Notes under the pieces: generated by a model
Databases searched by the model: none
The model's input: the letters and a program-made list of their open reading frames with translations, nothing else
Told to the model about the DNA's origin: nothing
Program-made: the position numbers and the translations under genes
Shown: one piece after another, positions 1-64,000 of the stretch
Layout of the letters: each line of letters begins with the position of its first letter
Position numbering within the stretch: the first letter of the stretch is position 1
Source: Kappaphycus alvarezii
Taxonomy: Eukaryota; Rhodophyta; Florideophyceae; Gigartinales; Solieriaceae
NCBI GenBank assembly: GCA_002205965.3
Contig: NADL03000697.1
Span: 248,001 to 312,000 of the forward strand
Length of the DNA stretch: 64,000 nucleotides
Direction: 5' to 3'

Positions 1-370
1 TCTCAAAACAGCACTCTGACAAGGGCGTCATATGCGACCTACAAAACTTCAATCATAGAGCGGTGGGAATTGAGTCTGGCTCTCTTCTTGAAGAGTTGCA
101 AACCAAGCCTGCATTTTGAATATTACAAAACAGCTTCAGTACCGCACATTCCCATCGCATTCCCGCTCCTATCCATTTCAGCCCTATTAGAATAGGCTCA
201 ATTTCCCTCGGTTTACCGCTGGTGCAATATCCGTTCCAATCTCTCAAAACAGCACTCTGACAAGGGCGTCATATGCGACCTACAAAACTTCAATCATAGA
301 GCGGTGGGAATCTAGTCTGGCTCTCTCCTTGTAGAGTTGCAACCAAAGCCTACATTTTGAATATTACAAA
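1..370. repeat. Direct tandem repeat, 241-bp period, cut by the window edge
   Basis: Two near-identical units of about 129 bp lie at 1-129 and 242-370. Both begin TCTCAAAACAGCACTCTGAC and end ATTTTGAATATTACAAA, with only scattered substitutions in the second half. The 112 bp between them (130-241) is not repeated inside the window, so the full period is 241 bp. Unit 1 starts exactly at the window edge, so more units may lie to the left. No coding content is evident. It could be a local segmental duplication or the end of a satellite-like array. Confidence 0.85.
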
Positions 371-1499
371 CCCAAAATGTTCCCCCTATTCGAGTTGCTC
401 AAACTGTTATCCTCACTGTTTTGGCATATTGGTACGAGGACAGGTATTCATACAAGGGTTCACTGGGCTGCTTTGCTGCGAGTGCGAGTCGTGGGGAGGC
501 TAGGAGTCTCGCCAATTTGCATTCAATCCGTAGTGCAAACATGCAGCACAAATAAAAAACCATTTCCACCACAAAAGTGGTTGTTTACTGCAACTGCAAG
601 TGGAACAAAGAGTGATATTCCCACTAGCCTCTGCAGTGGTACAAAGCTGTGGGTGGAAAGCGATACGAGAGTATGATTTGTGGAAATGACAAATCTCCAA
701 CACAACGCCCTGGAACCTTTTATTACTCATTGCAATTTTTCTGTATAAAATTTTCGCCGATTATGTATATTTTCGTGATGTTACAATAGATACTGTATAT
801 TCATCACCTTTACTTTTCTTCGCTTTCCATCGAAAAGTACAGCCCTGACATACCAGAGCATAAACGCCAAAAGGCAACAGTCCTGCGGCTGTAAGATACA
901 CTGTGAAGCGGATCAGTACACCTTGGAAAGAAACTATTCTGAATTCCTTGTAATTCCAGTCTCAAGAATCATAATTCGGTCACGGATCATAATTTGAGAC
1001 AAAAGTTACGCAATGGGTTGCAAACTCGAAAGTTTTTTTTATAAGAGAGAAGATGGGTACTGCGGGATGTTCGGGTTGGCTTGCTGCCAGTGGAACATAG
1101 GATGAAAATTCCCTTTAGCCTGCAAAGTATGGCGGCGGTGGAGAAAATACTATGGTGAAAATGGACGCACTATGCGATAGGTACTGTACTCGATGTTTTC
1201 AAAGCAACCTGTTTGGATCATATTTACTCGTCTATCACGAAAATATTCCGATGGAATAAGGTTACCGTTCATACCATTACAGACAATAATTATGCTGGGA
1301 ATTGGAGGTATTACTTGGATGCCAGGGGAAGGAACCACAGAGATACTGTAAACTACGAGACGAAAAGGGAGAGACAATGCAGTTCGCACTGGCTGACAGC
1401 CAAAGCACTTCAACTCCAGTCTTCGTTGCACAAAGCCCACCCGCAAAACTCTGCGGTTATCAGCCTTAGAAACTCTCGTGGTAAACACTCAATCTTTTT
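371..1499. other. Intergenic stretch without a recognisable gene
   Basis: No convincing coding region is visible; short open frames exist on both strands but none has recognisable motifs. Around 515-600 there is weak similarity to the 22630-22740 segment (a shared TTTGCATTCAA block followed by a GTTTACT motif), suggesting a very old LINE-2-type tail. I would not call it firmly. Confidence 0.4.
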
Positions 1500-1928
1500 T
1501 ATTTCACTGCACAAAGGATGATTTAGCCCAGTCGAAAGGCCTGTTACTCTTTCAACAGGAATGTCACAAAAGGGGTCCACGGGGAGTTCGTTTACTATAA
1601 CAGATAAGCTGGCATATATCCAGTCAACTTGGATGGTAGTAGTGAGAATGTACCTGAAACGTTGCAACAGGTGCTGGAAGCGCTTCACTCAAACAGCGAG
1701 TAACGGGGAGGACAGCAAGAAAACAAGCAACAGTGGAGGTTACTACCAATATGCAGTGTCGCCGCAAAAGAATACCTTGCCCCTTCGAAACCCGTTACAT
1801 CGCGCGGATGGCGACAGCTCCCAAAAGTCCCTTGAAACCGGCGAACGCGGCCAAACACTAGCCTCCGAGCGTTGAGATGGGGACAGGAACTATCTTGAAT
1901 TTTCCCCGAAATTTAGCAAGAGATCTGA
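1500..1928 (-). pseudogene. LINE-2 C-terminal endonuclease domain and 3' tail relic
   Basis: Read on the minus strand, about 1925-1750 gives a decayed peptide (L-A-K-F-R-G ... V-P-V-P-I-S-T-L-G-G) that lines up with the L-A-E-L-P-G-R ... L-F-P-V-A-I-S-L-L-G-G-W-H-P block of the 28430-28965 copy. The 1571-1600 segment matches the GTTTACT-containing 3' tail of the same family. The conserved Trp of GGWHP is replaced by a stop. In this family the domain is the restriction-like endonuclease end of a LINE reverse transcriptase protein. The relic abuts the 3' end of acidic-ORF repeat copy 1 at about 1930, so one element probably inserted next to the other. Confidence 0.6.
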
Positions 1929-1929
1929 T

Positions 1930-3070
1930 AGGGTAAAAATGGCGCACACGAAAAGGCAACCACTAACTACCCGAGGTGAGAGTCCTTGCGAGCGGCTAAA
2001 GTGAAAATGTAGACATTTACATACGATGGCGAGGAGTTGAAGTTAAAGCTGAGTGACTGTTCTAGTAACCAACTATAAATGGGGAGGCCCTACCACCTCG
2101 CTTATAAGCTAGGGAACTGATTGAAGGTTTTGGTTTGAAGTTGATTCCCTACTTGCTTTCCGTCTCATGGAGGAAGCGATTTGCTCCGCTTTATAGACGG
2201 TTTTCAAAACTTCAATCTCGATAACACTACTAAAAGCACCAGAAAAAGTAGGAAAATTGTTTATATGGACACAGCGAGTTTGAAAAAAATACTTAAAAGA
2301 AAACAAATTAAGATACTTCTCATAACCCTCATCCTCTAGATCAAACCCTAGAACTTCCCTTAAAGCATCATATGAAACCACGCAGTTACCAAACATATCC
2401 GTGGATGGCCCCAAATTGCCTACCACTACCTGCAACGAATACAGCTAACTTGAAATACCTCCAAACGTTTTCATGGCCACTACCACCCGGTCCAACCAAT
2501 TCATTCCTTCTCCTCCCATATGACCCTGTATGACATCCCCCTTTTCATCCCCAGACTTCTCATCTTACTCCCTTTTCTCCCCAGACTCTTCTTCGGCCAT
2601 CTCTCCTCCCATCCCGTAGATCAGCCCTGGGGCCACCCACTCCGCGAAGTACTTCCGTGCTTTACCATCTTCCTCTTTCGAGTACCCCCGACTGATTCTT
2701 GTGCTTTGATCTCTACCAGGCGACGAGAAACGAGCTCCGTTCGATGCTTCTGGTTTGACGACGGAGGTAGTCTTCTACGTCGGTTGGGCCCGTAGATAAT
2801 AAAGGGAATACGGTCATAATGCAAAGACAACGGGTTCTGGTAATTAGGGAGAAGCGAGGAGTCCATGCATGATGGCTGCCAGATAGACTGTTATTAATTG
2901 GCAATCTTTTGTTGTTACAGGGACGTAGATAAATGCTAGGTTGTGCCTGACGGGTTTAACGCACCAAAAGGTTCAGATTGGAAGGCCCGCAGAATCGAGA
3001 AGGGAGGAGGAAATTGGTCTAGTTGTGGCGATTAGTGCAAAAAGCCTTTAAAAAGATTATACTAAATACT
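1930..3070 (-). mobile_element. Acidic-ORF repeat (AOR) copy 1
   Basis: This minus-strand copy runs from the conserved 5' leader (revcomp of AAGGCCCGC near 2975) to the 3' end near 1931 (GGTAAAAATGGCGCAC on the plus strand). The N-terminal coding core is at about 2760-2795 (minus), with residues T-D-V-E-D-Y-L-R-R-Q-T. The C-terminal box is near 2330-2375 (minus), reading S-Y-D-A-L-R-E-V-L-G-F-D-L-E-D. The two halves are in different frames with stops between, so the copy is dead. Downstream of the coding part lies the shared non-coding segment. The function of the encoded protein is unknown. Confidence 0.8.
2109..2435 (-). pseudogene. C-terminal part of the AOR acidic protein, extended past its usual stop
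   Basis: This open frame contains the conserved AOR C-terminal box (S-Y-D-A-L-R-E-V-L-G-F-D-L-E-D-E-G) and then reads through into what is non-coding 3' sequence in other copies. Copies 5, 6 and 9 stop shortly after the box. The reading frame beyond about 2320 is therefore probably not functional. No known domain is recognised. Confidence 0.5.
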
Positions 3071-6000
3071 AATTACACCGTAGAAATAGAAAAATCGTTT
3101 CGTCCAATATATTTTAAATTTATAGCTTTTATTATATATCATACTGAATAAATCATCTCACCTTGGTGAACTGCCTTTAAATTGATTTTTTTTGATATAC
3201 TAAACTTAAAGATAAACACAGCAAAAGTAAAAAAGTGTAGAAATCTATTGGGAAGTATATAATGTTTGTGTAAAATGATAATCCATAATATTTCTGATAA
3301 AAGCTACGAAATATTAACAGTGCATTCTCTTTGAAGCGTAATTGGGCCTAAAATCGAATTAAAGTTCTTTAACCGTTCTTATTCCTAGTTCAAAGTCAAT
3401 TAAACCTTCTTTTATTGTTGAACAGGAAAAAGAGATATTTTTGAAAAAAGAGATATTGAATGCTCCACACTAGAGATTTAATTACCTTGACCACATATTC
3501 AACCGACCCGAACTGAATTTGCTTATCGGTGGTAAAGATTTATAAACGAATGTTTAAGGTTGTATAAGTTCAGGATATGTTGGATTAAACTATTATGTAC
3601 AGAAATAAATTGAGTAATGGATAAAGGAAAAGCGTCCACAGAACCTCATTTTGTGATTTATTTGTCTCTTATAATAAGGCAAAAGGGTCTGAACTGAATC
3701 AAATCTATCGGTAAATATCAGAATATCTTCGATAATAGAAAATTAGGGGACGCTTATATCCAAATTAAATATCTAAAAGTAGAAATTGCAACACCTCACT
3801 AACTACGTTTTTAGTTAATGTAAATATAATGGAACAATCAAGTCAAAAAATATACGTACGATCACACTATAATATTGTCGAGGTAAGTGGTCCTTTTTTC
3901 AAATTTGATTCATCAAAGTCATTTATCACATGTTTATTCCTCTACTTGGAGGAATTGACGACGTTGGTTGCGAAAACGTGTAATAATATCTTAGAAACCA
4001 TTTAATAGCTGATCAGTTGGGAGTTTTTGAAGCTCTAATTTCTAAAATGAACAGTACAGTTGTTTTTATTGCCCTATCATCGATACTTGTTATAAATGTA
4101 TGCGGTAAAAACAGATTGGGGTCAAATTTTTGTAACCATCAGTTACGAGTACATTAGAAAGATCTTTAAAAGGTCGTGGGAAGGATATGTATACTCAATG
4201 CTGCTGTAAATGAACGTAATTTGTAATACCGTGGAATCAGTTAGACTGTGACATTACGAGAGGGCATTAAACAAAAATGAAAGGACAATTTGTTACAGAT
4301 ATACATGTGAACTACCCACGAACCTTTAAAGCATTTTAAAGTAAATTTTAGAGTAAAAATCTTAGAACGCCAAAGCTATGCAGTTTTCTCCTGAACAATT
4401 TCTACTCGGGGATAATTGAGCCGAAGGACTCCTATTTACAAAAGCAGAGTATTACTATTCATACCTACTGCTGTCAGTTTCGATTGTTCAAAGCCGTAAA
4501 TCTGAGTAATAAACATTTTATTTTGATGTATTATTTTGCTTTGTAAAGCTCGAATCAATTTTGAGCTGGACATAATAACCCAAATTTTTATCTCCCGAAA
4601 TACGTCTGAGTCCATTATATCTTCTGTACCTGTATGAAAAGCGAACTTATTCAAAAATGTAATCAATGGAAATATATTAATGTCAGATTTAAGTTTTTTT
4701 GAAAAATTTTTCTTCCGCGAAAACAAAGGCTAATTTCGTGAAACAATACCATTTGAGGTCTTAAGTGTGAAAGAAAAAGTGTGAGCACATTTTAAACACA
4801 TCTTGAAATTAACTGGAAAGCGAATTGATTTTACTAAAATTAGCCAAACAGACAATTACTTCTGGATAAAATTGATTTAATTAAATTTATGGGTTTTGCT
4901 TGATTAAAACAAATATGAAAATGAAAAAATCAATATTTTAGATATACATATCTAAAATATTTCTTAATTAGAATTTGAATATATCATTACTGCAAGTTCC
5001 AAACTATTTTAGATTAGTCATTTCTCTTCTCTTTGTTGTATATTGTATTGGAAATTACCCTGCACTAATTTATTAGACTAATATTGATTGCTGAGAGTTT
5101 TATACTTTCGGAAGAAACACATTCCCTACCGCAGTTGCTCAATAGACTTTCAATCCCCTAGAAGAAAAAGCTAAGCAAGTATTCGATTCCTTCCTTCAAA
5201 TTTTGCAATACAATTTTCTCATAATTGGACAAAAAATTTCGTCAGAAAAGTACCAACAAAGCCTTTCAGTTGAATTCATCAATTAGGGAATTTTTAAATG
5301 CTTAAGGGTATTAAAGGCAAATCTTCGGTTTGTAATTTAATATAATATTTTTTGCTGTTTAGAAATTACGAAATGATTGTTTAGTGTGTTTTAATTAAAA
5401 AGTTGTAGAATAAATAGAAATTTCATAGATATGTCAGCTACATTGAGAGAAATTGAATTTTTAATAATTAAACGCCTTTAAACAATGGATATCAATAGGA
5501 GGAGTTTTCTATTCATATACCTAACTGGAAATTTTATTATTTTTCTGAAAAAAGTAAAACTAGGTTGGTTCAAACTTCAGAAACTATCTTCCAATGGGAA
5601 TTTTTAAAAAACAGTTAAAAAAATTAAATAAGATTACGAACGGAAAATACAATGTGTTGTATTCGCAGATTTCAAAAAAAAATTACGGAAAGATTATTAA
5701 ACGAATATAAGGATAAGTAAAATCTTTTAACAGTTGAAGAAAAAAGATTCTTTCATATTCTTTACCACCAACTATTTTTCATGAATGACAAATGAACAGT
5801 ATAAAATGATTTTTGCAGGAGGCCTTTTCTGAAATAGTAGCTTATAATCAGGGATTACATGGTAGGTGTACTTTCAGATTATATCTAGCTTCTACTATAT
5901 ATTTGTGCTCGGAAAGATTTAAAACAAACAAATAAATAAACAAGGAAATGGCTACTGGAAATGTATAATTAATCAACTATTTTCTTAGCTCTTAATTGTT

Positions 6001-9000
6001 TTGGAAACTTTTGCTTGGAAATTGGATCTGACAATTCAAAGAAACATTGACAACTCTTACAAAAATTTATGTATAGGTAGCGCATATAAATGTTACTAGT
6101 TTTTTATTAATAAAATATACTACTTGCTATCATATACAATTAATCCACCTTTACAAACTTAATAGTAGTAAATATTTTTTATTAAAAACTTATTTGTACA
6201 GTTCACTACATAACACAGAAATTGGTTGCCAAAAGGTAAGAGCTTAGTAAACCTGTTTGAAAATATTAAAGATTTATTCATTAATCGATGGTAATATGCC
6301 GAAAAATGGAGTTCCATCTGATTACCGCTTAATATTGGGTAGGTTGAATTGAAATATACCTTACTACAGTAAAACTTTTTTTGGGCTAAGAATATGTAGT
6401 ATTACTATCAGCCCTCAAAAATGTTTTTAAAGATAGTCAGTGAGGGATCTTGAGCTCTATATCGTTCTTTAATTTCAAAATTCAACTTTCTTCTAAATTT
6501 GTGAAATGTAACCGTTATATAGCCGCGTGAGTCTCAACAAAAAGGTTTTTGTAATAGATTTGCTTAATTTGTCTTACAAACAGAGCCGCTGAAAAAGTTC
6601 TGGACGACAACTAAGCTTAAATTTTTCTGCAGATGGGGAATAGATTTTCGAGACGGAACTTTTATGACATAGATGAAGTTTTTAATAATTTTCCATCATT
6701 GGTATCATAATTGTTTATTAGTTTTACTAAAAAATGTGAAAATATCAACTACTCTAATTTTGCAAATTTCTTATTCCTTTCTCTTTTACAAAAGGGTAGA
6801 TCGTAATAGTAAATTGTGTGCCTTTTTTTGGAGTTGAGCCTAAAATAAATTGTAAAAGGGAACTGTAATCCCAGTTTCAGTTCGATTTTGATGTAACAGT
6901 GCTCAAATTATTACTTAAATATAAAATGCAATTATATTTTCCTATTATTTTCGACAATTTAATTATAATACCGTTATTAGGTGTTGATACTCGGGGTTTT
7001 ACCGGCATCGAATTTATATATAAATTATCCTCTTAGACAGCTTGAATTTAATATTATCAATGAAACTACATGTATCGAAGAATCTGTCCAAATGGAAAAG
7101 AGATATTCAATTTCCGGGGATATCGTGAAATTAGACGAATTAATTTCAACAAGGATTCTACTTCGTTTTTGATATTTTCTTATCTCGTTCATCGTCTCTT
7201 GCTTTTAATCTCTCATTACCAAATGACTCCTTGAAATTAGCAAAAGCAGGTTTTAAAATTATCGAAATGAAATGAGTTTTTCTACCAAAAGCATTTATGC
7301 GTTCAATTATATAAGATAGTAAATGATTGCACTATTCGGCTCATATGTTTTTCAATGGAGTTTAAATTGCTGAATTGAATGAGAAAAGCTCAAGAAATAT
7401 TTCCTTGTATCACTTGAGCGTATCGAGATTACTTCTTCTCTCCCAGTTTAAGTAATTAGGTTACTGTTTGCACTAACGATTCATCGACCAGGTCCTATAC
7501 TGAACGATTTCAAAAGATGTGGAACTTGCCTGGGAGGTCATTGCTTCGCGAGAAGCCGTACTCTATTGAAATTTCATTACGAAATTATGATTAGGTACCT
7601 TTAATGGTGAGCGAGGAAAAACTCGAAAGCATCAAAACAAAAATCTTGACCAATATAGCTGATAAGCTGTGGAAGACCCTATTTTTATAAATATTCGACA
7701 TTAAATTGCCTCTTGTTGCTTTTTCACTCCATCGTCTGATAACTTGTTTTTTTGAGCATATCAGATTAGTATTTAAACCTAATAAGTTTAGCCAAATGTG
7801 AACGAAATAGCTACCTTTTATTTCTTGATTGATTTACGTTTGCTCGAAAGTAATCACGCTGTTGAATATTTGCTCTAGTACGGTTGCAATGAAAGTGTAT
7901 CATTAGCTATACGTTACACACCTAAAGTGGGGAAAAATTCTTAAACAAAATACTACTAAAACCATCCATTTATACCTTTGTGATGGAAATAAGACCCAAG
8001 TTTTTTCAGCTACCTTTCTCTATCTAGACTGTTACATATTCCAAAAAATATATAATAATGTCATGCAAATTTGATATATTGGAGACAAAGTGAGTAGATA
8101 ATTTAAAAAGGAATGCTGAAATGTGTGCCAGTAGTGCGCATTTTTTTGTTATTGAGTTTGAAAAAATTGTAACATTTGAAAGCTTCCAAATGAAAGCAAA
8201 TAGAATGAGAGTAAAAATGAGTAACTACACGTAAAATGATATAAAATATACATTCTAGGACAAAAAATACAACGAACTACGACATACTGAAGCGAAATAT
8301 TATTTTGAGATCAATAATAGAGAACTTGATATGAAAATATACAAACGGCCGGACTAGCGATTAATTTAAATTCATAAAAGTTAAGTGTACTAGAAGATTT
8401 TGATTATTTTGAGTTTCTCTGGCAACAAATAAATCCAATAGATATATTTCATTCTAATCTAAACAATCGTGTAGCTAGTTTAAAGTATAGTATATTGAAA
8501 TATAATTGGATCTTTTGTATCTTTTTTAGGTTGTGAAGATATGAAGTATGAGCTACACTGAGTCCCATAAATATGTCATTGGTACCAGTCACTCTGTATT
8601 TAGAGGAGAAAATTGGATATTTTTCATCACTCTCCCTAACAGATTCAACAGGCGTGATTTTTCTTCCTCAGTCTTAGAAATAAAGATTTTCAATTGTTTT
8701 CTTGATTTACAGCATCACTCTACTTAGTCATTGCTGGCCGTTTATCGTAATAATAATTTAAAAGTTCCAATTATTCACCATAAAGCTTTGACAGATTGTT
8801 ATAAGAGGCTATATTTTCCATTATTTCCTAATGTTTACCTCGTACTACGTAATACACTGTGATATAGCTGATTTATTGATCAATTTTCAATCGTAAGAGC
8901 GTTTTCGTACTGATCTGAGACGGATTTTTCGGGAATGTCTCTATTTAACTCAGTGACTTGACTCTTTTTTCGAACTCGTTGGCTACCGAAAAATTAAGAT

Positions 9001-9519
9001 TAAAATCTATTTCAATAGGATTCTTAGGGACAGAAAAAGTGGTAATATTTTTCTTGGGGGTAAGCCCGTACCAACTGTATCATCACGACATAAATATTGA
9101 AAAGTACTAGGACTTAATTGAAAACCTTAATAATTTCTTGATTTTTCTGAAGAAAAAAAAGCAACTTCGAGAATGATGACGAGTGAAGGAAAAATGATGT
9201 TAATCAGATTATTTAAAGCTTTTGTTTCTAATATTTTTTGTTTATATCGAAGTAGAAGATTTTAGTACCTTTTCGAGAAGATTTTTTCAGTGTCTCGTTG
9301 AAAACATGATCACAGTTGCTTCTCATATTTTATTTTGGACCCGAATAAATATTCTAGCTGAATGTTTTAATCCTCATCTACAGTTTTATCAACTATTATC
9401 TATTTATTTAGGAAGAATCGAATTGAATATAAAATACTGTAAATAATAAAACATTGAGCTCAAAAATATGTGTATCATGTCTTATCCACAGCACTCTGAT
9501 AAACTCAAATAGATAATTC
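3071..9519. other. AT-rich desert with no recognisable gene or repeat copy
   Basis: About 6.4 kb of visibly AT-rich sequence. No open frame here has recognisable motifs; the longest ones (for example 4436-4726 minus and 9222-9446 plus) are low-complexity and Ile/Phe/Asn-rich as expected by chance. None of the LINE or AOR families found elsewhere in the window is seen here. A perfect AT palindrome lies at 4932-4961. Confidence 0.6.
4932..4961. repeat. Perfect AT-rich palindrome, 14-bp arms
   Basis: The left arm AATATTTTAGATAT (4932-4945) is followed by a 2-nt spacer AC and its exact reverse complement (4948-4961). The sequence could extrude as a cruciform or form an RNA hairpin. It sits alone in an AT-rich desert with no gene nearby, and AT-rich DNA produces such palindromes more often than balanced DNA. 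Confidence 0.8.
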
Positions 9520-10280
9520 AACTCCTTTGGAAGCCGATTTGCACCGAATCCCCCCTTCTTGCCCCATTTCCAAACCCTGCCATCCTCGTCCCATTACTGT
9601 TGCCCATCTACTTCATTCGGGTCCAACCAACATAGAGGATTACCTCCGTCGCCAAAAAAGAAATAGCCTGACGGAGCTTGTAGACCGTCATACAGCAGAG
9701 CCGAAGAAGAGGACGTATAGGGGTGATACTTGTAACAAGAAGACGGTAAAGCAGAGGGGTGCTTCAAAGATCGGATGGTCCCGGAACTAATATACGAGAT
9801 AGAAAAAGAGGAGGGCTAGGAAGAGTCCGAGGATAGAGAAGAGGACTTTGGAGAGTCCAGGGATGAAGATAGGATTCCAAACCGGGTCGAATTAGAGGGG
9901 AAGGAACGAATTGTATAGATAATGTCGTTCCGACCATGAGCCCGGTTGGAGGGTGAGTTGGATTCCTTGCAGGAATGGTTACAAAATCTCGATCCATTCC
10001 TGAGAATGTATGGAGACTGCATAGATAGTTATGAAGCCCCGGGGAAGTTATAAGTTCCTATTTTTTTTAGAAAAAGATTTTGTTAGTTTCTGTCAAGTAA
10101 TTTTTGTCAAAATTAGCTGCGTCCATATGAAGTCGGTTACTGCGTTTTCTGACACTTCTAGTATTTTTTTTTCGGTATGTTAGTTTTAGAGAAGGTTTAC
10201 ATAAACTGCATGAATTGCTTACTTCAAGGGAGGAAAGAAAAGCTAGGAGTTTACTTCGAACCAAGAAACTTCGATCAGTT
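9520..10280 (+). mobile_element. Acidic-ORF repeat (AOR) copy 2
   Basis: Plus-strand copy lacking most of the 5' leader and the last part of the 3' segment. The coding core reads G-P-T-N-I-E-D-Y-L-R-R-Q-K at about 9609-9650. It is followed by the acidic, Glu-rich stretch (about 9790-9900) in broken frames. The 3' segment is recognisable by GCGTCCATATGAAG (near 10120), the GAATTGCTTACTTCAAGGGAGG block (near 10215) and AAAGAAAAGCTAGGAG. The copy ends near 10280, just before a LINE-2 relic. The C-terminal box is not in a readable frame. Confidence 0.75.
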
Positions 10281-10316
10281 TTGTAGACTAAAAGCGAGGT
10301 ATCAGAGCCTGATTCT

Positions 10317-10823
10317 TTAGATCATTTTGCTAGAGAAAAAAAATACTTTCACTATCACTCCTCGCCTGTTTCCGTTAACATCTACTGTACAGTACCAATT
10401 TATTCGCCTGCTGCACCTCTCATCCCTGGTAGTTGGCGGTGTCCTTTCCCGTTGACGCCATTTTATTCTGACTGCTCTACTCAAGACAGCTCTTTCCAAC
10501 CCCGTGACAATGAAGAAAGACTCTAGATGCCATCCTCCTACGGTGGAGAGTAGAACAGAGAGGAGCCTGACAGTCTCGGGCGATACGGAAATTGAACTTT
10601 GGTACCTTCTGTGATTTTCTGTCATAAAAGAGTTAAAAATAGTTAGAGGGTTGAAGTTTCGAATGATGCAGGGGGCGATAACTTGTGGGTTGACGATGGT
10701 AACGTCGAAATAGCCCATTTCACCGCCCTTCTTGCTGCTTTGATGTCTGGCTCTGTCCTGTGAAATTGTGCAAGTCGAGAACATATAACGGGGTGACTTG
10801 CAGCTCTGGAGAGGTCGCCTCAT
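10317..10823 (-). pseudogene. LINE-2 restriction-like endonuclease domain, relic
   Basis: A minus-strand open frame of 168 codons carries F-D-V-T-I-V-N-P, then F-N-P-L-T, then E-N-H-R-R-Y-Q, then L-L-S-T-V-G-G-W-H-L-E-S. This is the pattern of the C-terminal RLE (PD-(D/E)xK-type) domain of LINE proteins lacking an N-terminal AP endonuclease: an Asp-containing beta strand, a Lys/Arg-Tyr helix and a GGWH turn. The same order occurs in the copies at 28430-28965 and 1500-1928. The expected Lys before the Tyr is not clearly kept. The residues after the GGWH block run into basic sequence unlike the other copies, so the C-terminus is altered. No RT lies in frame upstream, so this is a 5'-truncated fragment. 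Confidence 0.6.
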
Positions 10824-10874
10824 AAACAGAGAGCTTAACTATCATTCCAAACAATGTGCTCTCTTCCGTACCAA

Positions 10875-10890
10875 ATATATATATATATAT
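10875..10890. repeat. AT dinucleotide microsatellite (8 units)
   Basis: Eight consecutive AT units. It sits between the LINE-2 relic and the diverged LINE-1 relic and has no evident function. Confidence 0.9.
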
Positions 10891-11289
10891 AGTAATTGAG
10901 GTGACACCTGTGAATGTCCAAAGTTTCGAGGATTGATTTCCTTGTCAAGGGGTCCCTCATGCGAATATAGGCACCTGGCAGAAGTTCTGCATCAAGATAG
11001 GAAACAGTTTATTCGGGATGTGCGTTTTCAAACCTAGAAAAAGAGAGTAGTGGAAACAATCATTCGATCTTTGTAGTTTATTTGATTCTCAGAAGGCTTA
11101 CGTGCGCTCAGAGGAGGAAAAGGCGCATTTCAGAGGGAACAAGGGTGTGGTCCCGACGAGAGTAAGGGAGGCAGGGATGCAGATGGGCTTCCTATATGCG
11201 GGAAAAAAGGTGTTGATCTTAACGACGGTGGGAACATGCTCTTAGATGCGCCGAGGAGGAGTATGATAGAATCTAGTCGGAAAGACGCT

Positions 11290-12420
11290 GTGAATGAACC
11301 TGAAGATCTTGCATGTCGTGCAGGCAAAAAATGAATCGAGTACCAAATTCGTGAAAGTCTTGATGGGGAAGGCTATTACCGCGCCTAGTGGCGTGGGCGG
11401 CAAGGTTGCGGAAGAAATGAAATTCTCCGTTCGCGAGGGCACCGTATATATCGATTTCTATTGTAATCACAGGATGTAATAGGAAGGGAAAACTTCCCCG
11501 TAGTGCGAATGGTTTCGGCGTTCGGCGAGGGCTGCTGCGGACCTGGACAGAGCGCCGCGGTGGATTAGGGACAGGAAGAGGGGATGGGTGAGAGTAACAT
11601 CCAAGGCCAGATCTTTGTCATCTAGACCGTAACACCCTGGACTGCAAACTTCAGCACGAGCGCCGAAGGCGAAGAATCGGAGTTTAATCCAGATCTGTAA
11701 CAGCATGACGTCTGCATTATAGCTGTGAAGCAGACAAGTCTCTACAACACACTCAACCGTGTCCTGCAACAGATCGGAGAGGGTGTTCCAGTATATCAGC
11801 AATGCCAACTCCCTTGCAGAAGCGGTGTAAAGCATTGCGAGGAATAATCATACTTGCGAGTAAGAGCATGCTTACTATTGAAATGTAGAAGCGAGGCCAT
11901 CCCATTAGAGTTCTTTGAACAGACGGGATAGTGTGAATCGCCAGGAAAGAGAGGCATACCGAGACGGAGGGATAAAAACACAATCCACCCTTAGGATGAG
12001 AGGTACGTGCCGCGTTGAGGGCGGGAGAATGAAGAACACAGAGCAACAGGAGTGTTTGCAGGAAGAGAGCAAGCGGGACCGGTTGGCGTCAGATAAAGAC
12101 AGGAAAAGATGGTCAAATTTCGATGAGAGCAGTTCCGATGTGGTAGTGAATTCGAAGGGTTCACCATAGAGCGGGGACTTACAGCGCTGGAAAAGAGCAG
12201 TGCTGATCAGGGCAGAGGAAAGTAATGGATGGTGGATTTTGAGCAGGGAAACAACAGCCCAGGGCCCTTCCTTGATGTGAACGTCGGCGGAAAACACGAG
12301 GAGAGCAGAGAACAGGCGAAATGAATCGATAATAGAGGCAACGTAGGCATTTTCTTCTATAAAAGTAGCCAAAAGTAAGTCAAGGCCGCCTTCGGAGATC
12401 AGAAGGGGGCTTCGCCCCAG
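11290..12420 (-). pseudogene. Diverged LINE-1 relic: thumb/linker plus RLE domain (copy F)
   Basis: Minus-strand fragments align in order with the intact LINE-1. Positions 12372-11905 give A-Y-V-A-S-I-I-D-S-F-R-L and F-Q-R-C-K-S-P, matching A-Y-A-A-S-V-I-D-S-F-R-L and F-E-R-C-S-S-P. Next come N-A-L-H-R-F-C-K-G-V-G-I and E-H-P-L. Positions 11835-11467 give L-A-L-D-V-T-L-T-H-P and L-A-E-R-R-N-H-S-H-Y-G, equivalent to the RLE residues of LINE-1. Finally D-F-H-E-F-G-T-R-F matches the protein end. The CCHC knuckle has lost its cysteines. Three or more frameshifts are needed to join the pieces. The copy is an old subfamily member, far more diverged than the copies at 20.3 and 38.3 kb. Confidence 0.75.
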
Positions 12421-13514
12421 ATCCTCTCAAAGCAAGGGCATTAGAGTTGATATTTCCGTTTTTATGACATCAGTCGGTGGGTAACTGCTCTCATGGACGT
12501 TAAAAATAGATTAAAAAAACTTACCCGAAAAATCTGCTGCATGGATCGTGAATTCCCTACGCTCGCCAACTATCGTAACAGGAAAGCCTCAATAGTGAAA
12601 TTGAAAAATACATGGATGTGATACAAATTGAGTGTAAAATTAATAAAGAGTTTATACAATCGGATAGGATCGTAGTGGAAGAAGGGAACTAAATTTTCCA
12701 AAGAACATGGAGCTGTCCAAGCCATGAGCAGTTGAGCAATCGGTGGTTGATCGCTACAGAAGTTTGTTGTTGTACTAGGCAACTACTAATCGTTACGACT
12801 TGATATCTTTCGAAGGCAGGACTACTACTTATGCGGAGACTTAGATATGCAGTAAATGTTGACAGGCGTATTTCGGCACCGTGTCCGATTTAGAATAAAT
12901 ACGTATCCACAAGAGATGGTTAGGAACGCATGAAACAGTAACTCTAATTCTACAGATATTACTAGACAACCTCGAGTATGTTTCACAAAATAAACCAAAC
13001 CTAGGCTGTTCCTTGTTCTATAAAGATTTGCAAAAGGCCATATAATAGGGAGAAAAGGAACATGAACCACTATATGATTTGAAGCTTGTCATTCTTGTGA
13101 ACTTTTTGCAAAACTTCATAGGATTCCCAACCTCTTCGCACTAAACTTGTAGTAAATGCCATTATTGTGCGAGCATGCCTTTTTTAGTTGGTTTTTGTTG
13201 TCCTTAAAACAGTAGGATAGATCGAATTTATCTGATATATAAAAACAGAAAATTGGCGAACTTAAAAAATTACAACGCTGGCTGCGTGCCTGCTGCGCTG
13301 GCTGCGCTGGAACTGAATTGTAAAATTATTCTCAACTATTTATAGAGGGATGCTGTGCAATGTACAGTAGCGGTGCTGCGCTGACATAGGTGCTGCTCTG
13401 GTGCCACAATTTTCGGGAATATATTTTAAAGTGTATACAAGAAGGTACGATAGGGTGCCCAGGAACACAAAGCATCGAGCTGAATAAGGATATTTTCAGT
13501 GGCCTATATATTGA
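12421..13514. other. Intergenic stretch with no recognised gene
   Basis: No supported gene. A short GC-rich patch at 13276-13312 repeats CTGGCTGCG/CTGCGCTGG units imperfectly, and two more CTGCGCTG/CTGCTCTG motifs follow at 13374-13402, giving a degenerate minisatellite-like patch. Short open frames here show no motifs. Confidence 0.4.
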
Positions 13515-13790
13515 ATTTGGATAGCAGACAACTTTTAGTTCAGTCCCAAATAGTTCCGAAGTTGAGAGTCAGCTTCAGACCCAAGAAGCGTTTTTCTTAC
13601 GCTGGTCACATAGCATAGGTGTTACAGTCTGCCCCTTCTGTACTCACTTGAAGTCGTATAAACTATTATCCTTACCCACTTCTTTGTGTTCGCTCAAATA
13701 TACCATGGTAGCACTATTTTCGCTTGCAACAAATTTTTCTCGGGTAATTTGTTCTGGGGGTCTCTTCTATCGACTATTTATCACTGTAAA
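13515..13790 (+). mobile_element. Acidic-ORF repeat (AOR) copy 3, 3' segment only
   Basis: Only the conserved non-coding 3' part is present. It begins with a degenerate hairpin block (AGCAGACAACTTTT), then GAAGTTGAGAGTCAGCTTCAGACCC, TTTTTCTTACGCTGGTCAC, the TATACCATGGTAGCAC block, GCTTGCAAC and finally GGTAATTTGTTCTGG. The coding part and leader are missing. It is direct evidence that the 3' segment is a stable unit of the repeat and not just flanking DNA. Confidence 0.75.
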
Positions 13791-14756
13791 TATCCTTTAA
13801 AAGTAAAGGATTGAAACATTTTTCTCGCAGTAAACCTATCTCAATTACCCTCAACAATCATCAATCAACTAGATTAAAATATACCTTCAAAAATCACCTG
13901 TGTAATAAAATATTGCTGTCCTCCGCTCCAAACCTGACGCAGCAAGAGGATTTTATCGCTGCTGTTAACACCTGAAACGACTCTTTTCGACTCCAGGGTC
14001 GACTTCTCCACAGCAACTTCTGCTCATTCAACCCTCCATTGCAAAAAAAGCTAACATAAGCAGTTCAAGAGGCAGTGCAAAGGTCCCTGCCGCTCAGAAA
14101 CATTCGCACCTGCGCTTTTCACATGCTTTCAAATAGTAAAATATAGTCTATCTTCTCACTTCTACAAATGTTAACCGAGGATAGAAACCGGACTCGACTA
14201 TTGAAGGTGCAAGGTGTTGAATAGGGTTGAATTACTACGAGTGGTGCTAAGGTTGGGAGTCCTATAAATATGCACTCAAACAATATGCTTAGAATTTTAT
14301 ACATCTACAGTGACATCGTCAAAATTCCATGGCTATGCCAAATGCATCATGTCATGCGTGAACTCGAATTATCTCACTGTCTTGTTTAATTCAAGATTTT
14401 ACTCAATTCGAAACATGTCCTCTATTCTTCGAATTTTTTATTCGGAATTATTTCTTACTCTAATCGAACATGGAAGCCGGTATTAAGTTGAAGTTCATAG
14501 GCAGTATAAGTATGCATCACTTCTCGAGTTCAAAAATAAAGGAGCAACCAACAACTTTATCAACCTTGCTTGTCAAAACACCGCGATCGCTCGCACTGAC
14601 GTGGATTCGTCCCGAACCAGCGAGTATTCGCTCTTTCTCCTTTAATTCCGATATTCTGTTACATCCACTGGAGAGTTCATTTCTTCCCCTAACGTTTTCA
14701 ACACAATATACAAGGAATTTCAGATTGATGCTTGAGTTGCCCGCTTCAAGAAAGTA

Positions 14757-14862
14757 GGGGAATGAAGGGTTAGTTTACTTCGTTGTCGGACACCTCCAGC
14801 GAGGGGAATCTAAACGGATTTTGGAGAGAAGGGAAGCAGAAAACAGAAACGGGTCTGCGCCT
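14757..14862 (-). repeat. LINE-2-like 3' tail, inverted partner of 23023-23132
   Basis: About 105 bp beginning GGGGAATGAAGGGTTAGTTTACTTCG matches the reverse complement of 23023-23132 over its whole length, including GTTTCTGTTTTCT and CTTCTCTCC blocks. The terminal GGGG-A-(A/T)-rich-GTTTACT pattern resembles the 3' end of LINE-2 copies (GGGGAAATGGGGGTTCGTTTACTG at 28440), so it is probably a LINE-2 subfamily tail on the minus strand and not a transposon inverted terminus. Confidence 0.6.
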
Positions 14863-15102
14863 TCAAGAAAGCGCTGGCTGGTCCAGGCTGTAGTTTCGAA
14901 TGATGCTAACAAAAACTGGTCAAAAACCTCTACCGCATCGCCAGCCAGCCCATCTCCCCTGAAAATACAGCGCCAAGATCAGACATAATGAAATTGACCT
15001 CTTCGGTACTTCATAAGTGAAGAACATGCCTTCTGAAACACCAAAGAACCAGTTCGATCCTCCTCGCCTTTCCGACCTGCCCCCTGTCTCACTTTGAAAG
15101 AG

Positions 15103-15370
15103 GGGAAATTTGAGTTTGTTTACTGCTAGATATGTGTGGGCTGAGTTCCCGCGCTGACTAGATTATCTGGGGGAATTTAGGGTGCTTTTGATCCATGAAA
15201 AATATGGTCAGCTGTTCCCTGAGGGATGTCGCGATGTGGGTAAAGGCTTACAATGTAAAGGATTAGCGGGAAGCCGTCAAAACGCTATAAAACTGGCTAG
15301 AGGCCAAACCACAGGCACGCCGCAGTGGACATCGCTGCTGCTGCGACATGACGCTGTGTTAAGACTTTTT
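15103..15370 (-). repeat. Diverged LINE-2 3' end
   Basis: The segment starts GGGGAAATTTGAGTTTGTTTACTGCTAG, like the LINE-2 terminus at 28440. At 15310-15350 it has CAGGCACGCCGCAGTGGACATCGCTGCTGCTGC, matching CAAGCAGGCCGCATTGGACATGGCGGCTGC of the short LINE-2 insertion at 43215-43403. In LINE-2 this block encodes the last residues of the protein on the minus strand (N-A-A-C-L-M-A-G-L). Both strands are open over parts of it but no function is implied. Confidence 0.5.
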
Positions 15371-15466
15371 TGACCTTTGCGTAGGTCTCCCTTGCCCTGT
15401 AGACTATCTTCAAAAAGAGTTTCCATGCAAACGAAAGGAATTGTTATCACCCACTAGAAAGTTAAA

Positions 15467-15530
15467 GGTTTGGGTTTGTTACTCTTGGAAAATATATTCG
15501 ATCTATCCACCTAATGCCTAACCATCCACT
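15467..15530 (-). repeat. Short LINE-2 3' tail
   Basis: Matches the family terminus GTTTGGGTGTTTTACTCTTGGAAGATATATCCGATCTATCC with several substitutions (GTTTGGGTTTGTTACTCTTGGAAAATATATTCGATCTATCC). 5'-truncated, non-coding. Confidence 0.6.
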
Positions 15531-15884
15531 GTTTCTCCAGCAAGGTGATGTATAGTCCCTGCAGAGACAAACCAGTGGCTACCTCCGTGCTCATAATAGC
15601 CCCACCCACGTGCCCAAGTGACGCCTGTCCATAGATGTCTTGCTGTTGAATATGATAACGGCTTCCGTAGAAGATAGGTGCGGCTCATCACCGAATGGTG
15701 ACGTGAGAGAGGGTTTCGATGAGCACGGAGGGTTGACCGCAGGTCTGTTGGCCTTGGGCCCTGAAACGAATTGGGAGGACATGTGAAGCAACGGAGAGAA
15801 GAGCCAGGAAAATTCCACCGAAAATACCCTGCAGGGCAGGACATCCACTGCTTGAAAAAACAGGTCCGTCCTGGTGGTAAATCT

Positions 15885-16197
15885 TTACGAGTTGACCTTC
15901 GTGACTTCGTTACCCGTTTTGCGTTTTGCGTTTAGTCTCCAAGTAATGCAGGTGCGACAGGTTTCCACCCGCCGCCCGCATCCGTAGTAGGGGATGATTT
16001 GGTTCTTTAATTTTTGAAAAGTGTGGTTCGGCTATCCCCCGGTGTATGCTAGACATGCTCAGGATAACGGGTAATGTGAGTCATGTGCCTAAATGGCTGG
16101 CTCGAAGCCTGTCAGCAGGCATGATCCATAGTTAATTTATGAATACCCTCCGCACGCTTCTGTGCAACATTGTACAACCCATAAAGATTTACCACCA
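15885..16197 (+). repeat. LINE-1 3' end on the plus strand, interrupted by about 145 bp
   Basis: Positions 15898-15990 are the reverse complement of the LINE-1 ORF2 end (GACTTCGTTACCCGTTTTGCG through CGCCCGCATCCGTAG, the normal stop). About 145 bp of unrelated sequence follows (15991-16132), and the tail then resumes with TTAATTTATGAATACCCTCCGCACGC and ends ACCACCAC at 16197. The inserted segment is flanked by CCGTAG and CCATAG, compatible with a degenerate short duplication. This is the only clear LINE-1 copy in the window on the plus strand. Confidence 0.75.
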
Positions 16198-16256
16198 CGA
16201 GTTTTACAATGAGGCAGAGAAGCGTGCGGTGGGTATTCACAAATTAACTACGAATG
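16139..16256. repeat. Tail-to-tail inverted repeat of two LINE-1 3' ends
   Basis: The plus-strand tail ending at 16197 meets a minus-strand LINE-1 copy beginning at about 16198. GAATACCCTCCGCACGCTTCTGTGC on the left pairs with GCAGAGAAGCGTGCGGTGGGTATTC on the right with few mismatches, giving a long imperfect hairpin. Independent insertion into the same site, or inverted duplication, would both explain it. Confidence 0.75.
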
Positions 16257-16668
16257 CGGGCGGCGGGCGGAAACCTGCCGTGCCTGCATCAGTTAGACTA
16301 AACGCAAAACGGGTAACGAATTCGTGGAACTCCTGTTGAGTGGAGGCACCGCGACAGGAAGCAGCGAAGGAAGCAAAGCGGCGTAAAAGACCCTTGCCGA
16401 CGTCGCCCAAGGCGCCATAGATATCAATCCCGACAGGGCAGAGGAGGATATCGTTTTGGTCGCAGTAAATTCCGTAATGACGATGTTTCTCTCGCTCTGC
16501 GAGTGTCGCGGCACCTCCTGTGGTAACCGTACTTGGCGAGATGTGGCGGCTAGCGGAGGGGTGGGCAACAGTAACGTCGACGGCAATATCGGCACTGTGA
16601 AGCCCATAGGCAGCGGGAATGTAGATGTCCATTCGTAACGCGGGGGAAGCTAGGGCGACACGCTGCAC
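16198..16668 (-). pseudogene. LINE-1 RLE domain fragment (copy A)
   Basis: A 143-codon minus-strand open frame holds the complete C-terminal RLE region of LINE-1: R-M-D-I-Y-I-P, I-A-V-D-V-T-V-A-H-P, L-A-E-R-E-K-H-R-H-Y-G, G-I-D-I-Y-G-A-L-G-D and E-F-H-E-F-V-T-R-F-A-F. The Asp of D-V-T-V and the Lys of E-K-H are the presumed catalytic pair of the PD-(D/E)xK fold. It is 5'-truncated: sequence above about 16668 (plus coordinates) no longer matches the intact copy at 38258-42673. The domain is still open but has no RT attached, so it could not retrotranspose. Confidence 0.8.
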
Positions 16669-16940
16669 GGAGGACGGGTAGCCTGTACGAAACCATGCAG
16701 AGCCGCTTTACAGGGCCGTTCGAAATGCAAACTCCTTCTTGCGCGCCATCCCCATCCCCAGGTCGTCCCACGTGCTCCGGGGGCGAGAGGTGGCAGTACT
16801 GTCAAAAAGGATATCGACGAGATCGGTGCGGCGAGATCACAGTTGTCGTGGCACATCGATCTGCAGTGAGATCGGGCTAGACGGGTGGAACTGGCTGCGC
16901 CCGCACCCGAAGACATGTCGCATGGGGCGAGCACCGAAAG
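16669..16940. other. GC-rich segment between LINE-1 and LINE-3 fragments, unassigned
   Basis: Open on both strands over most of its length, as GC-rich sequence often is. The minus-strand frame (16650-17009) has a Cys/His cluster (C-R-S-M-C-H-D-N-C) but does not align with the LINE-1 thumb or knuckle. It may be part of either neighbouring element; I cannot decide. Confidence 0.3.
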
Positions 16941-17477
16941 ATGCGAAAATTTTATGAAGCTTTCACAGCTATTCGCACCACTGCACGGAATTACAGTGTG
17001 TTTGTCCATGCTGAGAAACGCTTTAAAGATCCGGACCTGTCCGATCCCTCTCTTTCCTTAACAATTTCTCAGCAACGTCGTGCTGCTCGTGCAGCTGAAC
17101 GTATAGGCAGTGGTCATTCCCAATTGGCACAAGAAGAATTGCGTCTTGATCTCTTCATCGATGACCCCGAATTTGCAAGTCGTCCTCAGAGATTCGACGT
17201 CTCCGTTTTCAGTCCCCATTCCAGTGGCTATGAAGTCTGCTTATTGCGTTCCGCTAGTTCCCATACTGCCCTAAAGGGACGTGATAAGGCCACTCACTAC
17301 CGGTTCCTCTGCGAACAACGTGTTATTAACCTTCATCACATGGTAATGGATATATTCGGCTGCATCGGGGCGGGCTTTCAAGTTGGAGTAGAGCAAGTCT
17401 CAAAATCCATTCTCTTAAGCTCGGTACATCTCCTGCAGCCGAGGGCGAACAGCTTCTCATTCGTTTTACCAGTCTAG
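16941..17477 (+). pseudogene. LINE-3 C-terminal RLE domain (third LINE family)
   Basis: This plus-strand open frame has the RLE layout but a sequence unlike LINE-1 or LINE-2. Residues about 84-91 read R-F-D-V-S-V-F-S-P, residues about 113-120 read R-D-K-A-T-H-Y-R, and residues about 136-144 read V-M-D-I-F-G-C-I-G-A-G-F. In LINE-1 the matching blocks are V-D-V-T-V-A-H-P, R-E-K-H-R-H-Y and G-I-D-I-Y-G-A-L-G. The frame then continues about 30 residues and stops at 17475-17477. The N-terminal 80 residues contain a basic/acidic stretch (Q-Q-R-R-A-A-R-A-A-E-R) with no assignment. No RT is found upstream on this strand. Assignment to a LINE rests on the pattern alone. Confidence 0.55.
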
Positions 17478-17798
17478 ATGTCCAGTATGGTGCCGTTTGT
17501 GTGAAACGGAGACTCTTAGAGTCTTCGTATTCTGTAATCTAGATCTGTCCTCGGAAGATCTCCTCTTAAGCATGCATAAAAAATGAGGGATTAAGATGAA
17601 GCTTCGCAGTGGCTGGGTTGAGTTTGGAGACTGGTGAGTGGGGACGCTTTATTTTTCTTAAAAAGTAACCCCCATACCATGACGGCAAACTATTAGTCCC
17701 CAAGCCGACATATTTCCAGTGCACAAACGACCAATTTAAGTACAACGAGTCCCTGCAGCGGGTCAAAATGTAGGGAGCAGGATGTCAATCAACCAGCT
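17478..17798. other. Short gap without a recognised gene
   Basis: Between the LINE-3 fragment and the proline-rich frame. It may include the LINE-3 3' untranslated part; nothing else can be supported. Confidence 0.4.
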
Positions 17799-18644
17799 CT
17801 ACCCACTGGTGCGCAGACAAGAAAAGTTACCAGTGTGCACACGAGGACGATAGAACCAGTTTTCAGCAAACCAGATGCGACACAAGGGTGCAATGAACCG
17901 TTGTGCCGGGCGTGTTGTATGCCGAATCCAGGTCAAACTAGAGGTCGGGAATAGATTGATGAAACAGCGTAGACGGTGCGGCAGAGTCCGATTGCGGGAC
18001 ATCAAGGGGTCTGTGACTGGGGCCAAATCCGTGACCAGGGGGTCGTCGACAGCAGAATGGGGTGCTGTGTGAGACCAAAGGAGCTGTCCAGGATGATTAT
18101 TGGCATGATGATGATGCTGTTTTCTGAGGGAGTGTGTGCGTTGGCGGGAGGGGTTGCGCGTACGGGGAGCGGAAGAGGAGGTGGATGGACGGGGTGTCGG
18201 GTGGGATTCAAGAGTCTTGCGAATGCGGTTGGTGCGTTTTTCGATGTCGTCTAAGTCATCCTTGAGCTTTTGGAGGAGCTCAAAGTCGTGGCCGCGGTTG
18301 GCAAAGTAGGAGGAATTGGAGGGGGTATTGGTTTGTTTGGGTGGGGTGGAGGGGGAGTTTGTGTTTGCGGAGGAGGAGGAGGATGGGCGGCGAGTGCGTG
18401 GAGTGGTGGTGGATCTGCGGGAGCGGGAGCGAGGGGGGGAGTGTTGCGGTGGCGGGAGGTGTGGGGCATGGCGAGAGGGAGTGGGGGTTGTGGGAGGGGG
18501 GAGTGGGACAGGGTGGATTTGAGGGGTATGGCGGGATTGGGTATTTAAGTCAAGTGGGTGTGGGGAGGGCTGTGTTTCTGTGCTTGGAGGTTTACATTGT
18601 TGGAGGAGATGCATACTGTACCGTGAGAGGCTGTGACTTTGCAT
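17799..18644 (-). CDS. Hypothetical proline/serine-rich protein with short coiled coil
   Basis: An uninterrupted 281-codon frame, the longest outside the LINEs, starts at the first ATG after an in-frame stop about 20 bp upstream and ends at TAG. Residues about 18-95 are Pro/Thr/Ser-rich with an S-R-S-R-R cluster. Residues about 120-146 (E-L-L-Q-K-L-K-D-D-L-D-D-I-E-K-R-T) have a heptad-like charge pattern suggesting a short coiled coil. Residues 160-185 are Arg/His-rich with a run of four His. The last third is ordinary in composition. The complementary strand is also open through the low-complexity part, which weakens the case. It could be a gag-like ORF1 of the neighbouring LINE-3 element or a chance frame in GGA-rich DNA. 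No known family recognised. Confidence 0.35.
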   Translation of the reverse strand: MQSHSLSRYSMHLLQQCKPPSTETQPSPHPLDLNTQSRHTPQIHPVPLPPPTTPTPSRHAPHLPPPQHSPPRSRSRRSTTTPRTRRPSSSSSANTNSPSTPPKQTNTPSNSSYFANRGHDFELLQKLKDDLDDIEKRTNRIRKTLESHPTPRPSTSSSAPRTRNPSRQRTHSLRKQHHHHANNHPGQLLWSHTAPHSAVDDPLVTDLAPVTDPLMSRNRTLPHRLRCFINLFPTSSLTWIRHTTRPAQRFIAPLCRIWFAENWFYRPRVHTGNFSCLRTSG

Positions 18645-19839
18645 CTGCGACGATTTGCACGTGCGTCATGCGCGTATTGAATTGAGCATGTTTGGGAGAG
18701 CTTGTACTGTACTGTACACTAGTGCGCAAAAAGCGGAAATATACGCAGGTGTGGTTCGTGCGAGACTTTGAAGGGCAGCACTGCTCCAAACACTTTCTTG
18801 CCTCAAAACTCGAAAAAGATTTACATTACAGTACGGTATATGTTTGCGCCATAATAATGGCAACGGTGCCTCCTCTGCTATTTTGGTACATGTTGCTTTT
18901 ATGACAATTTTAGAAAAAAAGGTATCGTCAAGCATTGTTGCTCTCTTTCCGCCATACCCCTTTCAGCCTACACCTGCCGCTCCGCCTGCCACTTGATGAC
19001 CTCAATACTTTTTGCGCCCTTGGAATGCCAACCCATGTCTTCCTACCTTTTCCGTGCGTCCGTTCTTTCTATCCACATCGCACAGGGAGCGCAACTATTG
19101 GGTGAGTTTCTGTTTCAAAACATTGCTCAGCTTTTACATACTTGTCCAAATACTTCCGCATCATCTTTCTTCTCTACTACCTTGCAACTCACTTCCCACC
19201 CTCTCAATTGCAAATATGCTCCCCTGCTTACCCCCTTCGAACGGCCATTGGTTGATTTACCGTTTTACTAGTTACCGCCAACAAGGAGCTACCAGTGAAT
19301 AGTGCAGTTGGCATCTCTTTGTATGGATACGAGAGCCTCAAATATGTGAAAGCGACAAAGGAAACTAAACTCAAGGGGTAAGTGTAATGGATAAAATTTC
19401 CAGCACCCTCGTGTAGAGGGGTTTAGCAGCTATACATCCTAAGCACCGAGCAATACAGACAACCCACAACCGCAAGTCGTTCATACGAGAGATAGGAAAG
19501 AGAGGATGAGTGCACTACACGTTTTAACCCTTACTCTTTGACATATTGATAGGATTCCACCCTATTGATCGTTCAAATATTGACGCACCCACAACTCCCC
19601 CCCACCACCAAGCTATTTCATCTTAGTTTCAGTCAAACAGGAGCATTGCATGCTCCTTATCTAACCGCTGCTCTCGTGGTTTCCTCCGACTCGGCTTTTG
19701 TTTTCTGATCCATCCTGAACATATGAGGTTCCCAATAGCAGACTACGTCAAGAGGGGGTAAATTTGGCTGGTTGACGGCGTATGGTACTCAGATTGCAAG
19801 TTCTATGAACTTGCATTCACCATGCCACAAGATCTTCAC
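18645..19839. other. Intergenic stretch with no recognised gene
   Basis: Contains TACTGTACTGTAC just upstream of the proline-rich frame (near 18706) and a pyrimidine-rich block at 18950-19260 that leaves two overlapping plus-strand frames open. Neither frame has motifs. Nothing further supported. Confidence 0.4.
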
Positions 19840-20089
19840 TGCGAGTGACGGAGCATTTCCACCCACTCACTATGGTTGGCTGGAAAACTTTAGGATAAAT
19901 CGAATATATCTTCTAGCAGTAAAGACACCCAAAACTTCTCCCTCAGAGTATGGGAGCTCTTAGATAGTGTAGCTCCTCCCCTGTTACAATACTGTGTCGG
20001 AGTGCCATTTCGAGTCGATTGAGGTTGTCTGGAGTATTTTGGATGCAGTCCAATATTTCTTCCAAAAATAATACAACCAAACATTCCCC
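19840..20089 (+). repeat. Two LINE-2 3' tails in tandem, plus strand
   Basis: The first tail (19840-19946) contains GGCTGGAAAACTTTAGG, ATATATCTTC and ACACCCAAAACTTCTCCC. The second (19990-20089) contains TGTGTCGGAGTGCC, CGAGTCGATTGAGGTTGTCTGGA, ATATTTCTTCC and CAACCAAACATTCCCC. Both correspond to the last about 100 bp of LINE-2 (reverse complement of 43215-43320) with many substitutions. Their head-to-tail placement suggests repeated insertion or local duplication. Confidence 0.6.
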
Positions 20090-20315
20090 TTGGTTAGAGA
20101 ATTGATCCATGGATCGGCTGCAGTATGAATACGAATCATGTACTAATCGGTCTTCATCTATTACGTCCGTTTATTGTAATTGTAATCGTATGTCAATGGT
20201 TGCGTCACAATTCTTTCATGTAACTCATTGTGAGATCCTTCAACAACCTGATTTGATATTGCAGTATCTACAACCTGTTCTCTATGTATGTGCCCCTCTC
20301 TTATCGATGTTAGTA

Positions 20316-21580
20316 GGTGGTGGTAGATCTTTATTTGTCGTATAATGTCGCACAGAGGCGTGCGGAGGGTATTCATAAATTAACTACGGATGCGGGCGAC
20401 GGGTAGAAACCTGTCGCGCCTGCATTATTTGGAGGCTAAATGCAAAACGGGTAACGAAGTCGCGGAGCTCCTGTTGAGGGAGGAACCGCGATGGGAAGCA
20501 GCGAAGGAAGCAAGGCGGCGGAAGAAAGCCTTACCGTCGTCGCCCAACGCGCCATAGATATCAATCCCGACGGGGGAGCGGAGGATATCGTTTTGGTTGC
20601 AGTTAGTGCCGTAATGACGATGTTTCTCGCGCTCTGCGAGTGTCGCGGCGGCGCCTGCAGTAACCGTACTTGGCGAAATGTGGCGGCGTGCGGAGGGGTG
20701 GGCAACAGTAACGTCGACGGCGATATCGGTACTGTGAAGCCCGTATGCATCGGGTATGTAAATGTCCATTCGTAGCACGGGGGACTCCGAATGCCCAGAT
20801 GAGTCGGAACCTGGTGGAGGAGCGGATGTTCGACGAGGGCGACGATCCCAACTTCTTTGCAGTAGCGGGCAAGAACGTTGCGGAGGATGTGGTGACGACG
20901 AGTCATTCCGTCTTCGTATTTGCATGTCAACGCGTGTTGACCACTTGGATCTAAGACGGGTGCGATGTCGGCAGAGCGGCGGGAGCAGACCGGACAGCGA
21001 GTAGATCCAGGGAATAGTGCGATGCCGAGACGTAGAGCCAGAGCGACTTTCCACGCAGAAGAGGACATGTACGTACCGCGGTAGGGGTGAGGAAGCGAAG
21101 AGAAAACAGTCGATGCGGAGGATGTGCGCACGGAGAGGAGCCGTGCTCGGTCGTGGGCTGCCGCGGACGAGAACAAGCTATCGGACTTCGATAGCATGAG
21201 TTCAGTTGTGATTGCAGACTGGAGCCTTTCGCCGGGGACCGGCGATGAACAACGCTCGAAAAGAGCCGTAGCTGTAAGCGACGAAGACAGCTGCGGGTGG
21301 CGGAGGATAAGAGCGAGATGGCAGACCGAGGGATCTCTTCCAAGTGGCGGTCCTGGGAAAGGGTAAGCAGGTCGGAGATAAGTCCAAAAGAATCAATTAC
21401 AGATGCTGCGTATGCAGCCTCGGTAATGTCTGAAGTTTGCAGGAGACCTAGACCGCCCATTGAGAAGGGGAGAGAGGCTTGGAGCCAGGCTCGCTCTGGA
21501 CAGGGCAGCTGCAATTGGTGGAACGCTTCCCTCTGCTTCTGATCGAAGCTAGCGGCGAGAACCGCAGATTGAGTGGAGGA
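20316..21580 (-). mobile_element. LINE-1 copy B, 5'-truncated, recent
   Basis: This 1265-bp copy is nearly identical by eye to the 3' third of the element at 38258-42673. It starts at the same 3' terminus (GGTGGTGGTAGATCTTTATTTGT on the plus strand) and breaks off at GATTGAGTGGAGG. It is flanked by TAGTA on both sides (20311-20315 and 21581-21585), a possible 5-bp target-site duplication. Content on the minus strand: thumb/linker, CCHC knuckle and RLE domain. A one-base deletion (GAGGGAGGA for GAGGGGAGGA) shifts the last 30 codons. High similarity to copy C implies recent activity of the family. Confidence 0.85.
20425..21197 (-). pseudogene. LINE-1 ORF2 C-terminal half (knuckle and RLE), copy B
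   Basis: Two overlapping minus-strand frames together encode the second half of LINE-1 ORF2. The frame at 20436-21197 carries L-F-P-G-S-T-R-C-P-V-C and H-A-L-T-C, the CX2CX16HX3C knuckle. The other, ending at 20425, carries R-M-D-I-Y-I-P, I-A-V-D-V-T-V-A-H-P, R-E-K-H-R-H-Y and D-I-Y-G-A-L-G-D. One frameshift between knuckle and RLE separates them. Upstream, 20951-21619 contains the thumb region in another frame. All are fragments of one protein that would cut target DNA and prime reverse transcription. Confidence 0.75.
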
Positions 21581-21632
21581 TAGTAAAACTCTGAGCACGG
21601 GACTCAGCCATCTCGCCACAATCGTGTACCGT

Positions 21633-21695
21633 GGGAAGGTTTGGGTGATTTACTTTTGGAAGATATATCCCATCTATCCCATCTATCGTGTATCT
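21633..21695 (-). repeat. Short LINE-2 3' tail next to LINE-1 copy B
   Basis: Begins GGGAAGGTTTGGGTGATTTACTTTTGGAAGATATATCCCATC, the family terminus with few changes, and includes a CCCATCTAT doublet. Non-coding, 5'-truncated. Confidence 0.65.
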
Positions 21696-22640
21696 CTTAT
21701 ACACCAACTATCTGAATATAGTATTCTCGACCTGTTCGACGTAGCAACACACACAATCCTTATGCAGACCTATTGCGTCACCTCCTTGATTGCGGAGAAT
21801 GCATAGGGGTGACAACTTTTGATCCTGGGTTATGGTCAGGATCGGAATTTTAGACGGAACCTGCTTCCGGAAAACTCCTCCAGTCCCCATCACTTCGGTC
21901 CCGGACAGCAAAATAATCTTCTTTCGCCCACATCTATGGACTCTTCGGCAACGAGAACAACTGCCATAAGAGATCATAGTCTAGACTTCATTCATCGTCA
22001 AGTCGTTCAGCGCAGGTCGCCGAACTATTCCTTCTCCAGGAATGTTTCCAGTAGACTCGCTTCAAGAAGCACACGAATGTCTCGACTTATCAAAGTTACT
22101 CGGTCTTCCATTACGCACCACGATATTCTATCACAAGCATCGAACACAGGCGAAAGGAGTGCATATAAAACTTCAAATTCATCTGGTCTACTGCCCAGTA
22201 CCTACGGATCCAGTTGCCCACCACCATGGACTGGGATTGGACGCTTTTCTTCTTCCACATCCCACCATTATAACAGCGAAACACGTACTGCTTTTCCCCG
22301 CTCTAGTTGCTCCTACGGATTCCATATTCACTCATCCAACAGCCTACCTCTTGTGGATGGCCGCTGATTCGAGGACAGTATTTTGATAACGAGAGTGTTT
22401 GGGCTTTACTCGGTGTGGAATTCCTTTTACTAAATGACAAGTACCACCCCACAGCAATGAAAACTACCGTAGTTCTGCATATATGACCGAACCATATTAG
22501 CAGTAGAATATGAAGGTTGCGAGTAACATATGGGCAGCTCGTAAATCCAACCTGATAGCAATCAAAATTACCAAAAGCGGTGAATGGGTTCTCCTACTGG
22601 GGGTGGTACAAAGATTGGTAGTTTTGCGGATTTGCATTCA
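21696..22640. other. Unassigned stretch with a possible decayed coding segment
   Basis: Two overlapping plus-strand frames are open (21819-22367 and 22042-22386). The second has more protein-like composition (S-L-Q-E-A-H-E-C-L-D-L-S-K-L-L-G-L) and ends at TGA at 22384-22386. No family is recognised and no homologue exists elsewhere in the window. I treat it as unassigned. Confidence 0.3.
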
Positions 22641-22920
22641 AACCATGGTACAGGTTCCAAAGTAAGAGTAACTGAGCACTTCCGCGAAATAAAAAGGGAG
22701 AAACAAGGGGTCCATTTACTACTAGAGATAAGCTTGCTGATACCCAACCAACATGTATAGCAGTGTGGAATGAAAAGCAGTAGCTAGCCAATTTAACGTG
22801 CTGTAGCGCTGGAGGTGATCATCTATGGTACGTGGCGTGTCCTTGAAGGAGAAGGGGAAAGTGTTGGGTGTCTTTACTGCTGGAGGATATATTCGGTCTA
22901 TTGAAAGAGAATGGCTCTGA
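22641..22920 (-). repeat. Diverged LINE-2 tails (two partial)
   Basis: At 22700-22830 the segment GGGGTCCATTTACTACTAGAGATAAGC followed by GTATAGCAGTGTGGAATGAAAAGC parallels GGGGTTCGTTTACTGTGATAGATATG and the following bases at 28440. At 22850-22920 GGGGAAAGTGTTGGGTGTCTTTACTGC-TGGAGGATATATTCGGTCTAT parallels the other LINE-2 subfamily terminus. Both are non-coding. Confidence 0.5.
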
Positions 22921-23022
22921 AAATTTTCCTCATGCATAGACACGTAGCGCAATCTGTACTGTTTAATGCCGCATGCCTCCTCCCCTGCCTGGACCCGTCG
23001 ATGTAGTCACAGGGTCACGGAG

Positions 23023-23132
23023 ACGCAGAACCGTTTCTGTTTTCTCCTTTCCTTCTCTCCAAACTCTGTTTAGATGTCCCCCTTAGAATTGTCAGACGAC
23101 GGAGTAACTTACCCCATCATTCCCCCCTCTCA
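23023..23132 (+). repeat. Inverted partner of 14757-14862 (LINE-2-like tail)
   Basis: Reads GACGCAGAACCGTTTCTGTTTTCTCC through CCCATCATTCCCCC, the reverse complement of 14757-14862 with several substitutions and small indels. Probably the same retroposon tail inserted in the opposite orientation. Confidence 0.65.
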
Positions 23133-23819
23133 ACCAAGGGTATTGGTCCAGGGCGCTACTCTAGCCCGCTAGTGCAACGCTCTTGGTCGTGGAAGACGCA
23201 TTGGGGTGTTTCCCTCCGATAAATTAGATAGGATCGATAGCGGGCATATTCGTAACGAGTAATCCTCCTTCATAGCAGGATTACCAGGTGGATTGATCAT
23301 ATTTTTTAAGGCTATCGGCTCTACGAGATGCACCGAATTTTTGGCCTTCTTCGTCTCTATTCCCTTGTTGAATGAACAAAAAGCGGAACGCATTTAGTGT
23401 AAAAAATTATTTCTGTTAAAATATTCACCTCGTATTTTAGATAGATATTCAATATAAAATGCATACCGTAGGGCCTTTTATTTTCATTACAACTTGAATA
23501 CAACTTTACGTATCCGCAGATTGAGTTTGTTCTCAGTAAATTAGTTATGAAAAAAGAAATATGATTGTTTCATTCGAGGTTGAGGTGAGTTCCAGTTTAA
23601 AAACACGTCTGGGAGTTCCGAGGTATTATAGCCCTGACAAATTCTGTTCTTAATGGAGAAATTCTGAAAATTTGAGATTGGCGTCTTTGTTCATCTTGAA
23701 TCGGATAATTAGCTATGCACTTGATATGTATCAGAGCTATATCTTTAAAAAAATCGAAATTATGGAAATGACTTCCTAATATCAAATAGAAATGTAATAT
23801 GTCAGACTAGTTTGATGAT

Positions 23820-25355
23820 GTGAAAATGGCGCCGATGGAAAAGGGGGCCACTAGCTACCAGAGGTAAGAGTCGTTGCGAGCGACTAAAATGCTACTGTAG
23901 ACGTTAACGGGTGGTGGAAACGATTGGTTGTGAAAGCTGAGTGACTGCTCTAGCAGCCAAATCTAATGGCGCAGGCTCTACCACCTATGTTCTACAACTG
24001 GCGTAAAGAAAAGTTCTTGGGTCTGAAGTTGGCTTTCAAAGTCTCGACAATATGGGATTAGAACTGAAGTTGTCTGCCAACTTGCTTTCCGTCTCATGTA
24101 TGAAGCAATTTATTTAGCTTATGAAGACTTTTTTCCAACCTAAAATCCCGATAAAACTACTACAAGCACCAGAAAAAGTAGGAAAAGACTTCATATGGAC
24201 GTAAAGAGTTTGAAAAAAAATACTTAAAAGAAACTAAATGAATCTACTCCTCAAAATATTCATTCTCTAGGTCAGAACCTAGCATTTCCCTTAGGGAATC
24301 ATAAGTGCCCATCTTCTCCACACATATATTCGCGGATTGCCTACAATTTTCCGCCTCTTCCTACTCAGAAAACAGCACACCTGAATTCCTCCCAACCGGG
24401 TCCATGGTTGGAACCACCTGGTCCAACCATTTCATTCCTTCCCCTCCCATGTGACCCAGATCGAGGCCTCCTTTTCGTCCGTGGACTCCTCTTCTTGCTC
24501 TCCTTCCTACCTAGCCTCCTCTTCGGACTCGTCCTCGACCGTCCCTTGTTTTATCCCGTAGAAGGGCTTGGGGCTACCCTCTCCCTCAAGCACTCCCCTG
24601 CCTTACCATTCTCATGCCCAGAGTCCCTCTACCGATTCCTGTGCTTCGATCTCCAGGTGAGGGGCAACCAGCTCCGTCAAATGTTTCTTGGTTTGGCGGC
24701 GGAGGTAGTCCTCGACGCCGGTTGGGCCAGAAGGGAATACAGACGGGAAATTGATGGGGCGAGGGTGACGGGTTGCGGCAGTGGGACGAGAAGGAAAGAG
24801 TCGGTTCATGGTGTCTGCCAAGGGGGATGTGAATTTTTGAGTTTTTGTTGTTGTTGGGGCTAAGATAAATTTGAAGGGGCGTCCGACGTGTTTAAATAGC
24901 GCCAACCGGGTCAGATTGAAAGGCCCGCTGAATCAAAAAAGTAGGCGTAAATTGGTTTTGCAGTGGGATTTAGTGATAACAGCCTTAAAAAGGGTGATTT
25001 GTGGCAAAAAGCATGTGTAGAAATATTGATTCACGGAAAATATATTTAGGGGCGACGAACATCAAATAAACGGCAAAAAATAAAAAATTACCATCAGAGG
25101 GGAAGGTAATCAATCTTAAAATGAGGAGCGAAAAAAGGAAAGAGTATAAAGAAATAAAGCATGAAAGAGAAGGTAGAAAAAAGAGGAAAGTGAATGAGTA
25201 GAATAACGTAAAAGAGAGTTATTTTGTGCGCGTAAGGATACCCCATTTTCTCTCTTAGCACAGTTAAACCTTTTACAAAGTTTGAGCCACACTATACTGA
25301 AAGTATGAGTACAGCTAAATGTACCGCTGCAAAGTATTTTGCGATGCACACGGTG
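23820..25355 (-). mobile_element. Acidic-ORF repeat (AOR) copy 4, near full length
   Basis: The most complete minus-strand copy. The 5' leader reaches about 25350 (CGCACACGGTGATTTG on the plus strand, shared with copy 8 near 54970) and includes TTGTGCGCGTAAGGATA near 25225 (shared with copy 9). A TATTTAAAC motif lies at the start of the coding part (reverse complement near 24890), next to a shared AGGCCCGCTGAATCAAAAAAGTAGGCG block. The coding core is at 24675-24725. The 3' part contains the perfect hairpin AAGTTG-TCTGC-CAACTT (24067-24083), CAGAAAAAGTAGGAAA and the terminal GGCGCCGATG near 23832. Frames are broken downstream of residue 95. Confidence 0.85.
24612..24905 (-). pseudogene. AOR acidic protein, N-terminal half (copy 4)
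   Basis: A 97-codon frame whose second Met (residue 33) is probably the true start, since M-N-R-L-F-P-S begins the part shared with copies 8 and 9 (M-H-R-L-P-S-S in copy 9). The conserved core is G-P-T-G-V-E-D-Y-L-R-R-Q-T-K-K-H-L-T-E-L-V-A (about residues 68-88, cited here as scattered positions), then I-E-A-Q-E-S-V. In other copies an acidic region follows. The frame here ends early through a nonsense change. No known domain is recognised. Confidence 0.55.
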
Positions 25356-28300
25356 ATTTGATTATATGCAAGGATGGTCACTTCTACGGTTACAGGTGTC
25401 GAACATGTTTCAACCTGAGTAAGAATCAGCTGTAAATGAAGGGGTTTCAATTGAAAACCGAGGTAGACCATTACTATGAAGAGGAAAGGTAGAAAAATTA
25501 ATTCGTCGGAAAAGCCAAGTCCATTCTCCTGAGAAAGTTTTCATTAATTCTAATCTACATGATACTGATGAGCTTCGGTATTTTCGTTTCATCAATTGAT
25601 CTCGTGTACTTTATGCCATAGCTTGTTTAGTTTCGCGTGCCTTTTACTTGAATTTGCACAAACTTAATTGAATTGCATTAGCTGACAGTTATAAACAAGA
25701 TCCATTGACATATGCTGCTTAATAATTTCTATTAAGCTTTTTCTCAATTTCGAACCGAGGCAATGAATTGAAATTTATAACTCAACACCCCCTTTCTGCG
25801 TTCTTAGATTTGAAAAGATACACACATCTTGCAACGATATTTAATGAATAAATAGATTTCGACTAATTGGAACTACAGCTTAATTTTTATGGAAGCTATA
25901 ATATTGTCGTTGGTACCAAATGAAAAGTCTTGATAGTGAAACGGTAATGGACATAGAAAATGTGATTACAGCATTTGTTTTAGTTTTTGAGGACTAATCT
26001 CGAACTTCATGCTCAGGATTTTCACGGCATAAACTCAATTTTTTCAAATACAGAAAACTTATGAAAAGATTTATGTTTCGAAAGAGTGCCCTAATTCGAA
26101 AAACTATCGAGAGTATACATTAAGATTTAAATTTCCTAGTGCTTATGGCCAAATACATACTCCTGAATTTTCTTATTAATCATTCTTAAAGACTTTCAGA
26201 GGTAACTTCAAAATTTCTGAAAAGTTTGTAGAACCTTTTGTATCACTTCTTTCTTTTTAAATTCTTCCTCCATTATCACTTTCTTGTGGAGAATAAGAAA
26301 AAGTAAAAGATGTAAAACGTAGTCAAAAACATTTAAGATTGAATTGTGAGTGAGAGAAAATGGTTAAACCTAATTAATGTTTTACTTAGTTTCAACTCTA
26401 CTGTGCCTGTGATGGGAACATTTTTGGAATTAATTTTCTGAATTAATTTAATTTCTGTGATTCCATATTTAAAAATATTGTCACTGAAGAAAATATTATT
26501 CTCATCTTGGAGCATATCATTTTATGGCTTAAAGAAGCAGCTTTTATCATAAGATGTTAGAAGGTAGAAATATCGTTTGATAAAACAATTTGACAAAAAA
26601 AAGCTCATATCGACGAGAAGGATAATGTTTTGGTAGTGTTTGGTATTTACAAGAAAATTACGATGCCGTGGAATATTTGATTGATATCCTTTGGTTCAAT
26701 CATTTTTTGGAGTACCTATTTTCTACACTTTATGAAGTAGTGTTTTGATTTTAATATTTGTGTTTTTAGAATATCTAATTCAGTGAAGTGGCCAGAATTT
26801 TAGATTAGAACGTAATTAGGGGATATTAAATGAAAGCGTGCATCAAAACTAATACTAGTACTAATACTGGGCAGCATAATAAAATCATGTTCAAAAGTGA
26901 AAAAGGCGCAAAAATGCATTTTTGTGCGTATATAAATCGAAGCTCCACTATAAGAATTAATGGTTGCTTTAAATACAAGTTTTAGATTAGAGTAAAAAAA
27001 TTGATAACTAATTTATTTATTTTGCGTCCTTTTCTAGTTTTACTATATTCTTGCTAGATTTCGATCGATTGCATTATATTGTGTAGTTTCATCGGTGGAT
27101 ACGGAATAATTTAGAAATAGATAACAATTAGGATACGGTTCTTTTAAAATATTTCCTCCTGGGATTGTAAATTGTCTTTACTTTGATCCTAAGTACGCCA
27201 TAAGCTGATTTCATTGCATTTTTTATTTCCCGTAAATAATCTATATGGACGGCCATTAAATGAATTGAACGCATATTTATCGCCTTCTCATATCCGTGTT
27301 TATGCATTTAAGCCTAAATGCTTAATAAACTTGAGATACCCTAGCAGAATAGTTTAATCATTGTTACCCAAAATGTGGGGATTTTTGGAATGTTATAATC
27401 ATTTAACAGCAGTCTAGAAGAACAAAATGGAAACCTCGGATACCATGATGACCATTGAATAGAGAGTGAAGCAGAATTTCGAAAGAGTATATCAACGGCA
27501 AAAATACATATTTGGAGAACATTTTATGTATGAAATTTGATGGACTACTGAAAGGTAAAATTAAATCATACTCAGAGGTTCAAATAGGAAATGAGCCATA
27601 TGAATAAGCTTAATCTACATAGACATTAAAATTTATCTCCGGTGAGTATTTACCCATCACATGACTTTCTCAGCACATCGTAGATATATTCCGTTTTAAG
27701 TCATGCGATATATCGTCAGTTTGTATTTTTTAGCTTTATCTTGAAAAGGAACATAAGAATGATGAGCGGACAGCAAAAATATACTTAAATTAACCCTTTA
27801 CTCTTCTTTCCGTTGATATTTTCACTTTTACCTTATTAAATGGATGAAAAGTGTTGCCACACCCCTTAATATAAAAATAATAATAATGAAAATTTAAAAA
27901 GCAAATGTCTAGGTTTTGTAAGCGAAATTTTGTTATTTCTTCATTTTTTATTGATATTGTCATTATGTAATACACGGAGATGATACTAAGCATAACAGTA
28001 CTATTTCGTTGTTTATAGATGTTGTAGAGTATATTAAATCAAGTACAGATGTTATAATTCTTCATGGAATCATAAAATGGTCAACTAATCTTAACATCAT
28101 GATTTATTTCAAATGATTTTCCTTAAGCTATGTACTAACCCCGCATATAAATAAAAGTTTCGAGTCATATATACATTTTTTACATATTGTTTCCTTGAAA
28201 CTGGAGCCTTTTTTAATGCATTTATTCCAAAAAAAATCATCACGCAACCGGAAAATTGTTTTTATCAGCAACGCGTTTTCCATTTTACATACAAAATTTC

Positions 28301-28429
28301 GTACTAAAATCTTAGTGGTAGAATGTAAGCCTAAATTTCACTTAAGTTTACGGTATTCTACGCATAATATCAATCATATTATCAACAAAAGCAATGGTTA
28401 TGTTGAATTCAGCCATAATTGGATAACTA
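25356..28429. other. AT-rich desert without recognisable content
   Basis: About 3 kb of AT-rich sequence lacking motifs, repeats found elsewhere in the window, or long frames. Nothing supportable seen. Confidence 0.6.
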
Positions 28430-28965
28430 AATCTCATTAGGGGAAATGGGGGTTCGTTTACTGTGATAGATATGTGGTACCCAGTAAATTTGTACCGGAG
28501 CGTAGATACCGCATAATGGAAAAGCCAATTGTAAAACCGTACAATGCGTCGAAACTGTAGATTGCACTCCAATCTACCAGAAGGTGGAAGGGAGGCCAGC
28601 CAGCAAACAAGCGGCATTGAAGGTTACTGTCAATGCGGAGTACCGCTGTTAAATAATACCTCTAACCTTCTAAAACCGTTCAACTGCGCAAGTGGCAACA
28701 GTTCTCACGAGTTCCTTGAGGATAGAGAACGTGGCCGGATGCCATCCTCCAAGCAATGAGATGGCAACAGGAAACAGCCTGTTTCTCCCGGGCAACTCAG
28801 CAAGGAACTTTTGGTATTTCCCCTACTCCTCTTAGTGGGCTGTGTTAAGGTTTGTGAGCGGGTTGAAAGCCCTGGCTCTTGCGTGGGATGGAGCGAGCGG
28901 GTTAACGAAGGTTACGTCAAAAAAATCCGTGCCACCGACAGGTAGCACAGATAATTTTATTTAAT
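28430..28965 (-). pseudogene. LINE-2 C-terminal endonuclease domain and 3' end (copy c)
   Basis: Read on the minus strand the copy encodes F-F-D-V-T-F-V-N-P-L-A (28925-28895), then F-N-P-L-T-N, then G-K-Y-Q-K-F-L-A-E-L-P-G-R, L-F-P-V-A-I-S-L-L-G-G-W-H-P (28790-28738), L-K-E-L-V-R-T-V-A, and ends N-A-A-C-L-L-A-G-L-P. This gives the clearest view of the LINE-2 RLE domain: Asp-Val-Thr strand, Lys-Tyr helix, GGWHP turn. Two in-frame stops precede K-Y and two more interrupt the C-terminal part. The non-coding end is GGGGAAATGGGGGTTCGTTTACTG at 28440 (plus). It is an isolated 5'-truncated insertion within an AT-rich desert. Confidence 0.7.
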
Positions 28966-31900
28966 CTCATTTAAAGCTCCTTTTTCAGAATAAAATGTAT
29001 AAATATTAGAAAAACTGAAATGAGTGAGCATCCAAACCTAATTTTCAAAGGTTATCTTTTCTTATAATTTCACCGTAGTTGTTCTTTTTTGCAAAATATG
29101 TTATTTAAAGAAGGGTATCCCAAATTAAATATCCCTGAATGCCAATAGGGAAAACAAATCGTTTTATAGTGTACAGAAAAAAGATCTACAGAAAAAGAAT
29201 CACCGGCTAGTGTAAGGGATAAAACAGTGAAAAGTCACTTTTAATTGGAATGGAGACGTTGAAAAGGACTAGAAACCGTTTTTGGAGAAAACTATAATTC
29301 ATGGCTGAGGGGAAAAAGTAATGTACTTTCTTCAAACAATTATTAATTGCTATACCTGCTTTCTTAAAAAACAGGTGTATAGCTCAAATAGGAGTTAAAA
29401 TATAGATTCCTGTCGAATATTTTTAGAAATAAATGACGCTATACTTACTTCTCATTTAAAGTATTTATGAATTATATTTGCTAATTTCTTTGTACACTTA
29501 TTGAGGAGTTTTGTGAAACTAAAAATACGACAGTAGATTTCGCCCCGAAAAGAGAGGTTTAGCAAATTCAAATTATTTACAACGATAAATATTCTTTTAG
29601 TTCAATGGAAATATGATTTGCATGAAATGCTCTCGCTAGGAAGACCAAATTTCCCTACTAAGATATCTCAATATAATAAACAATTCTCACAGTTGGTAAA
29701 TTACCGAGTATCAGAAATTCTACAAAATGAAATCATTGGTTTTTAATCCTCTTAGGTCCGAGCTTTCAATGAAAAAGCACCATGTATTGAACTAAATAGA
29801 CTTATACATAAGATAGACACGTTGAAAATTCATTCAGCGGGTAAATCGAGTCATTCATCAAGGGTTATGAATATAAAGAATTACTAAAACCTCAATAAAT
29901 ACGGCTTGAGATAAAGAAGACCCTATACCTTCAGCTCTACCAACTTTTCAATATTCGCTATTCTATGAAATCGAGTTTATATTTTTAGAAGAGTTTTTTA
30001 TGTAATTCCTCTTTGTCGGTTGAATTTCTTTGCAAAATTAGATATCACTGGAATGTAGCACTTAATCAATAAATTATTTTTATTTTTCGAGGAGGAATAA
30101 AAAATTATCTCCGACTATCTCAAGAACAAAAGCCAACAACTCGATTGAAACACGTTTTTGAAGCAGAAACCTGGAGCCTCATATTTATACTCCATTGAAT
30201 GGTAGGATCGCGTATCATCACTTTCATAGCATTTCGATTGAATTTCTGAATGTGAGTGAAAAATTTCAACATTGAAGATAGATAATTGTCTATTGAGTAC
30301 ATAAATAAGAGTTTTGAAAGAAAAAGGGAAAACCATTAAACATAATGGCGATTTTCGAAATGAATAATGATACGGTTAGTCTACCACAGATGTAGTATTA
30401 AAATGGGCTGATTATTAAATTTCGAAATAAAATAATTGAACCATATATCAATCTGAAACCATCCCAAAAGTAGTCTAAGCAGTAGTATTCGGTGCCAATC
30501 ACCTTTTTCATGGCCTTATCATACTCCATCCCGGTACTTTAAATGTAATTGGATCAATAGGAAATGAAAAAACTATTAAGCTTCCGTAGCTGTACAATAT
30601 GTCTATTTTAAGCTCCGAAACGCTCCGAAAAGCGAAATTTATTTTGAGATATTTAAAAAGGATGGTATAATATTAAGTTTTTCCGACAGCTCGCATATTT
30701 TCAACCAAAAGACTGATCTAAATTAGCAATAAAGTTCATAACTAAGGAATTATTCACTCTCCATTTCGTCGTGTCAGTATTTTTTACTATTGCATGACTC
30801 AGGAGCTGTTTGGGGACTTCTATCTGGTTTATGGATGTGTGACATCCAACCTTAGAGACTTTAAATGATTTTTCGAGCACTTCAGAAGAAAAGGGATATG
30901 CTAATAAGTTTACGACAAGTTAAGGTACAATATTATAATATGAGAAAAGCTATATATAAATATGTCTCCATAAATGATAGTATTTTTGGTCTTAAATTGT
31001 ACCTAATTAATCTTATTTTACCAAGGCCTTGAGCTTATCCGTATGGTCCCTTGAAGCATAAAGTACTTGCCCATTCAATTTTTCCGAGCATTTTCATGAC
31101 GTTATCGATACTGGACTAGAAAAAAATATTGGATTTTTGTAGATTTATGAACAATCCACATATTTTGCAGTCGTTATATCTGAACGTACCGAAACTATTT
31201 GATTATGGCAAGGTTCAAAAGATAAAAAACAAACATTTTACAGAGAACTGCAGCTTTAACAACATTAAAACAACATGAAAGATATTGAAACCACTAAAAA
31301 ATTTGATCTGAACATGATAAAGAAATAGAGGATTCTTAATCTTGATCTAATAGGAAACTCTAATCCCCAAAAATCTGAAAATGTTTCTTCTAACTTCAGT
31401 TTCAATTGAAATTTCGCCATATATATCAATCAAGAACGGAAAAAATTAACGTGTTCACGAAGTATACCGGAAGTTTCTATTGAAAAAATACCACCCAGAT
31501 TGATGAAGCTCTCCGTTCGTATTCAAAATCTGAACTATTATTGATTTATAGATATTATTGAATGACAACTTCAACACTTTTATTTCCTCAATCAATGAGT
31601 AGAGGGAAAACTTTTAGAATTTTTAAAATATGTACAGGATTTTATGGAAAAAAATTAACTGCTAATTCAACCAAAGCGATGCCTTCAAATGACTTTATGT
31701 ATTTTAATTCATATATAATATTAGTTTGTCCTCATTCAAAAACGTTCGGACAGAGTAAAAGTTCAGCAGAATTAATACAACCCCATAGAGGCTATAATAA
31801 CAGCAATTATCAAGTGGTGGATCCAATAGTTAAAGAAGAAAAAGTGTATCCTTTTTTTTGTATTCTTGCAATCTAGTACGGATCGTAACGGAAAGAAATT

Positions 31901-32199
31901 GATTAATTCATATAATGGTCCAATCTGTGAGAAAGAAAATCCCTAGTCTAGAATCTCTTATTTAGTACTTAGATACTGGAGGTAAATACTTAATTGGTGA
32001 CTTTGGTAGGTTACTACGCCCAAAAAAGAGCTCCACAGAAGCTTGACGAAAATTGAAAGTACAAAAAGATGTTTTTATGTTTAACACCATTCAAAGTATT
32101 AATTTTATAAGAACCTCTCCATTATGAGTTTTTTATCCGATGTATTTCAGTTTTTTGGATTTATTGGTCAATGCTTTAGTTTTAGAGCTCTTTCAAAAA
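28966..32199. other. AT-rich desert without recognisable content
   Basis: About 3.2 kb of AT-rich sequence. The frames at 30115-30336 (minus) and 31562-31876 (plus) have no motifs. An imperfect inverted repeat GCTATACCTG / CAGGTGTATAGC lies at 29349-29384. Nothing else supportable. Confidence 0.55.
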
Positions 32200-34320
32200 A
32201 CCGAATATCTGTTCTAAATATTTTTCTTGAGACTCTTGTTGCCAAACGTGGCGCCTATCCCTTCCAGTGTGCTTTCTCTGCTTAGTTCTCGACCCTACAT
32301 TGTCAACAACGAAAAATGTGTGCTCAACAGTCATCAAAATCTCCTCACGCTCCTTGTACAAAGCAAACAACTTATTCTTATTAACCGAATCAAATTACAT
32401 GTGGCTCTCCCGTACCGACACATCAAAATTTCGGGTATTCTGCCAAGTGTGGCACACTAGGGTTCACAAGTTTTGGTGAGATGCTTTATTGGAAGGATGG
32501 ATTTCTCCCACCATTTATTACTATCGCAAATCATACTAAATCACTCTTCCCATCATACCGTGGCAAAAGCACGTGTACTAACAGAGCAAATTATGTTAAG
32601 CCACTCTGTGAATGGGGGTTCACAAAAAGTGCTTTGTTAGATCTGAACGTCAGTGGTGTAGCATGCACGATAAATTCCTATTGCACGAATTAAATTTATG
32701 CTTCCCGAAATATGTCATAGATCTGTCGTATATGGGTTGGTGCTCTGGTTTATGATATTGACGTCTAAACCAAGATCGTCATCTCTTATTCACTTTTGAG
32801 AAGTACTCCATCTAGCGGATGCACGTTGCCAAAATCATCTCCAACTGCTACGTACAGCTGTATCACCAGAACCATAACAAAAATCGCAATAGACATGACT
32901 GGGAGCCAATGCAAGGAATTATCGTGCGGTCAAGTTGCAGAATGTTTTCACTCAAGTATTGCTGATCTTATTCAACACGATAGGACAACGTGGCGAAATG
33001 GTAGACTCAAACTAAGAGCAGATCTAAGTACTGAAAGCGACCTTGAAAATGGCCTGGTTGATACGCTGCCTTATCTTCAGGATAATGTACTAGAGAAACT
33101 TGTATTTTTGAACTCTTCATCTGCAACATAGTGGCACCTTATCATCTTCTTTGATGGTTGTCTGTCCGCCTGATGACTGCTCTTTTCTCTTCAATTCCGA
33201 AAAAATGATGTGAAGACATCAGAGAGTAGATTTCAAGAGCGCTTCGCGAAAAAGATTTACTCAAGAAGAACAAAATTTATAACTCCCGAAATTTCTTGAT
33301 GAATAGCATGCCTTCGTCGAATATATTTTGTGCGCTGACTGTTTCCTCAGGTTGTTTATCTGATGTGGGTATGGACGGGCCAGATTTCTTGATTTACAAG
33401 AAGATCCTAAAACTTGTTGTTAGCTATCAATACATAGTATCCCTCACGAGCTGGTGGCCGACACGCGAAGTGAACGGAGAAGCTTGTGTGGAATATGTGA
33501 CTGGGTCTGGAAGAGAGAAGTATAGCTGCCTCACTAATACTGAGAATTGACCCATGCTATTTACTTTCGAATATATGTCACAACTTACCTTATACCAATA
33601 CTCATCTCAAATCGCTGCACCTAGTTATGAATGACACCGAAGTACTGTCCCTCTCACTCCAGCGCGGGCGTACAGTATACGGTTGTGTTTCTCCCATACG
33701 TAGCCGATTTTTACTTTGAAACGGAGAGTTCATTGGTTTCAGATCTGACGAAGGGTTCTTCTTCCCGACTTCTCGGCTCGGAGTCCACTAACGACCCCCA
33801 CTTTGTGTACCAAAATTGTTTCGAAGACCAGTGTTATGTCTTGCATGGTAAAGGCTTGACCGTGCTTCACGTGAATTTGGTCCCCTTCCTGCTAAGGGCT
33901 TTGGTAATCGCCCGTCGACTACCAGAGCTCTAGGAATTTCTAGACAATTCTGAATACAGAAGGGAAGGCCTCACATTTATCGCGTAATTGTGTTGAAGAT
34001 TATAAACAGGGAAGTTGTCTGTGTCCCGTCCTTCAAGCTGCAACCTTTCATAAGGATCTAAGCGGGTCCATTTGTTACTGTAGTCTATGAAGTAGTCACC
34101 TCTGATGTAGTCGAGATCATTCCTTGCGTTTCCTGATGCGTGTCGGTCTCGAATAGGCGCAAGTTTAGTGTGCGGAATGTAAACGTTATCCTTAATAAAG
34201 GAACTGGGACGATCGACCGCCAACCGAGCCCTGGACCAATACTTTATGTTAAAGGACATCTTTCCTCAACGATACGGCACGGTGGTGATTACAGCAAATG
34301 ATATCTGCTTGTTAACTGAC
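32182..34320. other. Unassigned block with coding-like relics
   Basis: Composition becomes balanced here and several frames look protein-like, but none is recognised. On the minus strand 32370-32182 reads L-Y-K-E-R-E-E-I-L-M-T-V and continues upstream past one in-frame stop. On the plus strand 32796-33131, 33296-33550 and 33631-33933 are open. On the minus strand 34259-33930 encodes 109 residues (S-F-N-I-K-Y-W-S-R-A ... Y-I-R-G-D-Y-F-I-D-Y) of ordinary composition. None shares sequence with the repeats in this window. They may be remains of one or two host genes or of an unidentified element. Confidence 0.3.
33930..34259 (-). CDS. Hypothetical protein, 109 aa
   Basis: An open frame from ATG to TAG with even composition, rich in Arg, Tyr and Asp, no membrane segment and no signal peptide. 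Middle residues read L-D-Y-I-R-G-D-Y-F-I-D-Y-S-N-K-W and the C-terminal half N-F-P-V-Y-N-L-Q-H-N-Y. No family recognised. It is not related to the LINE or AOR proteins. It could be an exon or a decayed fragment; confidence that it is expressed is low. Confidence 0.25.
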   Translation of the reverse strand: MSFNIKYWSRARLAVDRPSSFIKDNVYIPHTKLAPIRDRHASGNARNDLDYIRGDYFIDYSNKWTRLDPYERLQLEGRDTDNFPVYNLQHNYAINVRPSLLYSELSRNS

Positions 34321-34349
34321 ATAAAAGCCACTTTTTAGTTAATGGCAAT

Positions 34350-34810
34350 GCATGGTAGTGGTTAGCCGTTAGACGTTGCAAGGCACGACCGTGTACGGAG
34401 AGTATTCAGAGATAAACTAAGCAGGTAAGCGGCGAATGGAAACTTGTCGCGCCTGCATCACTTGGAGGCTAAACGCAAAGCGCTGATCTACGTCGAGAAG
34501 GTCCTGCGGAGGGGAATAACCACGAGGGGAAGCAACGTATGAAGCGAAAAGTCGAAATAACCTCCAGCTGTCGTTGCTCAACGTGCGCCTTAGATTTCAC
34601 TCTCGACGGGGGAGAGAATGATATTTTTTTTGGTTGCAGGAATCGCCGTAATAACAATGTTTGTCGTTCTCTGTGATTATCATAGCAGCGCCTGCGATAG
34701 TTGTACTTGGAGAGGTGTGGCGGCGAGCGGAAGGGTGTACAACAGTAACGCCGACGGCCATATTACTTGGGTAAAAACCATAGGCCCACGGAATGGAAAC
34801 GAAAGGATTC
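34350..34810 (-). repeat. Diverged LINE-1 3' end (copy E)
   Basis: Matches the LINE-1 3' region: GGAAACTTGTCGCGCCTGCATCACTTGGAGGCTAAACGCAAAGCG near 34438, GAGGGGAATAACCACGAGGGGAAGCAACG, and the RLE-coding part (GGTTGCAGGAATCGCCGTAATAACAATGTTTGTCG near 34632). It ends near 34800 in the region encoding R-M-D-I-Y-I-P in other copies. Many substitutions mark it as older than copies B and C. A LINE-2-like tail remnant lies immediately beyond, at 34812-34890. Confidence 0.7.
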
Positions 34811-34811
34811 G

Positions 34812-34890
34812 GTGAAAACTCTTGAAAGATACATGCGATCTATCCTAAAATCTTCCATACAAACACAATCGAATCGAAAGGGCGTGTGCT
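34812..34890 (-). repeat. LINE-2-like tail remnant
   Basis: ACTCTTGAAAGATACATGCGATCTATCC and ACAAACACAATCGAATCGAAAGGG parallel ACTCTTGGAAGATATATCCGATCTATCC and ACAACCACAATCGACTCAAAAAGG of the LINE-2 tail. The terminal GGGGAAACG part is absent, so it is truncated where it meets LINE-1 copy E. Confidence 0.5.
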
Positions 34891-35039
34891 GTGCACAAAA
34901 TTCACACACATAAAAAATCTAGAAGAGGAGCAAATTGGGACATAGTATTGGATTTTGGAAAATATTTCTACAGTTTCTGAATTTGCAAGATATATTTAAT
35001 TTGGACGAGCGTGGCAAATTCATCGGTTAAATTTTTTTA

Positions 35040-36240
35040 TATTAAGACACGGTGTCATTAATAGATGTCATTACACGTCCAATGTCGTCATACTTTTCGA
35101 AGACGTCGCAGTATTTAAATTTCGAAATCGACGTCGTTGAGGTTACCCCCCGCCATCAACTATCCCATCGGCTCACCCTTTTTTGGCTTCATATAACCAA
35201 CATACGCCCTTCCCTCACCATTACCAAGTCATCCCGAGACCGTCGTTCACTCAACGCTCTAGCCCTGAAGGCAAATGGTCCAACGTACTACGATGATTTC
35301 TATAGAAGGTTGGACCGGAAACGAGTTCGGTAGTGGGTCCCCCGTAACTGCTACGAGCAGGCAGAAGAGGAGGGAGAGCAGAAAGAACAGGAAGATCAGG
35401 TGGAAGAGGAGGACTGGGGGTACCCGTGGGAGCCATCAGTGTACAACGATGGAGGGGCTCCCATGGAGAACGATGGGGAGACTGAGGGAGTAATTGTCAG
35501 CTCTGATTCTTCTTATGAAGATGAAGAGAAGAGTGAATAGGAGGATGAGGGGGATGAGGGTGAGGGAGATATGGAAATTGCTGGATTAGTGGGGAAGGGA
35601 CCAGAAAATATGGAACAGGTGTTCTCGACTCTGGAACCGGATGGGGCGTCCTCAGTGGTCTACAGTTTTCACAGGAGGCAATAGAGAATTCTAAGCCGTT
35701 CGCGGATATTTGTGTGAACTGCCTGGGTGAAATGGATATTTAGAGGGAACTTTTTGGCTCTGATATAGAGCATTAAGATATTAAGGAAAAAAATATAGAT
35801 ATTTATCCTGATAGTATCTGCTATTAGTCTTTCTCGTTCACACGATTCAATTCGCTGCATTTTAAGGTTCTTAGTATGTTTCTTTGAGACTTTAGGGTTC
35901 GCTAAAAACTATGTATAACCTGAGTAAACTGCTTCCTCTTCTGGAAGTAAAGCAAGTTGCCAGACAACTTCAAGCCAAGCCCCAAGTAGTAGAAAGTTGG
36001 GAAGCAACTTCAGACCCAAAAAACCTTTTTCTTACGCTGGTCACAGAGCGTCAGTGGTAGACCAAGCCCCTCCCATACTTGCTTGTAACTCTCTCAACTC
36101 TCTTCCATATCCAGTCCTTTTTGTTCGTTCAACTATACCACAGTAGCACTTTTGTCGCTTGTTACACCTCCTTCTTGAGGTAGTTGATTCTGAGTATTTC
36201 TTCTCCCAACGATTTACTCCTTCCATTTTTGGTACTCTTG
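35040..36240 (+). mobile_element. Acidic-ORF repeat (AOR) copy 5
   Basis: Plus-strand copy of the second AOR subfamily (with copies 6 and 7). A TATTTAAAT motif lies at 35112. Acidic coding sequence follows (GAAGAGGAGG-type codons at 35355-35425 and 35510-35575). Then come M-E-Q-V-F-S-T-L-E-P-D-G at about 35609-35645, S-K-P-F-A-D-I-C near 35690-35715, and the terminal box F-G-S-D-I-E-H at 35752-35772. The 3' part has two perfect hairpins, AAGTTG-CCAGA-CAACTT (35954-35970) and AAGTTG-GGAAG-CAACTT (35994-36010), then CTTACGCTGGTCACAGAGCG and the TATACCACAGTAGCACTTTTGTCGC block. Multiple frameshifts. Confidence 0.8.
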
Positions 36241-36586
36241 TGAAGGGGGTTGCATCCGAGATATTCGAGTTGAGCAGTATTAGGGAACACTTCGGGGGGA
36301 TTTCTTTTCTGTAATCACGGATCTCAACGCTGCTCGTATAACTTTCACAGGGGGCAAGAGTGAAGACGTTGAGGATTTTCTCTATACATATGTCAATGTT
36401 GGGGTATGAGGGGTTACAATTACCACTGAGGAGTGGTGTCGCGACTAGCAGCAGCGAAGATAGAAAAAAGACGAAAGAAAATGGAATCCTCGACTCTCAG
36501 GGCGCAAAACAGAATATTTGAAAGCATGTCAGGAATATTGTATTAACAAAGTTCCTCCACATCACCGTACCTTTAGTAGATTGAGT

Positions 36587-37250
36587 TTATCTTCCAACAC
36601 TAAAAAAAAACCCTGTAGTAAGAAATATCGCGATGCAACCTCCGGCGATCGATTGCACTCGCAGTGCGTTATTGCACCAGCGAGCTGAGAACAACGGGGG
36701 GTCGATGACGTTCTGAAACCGGAGTGGTATCTCTCTGGGAGGCATCGTATTCGAAAATTCGATGCAGCACATCCTCCGTCTCTTGGCCAGCTGAGCCGTA
36801 GATGTGGAAAGCTAGGTTGTAAATAAATATGACGCTCGTTACATAAACCGCGGTAGCGTCCTTCAACGGCTTGAGCTTAGGAGAGAAGGGCGGTGGTGTC
36901 GTAGAGAGAGTTTGTAATTAGGGCTGATGTCTGTCACCTGGAAGCTTTTTGGGCTCGGGGCGAACTGAGAGTGATCAATAACGAGATCTAGGAGCCTACA
37001 GGCCGAGGGATATAGATGGGTGTCCTTCGGGTATTCACATTCCCGGACGGGGTTGAGAGCGAACGCGAGAGGCCGGAGTGAGGTCGGAGAAAAGGCGATC
37101 ACGAAGATTTTTAATTGCGGACATAGCTGTCGGCACAGGGGCAGGCGGTGACATGATATCTAAGGATGTTGAGGACGGAGGGCAATCGACAGTGATAGGT
37201 GAGGTAGTAAGAGCATTGCTCGGCGCAAGAGAATATTGGTCAGTCTAGGC
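36587..37250 (-). pseudogene. Highly diverged LINE RLE relic (copy H)
   Basis: Minus-strand frames show D-T-H-L-Y-P-S-A-C-R-L-L-D-L-V-I-D-H (about 37030-36975), resembling the R-M-D-I-Y-I-P ... A-V-D-V-T-V-A-H stretch of LINE-1. Further on, Y-N-L-A-F-H-I-Y-G-S-A-G-Q-E-T (about 36820-36785) resembles S-P-V-G-I-D-I-Y-G-A-L-G-D-D. Spacing fits an RLE domain, but the Lys-Tyr helix between the blocks is not recognisable. This is inference from two short blocks; it could also be LINE-3-like. Confidence 0.4.
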
Positions 37251-37296
37251 GAAGCGAAAAAGTACCAGATATCGCATGGTACTCGGGTTCTCTAGA

Positions 37297-37410
37297 GGGG
37301 AAACTGTTTGGGTGTTTTACTCTTGGAAGATATATCCGATCTATCCTCTGGTTTTACAGACAGCCCAATTACCTGAAAAGGGCATACCGACAAAGTAATG
37401 GGGAAGGAAC
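37297..37410 (-). repeat. LINE-2 3' tail
   Basis: GGGGAAACTGTTTGGGTGTTTTACTCTTGGAAGATATATCCGATCTATCC through GGCATACCGACAAAGTAATGGGGAAGGAAC, matching the insertion at 43215-43403 over its last about 110 bp. 5'-truncated and non-coding. Confidence 0.75.
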
Positions 37411-37453
37411 TCTTCTGGGTTCTCAAGTAACTCTGAGAAAACCTGGTCCACCC

Positions 37454-37843
37454 ATGGGACAAGTTTTTCTGTCACCGCTCGATGGCCAGATGACGGGCCG
37501 CCTTCTGCGGGTCTCGGGAATGGAGGAATACTTGACGGTCGTGTCGTCGGGTGCGGTGCCCACTATGCAGGTAGGACATGAGGTGATTCCCGTGGCATTC
37601 GAGGACCTCAGCGCAGTTTTAGCGTGGGCACGGCGTGTCTGGGGCGAAGAGCGGGACTTGGAGGTAGTACTGGGGCCTTATTCAGAACTCACGGGCGTCA
37701 ATATTGGTCTTGAGGCCGGGGCACGGAGCACAATAGACCCATTACTTTGCACCGGGAAGGCCCATAGAAGCCCAGAAAGCTTGCTTTCGTTGGTCGCCGA
37801 GAGGGATCTCTTCTTGAACTGCCGCCTGGACTGGTTCTGTTAG
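37454..37843 (+). CDS. Hypothetical protein, 129 aa
   Basis: A plus-strand frame in GC-rich DNA from ATG to TAG. Composition is protein-like with residues 50-75 reading A-F-E-D-L-S-A-V-L-A-W-A-R-R-V-W and 85-100 acidic/hydrophobic. It contains no recognised motif and has no counterpart elsewhere in the window. GC-rich antisense frames of LINEs in this window are also open, so it may be a shadow of an unrecognised element; the minus strand here gave no recognisable LINE motif. Confidence 0.3.
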   Translation: MGQVFLSPLDGQMTGRLLRVSGMEEYLTVVSSGAVPTMQVGHEVIPVAFEDLSAVLAWARRVWGEERDLEVVLGPYSELTGVNIGLEAGARSTIDPLLCTGKAHRSPESLLSLVAERDLFLNCRLDWFC

Positions 37844-37859
37844 TGTCTTTTGCGGAGGG

Positions 37860-38248
37860 GCTCTGCTTGAGCAAAATACACTAAAGGGTAGGAGTCGTGA
37901 GAGCAGGTACGAGATCGACCATATTCGGTCCGAGTAGACTGCAAAATAATTGGCATAGGTAGATCCAAAAAATTAATAGTTCCAACTTGAATAAATAAAT
38001 AAATACCACAATTGGAATTAGAATGAAAATGAATAGAAAACCAAATTTAATCATAGCTGATCGAGGGTAATACTTCGATGGCCCAGGGATATAAAAAAGT
38101 ATTTCTAACAACCTAAGACTACTTTTACTCTACGCCAGGGTAAACCTGATACAAAAATTAGGTAAGCCGTACAATAATTTTGGTAGACATGATTCAGGCT
38201 CAGCATTAATTATTACAGTATTTTCCAGGTAAGCACTCATCCAGATAA
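37860..38248. other. AT-rich gap left of LINE-1 copy C
   Basis: A minus-strand frame at 37881-38111 encodes a very hydrophobic 76-residue peptide (I-F-I-L-I-P-I-V-V-F-I-Y-L-F). AT-rich DNA readily produces such frames. No gene supported. Confidence 0.4.
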
Positions 38249-38257
38249 TAATTTGTT
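38249..38257. repeat. Left target-site duplication of LINE-1 copy C
   Basis: TAATTTGTT immediately precedes the element's 3' terminus (GGTGGTGGTAG on the plus strand). The identical 9 bp occur at 42674-42682, directly beyond the 5' end. Such a duplication is expected of target-primed reverse transcription. Confidence 0.8.
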
Positions 38258-38325
38258 GGTGGTGGTAGATCTTTATTTGTCATACAATGTCGCACAGAGG
38301 CGTGCGGAGGGTATTTATAAATTAA

Positions 38326-41187
38326 CTACGGATGCGGGCGGCGGGTAGAAACTTGTCGCGCCTGCATTATTTGGAGACTAAATGCAAAACGGGTAACGAA
38401 GTCGCGGAGCTCCTGATGAGGGGAGGAACCGCGACGAGAAGCAGCGAAGGAAGCAAGGCGGCGGAAAAAAGCCTTACCGTCGTCGCCCAAGGCGCCATAG
38501 ATATCAATCCCGACGGGGGAGAGGAGGATATCGTTTCGGTTGCAGTAAGTGCCGTAATGACGATGTTTCTCGCGCTCTGCGAGTGTCGCGGCGGCGCCGG
38601 CAGTAACCGTACTTGGCGAAATGTGGCGGCGTGCGGAGGGGTGGGCAACAGTAACGTCGACGGCTATATCGGTACTGTGAAGCCCGTATGCAGCGGGTAT
38701 GTAATATCCATTCGTAGCACGGGGGACTCCGAATGCCCAGATGAGTCGGGAACCTGGTGGAGGAGCGGATGTTCGACGAGGGCGACGATCCCAACTTCCT
38801 TGCAGTAGCGGGCAAGAACGTTGCGGAGGATGTGGTGACGACGAGTCATTCCGTCTTCGTATTTGCAGGTCAACGCGTGTTGACCACTTGGATCTAAGAC
38901 GGGTGCGATGTCGGCCGAGCGGCGGGAGCAGACCGGACAGCGAGTAGATCCAGGGAATAGCGCGATGCCGAGACGTAGAGCCAGAGCGACTTTCCAGGCG
39001 GAAGAGGACATGTACGTACCGCGGTGGGGGTGAGGAAGCGAAGAGAAAACAGTCGATGCGGAGGATGTGCGCACGGAGAGGAGCCGTGCTCGGTCGTGGG
39101 CTGCCGCGGACGAGAACAAGCTATCGGACTTCGATAGCATGAGTTCAGTTGTGATCGCAGACTGGAGCCTTTCGCCGGGGACCGGCGATGAACAACGCTC
39201 GAAAAGAGCCGTAGCTGTAAGCGACGAAGACAGCTGCGGGTGGCGGGAGGATAAGAGCGAGATGGCAGACCGAGGGATCTCTTCCAAGTGGCGGTCCTGG
39301 GAAAGGGTAAGCAGGTCGGAGATAAGTCGAAAAGAATCAATTACAGATGCTGCGTATGCAGCCTCGGTAATGTCTGAAGTTTGCAGGAGACCTAGACCGC
39401 CCATTGAGAAGGGGAGAGAGGCTTGGAGCCAGGCTCGCTCTGGACAGGGCAGCTGCAATTGGTGGAACGCTTCCCTCTGCTTCTGATCGAAGCTAGCGGC
39501 GAGAACCGCAGATTGAGTGGAGGGAAGCGTACGCAGCAAGTGCATGACCTTGGAGGCGTTCGCGCAGAAGCGGTGTAAGTGGAAAGCCAATTGAGCATCA
39601 TCCAAGTCTCGAAGGGATTGGAAGATGCGGTCAACTTCGTTTTGGCGGCCTGCGAAAAATTGGGAAACAAAAGCGTCCGAGCCAATCGGGGATCCCAGCA
39701 CGATAAAACCAGGGGGGTTGAAAAGGGGCAAGGAAGTGCCAAAGGGGAGTGGGAAGGGGAGAAGCCGTAAACTTGGGTCTTGGCAAGGTTGAGCTGGAAC
39801 CCTAGTGGACCTCCTTCAAGCTGGATGAAACGGATGGCAGCAGCGGCTTGGGATCGAGGAAGAACAATGTTACCGTCATCTGCGTACCAAGCGTTCAGGG
39901 CAGGTGAGAACTTCTCCTGTAACGATAGCAAGAGCGGATGGAGAGCCAGGGCAAAGAGCAAGGGACCGAGGGGATCACCTTGCTGAGTGCCCTCTGAACT
40001 ACGGACATAGTAGGGTCCGAAAGCAAGCTCTGTAGGAGCATCGTAACAAGAGTGTACCCACCGTGCGAGGCCTGGGGCATGTGTCTGTACGGCTTCCAGA
40101 ATGCGCTGGCGGGAGATGCAATTGAAAGCGTTGCGAGCATCTATCTGGACCAAGACGTGATCGTGGAACTCGGGTCTCTGGGAAAGACGACGCACAGAAT
40201 GAATTATTGCATCGATGCCGTTCTTGACGCCTACCCCGACCTGATGGGGCAGAAGGTAAGAGCGGATGGCGGGGGCGGCTTTGTGTGCCGCGAGCCTAGA
40301 AATTAGGCGCCGGTAGAGAAGCCCAACCGCAATCGGACGGATTCCCCCGTTTGGCTTCGGCAGCGCAATAAGACGGCCTCCGCAGAAATACGGGCGGCAC
40401 GCGGCCGGCAGATCGCTGTTCAAACAGAGGTTGAGGAACTTTGTCAGGGCATGTAGGCAATCCCTCGCGGGCGTGACCCCACCTGCCGGGCGAAGCAGCA
40501 TTCGCAGGAACACTGGGGATAGACCATCGGCCCCAGGAGCGGTTGAAGGATCCAGGCTGTGAATGGCACGGCGGACATCCGAGACCGAGAACTTTAGCGC
40601 CGGAGGCAAACCGTGAGGGGGCATGGGAGTGATTGGGATGGGGGGCGGGGGATGAAGTGAAGCCAAGGATTGAAAGGTAGCTTCGCTGGGGAGAGTGGGG
40701 GATCGACTTGGAGAAGGGCTGCTGTGGCCCGGGAAGGGCTACCCCGGGAGAGGAAGCGACGGCATCTGCGAAGGGCCGTGTCAGGGCGGGCGAGGGTGGG
40801 AGGGGATGGAATCGGAGAGGGGGTGGCGGAGATGAACAACGAGGAGGCCTCATCGAAGAGGTCATCATAGAGGCGGCTAGAGGCCATGCGGATGCGGTCG
40901 ACAAGGCTGGAGCAATTTTCCCTGCGGCGGCGGCCAAGAGCGCGGGGGCGGTTGTGTCGGAAAACCAACTTCGGGATGGCAAGAAGTTCCAGAAGGGCTC
41001 GAGTCCTGTGCTCTGGCGATGGAGCAGATATAACGCGGTACAAGGCAGCAAAGTATAAGTCGTAAGCCGCGGCTTGGACCGGGCGAGGAATGAAGGTGAG
41101 AACAGGGAAGGGGGCGGAGAGGAGGGAGCGGAAGGTGAGGGGTGACTGGGATGGTCCTGAAACTAGATTCACAGCTGGGAGATTCAT
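38326..41187 (-). pseudogene. LINE-1 ORF2: reverse transcriptase, CCHC knuckle, restriction-like endonuclease
   Basis: About 950 codons in several frames. RT landmarks on the minus strand: P-S-T-A-P-G-A-D-G near 40540, L-P-K-P-N-G-G-I-R-P-I-A near 40360, motif A Q-I-D-A-R-N-A-F-N at about 40147-40120, motif B G-T-Q-Q-G-D-P-L-G at about 39991, and the catalytic Y-A-D-D at about 39886-39875. The thumb region includes V-L-G-S-P-I-G near 39700 and L-P-F-S-M-G-G-L-G near 39400. The knuckle is CX2CX16HX3C near 38940-38865. The RLE domain has I-A-V-D-V-T-V-A-H-P and R-E-K-H-R-H-Y between 38670 and 38570. The protein ends V-S-T-R-R-P-H-P then TAG. Frameshifts at about 40690, 39735 and 38705 break it. 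Known role of the family: nicking target DNA and copying element RNA at the nick. Confidence 0.85.
41184..41187 (-). other. ATGA overlap of ORF1 stop and ORF2 start in LINE-1
   Basis: On the minus strand the sequence reads GCATGA: ORF1 ends ...D-P-N-A-stop with TGA at 41186-41184, and the ORF2 ATG occupies 41187-41185. A 4-nt stop-start overlap is the arrangement used for coupled termination-reinitiation in some two-ORF LINEs. That it works this way here is inference. Confidence 0.65.
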
Positions 41188-42357
41188 GCGTTAGGATCCA
41201 TGTCGGCATCGGGGGCAGGAATGTGTTCGAGGAGACCATAGGGGTTGGTGTCTGCTGGTGTAGTAGGGAGCGGAGGGATGGGCGATTGGGCATTCGGGGC
41301 GCCGACTGTAATCCAGCCATCCGTTTGAGGCGGAACAGGGGCAGTCTGGGTACGGCGGCGTTTGAATCCACCTGCCGCTGCTGGTGGGGGAGGCAGAGGG
41401 ACTGCTCCAGGGAAACCAGGGAGGTCCGAAGTTTGGCAAGTATTTTCGTATCGATATCCCGGAGAGCGGTGGCGAAGGATCGAGCCGGAGACCATTTGCA
41501 ATTGTCGTCTTCCAAGCGAGAGATTTCAGAACGCAGACCTTGCCATACTGCAACGAGGTCATCAGCCGAGAGATCATTCTCTAGATCCATTATGCCGGAG
41601 AAGGTAAGCTTTGGTGCGTCGAAGTTGTCAGAATGCTGCGCTAGGGTGCGGTAAGAGTCGTATGCAGCGTTGACCGTAGATAAGTCGCGCTCCGCCGCAC
41701 AGATATAGAAGTGGTTCGGATCTGCGGATTGGATAATGGAGCAGGAACCAGGGAATCCCCCGGCAGAGATGGCGGCGCGAAACTGGGATGGGTTGTGGAT
41801 CTGGAAGGTCGACGGAACAGAAACGCGAACGAAACGCTTCTGATTACCTCCGAAAAGGCCGCGGGTGGCATTGCGAACAGTGCCTGCAAACTTACGGGCT
41901 AGGCGGGCGTCGTCGAGATCGCGATGCTCAGTCAAGCCTTGACGACCGAGTGGCGGAAGCCGCCGAATAGGGTGGGTCCGCACCGGGGCTGGGGCCGCCG
42001 GAGCTTTGACTGCTCGCAGATACGGGGCCGGGCTGTGGCCGCAGGATCCTCTTCAGGCGAGTTGGCGTCGGAAGCGGAAGGAGAACGGGGTGCGGAAACG
42101 TCAACGCCGACAAGCGCGTTAAGAATGTTCAGGACAGACCTAAACTGCGGGTTGTTCTGGAAAGACGGCTTAAGCGCGTTGAACGTAGAGGTTTGCAGGG
42201 CGGATGCGAGGAAATGATCGGTAGATGCGGGGTCAGCAAGGTTCACAGCTCCGTCAAGCAGTGAGGCGGATTTAACCAAGAAATCCAGCGCAGCATGTGA
42301 TAGAGCAACGACGGGGTTGCTGAGGGTGGCAGCGGGACGGTTTGTTTTCGGCGCCAT
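41184..42357 (-). pseudogene. LINE-1 ORF1 (gag-like)
   Basis: About 390 codons starting M-A-P-K-T-N-R-P and ending D-A-D-M-D-P-N-A. The N-terminal third has helical, Ala/Leu-rich character (A-L-D-F-L-V-K-S-A-S-L-L-D). The middle contains R-F-V-R-V-S-V-P-S-T-F and S-A-D-D-L-V-A-V-W-Q-G-L, with a possible coiled coil in L-R-S-E-I-S-R-L-E-D-D. The C-terminal part is Pro-rich with a K-R-R-R cluster. No CCHC knuckle or RRM is recognised. Two frameshifts (about 41985 and 41420) divide it. The N-terminal part is also found in the RT-less derivative at 51.8-52.1 kb. The family's ORF1 is presumed to be an RNA-binding protein; no direct motif shows this. Confidence 0.65.
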
Positions 42358-42673
42358 ATAGTGTGGTATGACGAGGGCTGGCCTAAGGACCGATGAAGAA
42401 AGGGACCGAAGGGGCGGGACTGCACGTGCAGGCGCGAGATCACTCGGGTAGTCGGGAGATCACAGACACGAAATAGTGTTACCCGCGGGAGTAAATACTT
42501 GAAAAACAAAAAGAGAAAGCAACAAAACAAGAAGGATGAACGCGTTTCGCGAGAAGGAACCCGCGAGCGCTGGTGCGAGACGCACGCGGTGGCGGTCCGT
42601 ACGGCGGATACGAGAAGAGGGAAGGGGGATAGAGGCGACAGAGTTGTGCAACAATATCGAAGCTGTAGCTCAG
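42358..42673 (-). promoter_or_regulatory. LINE-1 5' untranslated region, presumed internal promoter
   Basis: A GC-rich leader with many CG dinucleotides (for example ACGCACGCGG and GTCCGTACGGCGG near 42575-42605), sharply bounded by AT-rich flank at 42674. In LINEs this position usually holds an internal promoter; no specific element can be identified. The 5' end reads CTGAGCTACAGC on the minus strand. Confidence 0.5.
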
Positions 42674-42682
42674 TAATTTGTT
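42674..42682. repeat. Right target-site duplication of LINE-1 copy C
   Basis: TAATTTGTT, identical to 38249-38257. It marks the 5' boundary and shows that copy C is a complete insertion and not 5'-truncated. Confidence 0.8.
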
Positions 42683-42928
42683 AGCAGCATAAATGCAATA
42701 ATTATAGCCTGTAAAATAATATTAAAACCAAACTGTAGGACATAATAATTTTTCGCATTGAATTCAGCATAAAATGGGGCCAGTGTAAATAGAGAAAATT
42801 ATTCCTTGATGATTCAAAATAAATATAAATTGTGGCCTCAATAAAAATATTGCTCCACAATTCAGCATCACTGTAGGACACCGGGATAGAGATTAAAATA
42901 TTTAGTCAATTTTCACATAGACAGCATT

Positions 42929-43478
42929 GTGGTAGTAATCTTTATGGGTTCTAAAATGTCGCCAGAGGCGTGCAGAGGTATTCATAAATTAACTGCGGAT
43001 GCGATCGACGGTAGAAACCTGTCGAGCCTGCGTTATTTGGAGACTAAATGCAAAACGGATAAGGAAGTCGCGGAGCTCCTGTTGAGGGGAGGAACCGCGA
43101 CGGGAAGCAGCGAAGGAAGCAAGGCGGCGGAAAAAACCCTTGCCGTCGTCGCCCAAGGCGCCATAGATATCAATCCCGACGGGGAGAGGAGGATATCGTT
43201 TTGGTTACAGTAAGGGGAAACGTTTGGGTGTTTTACTCTTGGAAGGTATATCCGATCTAGCCCATGGTTTTCCAGACAACCATAATCGACTCAAAAAGGG
43301 TATACCGACACCGTAATGGGGAAGGAACTACGCTCTTTAAAATGCTACCTTCAGGCCAGCCATCAAGCAGGCCGCATTGGACATGGCGGCTGCTGCAGCG
43401 TGCCAGTAAGTACCGTAATGACGATGTTTCTCGCGCTCTGCGAGTGTTGCCGCAGCGCCTGCTGTAACCGTACTTGGC
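42929..43478 (-). mobile_element. LINE-1 copy D (3' end), interrupted by a LINE-2 insertion
   Basis: The LINE-1 3' region is present at 42929-43214 (GTGGTAGTAATCTTTATGG through the RLE-coding GATATCGTTTTGGTTACAGTAAG) and resumes at 43404 (CAGTAAGTACCGTAATGACGATGTTTCTCGC) to about 43478. The intervening 189 bp are a LINE-2 insertion. It is 5'-truncated within the RLE-coding part, and no functional protein is possible. Confidence 0.85.
43215..43403 (-). mobile_element. LINE-2 5'-truncated insertion with 7-bp target duplication
   Basis: The 189-bp insertion in LINE-1 copy D is flanked by CAGTAAG (43208-43214 and 43404-43410). It begins GGGAAACGTTTGGGTGTTTTACTC on the plus strand and ends GGCTGCTGCAGCGTGC. 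On the minus strand its first about 70 bp encode the protein end (M-S-N-A-A-C-L-M-A-G-L-K-V-A-F-stop), homologous to the N-A-A-C-L-L-A-G-L end at 28430-28965. The rest is the 3' untranslated tail ending CACCCAAACGTTTCCC. Family copies share this terminus and vary at the other end, as expected for reverse-transcribed insertions. Confidence 0.85.
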
Positions 43479-43494
43479 GACGGCATCACTGTAC

Positions 43495-44690
43495 TTCGTA
43501 AGATCCGTGGTAGGTGCCGGCAAGATTCCTGTGTCCAGCCTCTTGGCAGCTGCCCTGGGGGTAAGAAAAGTGGCCCTCGCGATGCTTTTCGCGACATGAA
43601 CCTAAGCCGAGGGTGGGTTTCTTAGGGTCCAGGGGTTTCACCGGTAGTTGGAGTTCTCGGAATATATCAAGTCCAGTACTCCTCTGGCGATTGTCTGGAG
43701 ACATCGCTCCATCATGGCGTCAAACATAGCGGCGCCTCCGCCGTGCAAGAGGGTGGCACACACGAAGAGGTATTCTACTTGCATAACCCGAAGCAATTGC
43801 GCAAAAGCTGAAAAAGCCACCTGCGTATTGTTAATGTCTATGACGGCTTGGAGGAACGGTTCGAGGACTGGACGTGAGTGGTGAGAATTTGTTCGTCCAG
43901 TCCGAGGGACCGACGGGGGCGTTTGGGACACGTGTACCCTCGCTATATTCTTGCTTCAGGTCCTTCGGGTATAGACATTGAACGGACGCCGGCGGCGCCG
44001 TAGGCCACCAGACCCTGCATTTGGACAGGGATAGGGGGGAAAGTTTGGGTGTTTTACTCTTGGAAGATATATCTGATCTTTCAGGAATAGGTGTAGTCCC
44101 CTGCTGGTGGCGTCGATGGATGAGAGTATTTCGACGGCGCGGCGATTTGGTCGTGCCGAGCGATGATTTACCCATCATCATAGTACCATAGATGGAGCAG
44201 CAAGTTACCACGGTGTCGCCTTCCTGGTTACCCTATCGCAGTAGCTCCTAGATCTTAAGTACGACGTAGTGCAGGACAAGGTCAAATAGAAGTCCACCGA
44301 GGTTGTTCCCCTGCTGTGTTCCTCTCATGTTGTGAATGATATGGGGGCCGGACCACAAGCACGCTGGTCGTTTGCGTAACAATACGAGACCCACGGCAGC
44401 AATTCGGGGAATAGGCGTTTGACGGCGTCCAGAAAAGCGGTTCTGCTGCACAGGTTAAAAGCGGTTTTACCCCGTTCCACTGGGGACGGTCTCAGGCTGT
44501 TGGGGTGTTTGTTGAGGAGTGCCTGAACGACGATAGGCGTTGGAGGAAGGACCTGTAGGGACCTTAAGGCGTGTGCCGCTTTGCCATATGCCCTTCCCTG
44601 GCCAGCTTTGTGGCTTGGCGCACATTCAGCATTTTCTGCTCGCTGGGTGATGAGCTTGCGTGGCGCGGGTGCTGGTTTCACTGCCTGTTA
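43495..44690 (-). pseudogene. LINE-2 reverse transcriptase relic with internal deletion
   Basis: Minus-strand pieces in order: G-R-A-Y-G-K-A-A-H-A-L-R-S and L-N-K-H-P-N-S (about 44600-44490), typical of the region before the RT fingers in this LINE group. A jump then leads directly to motif A-like K-T-A-F-N-L-C-S-R (about 44468). Next are motif B-like M-R-G-T-Q-Q-G-N-N-L-G-G-L-L-F (about 44325), motif C-like W-Y-Y-D-D-G (about 44190-44173), L-S-L-S-K-C-R-V (about 44045), and the thumb V-L-E-P-F-L-Q-A-V-I-D-I-N (about 43870) to S-E-N-S-N-Y-R. Fingers motifs 1-2 and the catalytic Asp of motif A are missing, so there is an internal deletion near 44480. Several frameshifts occur. The RT differs clearly from LINE-1. 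Confidence 0.7.
44034..44079 (-). repeat. LINE-2 3' tail inside the LINE-2 RT relic
   Basis: GGGGGGAAAGTTTGGGTGTTTTACTCTTGGAAGATATATCTGATC, about 46 bp of the family terminus, interrupts the coding sequence between the L-S-L-S-K-C block and the Y-Y-D-D-G block. It shows that the RT relic was already a target for later LINE-2 insertions. Confidence 0.7.
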
Positions 44691-44794
44691 CCACAACGTC
44701 TGAGACTGCCCTGCGTTCTAAATCTCGATCCGCTCCCTTATTATATCAGCGATGGAATGGTGTCGTCCTTCTTCAGCACCGTGCTCTGTGTAGG

Positions 44795-44997
44795 GGAAAC
44801 GTCTGGGTGTTTTACTCTTCGAAGATATATCCGATCTATCCCATGGTTTTCCAGACAACCACAATCGACTCAAAAAGGTATACCGACACCGTAATGGGAA
44901 GGAACTACGCTCTTTAAAATGCTACCTTCAGGCCAGCCATCAAGCAGGCCGCATTGGACATGACGGCTGCTGCAGCGTGCCTTTGCATCAAACCCCC
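44795..44997 (-). mobile_element. LINE-2 5'-truncated insertion with 9-bp target duplication
   Basis: This 203-bp copy is almost identical to 43215-43403 and extends about 17 bp further at the truncated end (CTTTGCATCAAACCCCC). It is flanked by CTGTGTAGG on both sides (44786-44794 and 44998-45006). Protein end and 3' tail are as in the other copy. Confidence 0.85.
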
Positions 44998-45013
44998 CTG
45001 TGTAGGAGATGTA

Positions 45014-45305
45014 CAGTAAGGTGGTTACCGTGTGTAAATGGGGGTTAATTTACTGTGGTAGACATGTGGGTTGGTATCCAGTAAATTTGTACCGGAGCGT
45101 AGATATCGTATCATTGTCAAGCCAGACGAGGACTGCTGTAAGGTGGTTACCCTACTTACAGCAGTCCTCGTCTGCGATTGCTGTTATCAGGAAAATTAAG
45201 CATACTGGCCCATTCAAGTTAACCCAGACAACACCCAAACGTTCCATGCTCTTATCAGGAAAATAAGTACACCACCCCATTTAACCCAAACGTTCCCCCC
45301 TCTTT
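45014..45305. repeat. Cluster of LINE-2 tails and a long inverted repeat
   Basis: 45030-45105 matches the 28440-28510 LINE-2 end (GGGGGTTAATTTACTGTGGTAGACATGTGG, CCAGTAAATTTGTACCGGAGCGTAGATA). 45190-45303 contains two head-to-tail units beginning TTATCAGGAAAA and ending CCCAAACGTTCC, a plus-strand version of the other terminus, the last ending in CCCCCC. GTAAGGTGGTTACC occurs twice (near 45017 and 45138). Between them lies the hairpin 45124-45173. Confidence 0.6.
45124..45173. repeat. Perfect 18-bp inverted repeat with 14-nt loop
   Basis: AGACGAGGACTGCTGTAA (45124-45141) is followed by GGTGGTTACCCTAC and its exact complement TTACAGCAGTCCTCGTCT (45156-45173). The perfect arms in a region of decayed repeats suggest a recent inverted duplication, perhaps from a snap-back during reverse transcription. 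Confidence 0.85.
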
Positions 45306-46199
45306 GAAAAATGTTCTCTTAAAAATTAGATCGAAGCCAACAAAAAATTTTAAGCAAGAGACCATCCCAGTTTCCCTTGATCTAAACTTGTACAGGGTAT
45401 TTTATGTGATGAACAGCATATCACATACAACATTTCACCCTCACTTCCAGCAGCGTGGATAAATCCCGATCACATCTTCCATGCGTTAAAATACCTTAAA
45501 AATCCCTCCCTGCCCCCCGTCGTATTTAAAAGTTGAATCCCCTATGTAAACGCTGTCCGAATTTTCGTAATCCAACGAAGACTTCGATAATAAATGTTCT
45601 GATATCTTGTGATAACAAACTGAGACCTTGACTTCTCCTAACATTTGCATCAATATAAATGACTAAGTCTTCCTACAGACAGAATACATCTTTCGTCATC
45701 TTCGCCAAATAACGTCTCCCTCCAAGCAACCCAAGCCCATCCCGTTACTTCAGTGATCAAAAGATTTTGTTCTAACCCTACCTCCAAACTCTCAAGCACA
45801 CTCCATTATTTTACTGCTCAAATTAGTGTTCCAATTCCTCTCGTGCGATTTAACAAAAAATCCTTCTCATCTTTGAATAAGATGAGTTCTTTCGATAACG
45901 ATGACCAAAAATTGATCTATGATATCAAGAGGAGGATATTGAGCAAGATCGCAACGCTTCTGCCTATTCCGCTCACGAAAGAAATATTCATCAAGTGAAT
46001 CATGCCTCAAACAGATTGAATATGTCCCCTTTCGTAGCAGTGAGTCGTTAAAGAACCAGCATTGCAATTCGGAAACTTTTTTCTGCGAAAACAATATTCA
46101 CCATTAAGTTCATTGGATGAAGAAAGAACGACTGATGACGCAACTGACTCTTTTCCGGTTGATGGTCAGGAAAACTGCCATAATACTGCCGAGAGAAAG
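45306..46199. other. Upstream region of the kinase pseudogene
   Basis: Contains short plus-strand frames at 45753-45998 (ending L-P-I-P-L-T-K-E-I-F-I-K) and 46062-46265 that could be decayed upstream exons or the N-terminal extension of the kinase gene. A TATTTAAAAG motif lies at 45523. No motif in these frames is recognised. Confidence 0.35.
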
Positions 46200-47161
46200 G
46201 TAAAGGAGTCGCTCAAGCTAGTTCACGTAAAACAGCGTATTCGATACCGTTTATCTCAATACTGAATCGCCATCTTTTATAGAAGGATTTCCAATGATCG
46301 ATGGGGTTTGGAAATTGAAACATGTAATCGGTGCAGGTTCCACTGGTGTGGTCTTCTGTGCATCGAATGCTGAAACAGGGAAAGAAGCAGCTGTCAAGAT
46401 AGTACAGGAATGTGACTTCTCTCAGATAGCTTTATTCAGGAACGAAATGCGGGTCTACAAACATTTGCTCACTCGCCAGGCAATTTCGAAAGTTCCGGCT
46501 ATCAAATATCATGGAAGTATCAAGGTTCGAGGCAACACTTTTTCACGTCGCGGTGATGGATTTACTCGGAGCGTCTCTGAACAATATCTATAAACTTGGG
46601 TGCAGATATCCTCCAAAAAAGTGTCTGAGGTGGTGTCAAATTGTTGAAACTTGCCGAGGATCTACACATTGGAGGGGTCATCCACAGAGATTTCTATTTT
46701 CGTAACGTGGCAACATCTCTTGAAGAGAGCGATGATTTATTTCTTTTCGACTTCGGAATGTCTATAACATATGCTGATGACAAAAGTATAACGAATGCAA
46801 TATCAAGGTCGAATACACCAGGTTTTTTTTTGGGGACCATGAAAGGCCCCCCGTTGGTAACAACTCAGAAACACCTCTAGATTGCTTGATATCAAATCCA
46901 TTTTTGAAGATTTGCTACAGATGCTGTGTACCCCTTGCGATACCTTCGATAGCCGTTTATCAGAAGACTCATACAGCTTGAATGGGGTATTTTTTCCAGA
47001 TGTAAAACTTTACTGGAGGCAGCAAAGAATACCGGGAAGATAAAGGGGGTATTTGTCCTTGAAGAATTATTAAACCATCTAAAACAAGCAAACTTAAACC
47101 CTGAAGAAATACCGAAATATGAGACAATCAGGAACATGCTGGCTCGCTTCGGTGGATTCTA
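46200..47161 (+). pseudogene. CK1-like protein kinase pseudogene
   Basis: Plus-strand pieces in three frames follow the order of a protein kinase domain. G-loop I-G-A-G-S-T-G-V-V-F and ATP-binding A-A-V-K-I-V lie at 46330-46405; the helix-C Glu in F-R-N-E-M-R-V-Y is at about 46440. After a frameshift near 46530 comes the hinge V-M-D-L-L-G-A-S-L, characteristic of casein-kinase-1 relatives (46550-46580). After another near 46635 come the catalytic loop I-H-R-D-F-Y-F-R-N (46675-46705) and D-F-G (46750-46758). The αF-like D-I-K-S-I-F-E-D-L-L is at about 46890-46920. The C-terminal part, K-T-L-L-E-A-A-K and ending A-R-F-G-G-F-stop, is near 47005-47161. HRD and DFG Asp residues are kept, but the usual K-P-x-N of the loop is F-Y-F-R-N. 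At least four frameshifts or stops: decayed gene, or unrecognised introns. Confidence 0.7.
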
Positions 47162-47599
47162 GTGTTCCTCTGTGGTGGAGCAATGTGAATTCATTGGTCA
47201 TCGACCATAATGAAGTTGGTAAGAATGTTACATGGAGCACTTTCAACGTGTCGAAACAGGATCTTTACTTCTCCGTACTGGAGAGGTAGTGGTGGGGCAA
47301 CAGTTATGAATGGCTGCTATTTCTTTGGGATAGAATTCCTATTAAAGATAGTCCAGTCAGTCCGGCGACTCAGCCCATGTATCTCTTAAAGTAAACAAAC
47401 CCCATTTACGTAGACTTTTCTGCATGACCGTTGTAATACAAAAAATGGTCCTCCCTTCACGTAATACAGGAAATGGTTCTCCCTTCGTGTAATCCAGCAA
47501 CCTACAACGATCCGGCCCCTAACTTCTCCCACCGTCATTTCCAAATTAACTTCCATTTTTTTCTAGATATTTTATACTATATTTAACCCTCTGAATCGA
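47162..47599. other. Short gap without recognised gene
   Basis: GTAAACAAACCCCATTTACG at 47390-47411 resembles a plus-strand LINE-2 terminus. An imperfect duplication of TGGTCCTCCCTTC / TGGTTCTCCCTTC lies at 47446-47487. Nothing else is supported. Confidence 0.35.
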
Positions 47600-47830
47600 C
47601 CACGAATCAGGTTTCTTTTCCCTTTTAGCTTACCTTGTCCTCCAAATTCGCCTTTTTTGAGAAGAAGGGCGCAAATGCACTACTGCAACATCCCTTGCAG
47701 ATTTATTTTACCTATTCCTAATCTATAGAACCTTCCTCGGGAGCCTATTTAGATCCCTTTATTCCAAGTTCCAAATGCCCCCGATCATTTTACTCATCAC
47801 CCTCTCCCCCACACACCCAAACACCCTACA

Positions 47831-48145
47831 TTGCCTCCGTTCCCCAACGTCTATCAAAATGAACAACCTTCGCCTCTCCGCCCCCATCACCAAAAACAGC
47901 CCCTCTCGCCCCATCAGTGGCCTCCGTCTCGCCCCCTGCCGGCCAACCGATGCCGACGACTACTCCGGCGGCAAACTAAGAATAAGATCATCGAGTTCGC
48001 TCGCCGCCTATTTATAGAAGAAGAGGCGGGCGAGTTAAGTGAGGGAGAGGCTGAGAAAGTCGAGGAGGAGAGCGGGGAGTCCTTCGAGGAATGGGCAGCC
48101 TCGGAGTTGGTCTACGAGGTTAAGGTCGAAGAGGAGGAAGAGTAG
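47831..48145 (+). pseudogene. AOR acidic protein, core and acidic region (copy 6)
   Basis: A 104-codon frame whose second half is the conserved part of the AOR protein: L-L-R-R-Q-T-K-N-K-I (the expected T-D-A-D-D-Y lies in the overlapping frame), then a Glu-rich stretch in which roughly half the residues are acidic, including G-E-S-F-E-E-W-A-A-S-E-L-V-Y-E. The frame ends in a run of Glu at TAG. The overlap of two frames marks a frameshift near 47960. No known fold is recognised; acidic composition would suit a nuclear or nucleic-acid-mimic protein, but that is speculation. Confidence 0.55.
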
Positions 48146-48225
48146 GATCAGGATGGGATGATGAGGGGGTTGATGAGGGCGATGAGGACGACGATGAGGA
48201 CGACGAAGATGAGGCACAGGAAGGT

Positions 48226-48426
48226 ATGGGAAGGGTTGGAATGGGGGAATGTATGGAACAAGTGGTACCGACTATGGAACCTGATGGGGATATCTTTCGT
48301 AGTTTAGATATCTCCCACGAGGAAATAGATAGTTATGAGCCGTTCGCAGATATTTGTGGGGACTGCTTGGACAGCATGGATATTTTGGAAGAGCCATTTG
48401 GATCTGATTTAGAGAATGGGAAATAA
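48226..48426 (+). pseudogene. AOR acidic protein, C-terminal part (copy 6)
   Basis: A 66-codon frame matching copies 5 and 7: M-E-Q-V-V-P-T-M-E-P-D-G, S-L-D-I-S-H-E-E-I-D-S-Y, P-F-A-D-I-C, and the terminal box F-G-S-D-L-E-N-G-K followed by TAA. It gives the natural C-terminus of the protein. Whether it is a separate ORF or the shifted continuation of the upstream frame cannot be told, but in copy 7 the two parts run together in one frame, which favours a single protein. Confidence 0.6.
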
Positions 48427-48868
48427 GAGGACCAAATTAATTGTTAGTTTCTTAAGTATCTTTTGCTTAGAGTATATTGTCCACACAAAGTATTTTTATG
48501 CATTTCTTGAAATCTTCTGTAGTTTTGGTCGGACTTTAGGGTAGCCAAAAGTCTATATAAGCTGAGTAAATTGCTTCCTCATGGAGAGGTCAAGCAAGTT
48601 GGCAGACAACTTCAAGCCAAGTCCTGAGTAGTAGGAAGTTGAAAGTCAATTTCAGACCTAAGAAAAAGTTTTCTTACGCTGGTCGCAGAGCGCCGGTGGT
48701 AGACCCTGCCCCATTTATACTTGATTTTAGCTTCCTCAACTCTCTTCTATATACACTCCCTTTTGTTCGTTCAACAATACCACGGTAGCACTTTTGTCGT
48801 TTGCAACACCTCCTTGTCAGGGTAATTGGTTCTGAGGATCTCTTCCCCGCAGATTTATCCCTATCAAC

Positions 48869-48966
48869 CGTGTCGGCGTGTCATTTTTGAGTCGATTGTG
48901 GTTGTCTGGAAAACTTTAGGATTGATGGAATGTATGCGTCAAGAGTGAAACACCTAAAAATTTCCC
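48869..48966 (+). repeat. LINE-2 3' tail at the end of AOR copy 6
   Basis: GTGTCGGCGTGTCATTTTTGAGTCGATTGTGGTTGTCTGGAAAAC, then AGAGTGAAACACCTAAAAATTTCCC, matching the reverse complement of the 43215-43320 LINE-2 tail. It immediately follows the AOR 3' end. Confidence 0.7.
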
Positions 48967-49959
48967 ATTTTCAAAGAATATTAGAAATTATTGTTAGAAC
49001 TCTTGTCGAGTCACAACCTCTAGTAGTTGAATTATATGTAGAATTTGATCAGAAGGGGAAGAACTTAAGGAAGTGTAATATTTGTAAAGGAATGTCATTT
49101 CCTGAAGTGAGACCAGATTTTCGCGCAGTAAATAAGGCAGAAAGGTGTAAACTTGCAAAAAAGGGTATAGCAGAGTGTCCACGTCCTCCTAGAGAATTCT
49201 GATGGGGTTTAACAATACATAAATCATAAAGCATCTCAGGTCTCATCCTTTCGAGCTCTGGCCTCTACAAAACGGCCTAGATTACAGCCGTCAAGCAGGT
49301 AGCACTAAGGATTGATACCACTGCAACTTTATTTTGAGTGTGTAACTTTTGCATATACCCACATAGTACTTACTGTAACATTCCGTGAGAAGCCGCTTAG
49401 AATTAATGAGAAAAGTCACCTAGGGTACTATAAAGAGTTGGCAACGGTACTGGTATTGAAAGGTATCAGTACCCACGAGTCTGCAAGCGGTTCTTCACTA
49501 ATAACATATGAGAGCTACTTAAATGTAAGATGCATTCTGAGCATCTTCAGATATTCGGTCAAAGAGTAGCAAATACTACACAAGAAAGTTCAACCCGATT
49601 TAATAAAAATGAACATGGCCATTGCGCAATATATGACTACGAGAGTCGAATTGTACCAGGTCCATATTCCTCCCATTTTCTTCTACTGGTACCCTCCCGT
49701 AGACTGAAGTGTATAACAATCTAGAACTACTTCAAGTTATAAGTGATAGGGATAAAAAGTCGGAGGAACAGATTTTCAGAATCAACTACTCCTAGGAGGA
49801 GGCATTGCAAGCAAAAAAGTGCTATCGTGATATCGATCAGAAAACAGAATGAGGTGGATAAAGACGACAGTTTGGGAGTCTACAATAATGAATAGAAAGG
49901 CCATGGTCTACGAGCTTTGCTCCGTGACCAGCATAAGAAAATTTATTCTTGTGTCTGAA
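48967..49959. other. Unassigned stretch, possible decayed coding sequence
   Basis: The plus-strand frame at 48930-49202 begins inside the LINE-2 tail and then reads K-C-N-I-C-K-G-M-S-F-P-E-V-R and R-C-K-L-A-K-K-G-I-A-E-C-P. The four Cys recall a small metal-binding knuckle but spacing fits no family I know. Frames at 49312-49569 and 49530-49724 have no motifs. CAGCCGTCAAGCAGGTAGCAC near 49281 resembles part of the LINE-2 coding end. Confidence 0.3.
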
Positions 49960-50985
49960 TCTGACTCTCAATTTCCAAATCACTTGGGACCCAAAGCACA
50001 CCCAAATAGATCACCTGTGCTCCCCAGAGTCATTTCGGAAGATCGCCACTTTCGCCCCCTAAACGCCATCCCCCTACTCCCTTTCGGCCCTACTGACTAA
50101 AATGACTATATACACCAACAAACAAAGAGAAAGGTGATCGAATTCGTTCGTCGCTTTTCCGTCGAGGATGAGGCGGAGGAGCTAGGTGAGGGGCAGGTAT
50201 GGGAAGTCGAGGAAGGAGCTGGGGAGACCTTCGAGGAATGGCAGCCTCGGAATTGGTCTACGAGAATGTGAATAAAGAGAAGTGTGAAGAGGAAAATGAA
50301 GAGGAGGACGAGGAGGATGAGGGGGAGGGAGACGTGGAAAGTGTTGGAATGGTGAGGTGGGAGCTGAACGGTATGGACCAAGTGGTCCCGAATATGGAAC
50401 CAGATGGGAGCATCTTTAGTAGTTTAGATATCTCCCAAGAGCAAATAGAGAGTTATGAGCAGTTCGCGGATATTTGTTGGGACTACTTGGGCAGTATGGA
50501 TATTATTAGAGGAGTATTCTGGATTTGATCTTTAGGATGGGAAATAAGAGGAACAGATGGATTGCTCGTTTCTTGAGCGTCTTTTATTTAGAGTGTTTCA
50601 TTCACACAAATTGTTTTTATGCATTTCCTGGTATCTTTTTTAGTTTTGTTTGTACTTTCCGGATCCCCAAAAGTCTACAGAAGATGAGTAAACTGCTTCC
50701 CTTTGTGAAAGTCAAGCCAGTTGACAGACTCCTTAAAGTCAAGACCTGAGTAGTGAAAAGCTGAGAGTCAGTTTCAGTCCCAAGAGCTATTTTTCTTACG
50801 CTGGTCAGAGAACATCAGTGGTAGATTCTGCCCTTTTATAATTGCTTGTAGCCCTCTCAACTCTTGTACTCGAGCAACCCTCTTTCTTCGCTCAACTATA
50901 CCACGGGAGCACTTTTGTCGCTTGCAACACATCCTCCTTGGGGTAATTAGTTCTGATTATCTCTTCTCCCCACAATTTACCCCTT
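49960..50985 (+). mobile_element. Acidic-ORF repeat (AOR) copy 7
   Basis: Plus-strand copy lying about 1.1 kb after copy 6. The core region is at 50090-50160 (Y-I-H-Q-Q-T-K-R-K-V-I-E-F-V-R-R in one frame). The acidic region and C-terminal part are in a single frame at 50199-50528: A-A-S-E-L-V-Y-E, a Glu/Asp run, M-D-Q-V-V-P-N-M-E-P-D-G, S-L-D-I-S-Q-E-Q-I and Y-E-Q-F-A-D-I-C. The terminal box is shifted (F-W-I-stop). The 3' segment has a degenerate first hairpin, TTTTTCTTACGCTGGTCAGAGAAC, TATACCACGGGAGCACTTTTGTCGC and GGTAATTAGTTCTG. Confidence 0.8.
50199..50528 (+). pseudogene. AOR acidic protein, acidic region plus C-terminal part (copy 7)
   Basis: The longest continuous AOR frame (109 codons). 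It joins the A-A-S-E-L-V-Y-E-N motif, a stretch of about 25 residues that is mostly Glu/Asp, and the C-terminal motifs found separately in copy 6. This supports one protein of roughly 170 residues: basic/Pro-rich N-terminus, E-D-Y core, acidic middle and G-S-D-L-E box. The last codons are altered by a frameshift. No signal peptide or membrane segment is seen. Confidence 0.55.
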
Positions 50986-51134
50986 TCAGTATCCCAGGCC
51001 AGACGTTGCAAATTTTTCAGTTGACAGAGAGGACTAAATATTCATTCAATCCGAAAAGAGAGGGGAAGACACTCAAAATGGTCCTAATATCGATCTAGAG
51101 AACGGTAAGGGTCTTATGCAGCGTAAACAGAGGT

Positions 51135-52210
51135 TAAATGGTGGTAAACCTTCATGGGCTGTACAGTAATGCATAGAAGTGTGCAAAAAGTATTCATAAA
51201 TTAACTAAAGATGCGAGCGGCCGGTGGAAGCCTGCGTGGCCAGCAATATTTGGAGATGAGACGCAAAATAGCTAAACGAACTCGCAGAGCTCCTGTTGAG
51301 GGGAGAAAAGCGACCAGAAGCAGCAAATGAAGCAAAAAGACGGAAATGTTTCATTCCGTCGTCGCCCAGAAGATAATATCGCGTTCAACGACATAAAGAT
51401 AGAATGTTGACGGGCTGATAGATAGAAATATAGAGCATAAGCCAAGTAATCCTCTGAAAAATAGTAGTACGGAATTGGGAAATGTCATGGATGTTCCGCG
51501 TGGCAGGAACACCGACTAGTACAAAACCTCTGCATATTAAGCTGAATACCCCGCCGGTCGTATTGCGATCAGAGGTGGCGAACTTCTTTCAGATGGTAAC
51601 AGCCTCTAGATCATTGTGGCCAGCTACACCTTTATTAATGAGAGCTAGTAGGTGGGCGACTAGCTAGGCTTGAGGCGGGGATTGAAATGTATCGAGATAA
51701 GGGGCTGGGCGTGCGGCAGGAGACGAGATCGATTCAGGTGGTGATTGGTCACTAGTGGGAGCGTCAACGCTAAAAAAGTCCAGAACTGGGGGTTGCTATG
51801 GAAATAAATATGGAGAGGGTCTATATTAATGGGGTTGAAAGCTGTTTAGATGAACCTTATAGTGGCTTCAGAAGAGAGGAAGTATACTCTTTCAAAAAGG
51901 GATACAGAGGCGAGCATGAAGTCGATCGTAGTGTTGGAAAGATAATCAAGCTGTGTATTCCGCGCGGGGTCGGGGCGAGGCGCAGGCAGGTGGAGCAGTG
52001 CACGGGTGAGAGATACGAGATAGTGCAAAAAATAATTGAAAATGGAAAAAAGAGTGGAAGGAGACAGCCTATAAGAATCAAGAAATGAGATCGTATGCAG
52101 AAGTGTCTTGGTCGGATGCGAGAAGGGAGTGGAAATGTTGGAAAAAGTGTGGAAAAAAGAAGAGGAAAATGCGTCTGAACGCAACCCCACAAAAGCCAGC
52201 GACAGCGGGA
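51135..52210 (-). mobile_element. RT-less LINE-1 derivative (copy G)
   Basis: The low end matches the LINE-1 3' tail and ORF2 end (TGGTGGTAAACC, TATTCATAAATTAACT, GCAAAATAGCTAAACGAACTCGCAGAGCTCCTGTTGAGGGGAG). From about 51420 the sequence instead follows the ORF1 part: ATTGGGAAATG...GTCGTATTGCGATCAGAGG parallels C at 41785-41885, and GAGCGTCAACGC...CCAGAACTGGGGGTTG parallels C at 42095-42155. On the minus strand 51950-51860 resembles the ORF1 N-terminus (I-D-F-M-L-A-S-V-S-L-F versus L-D-F-L-V-K-S-A-S-L-L). About 3.2 kb containing the RT, knuckle and most of the RLE coding sequence is missing. It is well diverged. Confidence 0.65.
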
Positions 52211-52389
52211 GGGCACTGGGAGCGCATACGAACGGTATTTTTTGTAAAAAGAAGAAATTATGAAGCTGGGTAAACCTACAGCTTTAAGAGAGCATCTTGG
52301 TTTAAATCTCATGATAGTACCAAGAGTTTCAAGGCCAGAAATCTATCAAAAACTGTAGCTGGTAAAATATGGTCCACTGATTGTTTTAA
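52211..52389. other. Gap without recognised gene
   Basis: Nothing supportable. Confidence 0.4.
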
Positions 52390-52476
52390 TTGTAGGATAT
52401 TCCGAGCCACAACCGGCAACTTCTTTCGAATCAGATATATCTTCCAAGAGTAAAACACCCAAACCTTTCCTTCTCT
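52390..52476 (+). repeat. LINE-2 3' tail
   Basis: Contains CAGATATATCTTCCAAGAGTAAAACACCCAAACCTTTCC, matching the reverse complement of the family terminus. 5'-truncated. Confidence 0.7.
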
Positions 52477-52499
52477 TTCAAACATTAAATCACTCCACA

Positions 52500-53300
52500 C
52501 TTTTCCCAACTATTTTAATTTCATCCGGGCCTGTTGTGGATTATTATCGATAATTACATCAATCACGTTAGTGAAAACGTATGAAAATACTAACGAGAGC
52601 AATTTTAGTGCAGCCTTTCCTGAAGGAACTTCCCTAGCCAGTTTTGTCGCCCTTTTGATGTTGACCTTCTTCTGATCATGAGTGCAATTTACTGATGCCG
52701 TGCATTTTTGAGGTGATCAAGTGCTTTTGCCCATGCATTATTGATTTTCCCTACGTTACATAAATCTATTCTGTCCTTCTGTTAGTCTGTTATGAAATAA
52801 TATTGGCATTCAATGGATCATAAATCCGGAAATTGAAACTTTCTCAGCGTAAAGGCTTGGAACAGAGATAATTTTTTGAGCGACTGAGCTCCTCTTTGTT
52901 ATTAGCGAGGTATGCTTTCAATTCATCGCCAATATATTTTTCATAACTACATGATGAACATCCGCGGAACTTGTTCGGTGCATGTTACATCACAGGGGCT
53001 TGGAGTGTAAAGCTAAATATCGGAGAGGTCATAAACGCTTAAAACATATTGTAGCAATGTGAAGAGATGTCAGGCACCTGTTTTGGTCCGGCGGGACCTG
53101 GGTCATCTGTAACTAGCACGTGCATATTTTCGTCGAATCCTTCCAAATGCTTGTGTCCTAGGACAACTTCAACCACATTAGCAACTAAGAAGTGATCTTC
53201 TGCCCTTTTTTGCGTTCAACTACTGTTTTGCCTCTCTGGTCTGGCTCCGAATGACCATATCACCAAAAGATAGATCAAGTCGACCATCTTCGTCATTTTA
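52500..53300 (-). pseudogene. Decayed protein-coding gene, family not recognised
   Basis: On the minus strand protein-like stretches follow one another. First K-R-A-E-D-H-F-L-V-A-N-V-V-E-V-V-L-G-H (about 53205-53150), then L-V-T-D-D-P-G-P-A-G-P-K-Q (about 53120-53080), then N-K-F-R-G-C-S-S-C-S-Y-E-K-Y-I-G (about 52975-52930), and finally K-V-N-I-K-R-A-T-K-L-A-R-E and F-S-Y-V-F-T-N-V-I-D-V-I (about 52670-52545). Stops and frame changes separate them. The order on one strand and the even composition argue for a real but dead gene. No domain can be named, and it has no copy elsewhere in the window. Confidence 0.35.
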
Positions 53301-53499
53301 GATCCCAGTGACCCTCTAGTACCAAGAAAACGCCTCTGAAACGCTATTCGGTAAACTATTATTCTTATGTTTGGAAGAGAGTATTTCCAAGCGCCGACTT
53401 GATGCCAGAGGCTGAATCCAAAAAAAGAAGTTCGAGAATGTCTTAATATTCATGAAACGACTACCAAAACTCATAAACACGCTATTTATGGTTCCAGAT

Positions 53500-54985
53500 A
53501 CAGTAAAAGTGGCACCAACAGACAAAGGAACCACTAAATACCAGAACTGGAACTCTTTGCGAGAACATGAAGTGTTACAGTAGACTTTAACGGACAATAG
53601 AGAGTTTTAGACGTGCCTGATGAGTGACTACTCAAGTATTCTCCTCTATAGGGCAGACTCTACTCCATCTCTTAGAGGTTGCGGAGCTGTTCAAAGATTT
53701 TGGTTGAAAGTTGACTTCCAATTTTCTTTCCTTCTCCTAAAGGAAGATATTTATTGACCTTCTACGGACTTTATTTTACGTTAGCACCCCTTTCAAAAAA
53801 CTAGATGCACAAGAAAAAGTAGGAAATCAATTCATGTGTACGCAGAGAGATTGAAAAATATCCTTGGAAGAAACTGAGTAAAATGCTTCTAAAATCTTCC
53901 TCTTAGAGGTAAAAACCTAGCAATTACCTGTAGATATCATGAGTATTCATGTCTTACCAACACATACCCGTGGATGAACCACGATTTATTACCCCCTGCT
54001 GTAACAAATATATCCCACCCGAAGCCCTTTCAACTGGTTGCTCTTCCGGGACCACCTAATTCAACGAATTAACTCTTTCCACTACCATATGACCTGAGCA
54101 CTCCTCTCTTCATCTACGGACTCCTCTACTTCTTCCCCTTCGGACTTTTCTTCGGCCTACCTTTATTCTTCCATCCCCTACAACATTTCTGGGTCACCTA
54201 CTGCTCAAATCACGCCCCTGTATTAACATCCTCTCCTTTGAAGTCCGTTCCCACTGCGTTTTGTGCTTCAAACGTCACCAGGTTACCAAAACCCTGCTCC
54301 TCCAGTTTCGTGGTTTCGCGACGGAGGTAGTTCTCTACGTCATTAGGATTCGACGGGAATGAATTATAGACTGTGGCGCGACAAGAATGACGGTTTATGG
54401 AAATGAGGCGTGACGGGATTATTACGTGCATGATGGCTGCCAAGCGAGGTGTGAATTGGAAATTTGCTCGTTTTTGCAGGGTCTTGGATAAAATTTATGC
54501 GGCACAGGACGGGTTTACATAGATTCAAAATGTGCAAGTTTCCAGGCCCGCTCAATCAAAAAAGTAGGCGAAAATTGATCTCGTAGTGGAAACTAGTGAA
54601 ACCTCCTTCAGACGGATGATGAATTACGAAGAATTTGCGTAAATATTGATTATGGAAAAGGTAGTCAGAGATAATCAAGACCAAATAAGCGGACAAGAAG
54701 GAAGAGGGTTATTGTCAAAGTTGAAAGCAGCTGCATATGAAAAAAAAACGAGAAAAAGAAATGAATATACAGAGATGTAGATTTCGTCTCGTAAACGAAA
54801 AAGAAAGTGCATGGAAAAAACACAGAAAAGAATTTGAAGGGAGAAATGTAACTGGAGGTAGTTTCTACGCGTAAAGAGAATACTTTCTTTTCCTCGTTTG
54901 ATACTGAACTTAGGTAACTATCTCTGTATTTTTTCAGTTTTCTTCTAAACGTCACAGTACAACAAAGCATTGCGGTGATTTGACG
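53500..54985 (-). mobile_element. Acidic-ORF repeat (AOR) copy 8
   Basis: Minus-strand copy, diverged. The leader reaches about 54980 (GCATTGCGGTGATTTG, as in copy 4) and includes ACGCGTAAAGAG near 54870 and CAGGCCCGCTCAATCAAAAAAGTAGGCG near 54544. The coding core lies at 54300-54355: P-N-D-V-E-N-Y-L-R-R-E-T, with F-E-A-Q-N-A-V downstream. The 3' part keeps CAAGAAAAAGTAGGAAA (near 53810) and ends GGTGCCAC... near 53513 (minus strand). Hairpins are degenerate. Frames are broken. Confidence 0.75.
54210..54443 (-). pseudogene. AOR acidic protein, N-terminal half (copy 8)
   Basis: A 77-codon frame with the core S-N-P-N-D-V-E-N-Y-L-R-R-E-T-T-K at residues about 31-46 and F-E-A-Q-N-A-V-G near residue 60, equivalent to I-E-A-Q-E-S-V in copy 4. 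The Asp-to-Asn and Gln-to-Glu changes keep the core recognisable. It ends before the acidic region through a stop. Confidence 0.5.
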
Positions 54986-56629
54986 TCTAAATATACAACT
55001 TGGTGGTATATTTTAGCGCGCATTGAATTTAGATGGCTTCAAAAAAGTAGTGGGTACCAACCCAAGGCCGAGGTTGCGAGACCGGAGAAAGTATGCGGCA
55101 TTTTAACTGCGAGTCTTCGGTCCCTTTTTATCTTCGAAGGATTAGAATTCAGGGGAAATTTCTGGTAAGTAATGTGTAAAGGTTCAAATAGTAGACCTCC
55201 TCATTTCGTTGGAAACACCGATGATGATAAATTCTAACTTTTACTGTTTACAATAATTTCTTCTTCTCCAGTATTTCAAATATATGTGCATGCGAGGATT
55301 GAAAGGGTTTAATATTTTAGGAGGGATAGAAAAGGGTTATTTTATTTGCTAGGATAGGGTAGATAAGTGGTTTGGTATGCAGGCTGTTTTACTACCAGGG
55401 ACCAGAGCTAAAGAAGGTGGGCTCAGCTAAATACTACTGAGATTGTGCTTCCTTTTACTGCTAATGGCGAAAAACTTCTAGCCAGCTGGCAGAACTAACT
55501 CTGCAAATAATGGAGCGTGTCCATGAGGTAGAAAGCAGCTGATAGCTTATTGCGATTCTTGCTTTGGGTTGGAGCCCTAACAAATTCCATTCATGCTACT
55601 CGTCATGGTCTACAGTACAAATCGAGGAACATTTACAGCCAATATAAAGTGGGTAGAAGACCAGACAAACCTATCAAAGGTCACTGTAAAATCATTTAGT
55701 AATAGATAACTGGAATAAAGACACCTATTTAGTCTCTACTACACGGTAGTGTAACAAAAATGTTCTCAAAAAGGTCTCCAATTAGGTACCAAGGTGAGAT
55801 CAACGGATATTTCGCAAGATTTTTATTAGAGGAACAATGCCACTGCTGCGCATTGTGAATTTGAAAAAACGAAATACAAATATCTACTTTCTGGGTACTT
55901 GTTTGGACAACATCATTACGCCATTCGCTGATGTTTCGAGTAATTATTTTCTTCACTGCACTGACTTTGCACCAACTTTCTGAGGCCCACTGCCATCGTA
56001 TCCACTTCTTCCTCAGAAGCACCGCAGCTGTCACCCTCTCCATTGCAAATGTTTTTTGATTATCAGCTTTATTTAATCAGCGATTTCCTATTAGAGATCT
56101 ACCCAAGTCTGACCCAAAAGGTCATTCAGGCCTTTTTTAAATTTTACATTTTTGGCGAAGAGGAAAAATTGGTTACCAGAAATGTTGCGAAGAATTCAAC
56201 TAAACTCGCATCCTGGCACACGTAAAGATTATAGGCTAAGCTTCCACCGTCTTGTATAATATCCTGGAGGTCAATCTCAATGAGAAACCGTGTAAATGAG
56301 AGAAAACATCTGTGTCGTCGCAAGGCTACTGCGCCGATGAAAAAGGTAGAACTTTATGGCTTCGAATTGTCTCATCTCTCCTCGAGGTACGAGGAAATGT
56401 TGAAACTGTTCTCATCGGGCAAGGTATCATGGGGTGGTTCCATTTAAGAAAAATAAGACTCAAAGAACACCGAATAGACTTGATATATGTGTGCACATCT
56501 GTTCGGTCACAGAACAATTTACACGCGAGCCTCGAGGCCCTAAAGGTGCATTCGTGATTCCATACCGACTGGTTCCGATCACTTGTAATTAGACAGACTC
56601 GTCGACATTTGTCCTAACTGGTGTTAAGA
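54986..56629. other. Intergenic stretch, no recognised gene
   Basis: The minus-strand frame at 55729-56043 (104 codons, M-E-R-V-T-A-A-V-L-L-R-K-K-W) and the opposing frames at 56312-56557 have moderately protein-like composition but no motif. No repeat copy is seen. Confidence 0.35.
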
Positions 56630-58070
56630 GAGAAACTGGGGCTTTTGTCCTTACGCACACGTAATCAATCTCGTTTACGTTTCTCTGCTCCCTTCCTTTC
56701 CGTTTTTTCTACCTATTTTCTTTTCTTTTTCGTCACAAATTTTGAATTTCTTTATAATCTTTAATTTCTCCGGCTCCTCTCTTTATGAGAGACTCACGTC
56801 TCTAATGGTGGTAATTATTTTTTTCTTCTCCGATTTTTTCATCCTTATCTATCATAAATATCCTTTTTCTTGACTAATATTTGTCCACACGATTTTCGCC
56901 ATAAACTCCTTCTTTTAAGGCGGTTTTCATTTAATGCTACTAAAAGGTCCATTTTGTCTACTATTTGATTCAGCGGGCCCTTCAATCTGAACCTGTCGGC
57001 GCTATTTAAACACGTCGGGCGCCGCCTGAAATTTATCTTCATCCCTCCAGAAATAAAAGCTCGACAATTCCGACACCTCCATTGGTATTTATCATGCACC
57101 GACTCCCTTCTTCTAACCCATGTCCAAAGCTTTTCATTCCTAGTCCCGTCACTTTATCTCATTTATTCCCTTCTTTTACAACCGACATCGAGGACTACCA
57201 CCGTCACCAAACCAGGAAACGCTTGACGGATCTGTTTGCTGGTCACCTGGTGAAGATCGAAGCACAGAAATCGGTAGGGGGACTCTTCGAATGAGAACCG
57301 TAAGGAAGGGGAGCTCTTTGAGGAGTAGGTGTCCATTGAGATCATGTACGAGATGGAGAAAAGGGAGGAAGAGTCCAATTCCAAAGCAGAAGCCGGCGGG
57401 GAGCAAGAGGAAGACGAGAAGTCCACGGACGAAGAAGGGTCTCGAACCAAGTCATATTGAAGGGGAAGGAATGAAATGACTGCAACAGATGCCCAGCCAT
57501 GGACCCGGCTCGGGGATTCAGGTGAGCAGTATTCTTCGCAGGAAGTGACGGACGACATAATTCCATCCGCGAGTATATGTGTGGAGTACATGGGCACTTA
57601 TGATGTCATAAAGGAAGTGATAGGCTCTGATGTAGAGGATGAGGATTTTTAGAAGTAGAATCATTTAGTGTCTTTCAAGTATTTTTGGGGAACGCATTGC
57701 ACCCACACGAACTCTTTTCCTATTTTCTCTGGTGCTACTAGTAGTTGTATCGATTTTTCTTTGGAAAAAAGTCTATGTAAGCCAAGTAAATTGATTCCTT
57801 CATGGAAAGAAAAGCAAGTTGGCAGACAACTTCAGGTCCTGTCCCAAAATAGCTAGGAAGTTTTAAAATCAACATCAGACCAAAGGGCATTTTTGTTACA
57901 CTATTCGAAGATCGTAGGTGGTAAAGCTTGCACTTTTGGAATTGGCTACCAGATGAGTCAGCCAGCTTTCACTCCCGCTTATCCTCACCGCCCAATGACG
58001 TATACCATAGCACTTCAGTCGCTCTAGACGTCCCTATTCCTTGGGAATTTAGTGGTTCTCTTTTCTTTCG
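56630..58070 (+). mobile_element. Acidic-ORF repeat (AOR) copy 9, near full length
   Basis: Plus-strand copy with leader (TTGTCCTTACGCACACG near 56647, CAGCGGGCCCTTCAATCTGAACCTG near 56973), then GGCGCTATTTAAACACG near 57000 as the likely TATA-like motif. Coding starts near 57094 (M-H-R-L-P-S-S). The core is T-T-D-I-E-D-Y-H-R-H-Q-T-R-K-R-L (57178-57225), followed by I-E-A-Q-K-S-V-G-G, acidic sequence to 57430, and a C-terminal box Y-D-V-I-K-E-V-I-G-S-D-V-E-D-E-D-F-stop (57600-57652). The hairpin AAGTTG-GCAGA-CAACTT is at 57816-57832. The 3' end reads TTTCGGTGCCATTTTTACC near 58065. Several stops. Confidence 0.85.
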
Positions 58071-59589
58071 GTGCCATTTTTACCATATCAACTGGAATAA
58101 CAATGTCAATAAATGTCCCAAAAAGCTACATGATGCCTCAAAGTCATGTGGTTTTGGACTCTCGTGGTACAGCTATGAGATAAATCACTTTATTTAGTAA
58201 CTTTGACTGCTAAAATTTCTTGGTAGCGTCAATAGAATACTTCTGGTACTAAGATGATCAATGGTTTCTCTGAAATTGGAGAACTGCTTGTGAAACATCG
58301 CCACGGATATCCATTTCCTTCGGACCTCGTCAGTATAAATCATATTTTGTGGGCCCTTTGTAAATTATGGGAATTTCATGGACTAAATTTGGTGCTTTGG
58401 TCGGATTTTTGATATATATATATATATCTAGGTTGGGGCCCTAGGCATGCCACAGAAGAAGTCAGTTGAGCGTGTGTAGTAATGTATTTGTCTGTAGTGC
58501 AGCTTAAGTTTTGAAGGCGCGCGTTTCGCACTCCTAATCGGTCCAAACGTCCAATATTTTTCTGGTCCTTGTCCCTGTGACTATATTTGAGGCATACTAA
58601 ACTTGAAGATTCGTGCAAAGTTATTGGAGCGCTATAAAATCAGTGATAAAATCTTTGAAATCCGACTTTGGATAGGTAAATGTACGACAGTTTAATGCCT
58701 TTTTGCGGAAAGAGGCAGAAAAATTTTGAAATGTTGAATAAGAACGAAACGCCACCACGCTTTTGACAGAAAGATCCGGTTTCATTTTTCTCACTATAAA
58801 GACCGGAAGAAGATTTTTAGAGCTGCGTTTGATGCTCAGCTAAGTTACCTAGCTGTCTTGACAGCTGAAACTTGAGTCTGATTGGCAGTCAGTCATTTAA
58901 TTGATTATTCTGCATTGGAAAGCATCTGACATCTGTGTAAACCACGGTGTGTGCTTATTAGCATGAGCTGAGCTTTTTGTATTCGTTTTTTTCACCTCGA
59001 TCGCCTCAACAGGAACTCATTTCCATATTTTTTTGAGTTAATAATTGACTTCTCCCTTGTTGTTTCTGTTATCTAACATTAAGACGCAGTTTTCGTAAGC
59101 GATAAGGCTGCCTGCAGAGCCTCAGAAAATTTCTAAAAAGGTATTCGCACCCATATTGTAAACCCCTTGGGAAAAGCGCGTTTTTCACATACCCCTTGCA
59201 TTTTTGGCTACCGTTTCTCCATTATCTCAAGAGTAAGTGTCGATCTTAGCATTCCAGAATCATATTGCATCAAAAATCGTTATATTTCCTTTTATGGTTA
59301 TATCTACATTCCTAAAATCTATTCCAGACGTTCAAAATGGGTAAAAAAACGCTTACTTTCGTAATTACGGAAATATTCATTTGACGCATATGTCTTATTC
59401 TTATAGAAACTGAAAAGAAGCTGGATTTTTCTTATGATTCAGCAGAAAAAGTTAAGCTTATCTTTTTTTCCGGGTGGTCTGTCTTAAGATGAATTCATCT
59501 TCTTCTTGCTTACATAGATCTATATTCTAACAAAAATACACCCACATTGCGTGCAAGTGGTTTTATTTCATTTGCCTGATTTTTTCAAA
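58071..59589. other. Intergenic stretch with an AT microsatellite
   Basis: An (AT)8 run lies at 58412-58427. No gene or repeat copy is recognised; the frames present are short and motif-free. Confidence 0.45.
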
Positions 59590-61740
59590 TTATGTGTTCG
59601 TTATTTCTATTGGGCACCTATCAGTTAGTGTAGAATTAATGGTGAAGCAGAAGCTAATCCGTTCCGCTGCCACCAATGACCCTTTCGCTACTACCTTCAA
59701 CGCTGCCGTCGACTTTGTCATGACATCTGATGCAGTCCTGAACGGAGCTTCTGATATCCTTTTTAACGCTTTCACTGACTAATTATAGGCAATTCACGCA
59801 AAAAAGTCATCTAACCGTTAAAGAATATTTTTGCACAATCTCCACGGAACATCTTTTTATGCAATCCTTGGTATTTTTTTGGGGAGAACTTACCATTCCA
59901 GTAATTTCATCACTCCAAATGTGTCCACCAATCCCTCCTTCACCACTGATCCCTCTGCAGCCACTCCATGCTCCTATAAGGCCAGGCATAGCCCTTAAAA
60001 CTCTTCCTGAAGATCTCTACAGTCTTGCAGATCATTGTTGTCAAGATAATGCCTACTTCAAGGATGCAAGTCTTCCGCAACAGTTCGAATATAATCTCCT
60101 AAGCGCAAATAGGGGCCTGTTCTGTGATATCGAGGATAACTTTATTCATGTCCCTTTCTCTGAAACATACGCCATAAATTATACTTCCAGCTCCTGTCTG
60201 AAATCTCGTACCTTGGTTTCATGGGTTATTTCCCACAATCTGATACACAAAACAACGTTAGTTCTACACTTTTGACGTCCAATAGGATGAAGAATCTCTG
60301 CAAACGCCCTACCTATATTACCGCATCTCAGTCCCCACTCTAATAGCTGTGATGTGCTCATTCCTTGGTTGTTCGTCGTTATTGACCACGAAACATCGCT
60401 TTCCCATAACGACTTGATGTTAGTCTGGACCGGAGCCCGCTTGGAGATATCATAACTCGAGGGTGGGAGATGTAACTGGAATCCTAAAAATGTCCTTCGC
60501 AACTCATCGCCGAGGAATCAATAGGCAATAAAACATTATTGGCAAAGAGGACCCTCTTTCAAGTTTTCCTTGATTTCACTCTTTACCTACACTTATGTTT
60601 AGCCGGCCTGTTGGTTTTCATTCGAAAGGCTTTACAGATTTACAGGACTTCACAGCATCTACTGTACTGCAGATTCAATCAACCAGTAACCTTACAACCA
60701 GGGCTACGAGGCACTTTGCTGCTTGATATTATATCATTGCTTTAACTATGAAAAGTTGCCTTCCTATCCCATGCCACCTGGACAAATGTACTTCTTACAT
60801 CTTGTCAGAATATGTCACTCGTGCCAACTACAATTCTGAAAGCGCTACTTTCAATGTCGTCAGGGCTGTTTTAGCGAAACATTTTTTCATTTGCTCCTGT
60901 TAGACTACATTTTCCTTCAGTTTGTAGCTATACAAAGTTCTTTACAAACCCTGGTTTGGAGTGGCTTGCTTAACAAAGCTAGCCTAAAATAAAGTTTCAT
61001 CCACAGTTCTACCTAGATCTACATGTGTGCGCTAAAACCACACATCGTGGTAGCATTGAAAGTAAGTTGTTCCTCATTGTTTGGTTCTCCAACCAGCTAG
61101 CTGGGGTACAATCTCTACTAGACTTATCCAGCTGCCCGATTGCAAGCAGAGACTAACCTCATTTTTGTCAGCCCGACTGTTACGCGGTACTTCCCGTTTC
61201 GTACCACAGAAATCAAAGGGCCGCCCTCCGTCGCCGTCGGAGTACGACTCAGAGTACCTCGCCGAATTTCTTTCCCCGCCCATCGCACCATTTGTATTGA
61301 CTGGTGAAGAACAATATCCCAAGACTCCGCCTCTATCGTCGACTCCAAACACCGCGATCGCTATACTCAGCCTCGAGGAGCCCAAGAAATCGACGCCAAC
61401 TCGCCAAGATCTCGTCTTTCTGCAAGCACTTTCAGCTAGAAGAGCACCTCCCCTGTTATAGTTGAAGAGCTTCGCTCCCCTTTTCGATCGTTTGCTCTAC
61501 CTAAATCGACAGGTCTTCGATACTTACCACCGTTCGAGAGGAAGCGGTCGCGTCTGAACGTCCAGAACACGTGGAGACCATCGACAAGCTCGATGGCACC
61601 CGTGAAAAGGCTTCAAGTGCTGCCGAAGGCCGCTTCTGTTTCGATCCAAAGGGTGGTGAAACATCTAATCTGCAAAAATAGGCCCTGGACAGGCCGCGGA
61701 TGAACAATAGTACGAAGTCCTCTCCCTTCCATTTTCGTCA
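59590..61740 (+). other. Coding-like relics upstream of the Ty3/gypsy gag
   Basis: Plus-strand frames of protein-like composition occur at 59594-59782, 59859-60275 (A-L-K-T-L-P-E-D-L-Y-S-L-A-D-H-C, F-C-D-I-E-D-N-F-I-H-V-P-F) and 60748-60906 (C-L-P-I-P-C-H-L-D-K-C-T-S-Y-I-L-S). 61081-61461 (S-E-Y-D-S-E-Y-L-A-E-F-L-S-P-P, T-P-T-R-Q-D-L-V-F-L-Q-A) is followed after a frame change by P-K-S-T-G-L-R-Y-L-P-P-F-E-R-K. All lie on the same strand as the gag at 62.56 kb, but no domain is recognised. They may be decayed exons of a host gene or unrelated element sequence. The overlapping minus-strand frame 60179-60502 is weaker. Confidence 0.3.
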
Positions 61741-62563
61741 TTTTCAAGTCACCTGCTCCGGTCACGTTCAGTGCTTCGAACACCTCTGCTTACTACGCCA
61801 CAAACACAGTACAAGCAACAAGGATTATAAATGCAGAAGTGTGCAGTGAAGAAGACTCTGTCTGCCATCATAACGGGGCCCAAAGTCGACCCACATCTAG
61901 GGGTCGCAAGTGGTGTCTTTATTTTCTATTAAAATTGCTTACTTTTAGAATAACAAAAGCGAAAATAGAACAATCGACTTCGTTTATATGTGGTGTTTAG
62001 CCTTCCGTTTTGATTGCAAACTTTCCAGTGCTTCCCCAATATCCTTTTAGTAGGAGTTTCAATTGTAAGTCCGTGTCTCCATGAGGACCTAGACAGAACA
62101 ACCACCGCAAAGCAAGAATCGAAAGAAGGGCTACTATAACGCAACCGACTTGACTGATGACAGCCCTAACGTCAGAGAAAAAACTTTTTGTTAGTGCTCC
62201 TGGCGTATTTAAACCTGCGACCAGTTCATCAAAAGGTGCTTACACTTCACCACTAGGACACCTGGACCAAAATTTGAAGGTAAAAGGAGAGACAATCAGC
62301 ATACATATGACATTTTTTTCAATAATCATTGTTGGCATTTTGAAAAACCAGCTTGTTGGAGGCCTCGCATCGTACATAATTAGCCCAAAAACAATCTAAA
62401 ATACTTTCTGTCACTATAGGTGTTACAGATAGCGTGTAAAAGTATCGCCACCTGTAAAAACGCCACTCAGATACCAGTCCAAACACTGTTACTGCCTTTG
62501 TTAACCTAATCACTATGGATCATAAGCAAGTCACCCTAGACTCCCTTACACAAATGGTGCTTA

Positions 62564-63441
62564 GTTGCAGCAGAATCTCGAGCATGTCAGTAACCAGATT
62601 GCTGCACACATATCGGAGCTTTCTATTGTATCGCAAAAGTTATCCCTCTTAGAACCTGAACTGGTAGACGCCCGAAATCAGGTCGTTTCTTGAATTAGTG
62701 CACCTGGGGATAATCAGGCTTGCTCAACGAAAAACAAGCCAACTATATTTACTGGGAAAAATCAATTTGCCGTTGGTGTGTTCAGATGGAAAACTGCCTT
62801 GGAGCTTATGATGGCAATCGACCCCTATACATAGAACCCAACTACTTGGCTAGAAATACCAATGAATGCTGGATAGTGTACTTCAAGACAGAAGATGAGA
62901 AAGGAAAAAAATCCTGCCAGGCCCTGATCCAGCGTTTTGAAACACTGCACAAAGAGAATATCGCTCGAAAAAGCTCACCCGCTAAAAAAAATTCAACTAT
63001 ATTTCCAATTTCAGCGAAAACTTCAACGAAAGTATACTGTACATCCTCAATATTTGTGCTAAAGACCAGATAGATCGTTAATCTCGCGGTTTAAAGCCCT
63101 ATATCTGGAAAGCGTTGTGAACCAAATAATGATTCAACCTCTTTGACCAAATAAGGGATGCTGAGCAAGTAATATCGGTCTATCGGTATTTGGGGCCCAG
63201 TAACCTACCAAATTCTTCTGGAGGAAAGAATAGAAGTGGAAGCTCTTTTTATGGAGAAAGTAGTCCAGCACTTATGGAAATTGGTAACATAGAAGTGATG
63301 ACAGGGCTCAAAAGAAACATTTCCAATTTAAAGAATCTTGACAAAAAAGAACGTGAAAGAGGTGTACGCGAAGGTCTCTGTCTCAGGTGCAGACAGAAAG
63401 GCCACATGAACAAGAAATGCCCCAAAGCTCGGGAAAACTGA
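62564..63441 (+). pseudogene. Ty3/gypsy-type gag with CCHC zinc knuckle, decayed
   Basis: The plus-strand sequence follows the usual gypsy gag order with several stops. L-Q-Q-N-L-E-H-V-S-N-Q lies near 62564-62595 and K-P-T-I-F-T-G-K-N near 62730-62757. The capsid part includes F-N-E-S-I-L-Y-I-L-N-I-C, then R-G-L-K-P-Y-I-W-K-A-L near 63090-63120 and I-R-D-A-E-Q-V near 63150-63170. The last 83 codons (63190-63441) are open and contain D-K-K-E-R-E-R-G-V-R-E-G-L followed by a perfect CX2CX4HX4C knuckle (C-L-R-C-R-Q-K-G-H-M-N-K-K-C, 63381-63422). Gag packages element RNA into virus-like particles. Stops in the capsid part make it non-functional. No LTR or primer-binding site was found upstream. 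Confidence 0.75.
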
Positions 63442-64000
63442 TTGAAGGCCCAAATTAAATTTAATTTGTTTAAAAACATTGGAAACCCTTGCCTTTGGAA
63501 GATAAACTCGAGATTTACTGTTGAAGCGAAATAAAGATCCATTGTGTCCACCATCATATCGATTGCAACGTTCATTGAAACATTTTCCCTTGCATTCGAG
63601 AGAAATCACAAGGGTCTTCTAAGTTTCAAGGGTGCAATTGCTGGTGCGTCCGCAAAAGTGGTTATAGACCCTGTTGGTGGAGATTCTAGAGAGCTTGCTG
63701 AAATGACCGACGGTGTGGACCAGATACTTCAAGAACTGGTAAATGGTGTAAGTTTAATAATTAACGCCTATAATGAACCTCTGTGCTTTGCGTTAAGCTC
63801 ATTTAAGTGTTATGATGCAACTCTTGGGAAATAATGGTGCGCCTCGCATGGGGCAAAAATCAATTGCCTTAATAATGAGTTGAAATTCGAACATCAGGGA
63901 AATTCATTCGTATTTATTGCTGATGAGGCCGTAGTGGGTCCTTTTGCATCTTTCAATACCACAGGGAGTAATTTAAATAAGAAAAATGAGTTATTTGCAG
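63442..64000 (+). pseudogene. Ty3/gypsy pol start: aspartic protease relic, cut by the window edge
   Basis: Downstream of gag, F-K-G-A-I-A-G-A-S-A-K-V-V-I-D-P-V-G (about 63622-63675) matches the beta strand that leads into the protease active site, but the expected D-S/T-G is D-P-V. Further on C-Y-D-A-T-L-G-K-stop-W (about 63808-63837) and I-N-C-L-N-N-E-L-K-F-E-H-Q-G (about 63860-63901) match the end-of-protease stretch (Y-D-x-x-L-G-K-x-W ... I-N ... F-x-H-x-G) seen in gypsy elements. An in-frame stop lies before the W. RT, RNase H and integrase, if present, lie beyond position 64000. Confidence 0.65.

Follow-up and report, generated by a model that had tools for sequence, protein, structure and literature searches.

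Long terminal repeats (LTRs) are commonly viewed as control regions that encode no protein, and solo LTRs as remnants without activity. The sag gene of mouse mammary tumour virus (MMTV) encodes a superantigen in the LTR, in U3, while HTLV tax and spumavirus bel encode trans-activators near or into the 3' LTR, in frames not known to lie wholly within it. Among plant LTR retrotransposons, the accessible parts of two papers describe ORF0 of Retrosat2, RIRE3 and RIRE8, placed upstream of the gag-pol frame, together with other additional ORFs (PMC3485330, PMC7264820). The phrases "in the LTR" and "within the LTR" are absent from PMC7264820, and no description of a frame inside a Ty3/gypsy LTR was found in the open-licence literature searched. 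Here we describe a repeat family from a 64,000-nucleotide stretch of the Kappaphycus alvarezii genome (hereafter the window), which is the LTR of a diverse, partly young Ty3/gypsy-type retrotransposon lineage and contains an open reading frame of its own.

Results

Copies in the window

Self-comparison and profile search recovered ten copies of one repeat in the window, with E-values from 0 to 6.3e-29 (Table 1); a preliminary description had recognised the family and counted nine. The profile was seeded with three window copies (at 47430, 23812 and 56616), whose scores are thus inflated by construction, and one LTR of L009, a full element outside the window. Two copies have a solo-LTR structure with exact target duplications, namely ACCGT around the copy at 47432 (47427-47431 and 48867-48871) and ACTGG around that at 56622 (56617-56621 and 58091-58095), and the flanks of the copy at 23813 agree at four of five bases (AACTG vs AACTA). 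Over its whole length, the copy at 47432 is 91-93% identical to L002, L003, L004 and L007. The window copies are decaying LTRs, in which no internal body was detected.

Every window copy is broken, as had been noted before, with no uninterrupted frame in any of them. The two conserved protein blocks of the preliminary description were nevertheless recovered in seven of the ten copies by translated match to the L009 ORF, the terminal box (GSDLEN, GSDIEH or GSDVED) lying at about 48400, 35760, 24270 and 57630; the copies at 53497, 13523 and 49744 gave no translated match to this ORF.

Table 1. Repeat copies and their features in the window
Feature	Position	Strand	Details
Old family A LTR, 5'-truncated	1926..3057	-	EDYLRRQTR block 2802-2749 (VEDYLRRQTR)
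Old partial family A LTR	9480..10466	+	ORF block 9539-9712, with IEDYLRRQ
Fragment, LTR 3' part	13523..13785	+	self-comparison and profile
Old family A LTR, end to end (L043)	23813..25260 (profile 23812-25265)	-	ORF blocks 24809-24666 (with VEDYLRRQTKK) and 24471-24262
Old partial LTR copy	35106..36219	+	ORF blocks ~35193-35345 (weaker core variant DDFYRRLDRK) and ~35580-35773
Best-kept copy, solo LTR, subfamily B2	47432..48866 (profile 47430-48867)	+	ends TGTAATAC...CCCTATCA
47432 copy, ORF 5' part, broken, two frames	47859..48028	+	MNNLRLSAPITKN... then LRRQTKNKIIEFARRLFIEEEA; tblastn with L009 ORF; LRRQTKN at 47963
47432 copy, ORF 3' part	48220..48423	+	EQVVPTMEPDGDIF...FGSDLENGK; 81% identity to L009 protein, E 5e-29
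47432 copy, TATA-like TCTATATAAGC, 3' of ORF	48552..48562	+	
Fragment, LTR 3' part	49744..49990	-	self-comparison and profile
Old LTR copy, 5'-truncated	50031..50988	+	ORF blocks 50005-50175 (with NDYIHQQTK) and 50334-50519
Old family A LTR, strongly diverged	53497..54885	-	self-comparison and profile
Old family A LTR, end to end, solo	56622..58090 (profile 56616-58091)	+	IEDYHRHQT within 57181-57267

Full elements elsewhere in the genome

Complete LTRs measure about 1.4-1.55 kb, begin with TG, end with CA and are flanked by 5-bp target duplications. Two full elements, L009 and L010, were read outside the window in the 336-Mb genome, with LTR pairs that are 99.6% (L009, the end of whose 3' LTR is cut off in the sequence read) and 99.4% (L010) identical. 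In both, a PBS-like TTTGGTACTC follows the 5' LTR and a purine-rich GAGAAAGGGGGCG precedes the 3' LTR. Domains of reverse transcriptase (RT), RNase H and integrase are present in the two elements. The domain order in L009 is PF00078, PF17917/PF17919, then PF17921 and rve (the latter slightly under its cut-off), so that integrase comes after the other two enzymes; an aspartyl protease, seen in one of the two elements, and a CCHC knuckle were found in L010, and a further region with two related repeats lies 3' of integrase. Genome-wide, exact LTR/PBS junctions numbered 1,776 vs 0 for the reversed control pattern, and exact LTR ends 4,269 vs 0. As a side observation on this genome, one HSP90 protein scored higher against Heat shock protein 83 and HSP90-alpha/beta entries, which are of animal type (about 995-1001 bits), than against the yeast-type HSC82/HSP82 entries (at most 942 bits), and the six HSP90-family matches form pairs.

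Exact duplications were read at L002 (AAATC), L003 (GTAGC), L005 (GAAGT) and L010 (GTGCC), in subfamily B3 (L063 CACAC, L065 GGGGC, L067 GATGT, L068 ACTCC) and in family A (L044 AACTG; L045, L046 and L056 ACTCC; L050 CACCG; L055 CTATC; L057 TACCC), the family A flanks being judged by eye and read a second time in part, with four family A loci unreadable. The flanks match at four of five bases at L043, L047, L048, L054 and L061 and at three of five at L051, L052 and L058; at L004, L007 and L053 they do not match.

An acidic protein encoded inside the LTR

In L009, positions 485-1042 of the 1,487-bp LTR, followed by a stop, encode an acidic protein of 186 aa, wholly inside the LTR. Many young copies likewise have LTRs in which such a frame is complete, with an acidic product of about 180-200 aa. 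The frame is open in 48 of the 66 near-full-length protein matches listed, a sample biased to the best-scoring copies. All eight loci found via the LTR 3' part instead of the ORF are damaged to some degree: the frame is shifted in L001, L002, L004 and L007, interrupted by stops within the acidic tract in L006 and by a single stop in L003, split in two in L008, and without its start in L005. Outside the acidic tract, the ORF is identical between both LTRs of L009, and likewise of L010.

The N-terminus of the protein is mildly basic and is followed by a DDYIRRQTKK-IIEFVRRLFIEE core, a D/E tract and a C-terminus rich in D/E plus hydrophobic residues, the net charge of the protein being about -46. 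The tract varies in length among copies, mostly in frame in the loci read. No Pfam family matched the L009 protein at E <= 0.01, and sequence searches of Pfam, NCBIfam and PDB returned only insignificant or low-complexity matches, among them INO80 (E 0.01) and CENP-B dimerisation (E 0.007, below its cut-off). A search of IMG/VR, from which close neighbours of this genome may be excluded, gave 600 pattern-matching stretches, none of which was confirmed as a relative. As a separate observation, the frame of B1 and some B2 copies contains GGTAAGT, and that of B3 GGTAGGTAAGG or a variant, a conserved splice-donor-like site whose conservation is inseparable from coding constraint.

Selection on the frame

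The dN/dS between subfamilies B1, B2 and B3 was 0.20-0.30, with bootstrap upper limits of at most 0.49, and a further computation between subfamilies gave 0.16-0.29. Alignment across subfamilies was possible for the core and for the C-terminus, both of which lie outside the acidic tract. Within subfamilies the values were 0.33-0.74 with wide limits, and estimates for family A lean low since its matches were picked by protein similarity; a piecewise value of 0.14 was obtained for the ORF 3' part of the copy at 47432. As controls, noncoding parts of the LTR mostly gave 0.4-2.5 and shifted sense frames 0.85-2.2, with low values for one reverse-strand frame (0.23-0.49) and for single noncoding comparisons (0.24-0.38). 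Between B1 and B3, synonymous divergence reaches 0.41-0.54 with a third-position excess and a dN/dS of 0.22-0.29, and the frames are open end to end. B1 and B2 differ by 3-6% in their flanks vs 31-33% at synonymous sites.

The changes between subfamilies thus show purifying selection on the LTR protein. Because dN/dS between subfamilies is low and noncoding parts and shifted sense frames are mostly higher, the ORF most likely encodes a protein of the retroelement itself that is under selection, as opposed to a LINE passenger or a member of a host gene family.

Promoter-like signals

A TATA-like TCTATATAAG lies 3' of the ORF, in exact form in nine of 20 family A loci and six of the seven B copies read. 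Because this box, downstream of the ORF, is common to old and young families, the ORF probably sits in U3. A second TATA-like box, read in B1-B3 copies, lies 118 bp 5' of the ATG and is variable, reading TATTTAA in four of seven B copies besides L009. Besides, the 5' end of the LTR has two to four 28-bp tandem units in each of the eight B1/B2 loci read. None was present in the six B3 loci read, which rules these units out as a general response element.

Discussion

The preliminary description had seen no LTR in any copy and had proposed either that a LINE mobilises the repeat as a non-autonomous element or that the copies form a fast-decaying gene family. A LINE-like RT does lie in the same window, and the window copies show no RT; however, the copies are themselves LTRs, with TG...CA ends, 5-bp duplications and PBS/PPT junctions, and elsewhere in the genome pairs of the repeat bracket gag-pol bodies. 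Of LINE-type features, neither an A-rich or tailed 3' end nor duplications of variable length were found, the 3' ends being CA and the duplications 5 bp long. We therefore regard the probability of this earlier reading as practically negligible: LTR ends, duplications and full elements rule out a LINE or SINE origin as well as a host gene family, for the full elements and for those copies that have duplications, and the idea of crop-pathogen effectors that travel with LINEs was dropped after the LTR structure became clear. What stands of the earlier description is a dispersed repeat family with a small acidic protein that has been under selection, given the low dN/dS between subfamilies. It is also very improbable that the frame is an incidental remnant, e.g. 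a functionless captured host exon that is open merely through the youth of its copies. Many copies are indeed young, and those in the window and L001-L008 are broken, yet the B1 and B3 frames have stayed open end to end despite their synonymous divergence, with a third-position excess and low dN/dS, and length changes of the tract mostly preserve the frame in the loci read.

We consider it highly probable that the repeat is the LTR of a Ty3/gypsy-type family with a selected acidic-protein ORF, which would lie in U3 and have an upstream box of its own; the product may assist the element from within the nucleus. Genomic RNA would start at the TATA-like box downstream of the ORF, leaving the latter in U3, and expression of the ORF from the upstream box would make a single LTR a self-contained gene. 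The weakest step is the role of the protein, for which its composition tentatively suggests, as the foremost candidate, an acidic activator of LTR transcription or a factor that counters LTR silencing, an assignment we hold to be possible. It is doubtful that the protein is instead a structural or chaperone-like accessory factor, binding e.g. Gag, integrase or histones via its acidic tract, and not a transcription factor. The high acidity, the mostly in-frame variation of the tract and the weak matches to chromatin proteins would fit such a role, but the acidic tract alone accounts for these matches, and what can be aligned across subfamilies is the core together with the C-terminus, not the tract. 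A distinctly unlikely extension of the activator role would be that this Ty3/gypsy lineage moved a trans-acting regulatory gene into U3, so that each LTR, solo LTRs included, is a unit of promoter, gene and regulator in a dispersed, self-reinforcing circuit, with cassettes swapped between LTR backbones. The swapping is suggested by the small flank differences between B1 and B2 vs their large synonymous ones. If this were true, bodiless LTRs among the thousands of copies would assist the transposition of their relatives, and cassette exchange would be expected from a reshuffling of activator and target specificities.

A large LTR family with a selected gene inside the LTR implies that a solo LTR could still make an element protein after the loss of gag-pol, and that one LTR copy can bring a protein gene together with a promoter-like region. 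This is relevant to the self-regulation of retrotransposon expression and to the question why many LTRs retain open frames. It also matters for annotation, in that fragments of the LTR protein may be mistaken for host genes or filed under repeats of no known kind, which was the case here.

Compared with known systems, the elements share with Ty3/gypsy (Metaviridae) the 5-bp duplication, TG...CA LTRs, PBS, PPT and the order of RT and RNase H before integrase, along with the CCHC knuckle and aspartyl protease of L010. They differ in having a protein under selection encoded within the LTR and in the further region with two related repeats after integrase. With ORF0 of Retrosat2, RIRE3 and RIRE8, as far as the accessible parts of its descriptions go, they have in common an additional protein to which no role is assigned, in an element with long LTRs, whereas ORF0 is placed upstream of gag-pol, in descriptions that do not state if any part of it is in the LTR, and the LTR protein lies inside the LTR. 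A logic shared with HTLV tax and spumavirus bel is possible by analogy, namely an element-encoded activator of its own LTR, for which the 28-bp units could serve as response elements in B1 and B2, though not in the B3 copies that lack them. Unlike MMTV, the element is of the Ty3/gypsy type, and its protein has neither a Pfam match at E <= 0.01 nor detected superantigen homology, nor does anything point to an action on immunity. What it shares with MMTV sag is a coding frame contained entirely in the LTR and hence repeated at each end of the provirus; a position in U3, as in sag, is probable.

Results

LTR copies in the window

The preliminary description had read a nine-copy repeat family with a small acidic protein, perhaps mobilised by a LINE or forming a fast-decaying gene family, and had seen no LTR in any copy. 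The family itself was confirmed and is well past chance expectation: self-BLAST and a profile built on four sequences, three of them window copies, recovered ten copies, eight substantial and two fragmentary (E 0 to 6.3e-29). The conserved protein blocks were likewise recovered, in seven of the ten and always in interrupted frames. The copies are, however, themselves LTRs, as seen from their TG...CA ends, 5-bp duplications and two-LTR elements. Mapping of target-site duplications, which had been proposed as a check, gave exact 5-bp flanks at two window copies (Table), and related copies elsewhere in the genome have like ends and different exact duplications; no matching duplication was found on comparing the flanks of L004 and L007.

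For the old copies of family A, flanks were compared by eye at 20 loci, of which seven were exact, those of L045, L046 and L056 being alike. Four of five bases agreed in L043 (the window copy at 23813-25260), L047, L048, L054 and L061, and three of five in L051, L052 and L058; the flanks of L053 did not match, and L049, L059, L060 and L062 had unreadable flanks. A pattern-based re-reading of six of these 20 loci overlooked several exact duplications because their 3' end string was disallowed. Four of the six loci of subfamily B3 have matching duplications; in the other two, a primer site follows the LTR (L064) or a purine tract precedes it (L066), and both are therefore part of longer elements.

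Coordinates of LTR copies, element features and neighbouring sequences
Feature	Location (strand)	Details
Best LTR copy	window 47432-48866	starts TGTAATAC, ends CCCTATCA; ACCGT at both flanks
LTR copy	window 56622-58090	ACTGG at both flanks
LTR copy	window 23813-25260	flanks AACTG and AACTA
Related copies	L002; L003; L005	exact: AAATC; GTAGC; GAAGT
Two-LTR element	L010, outer ends	exact: GTGCC
Family A	L044; L050; L055; L057	exact: AACTG; CACCG; CTATC; TACCC
Family A	L045, L046, L056	exact: ACTCC
B3	L063; L065; L067; L068	matching: CACAC; GGGGC; GATGT; ACTCC
LTR frame	L009, LTR positions 485-1042	186 codons
LTR stretch with acidic tract	L010:1088-1702 and 8702-9316	tract sequence unlike between the two LTRs
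Frame running on past the integrase	L009:5368-7134 (+)	includes a post-integrase region of about 380 aa, two related repeats; same region in L010
LTR series	G000 (this genome), contig C6:283343-304720	four same-orientation LTR ends about 7.1 kb apart, three then with primer site
Direct duplication	window 1-129 and 242-370	129 nt, 95% identity
LINE-like sequence	window 38252-42680 (-) and 20310-21649 (-)	
LINE-like, common stretch	window 38252-39523 and 20310-21579	1.27 kb, 97% identity
LINE-like RVT_1 match	window 39392-40735 (-)	adjoining long frames reach 42680
Protein kinase N-lobe-like fragment	window 46231-46593 (+)	PF00069, E 2.4e-5, under curated cut-off
Second dispersed repeat	window 43213-43299, 44792-44878, 37297-37383, 34796-34882; 48867-48969 (-)	TTTTACTCTTGGAAGATATATCCGATCTATCC in best copies

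The second dispersed repeat adjoins the LTR end at 48866, precedes the L009 LTR and is split by the L061 LTR; insertions may often land in it, or it may just be present in many copies.

Complete elements

Two loci carry a pair of LTRs in direct orientation, 99.6% identical and about 4.5 kb apart in L009 (whose 3' LTR is without its last bases), 99.4% identical and about 6.1 kb apart in L010. Between the repeats lies a primer-site-like TTTGGTACTCTTGTGG, and a purine-rich GAGAAAGGGGGCG stands ahead of the 3' repeat. L009 matched reverse transcriptase (RT), RNase H, integrase zinc-binding and integrase core domains, the core slightly under cut-off; L010 matched aspartyl protease and, by eye, has one complete (CAKCGRYGHHESNC) and one partial CCHC motif. 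By the features tested, the element classes as Ty3/gypsy-type.

Genome-wide there are 1,776 occurrences of the exact junction CCCTATCATTTGGTACTC (reversed control, 0) and 4,269 of the exact LTR end GATTTACCCCTATCA (control, 0), counts that take in exact strings only and leave out old copies without them; judged from these numbers, many exact-ended LTRs sit in elements with a body rather than as solo LTRs. The series on C6 is apparently a tandem LTR-body-LTR-body array. The two repeats of the post-integrase region of L009 are 35% identical over 144 aligned residues (E 3e-30), and searches of Pfam and PDB sequences gave no match to the region, an additional domain of the retrotransposon. HSP90-family matches fell into three near-equal-scoring pairs on separate contigs (C497/C675, C590/C585, C552/C24), as if both diploid haplotypes were in the assembly.

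State of the reading frame and selection

The frame is the same in both LTRs of L009 and in both of L010, except in the D/E tract; the difference there between near-identical L010 LTRs implies that this GAG/GAT-rich stretch changes fast. Of 10,744 candidates from a genome-wide protein search, 150 were scored; among the matches listed from these, which are the best-scoring copies and a non-random sample, at least 66 were near-full-length, 48 of these stop-free. All of L001-L008, picked via the LTR 3' part and independently of the ORF search, had damaged frames, through frameshift (L001, L002, L004, L007), stops in the tract (L006), splitting in two (L008), one stop (L003) or a lost start (L005). 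Of the six loci of B3, a third subfamily, which were selected for long open frames out of 150 scored, five encode a protein with 64-69% identity along its entire length, while in L066 it lay in two pieces; the frame extends seven codons beyond the usual stop in L064, L065 and L067.

With the tract left out, four B1 loci gave dN/dS of 0.20-0.25 when compared with L005 of B2 and of 0.22-0.29 when compared with five B3 loci; the B2-B3 ratio was 0.25-0.30. In all, only about three of the comparisons (B1-B2, B1-B3, B2-B3) are independent. This range of 0.20-0.30, with bootstrap upper limits of at most 0.49, bears out the past selection on the protein proposed in the preliminary description. Ratios within subfamilies were 0.33-0.74 and their limits wide, a rise that neutral changes from post-insertion decay would be expected to cause. 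A second run, with another alignment and fewer loci, gave seven between-subfamily values of 0.16-0.29. When these seven comparisons were made on the shifted sense frames of this DNA, the ratio was 0.85-2.2. Reverse frames gave 0.23-2.6, one of them being regularly low (0.23-0.49), in our reading because its codon positions align with the third positions of the sense frame. In noncoding LTR parts most values lay within 0.4-2.5, many of them at 0.5-0.9; single values were 0.24, 0.27, 0.38 and 3.4, and one was undefined. For family A the ratio was 0.23-0.57 in 19 loci and undefined in the twentieth; these values lean low, since the segments were picked by protein similarity.

Discussion

The frame is the most diverged part of the LTR, the rest being mostly 90-100% identical between L009 and L001-L005 and L007. 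B1 and B2 differ by 3-6% outside the frame against 31-33% at synonymous sites within it, and B1 and B3 by 9-13% outside against 35-54% inside; the fall of identity across the frame in the LTR comparison agrees with these figures. This suggests that the ORF cassette may have been swapped between the LTR backbones of the subfamilies, an exchange that would explain why the ORF is more diverged than its flanks. Strong constraint on those flanks is the alternative to cassette exchange.

B copies have two TATA-like boxes, one beginning 118 bp before the ATG in L009 (TATTTAA retained in four of seven further copies read), the other, TCTATATAAGC, beginning 127 bp past the stop codon. Nine of 20 family A loci and six of the seven B copies read have an exact TCTATATAAG, even though L009 shares no more than 75-82% identity with most family A copies in the region of this downstream box. 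Were transcription to start at the downstream box, the ORF would fall in U3, would be present in both LTRs and would need to be expressed either from a promoter of its own, lying upstream, or from the genomic RNA's 3' end, which is the placement and route of expression that we infer. The 71 C-terminal residues of the protein include 18 D/E, 22 hydrophobic or aromatic residues and a single K/R. A mix of acidic and hydrophobic residues is typical of acidic activation domains, and this resemblance in composition offers a lead.

Mouse mammary tumour virus has a gene located inside its LTR. Our literature search, partial in coverage, found no Ty3/gypsy element with such a gene. Additional frames of LTR retrotransposons have been reviewed, in the part of the text available, without the wording 'in the LTR' or 'within the LTR' (PMC7264820). 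ORF0, the extra frame of a long-LTR plant element, differs, in the available portion of its description, which does not state an extension into the LTR, in being placed upstream of gag-pol (PMC3485330).
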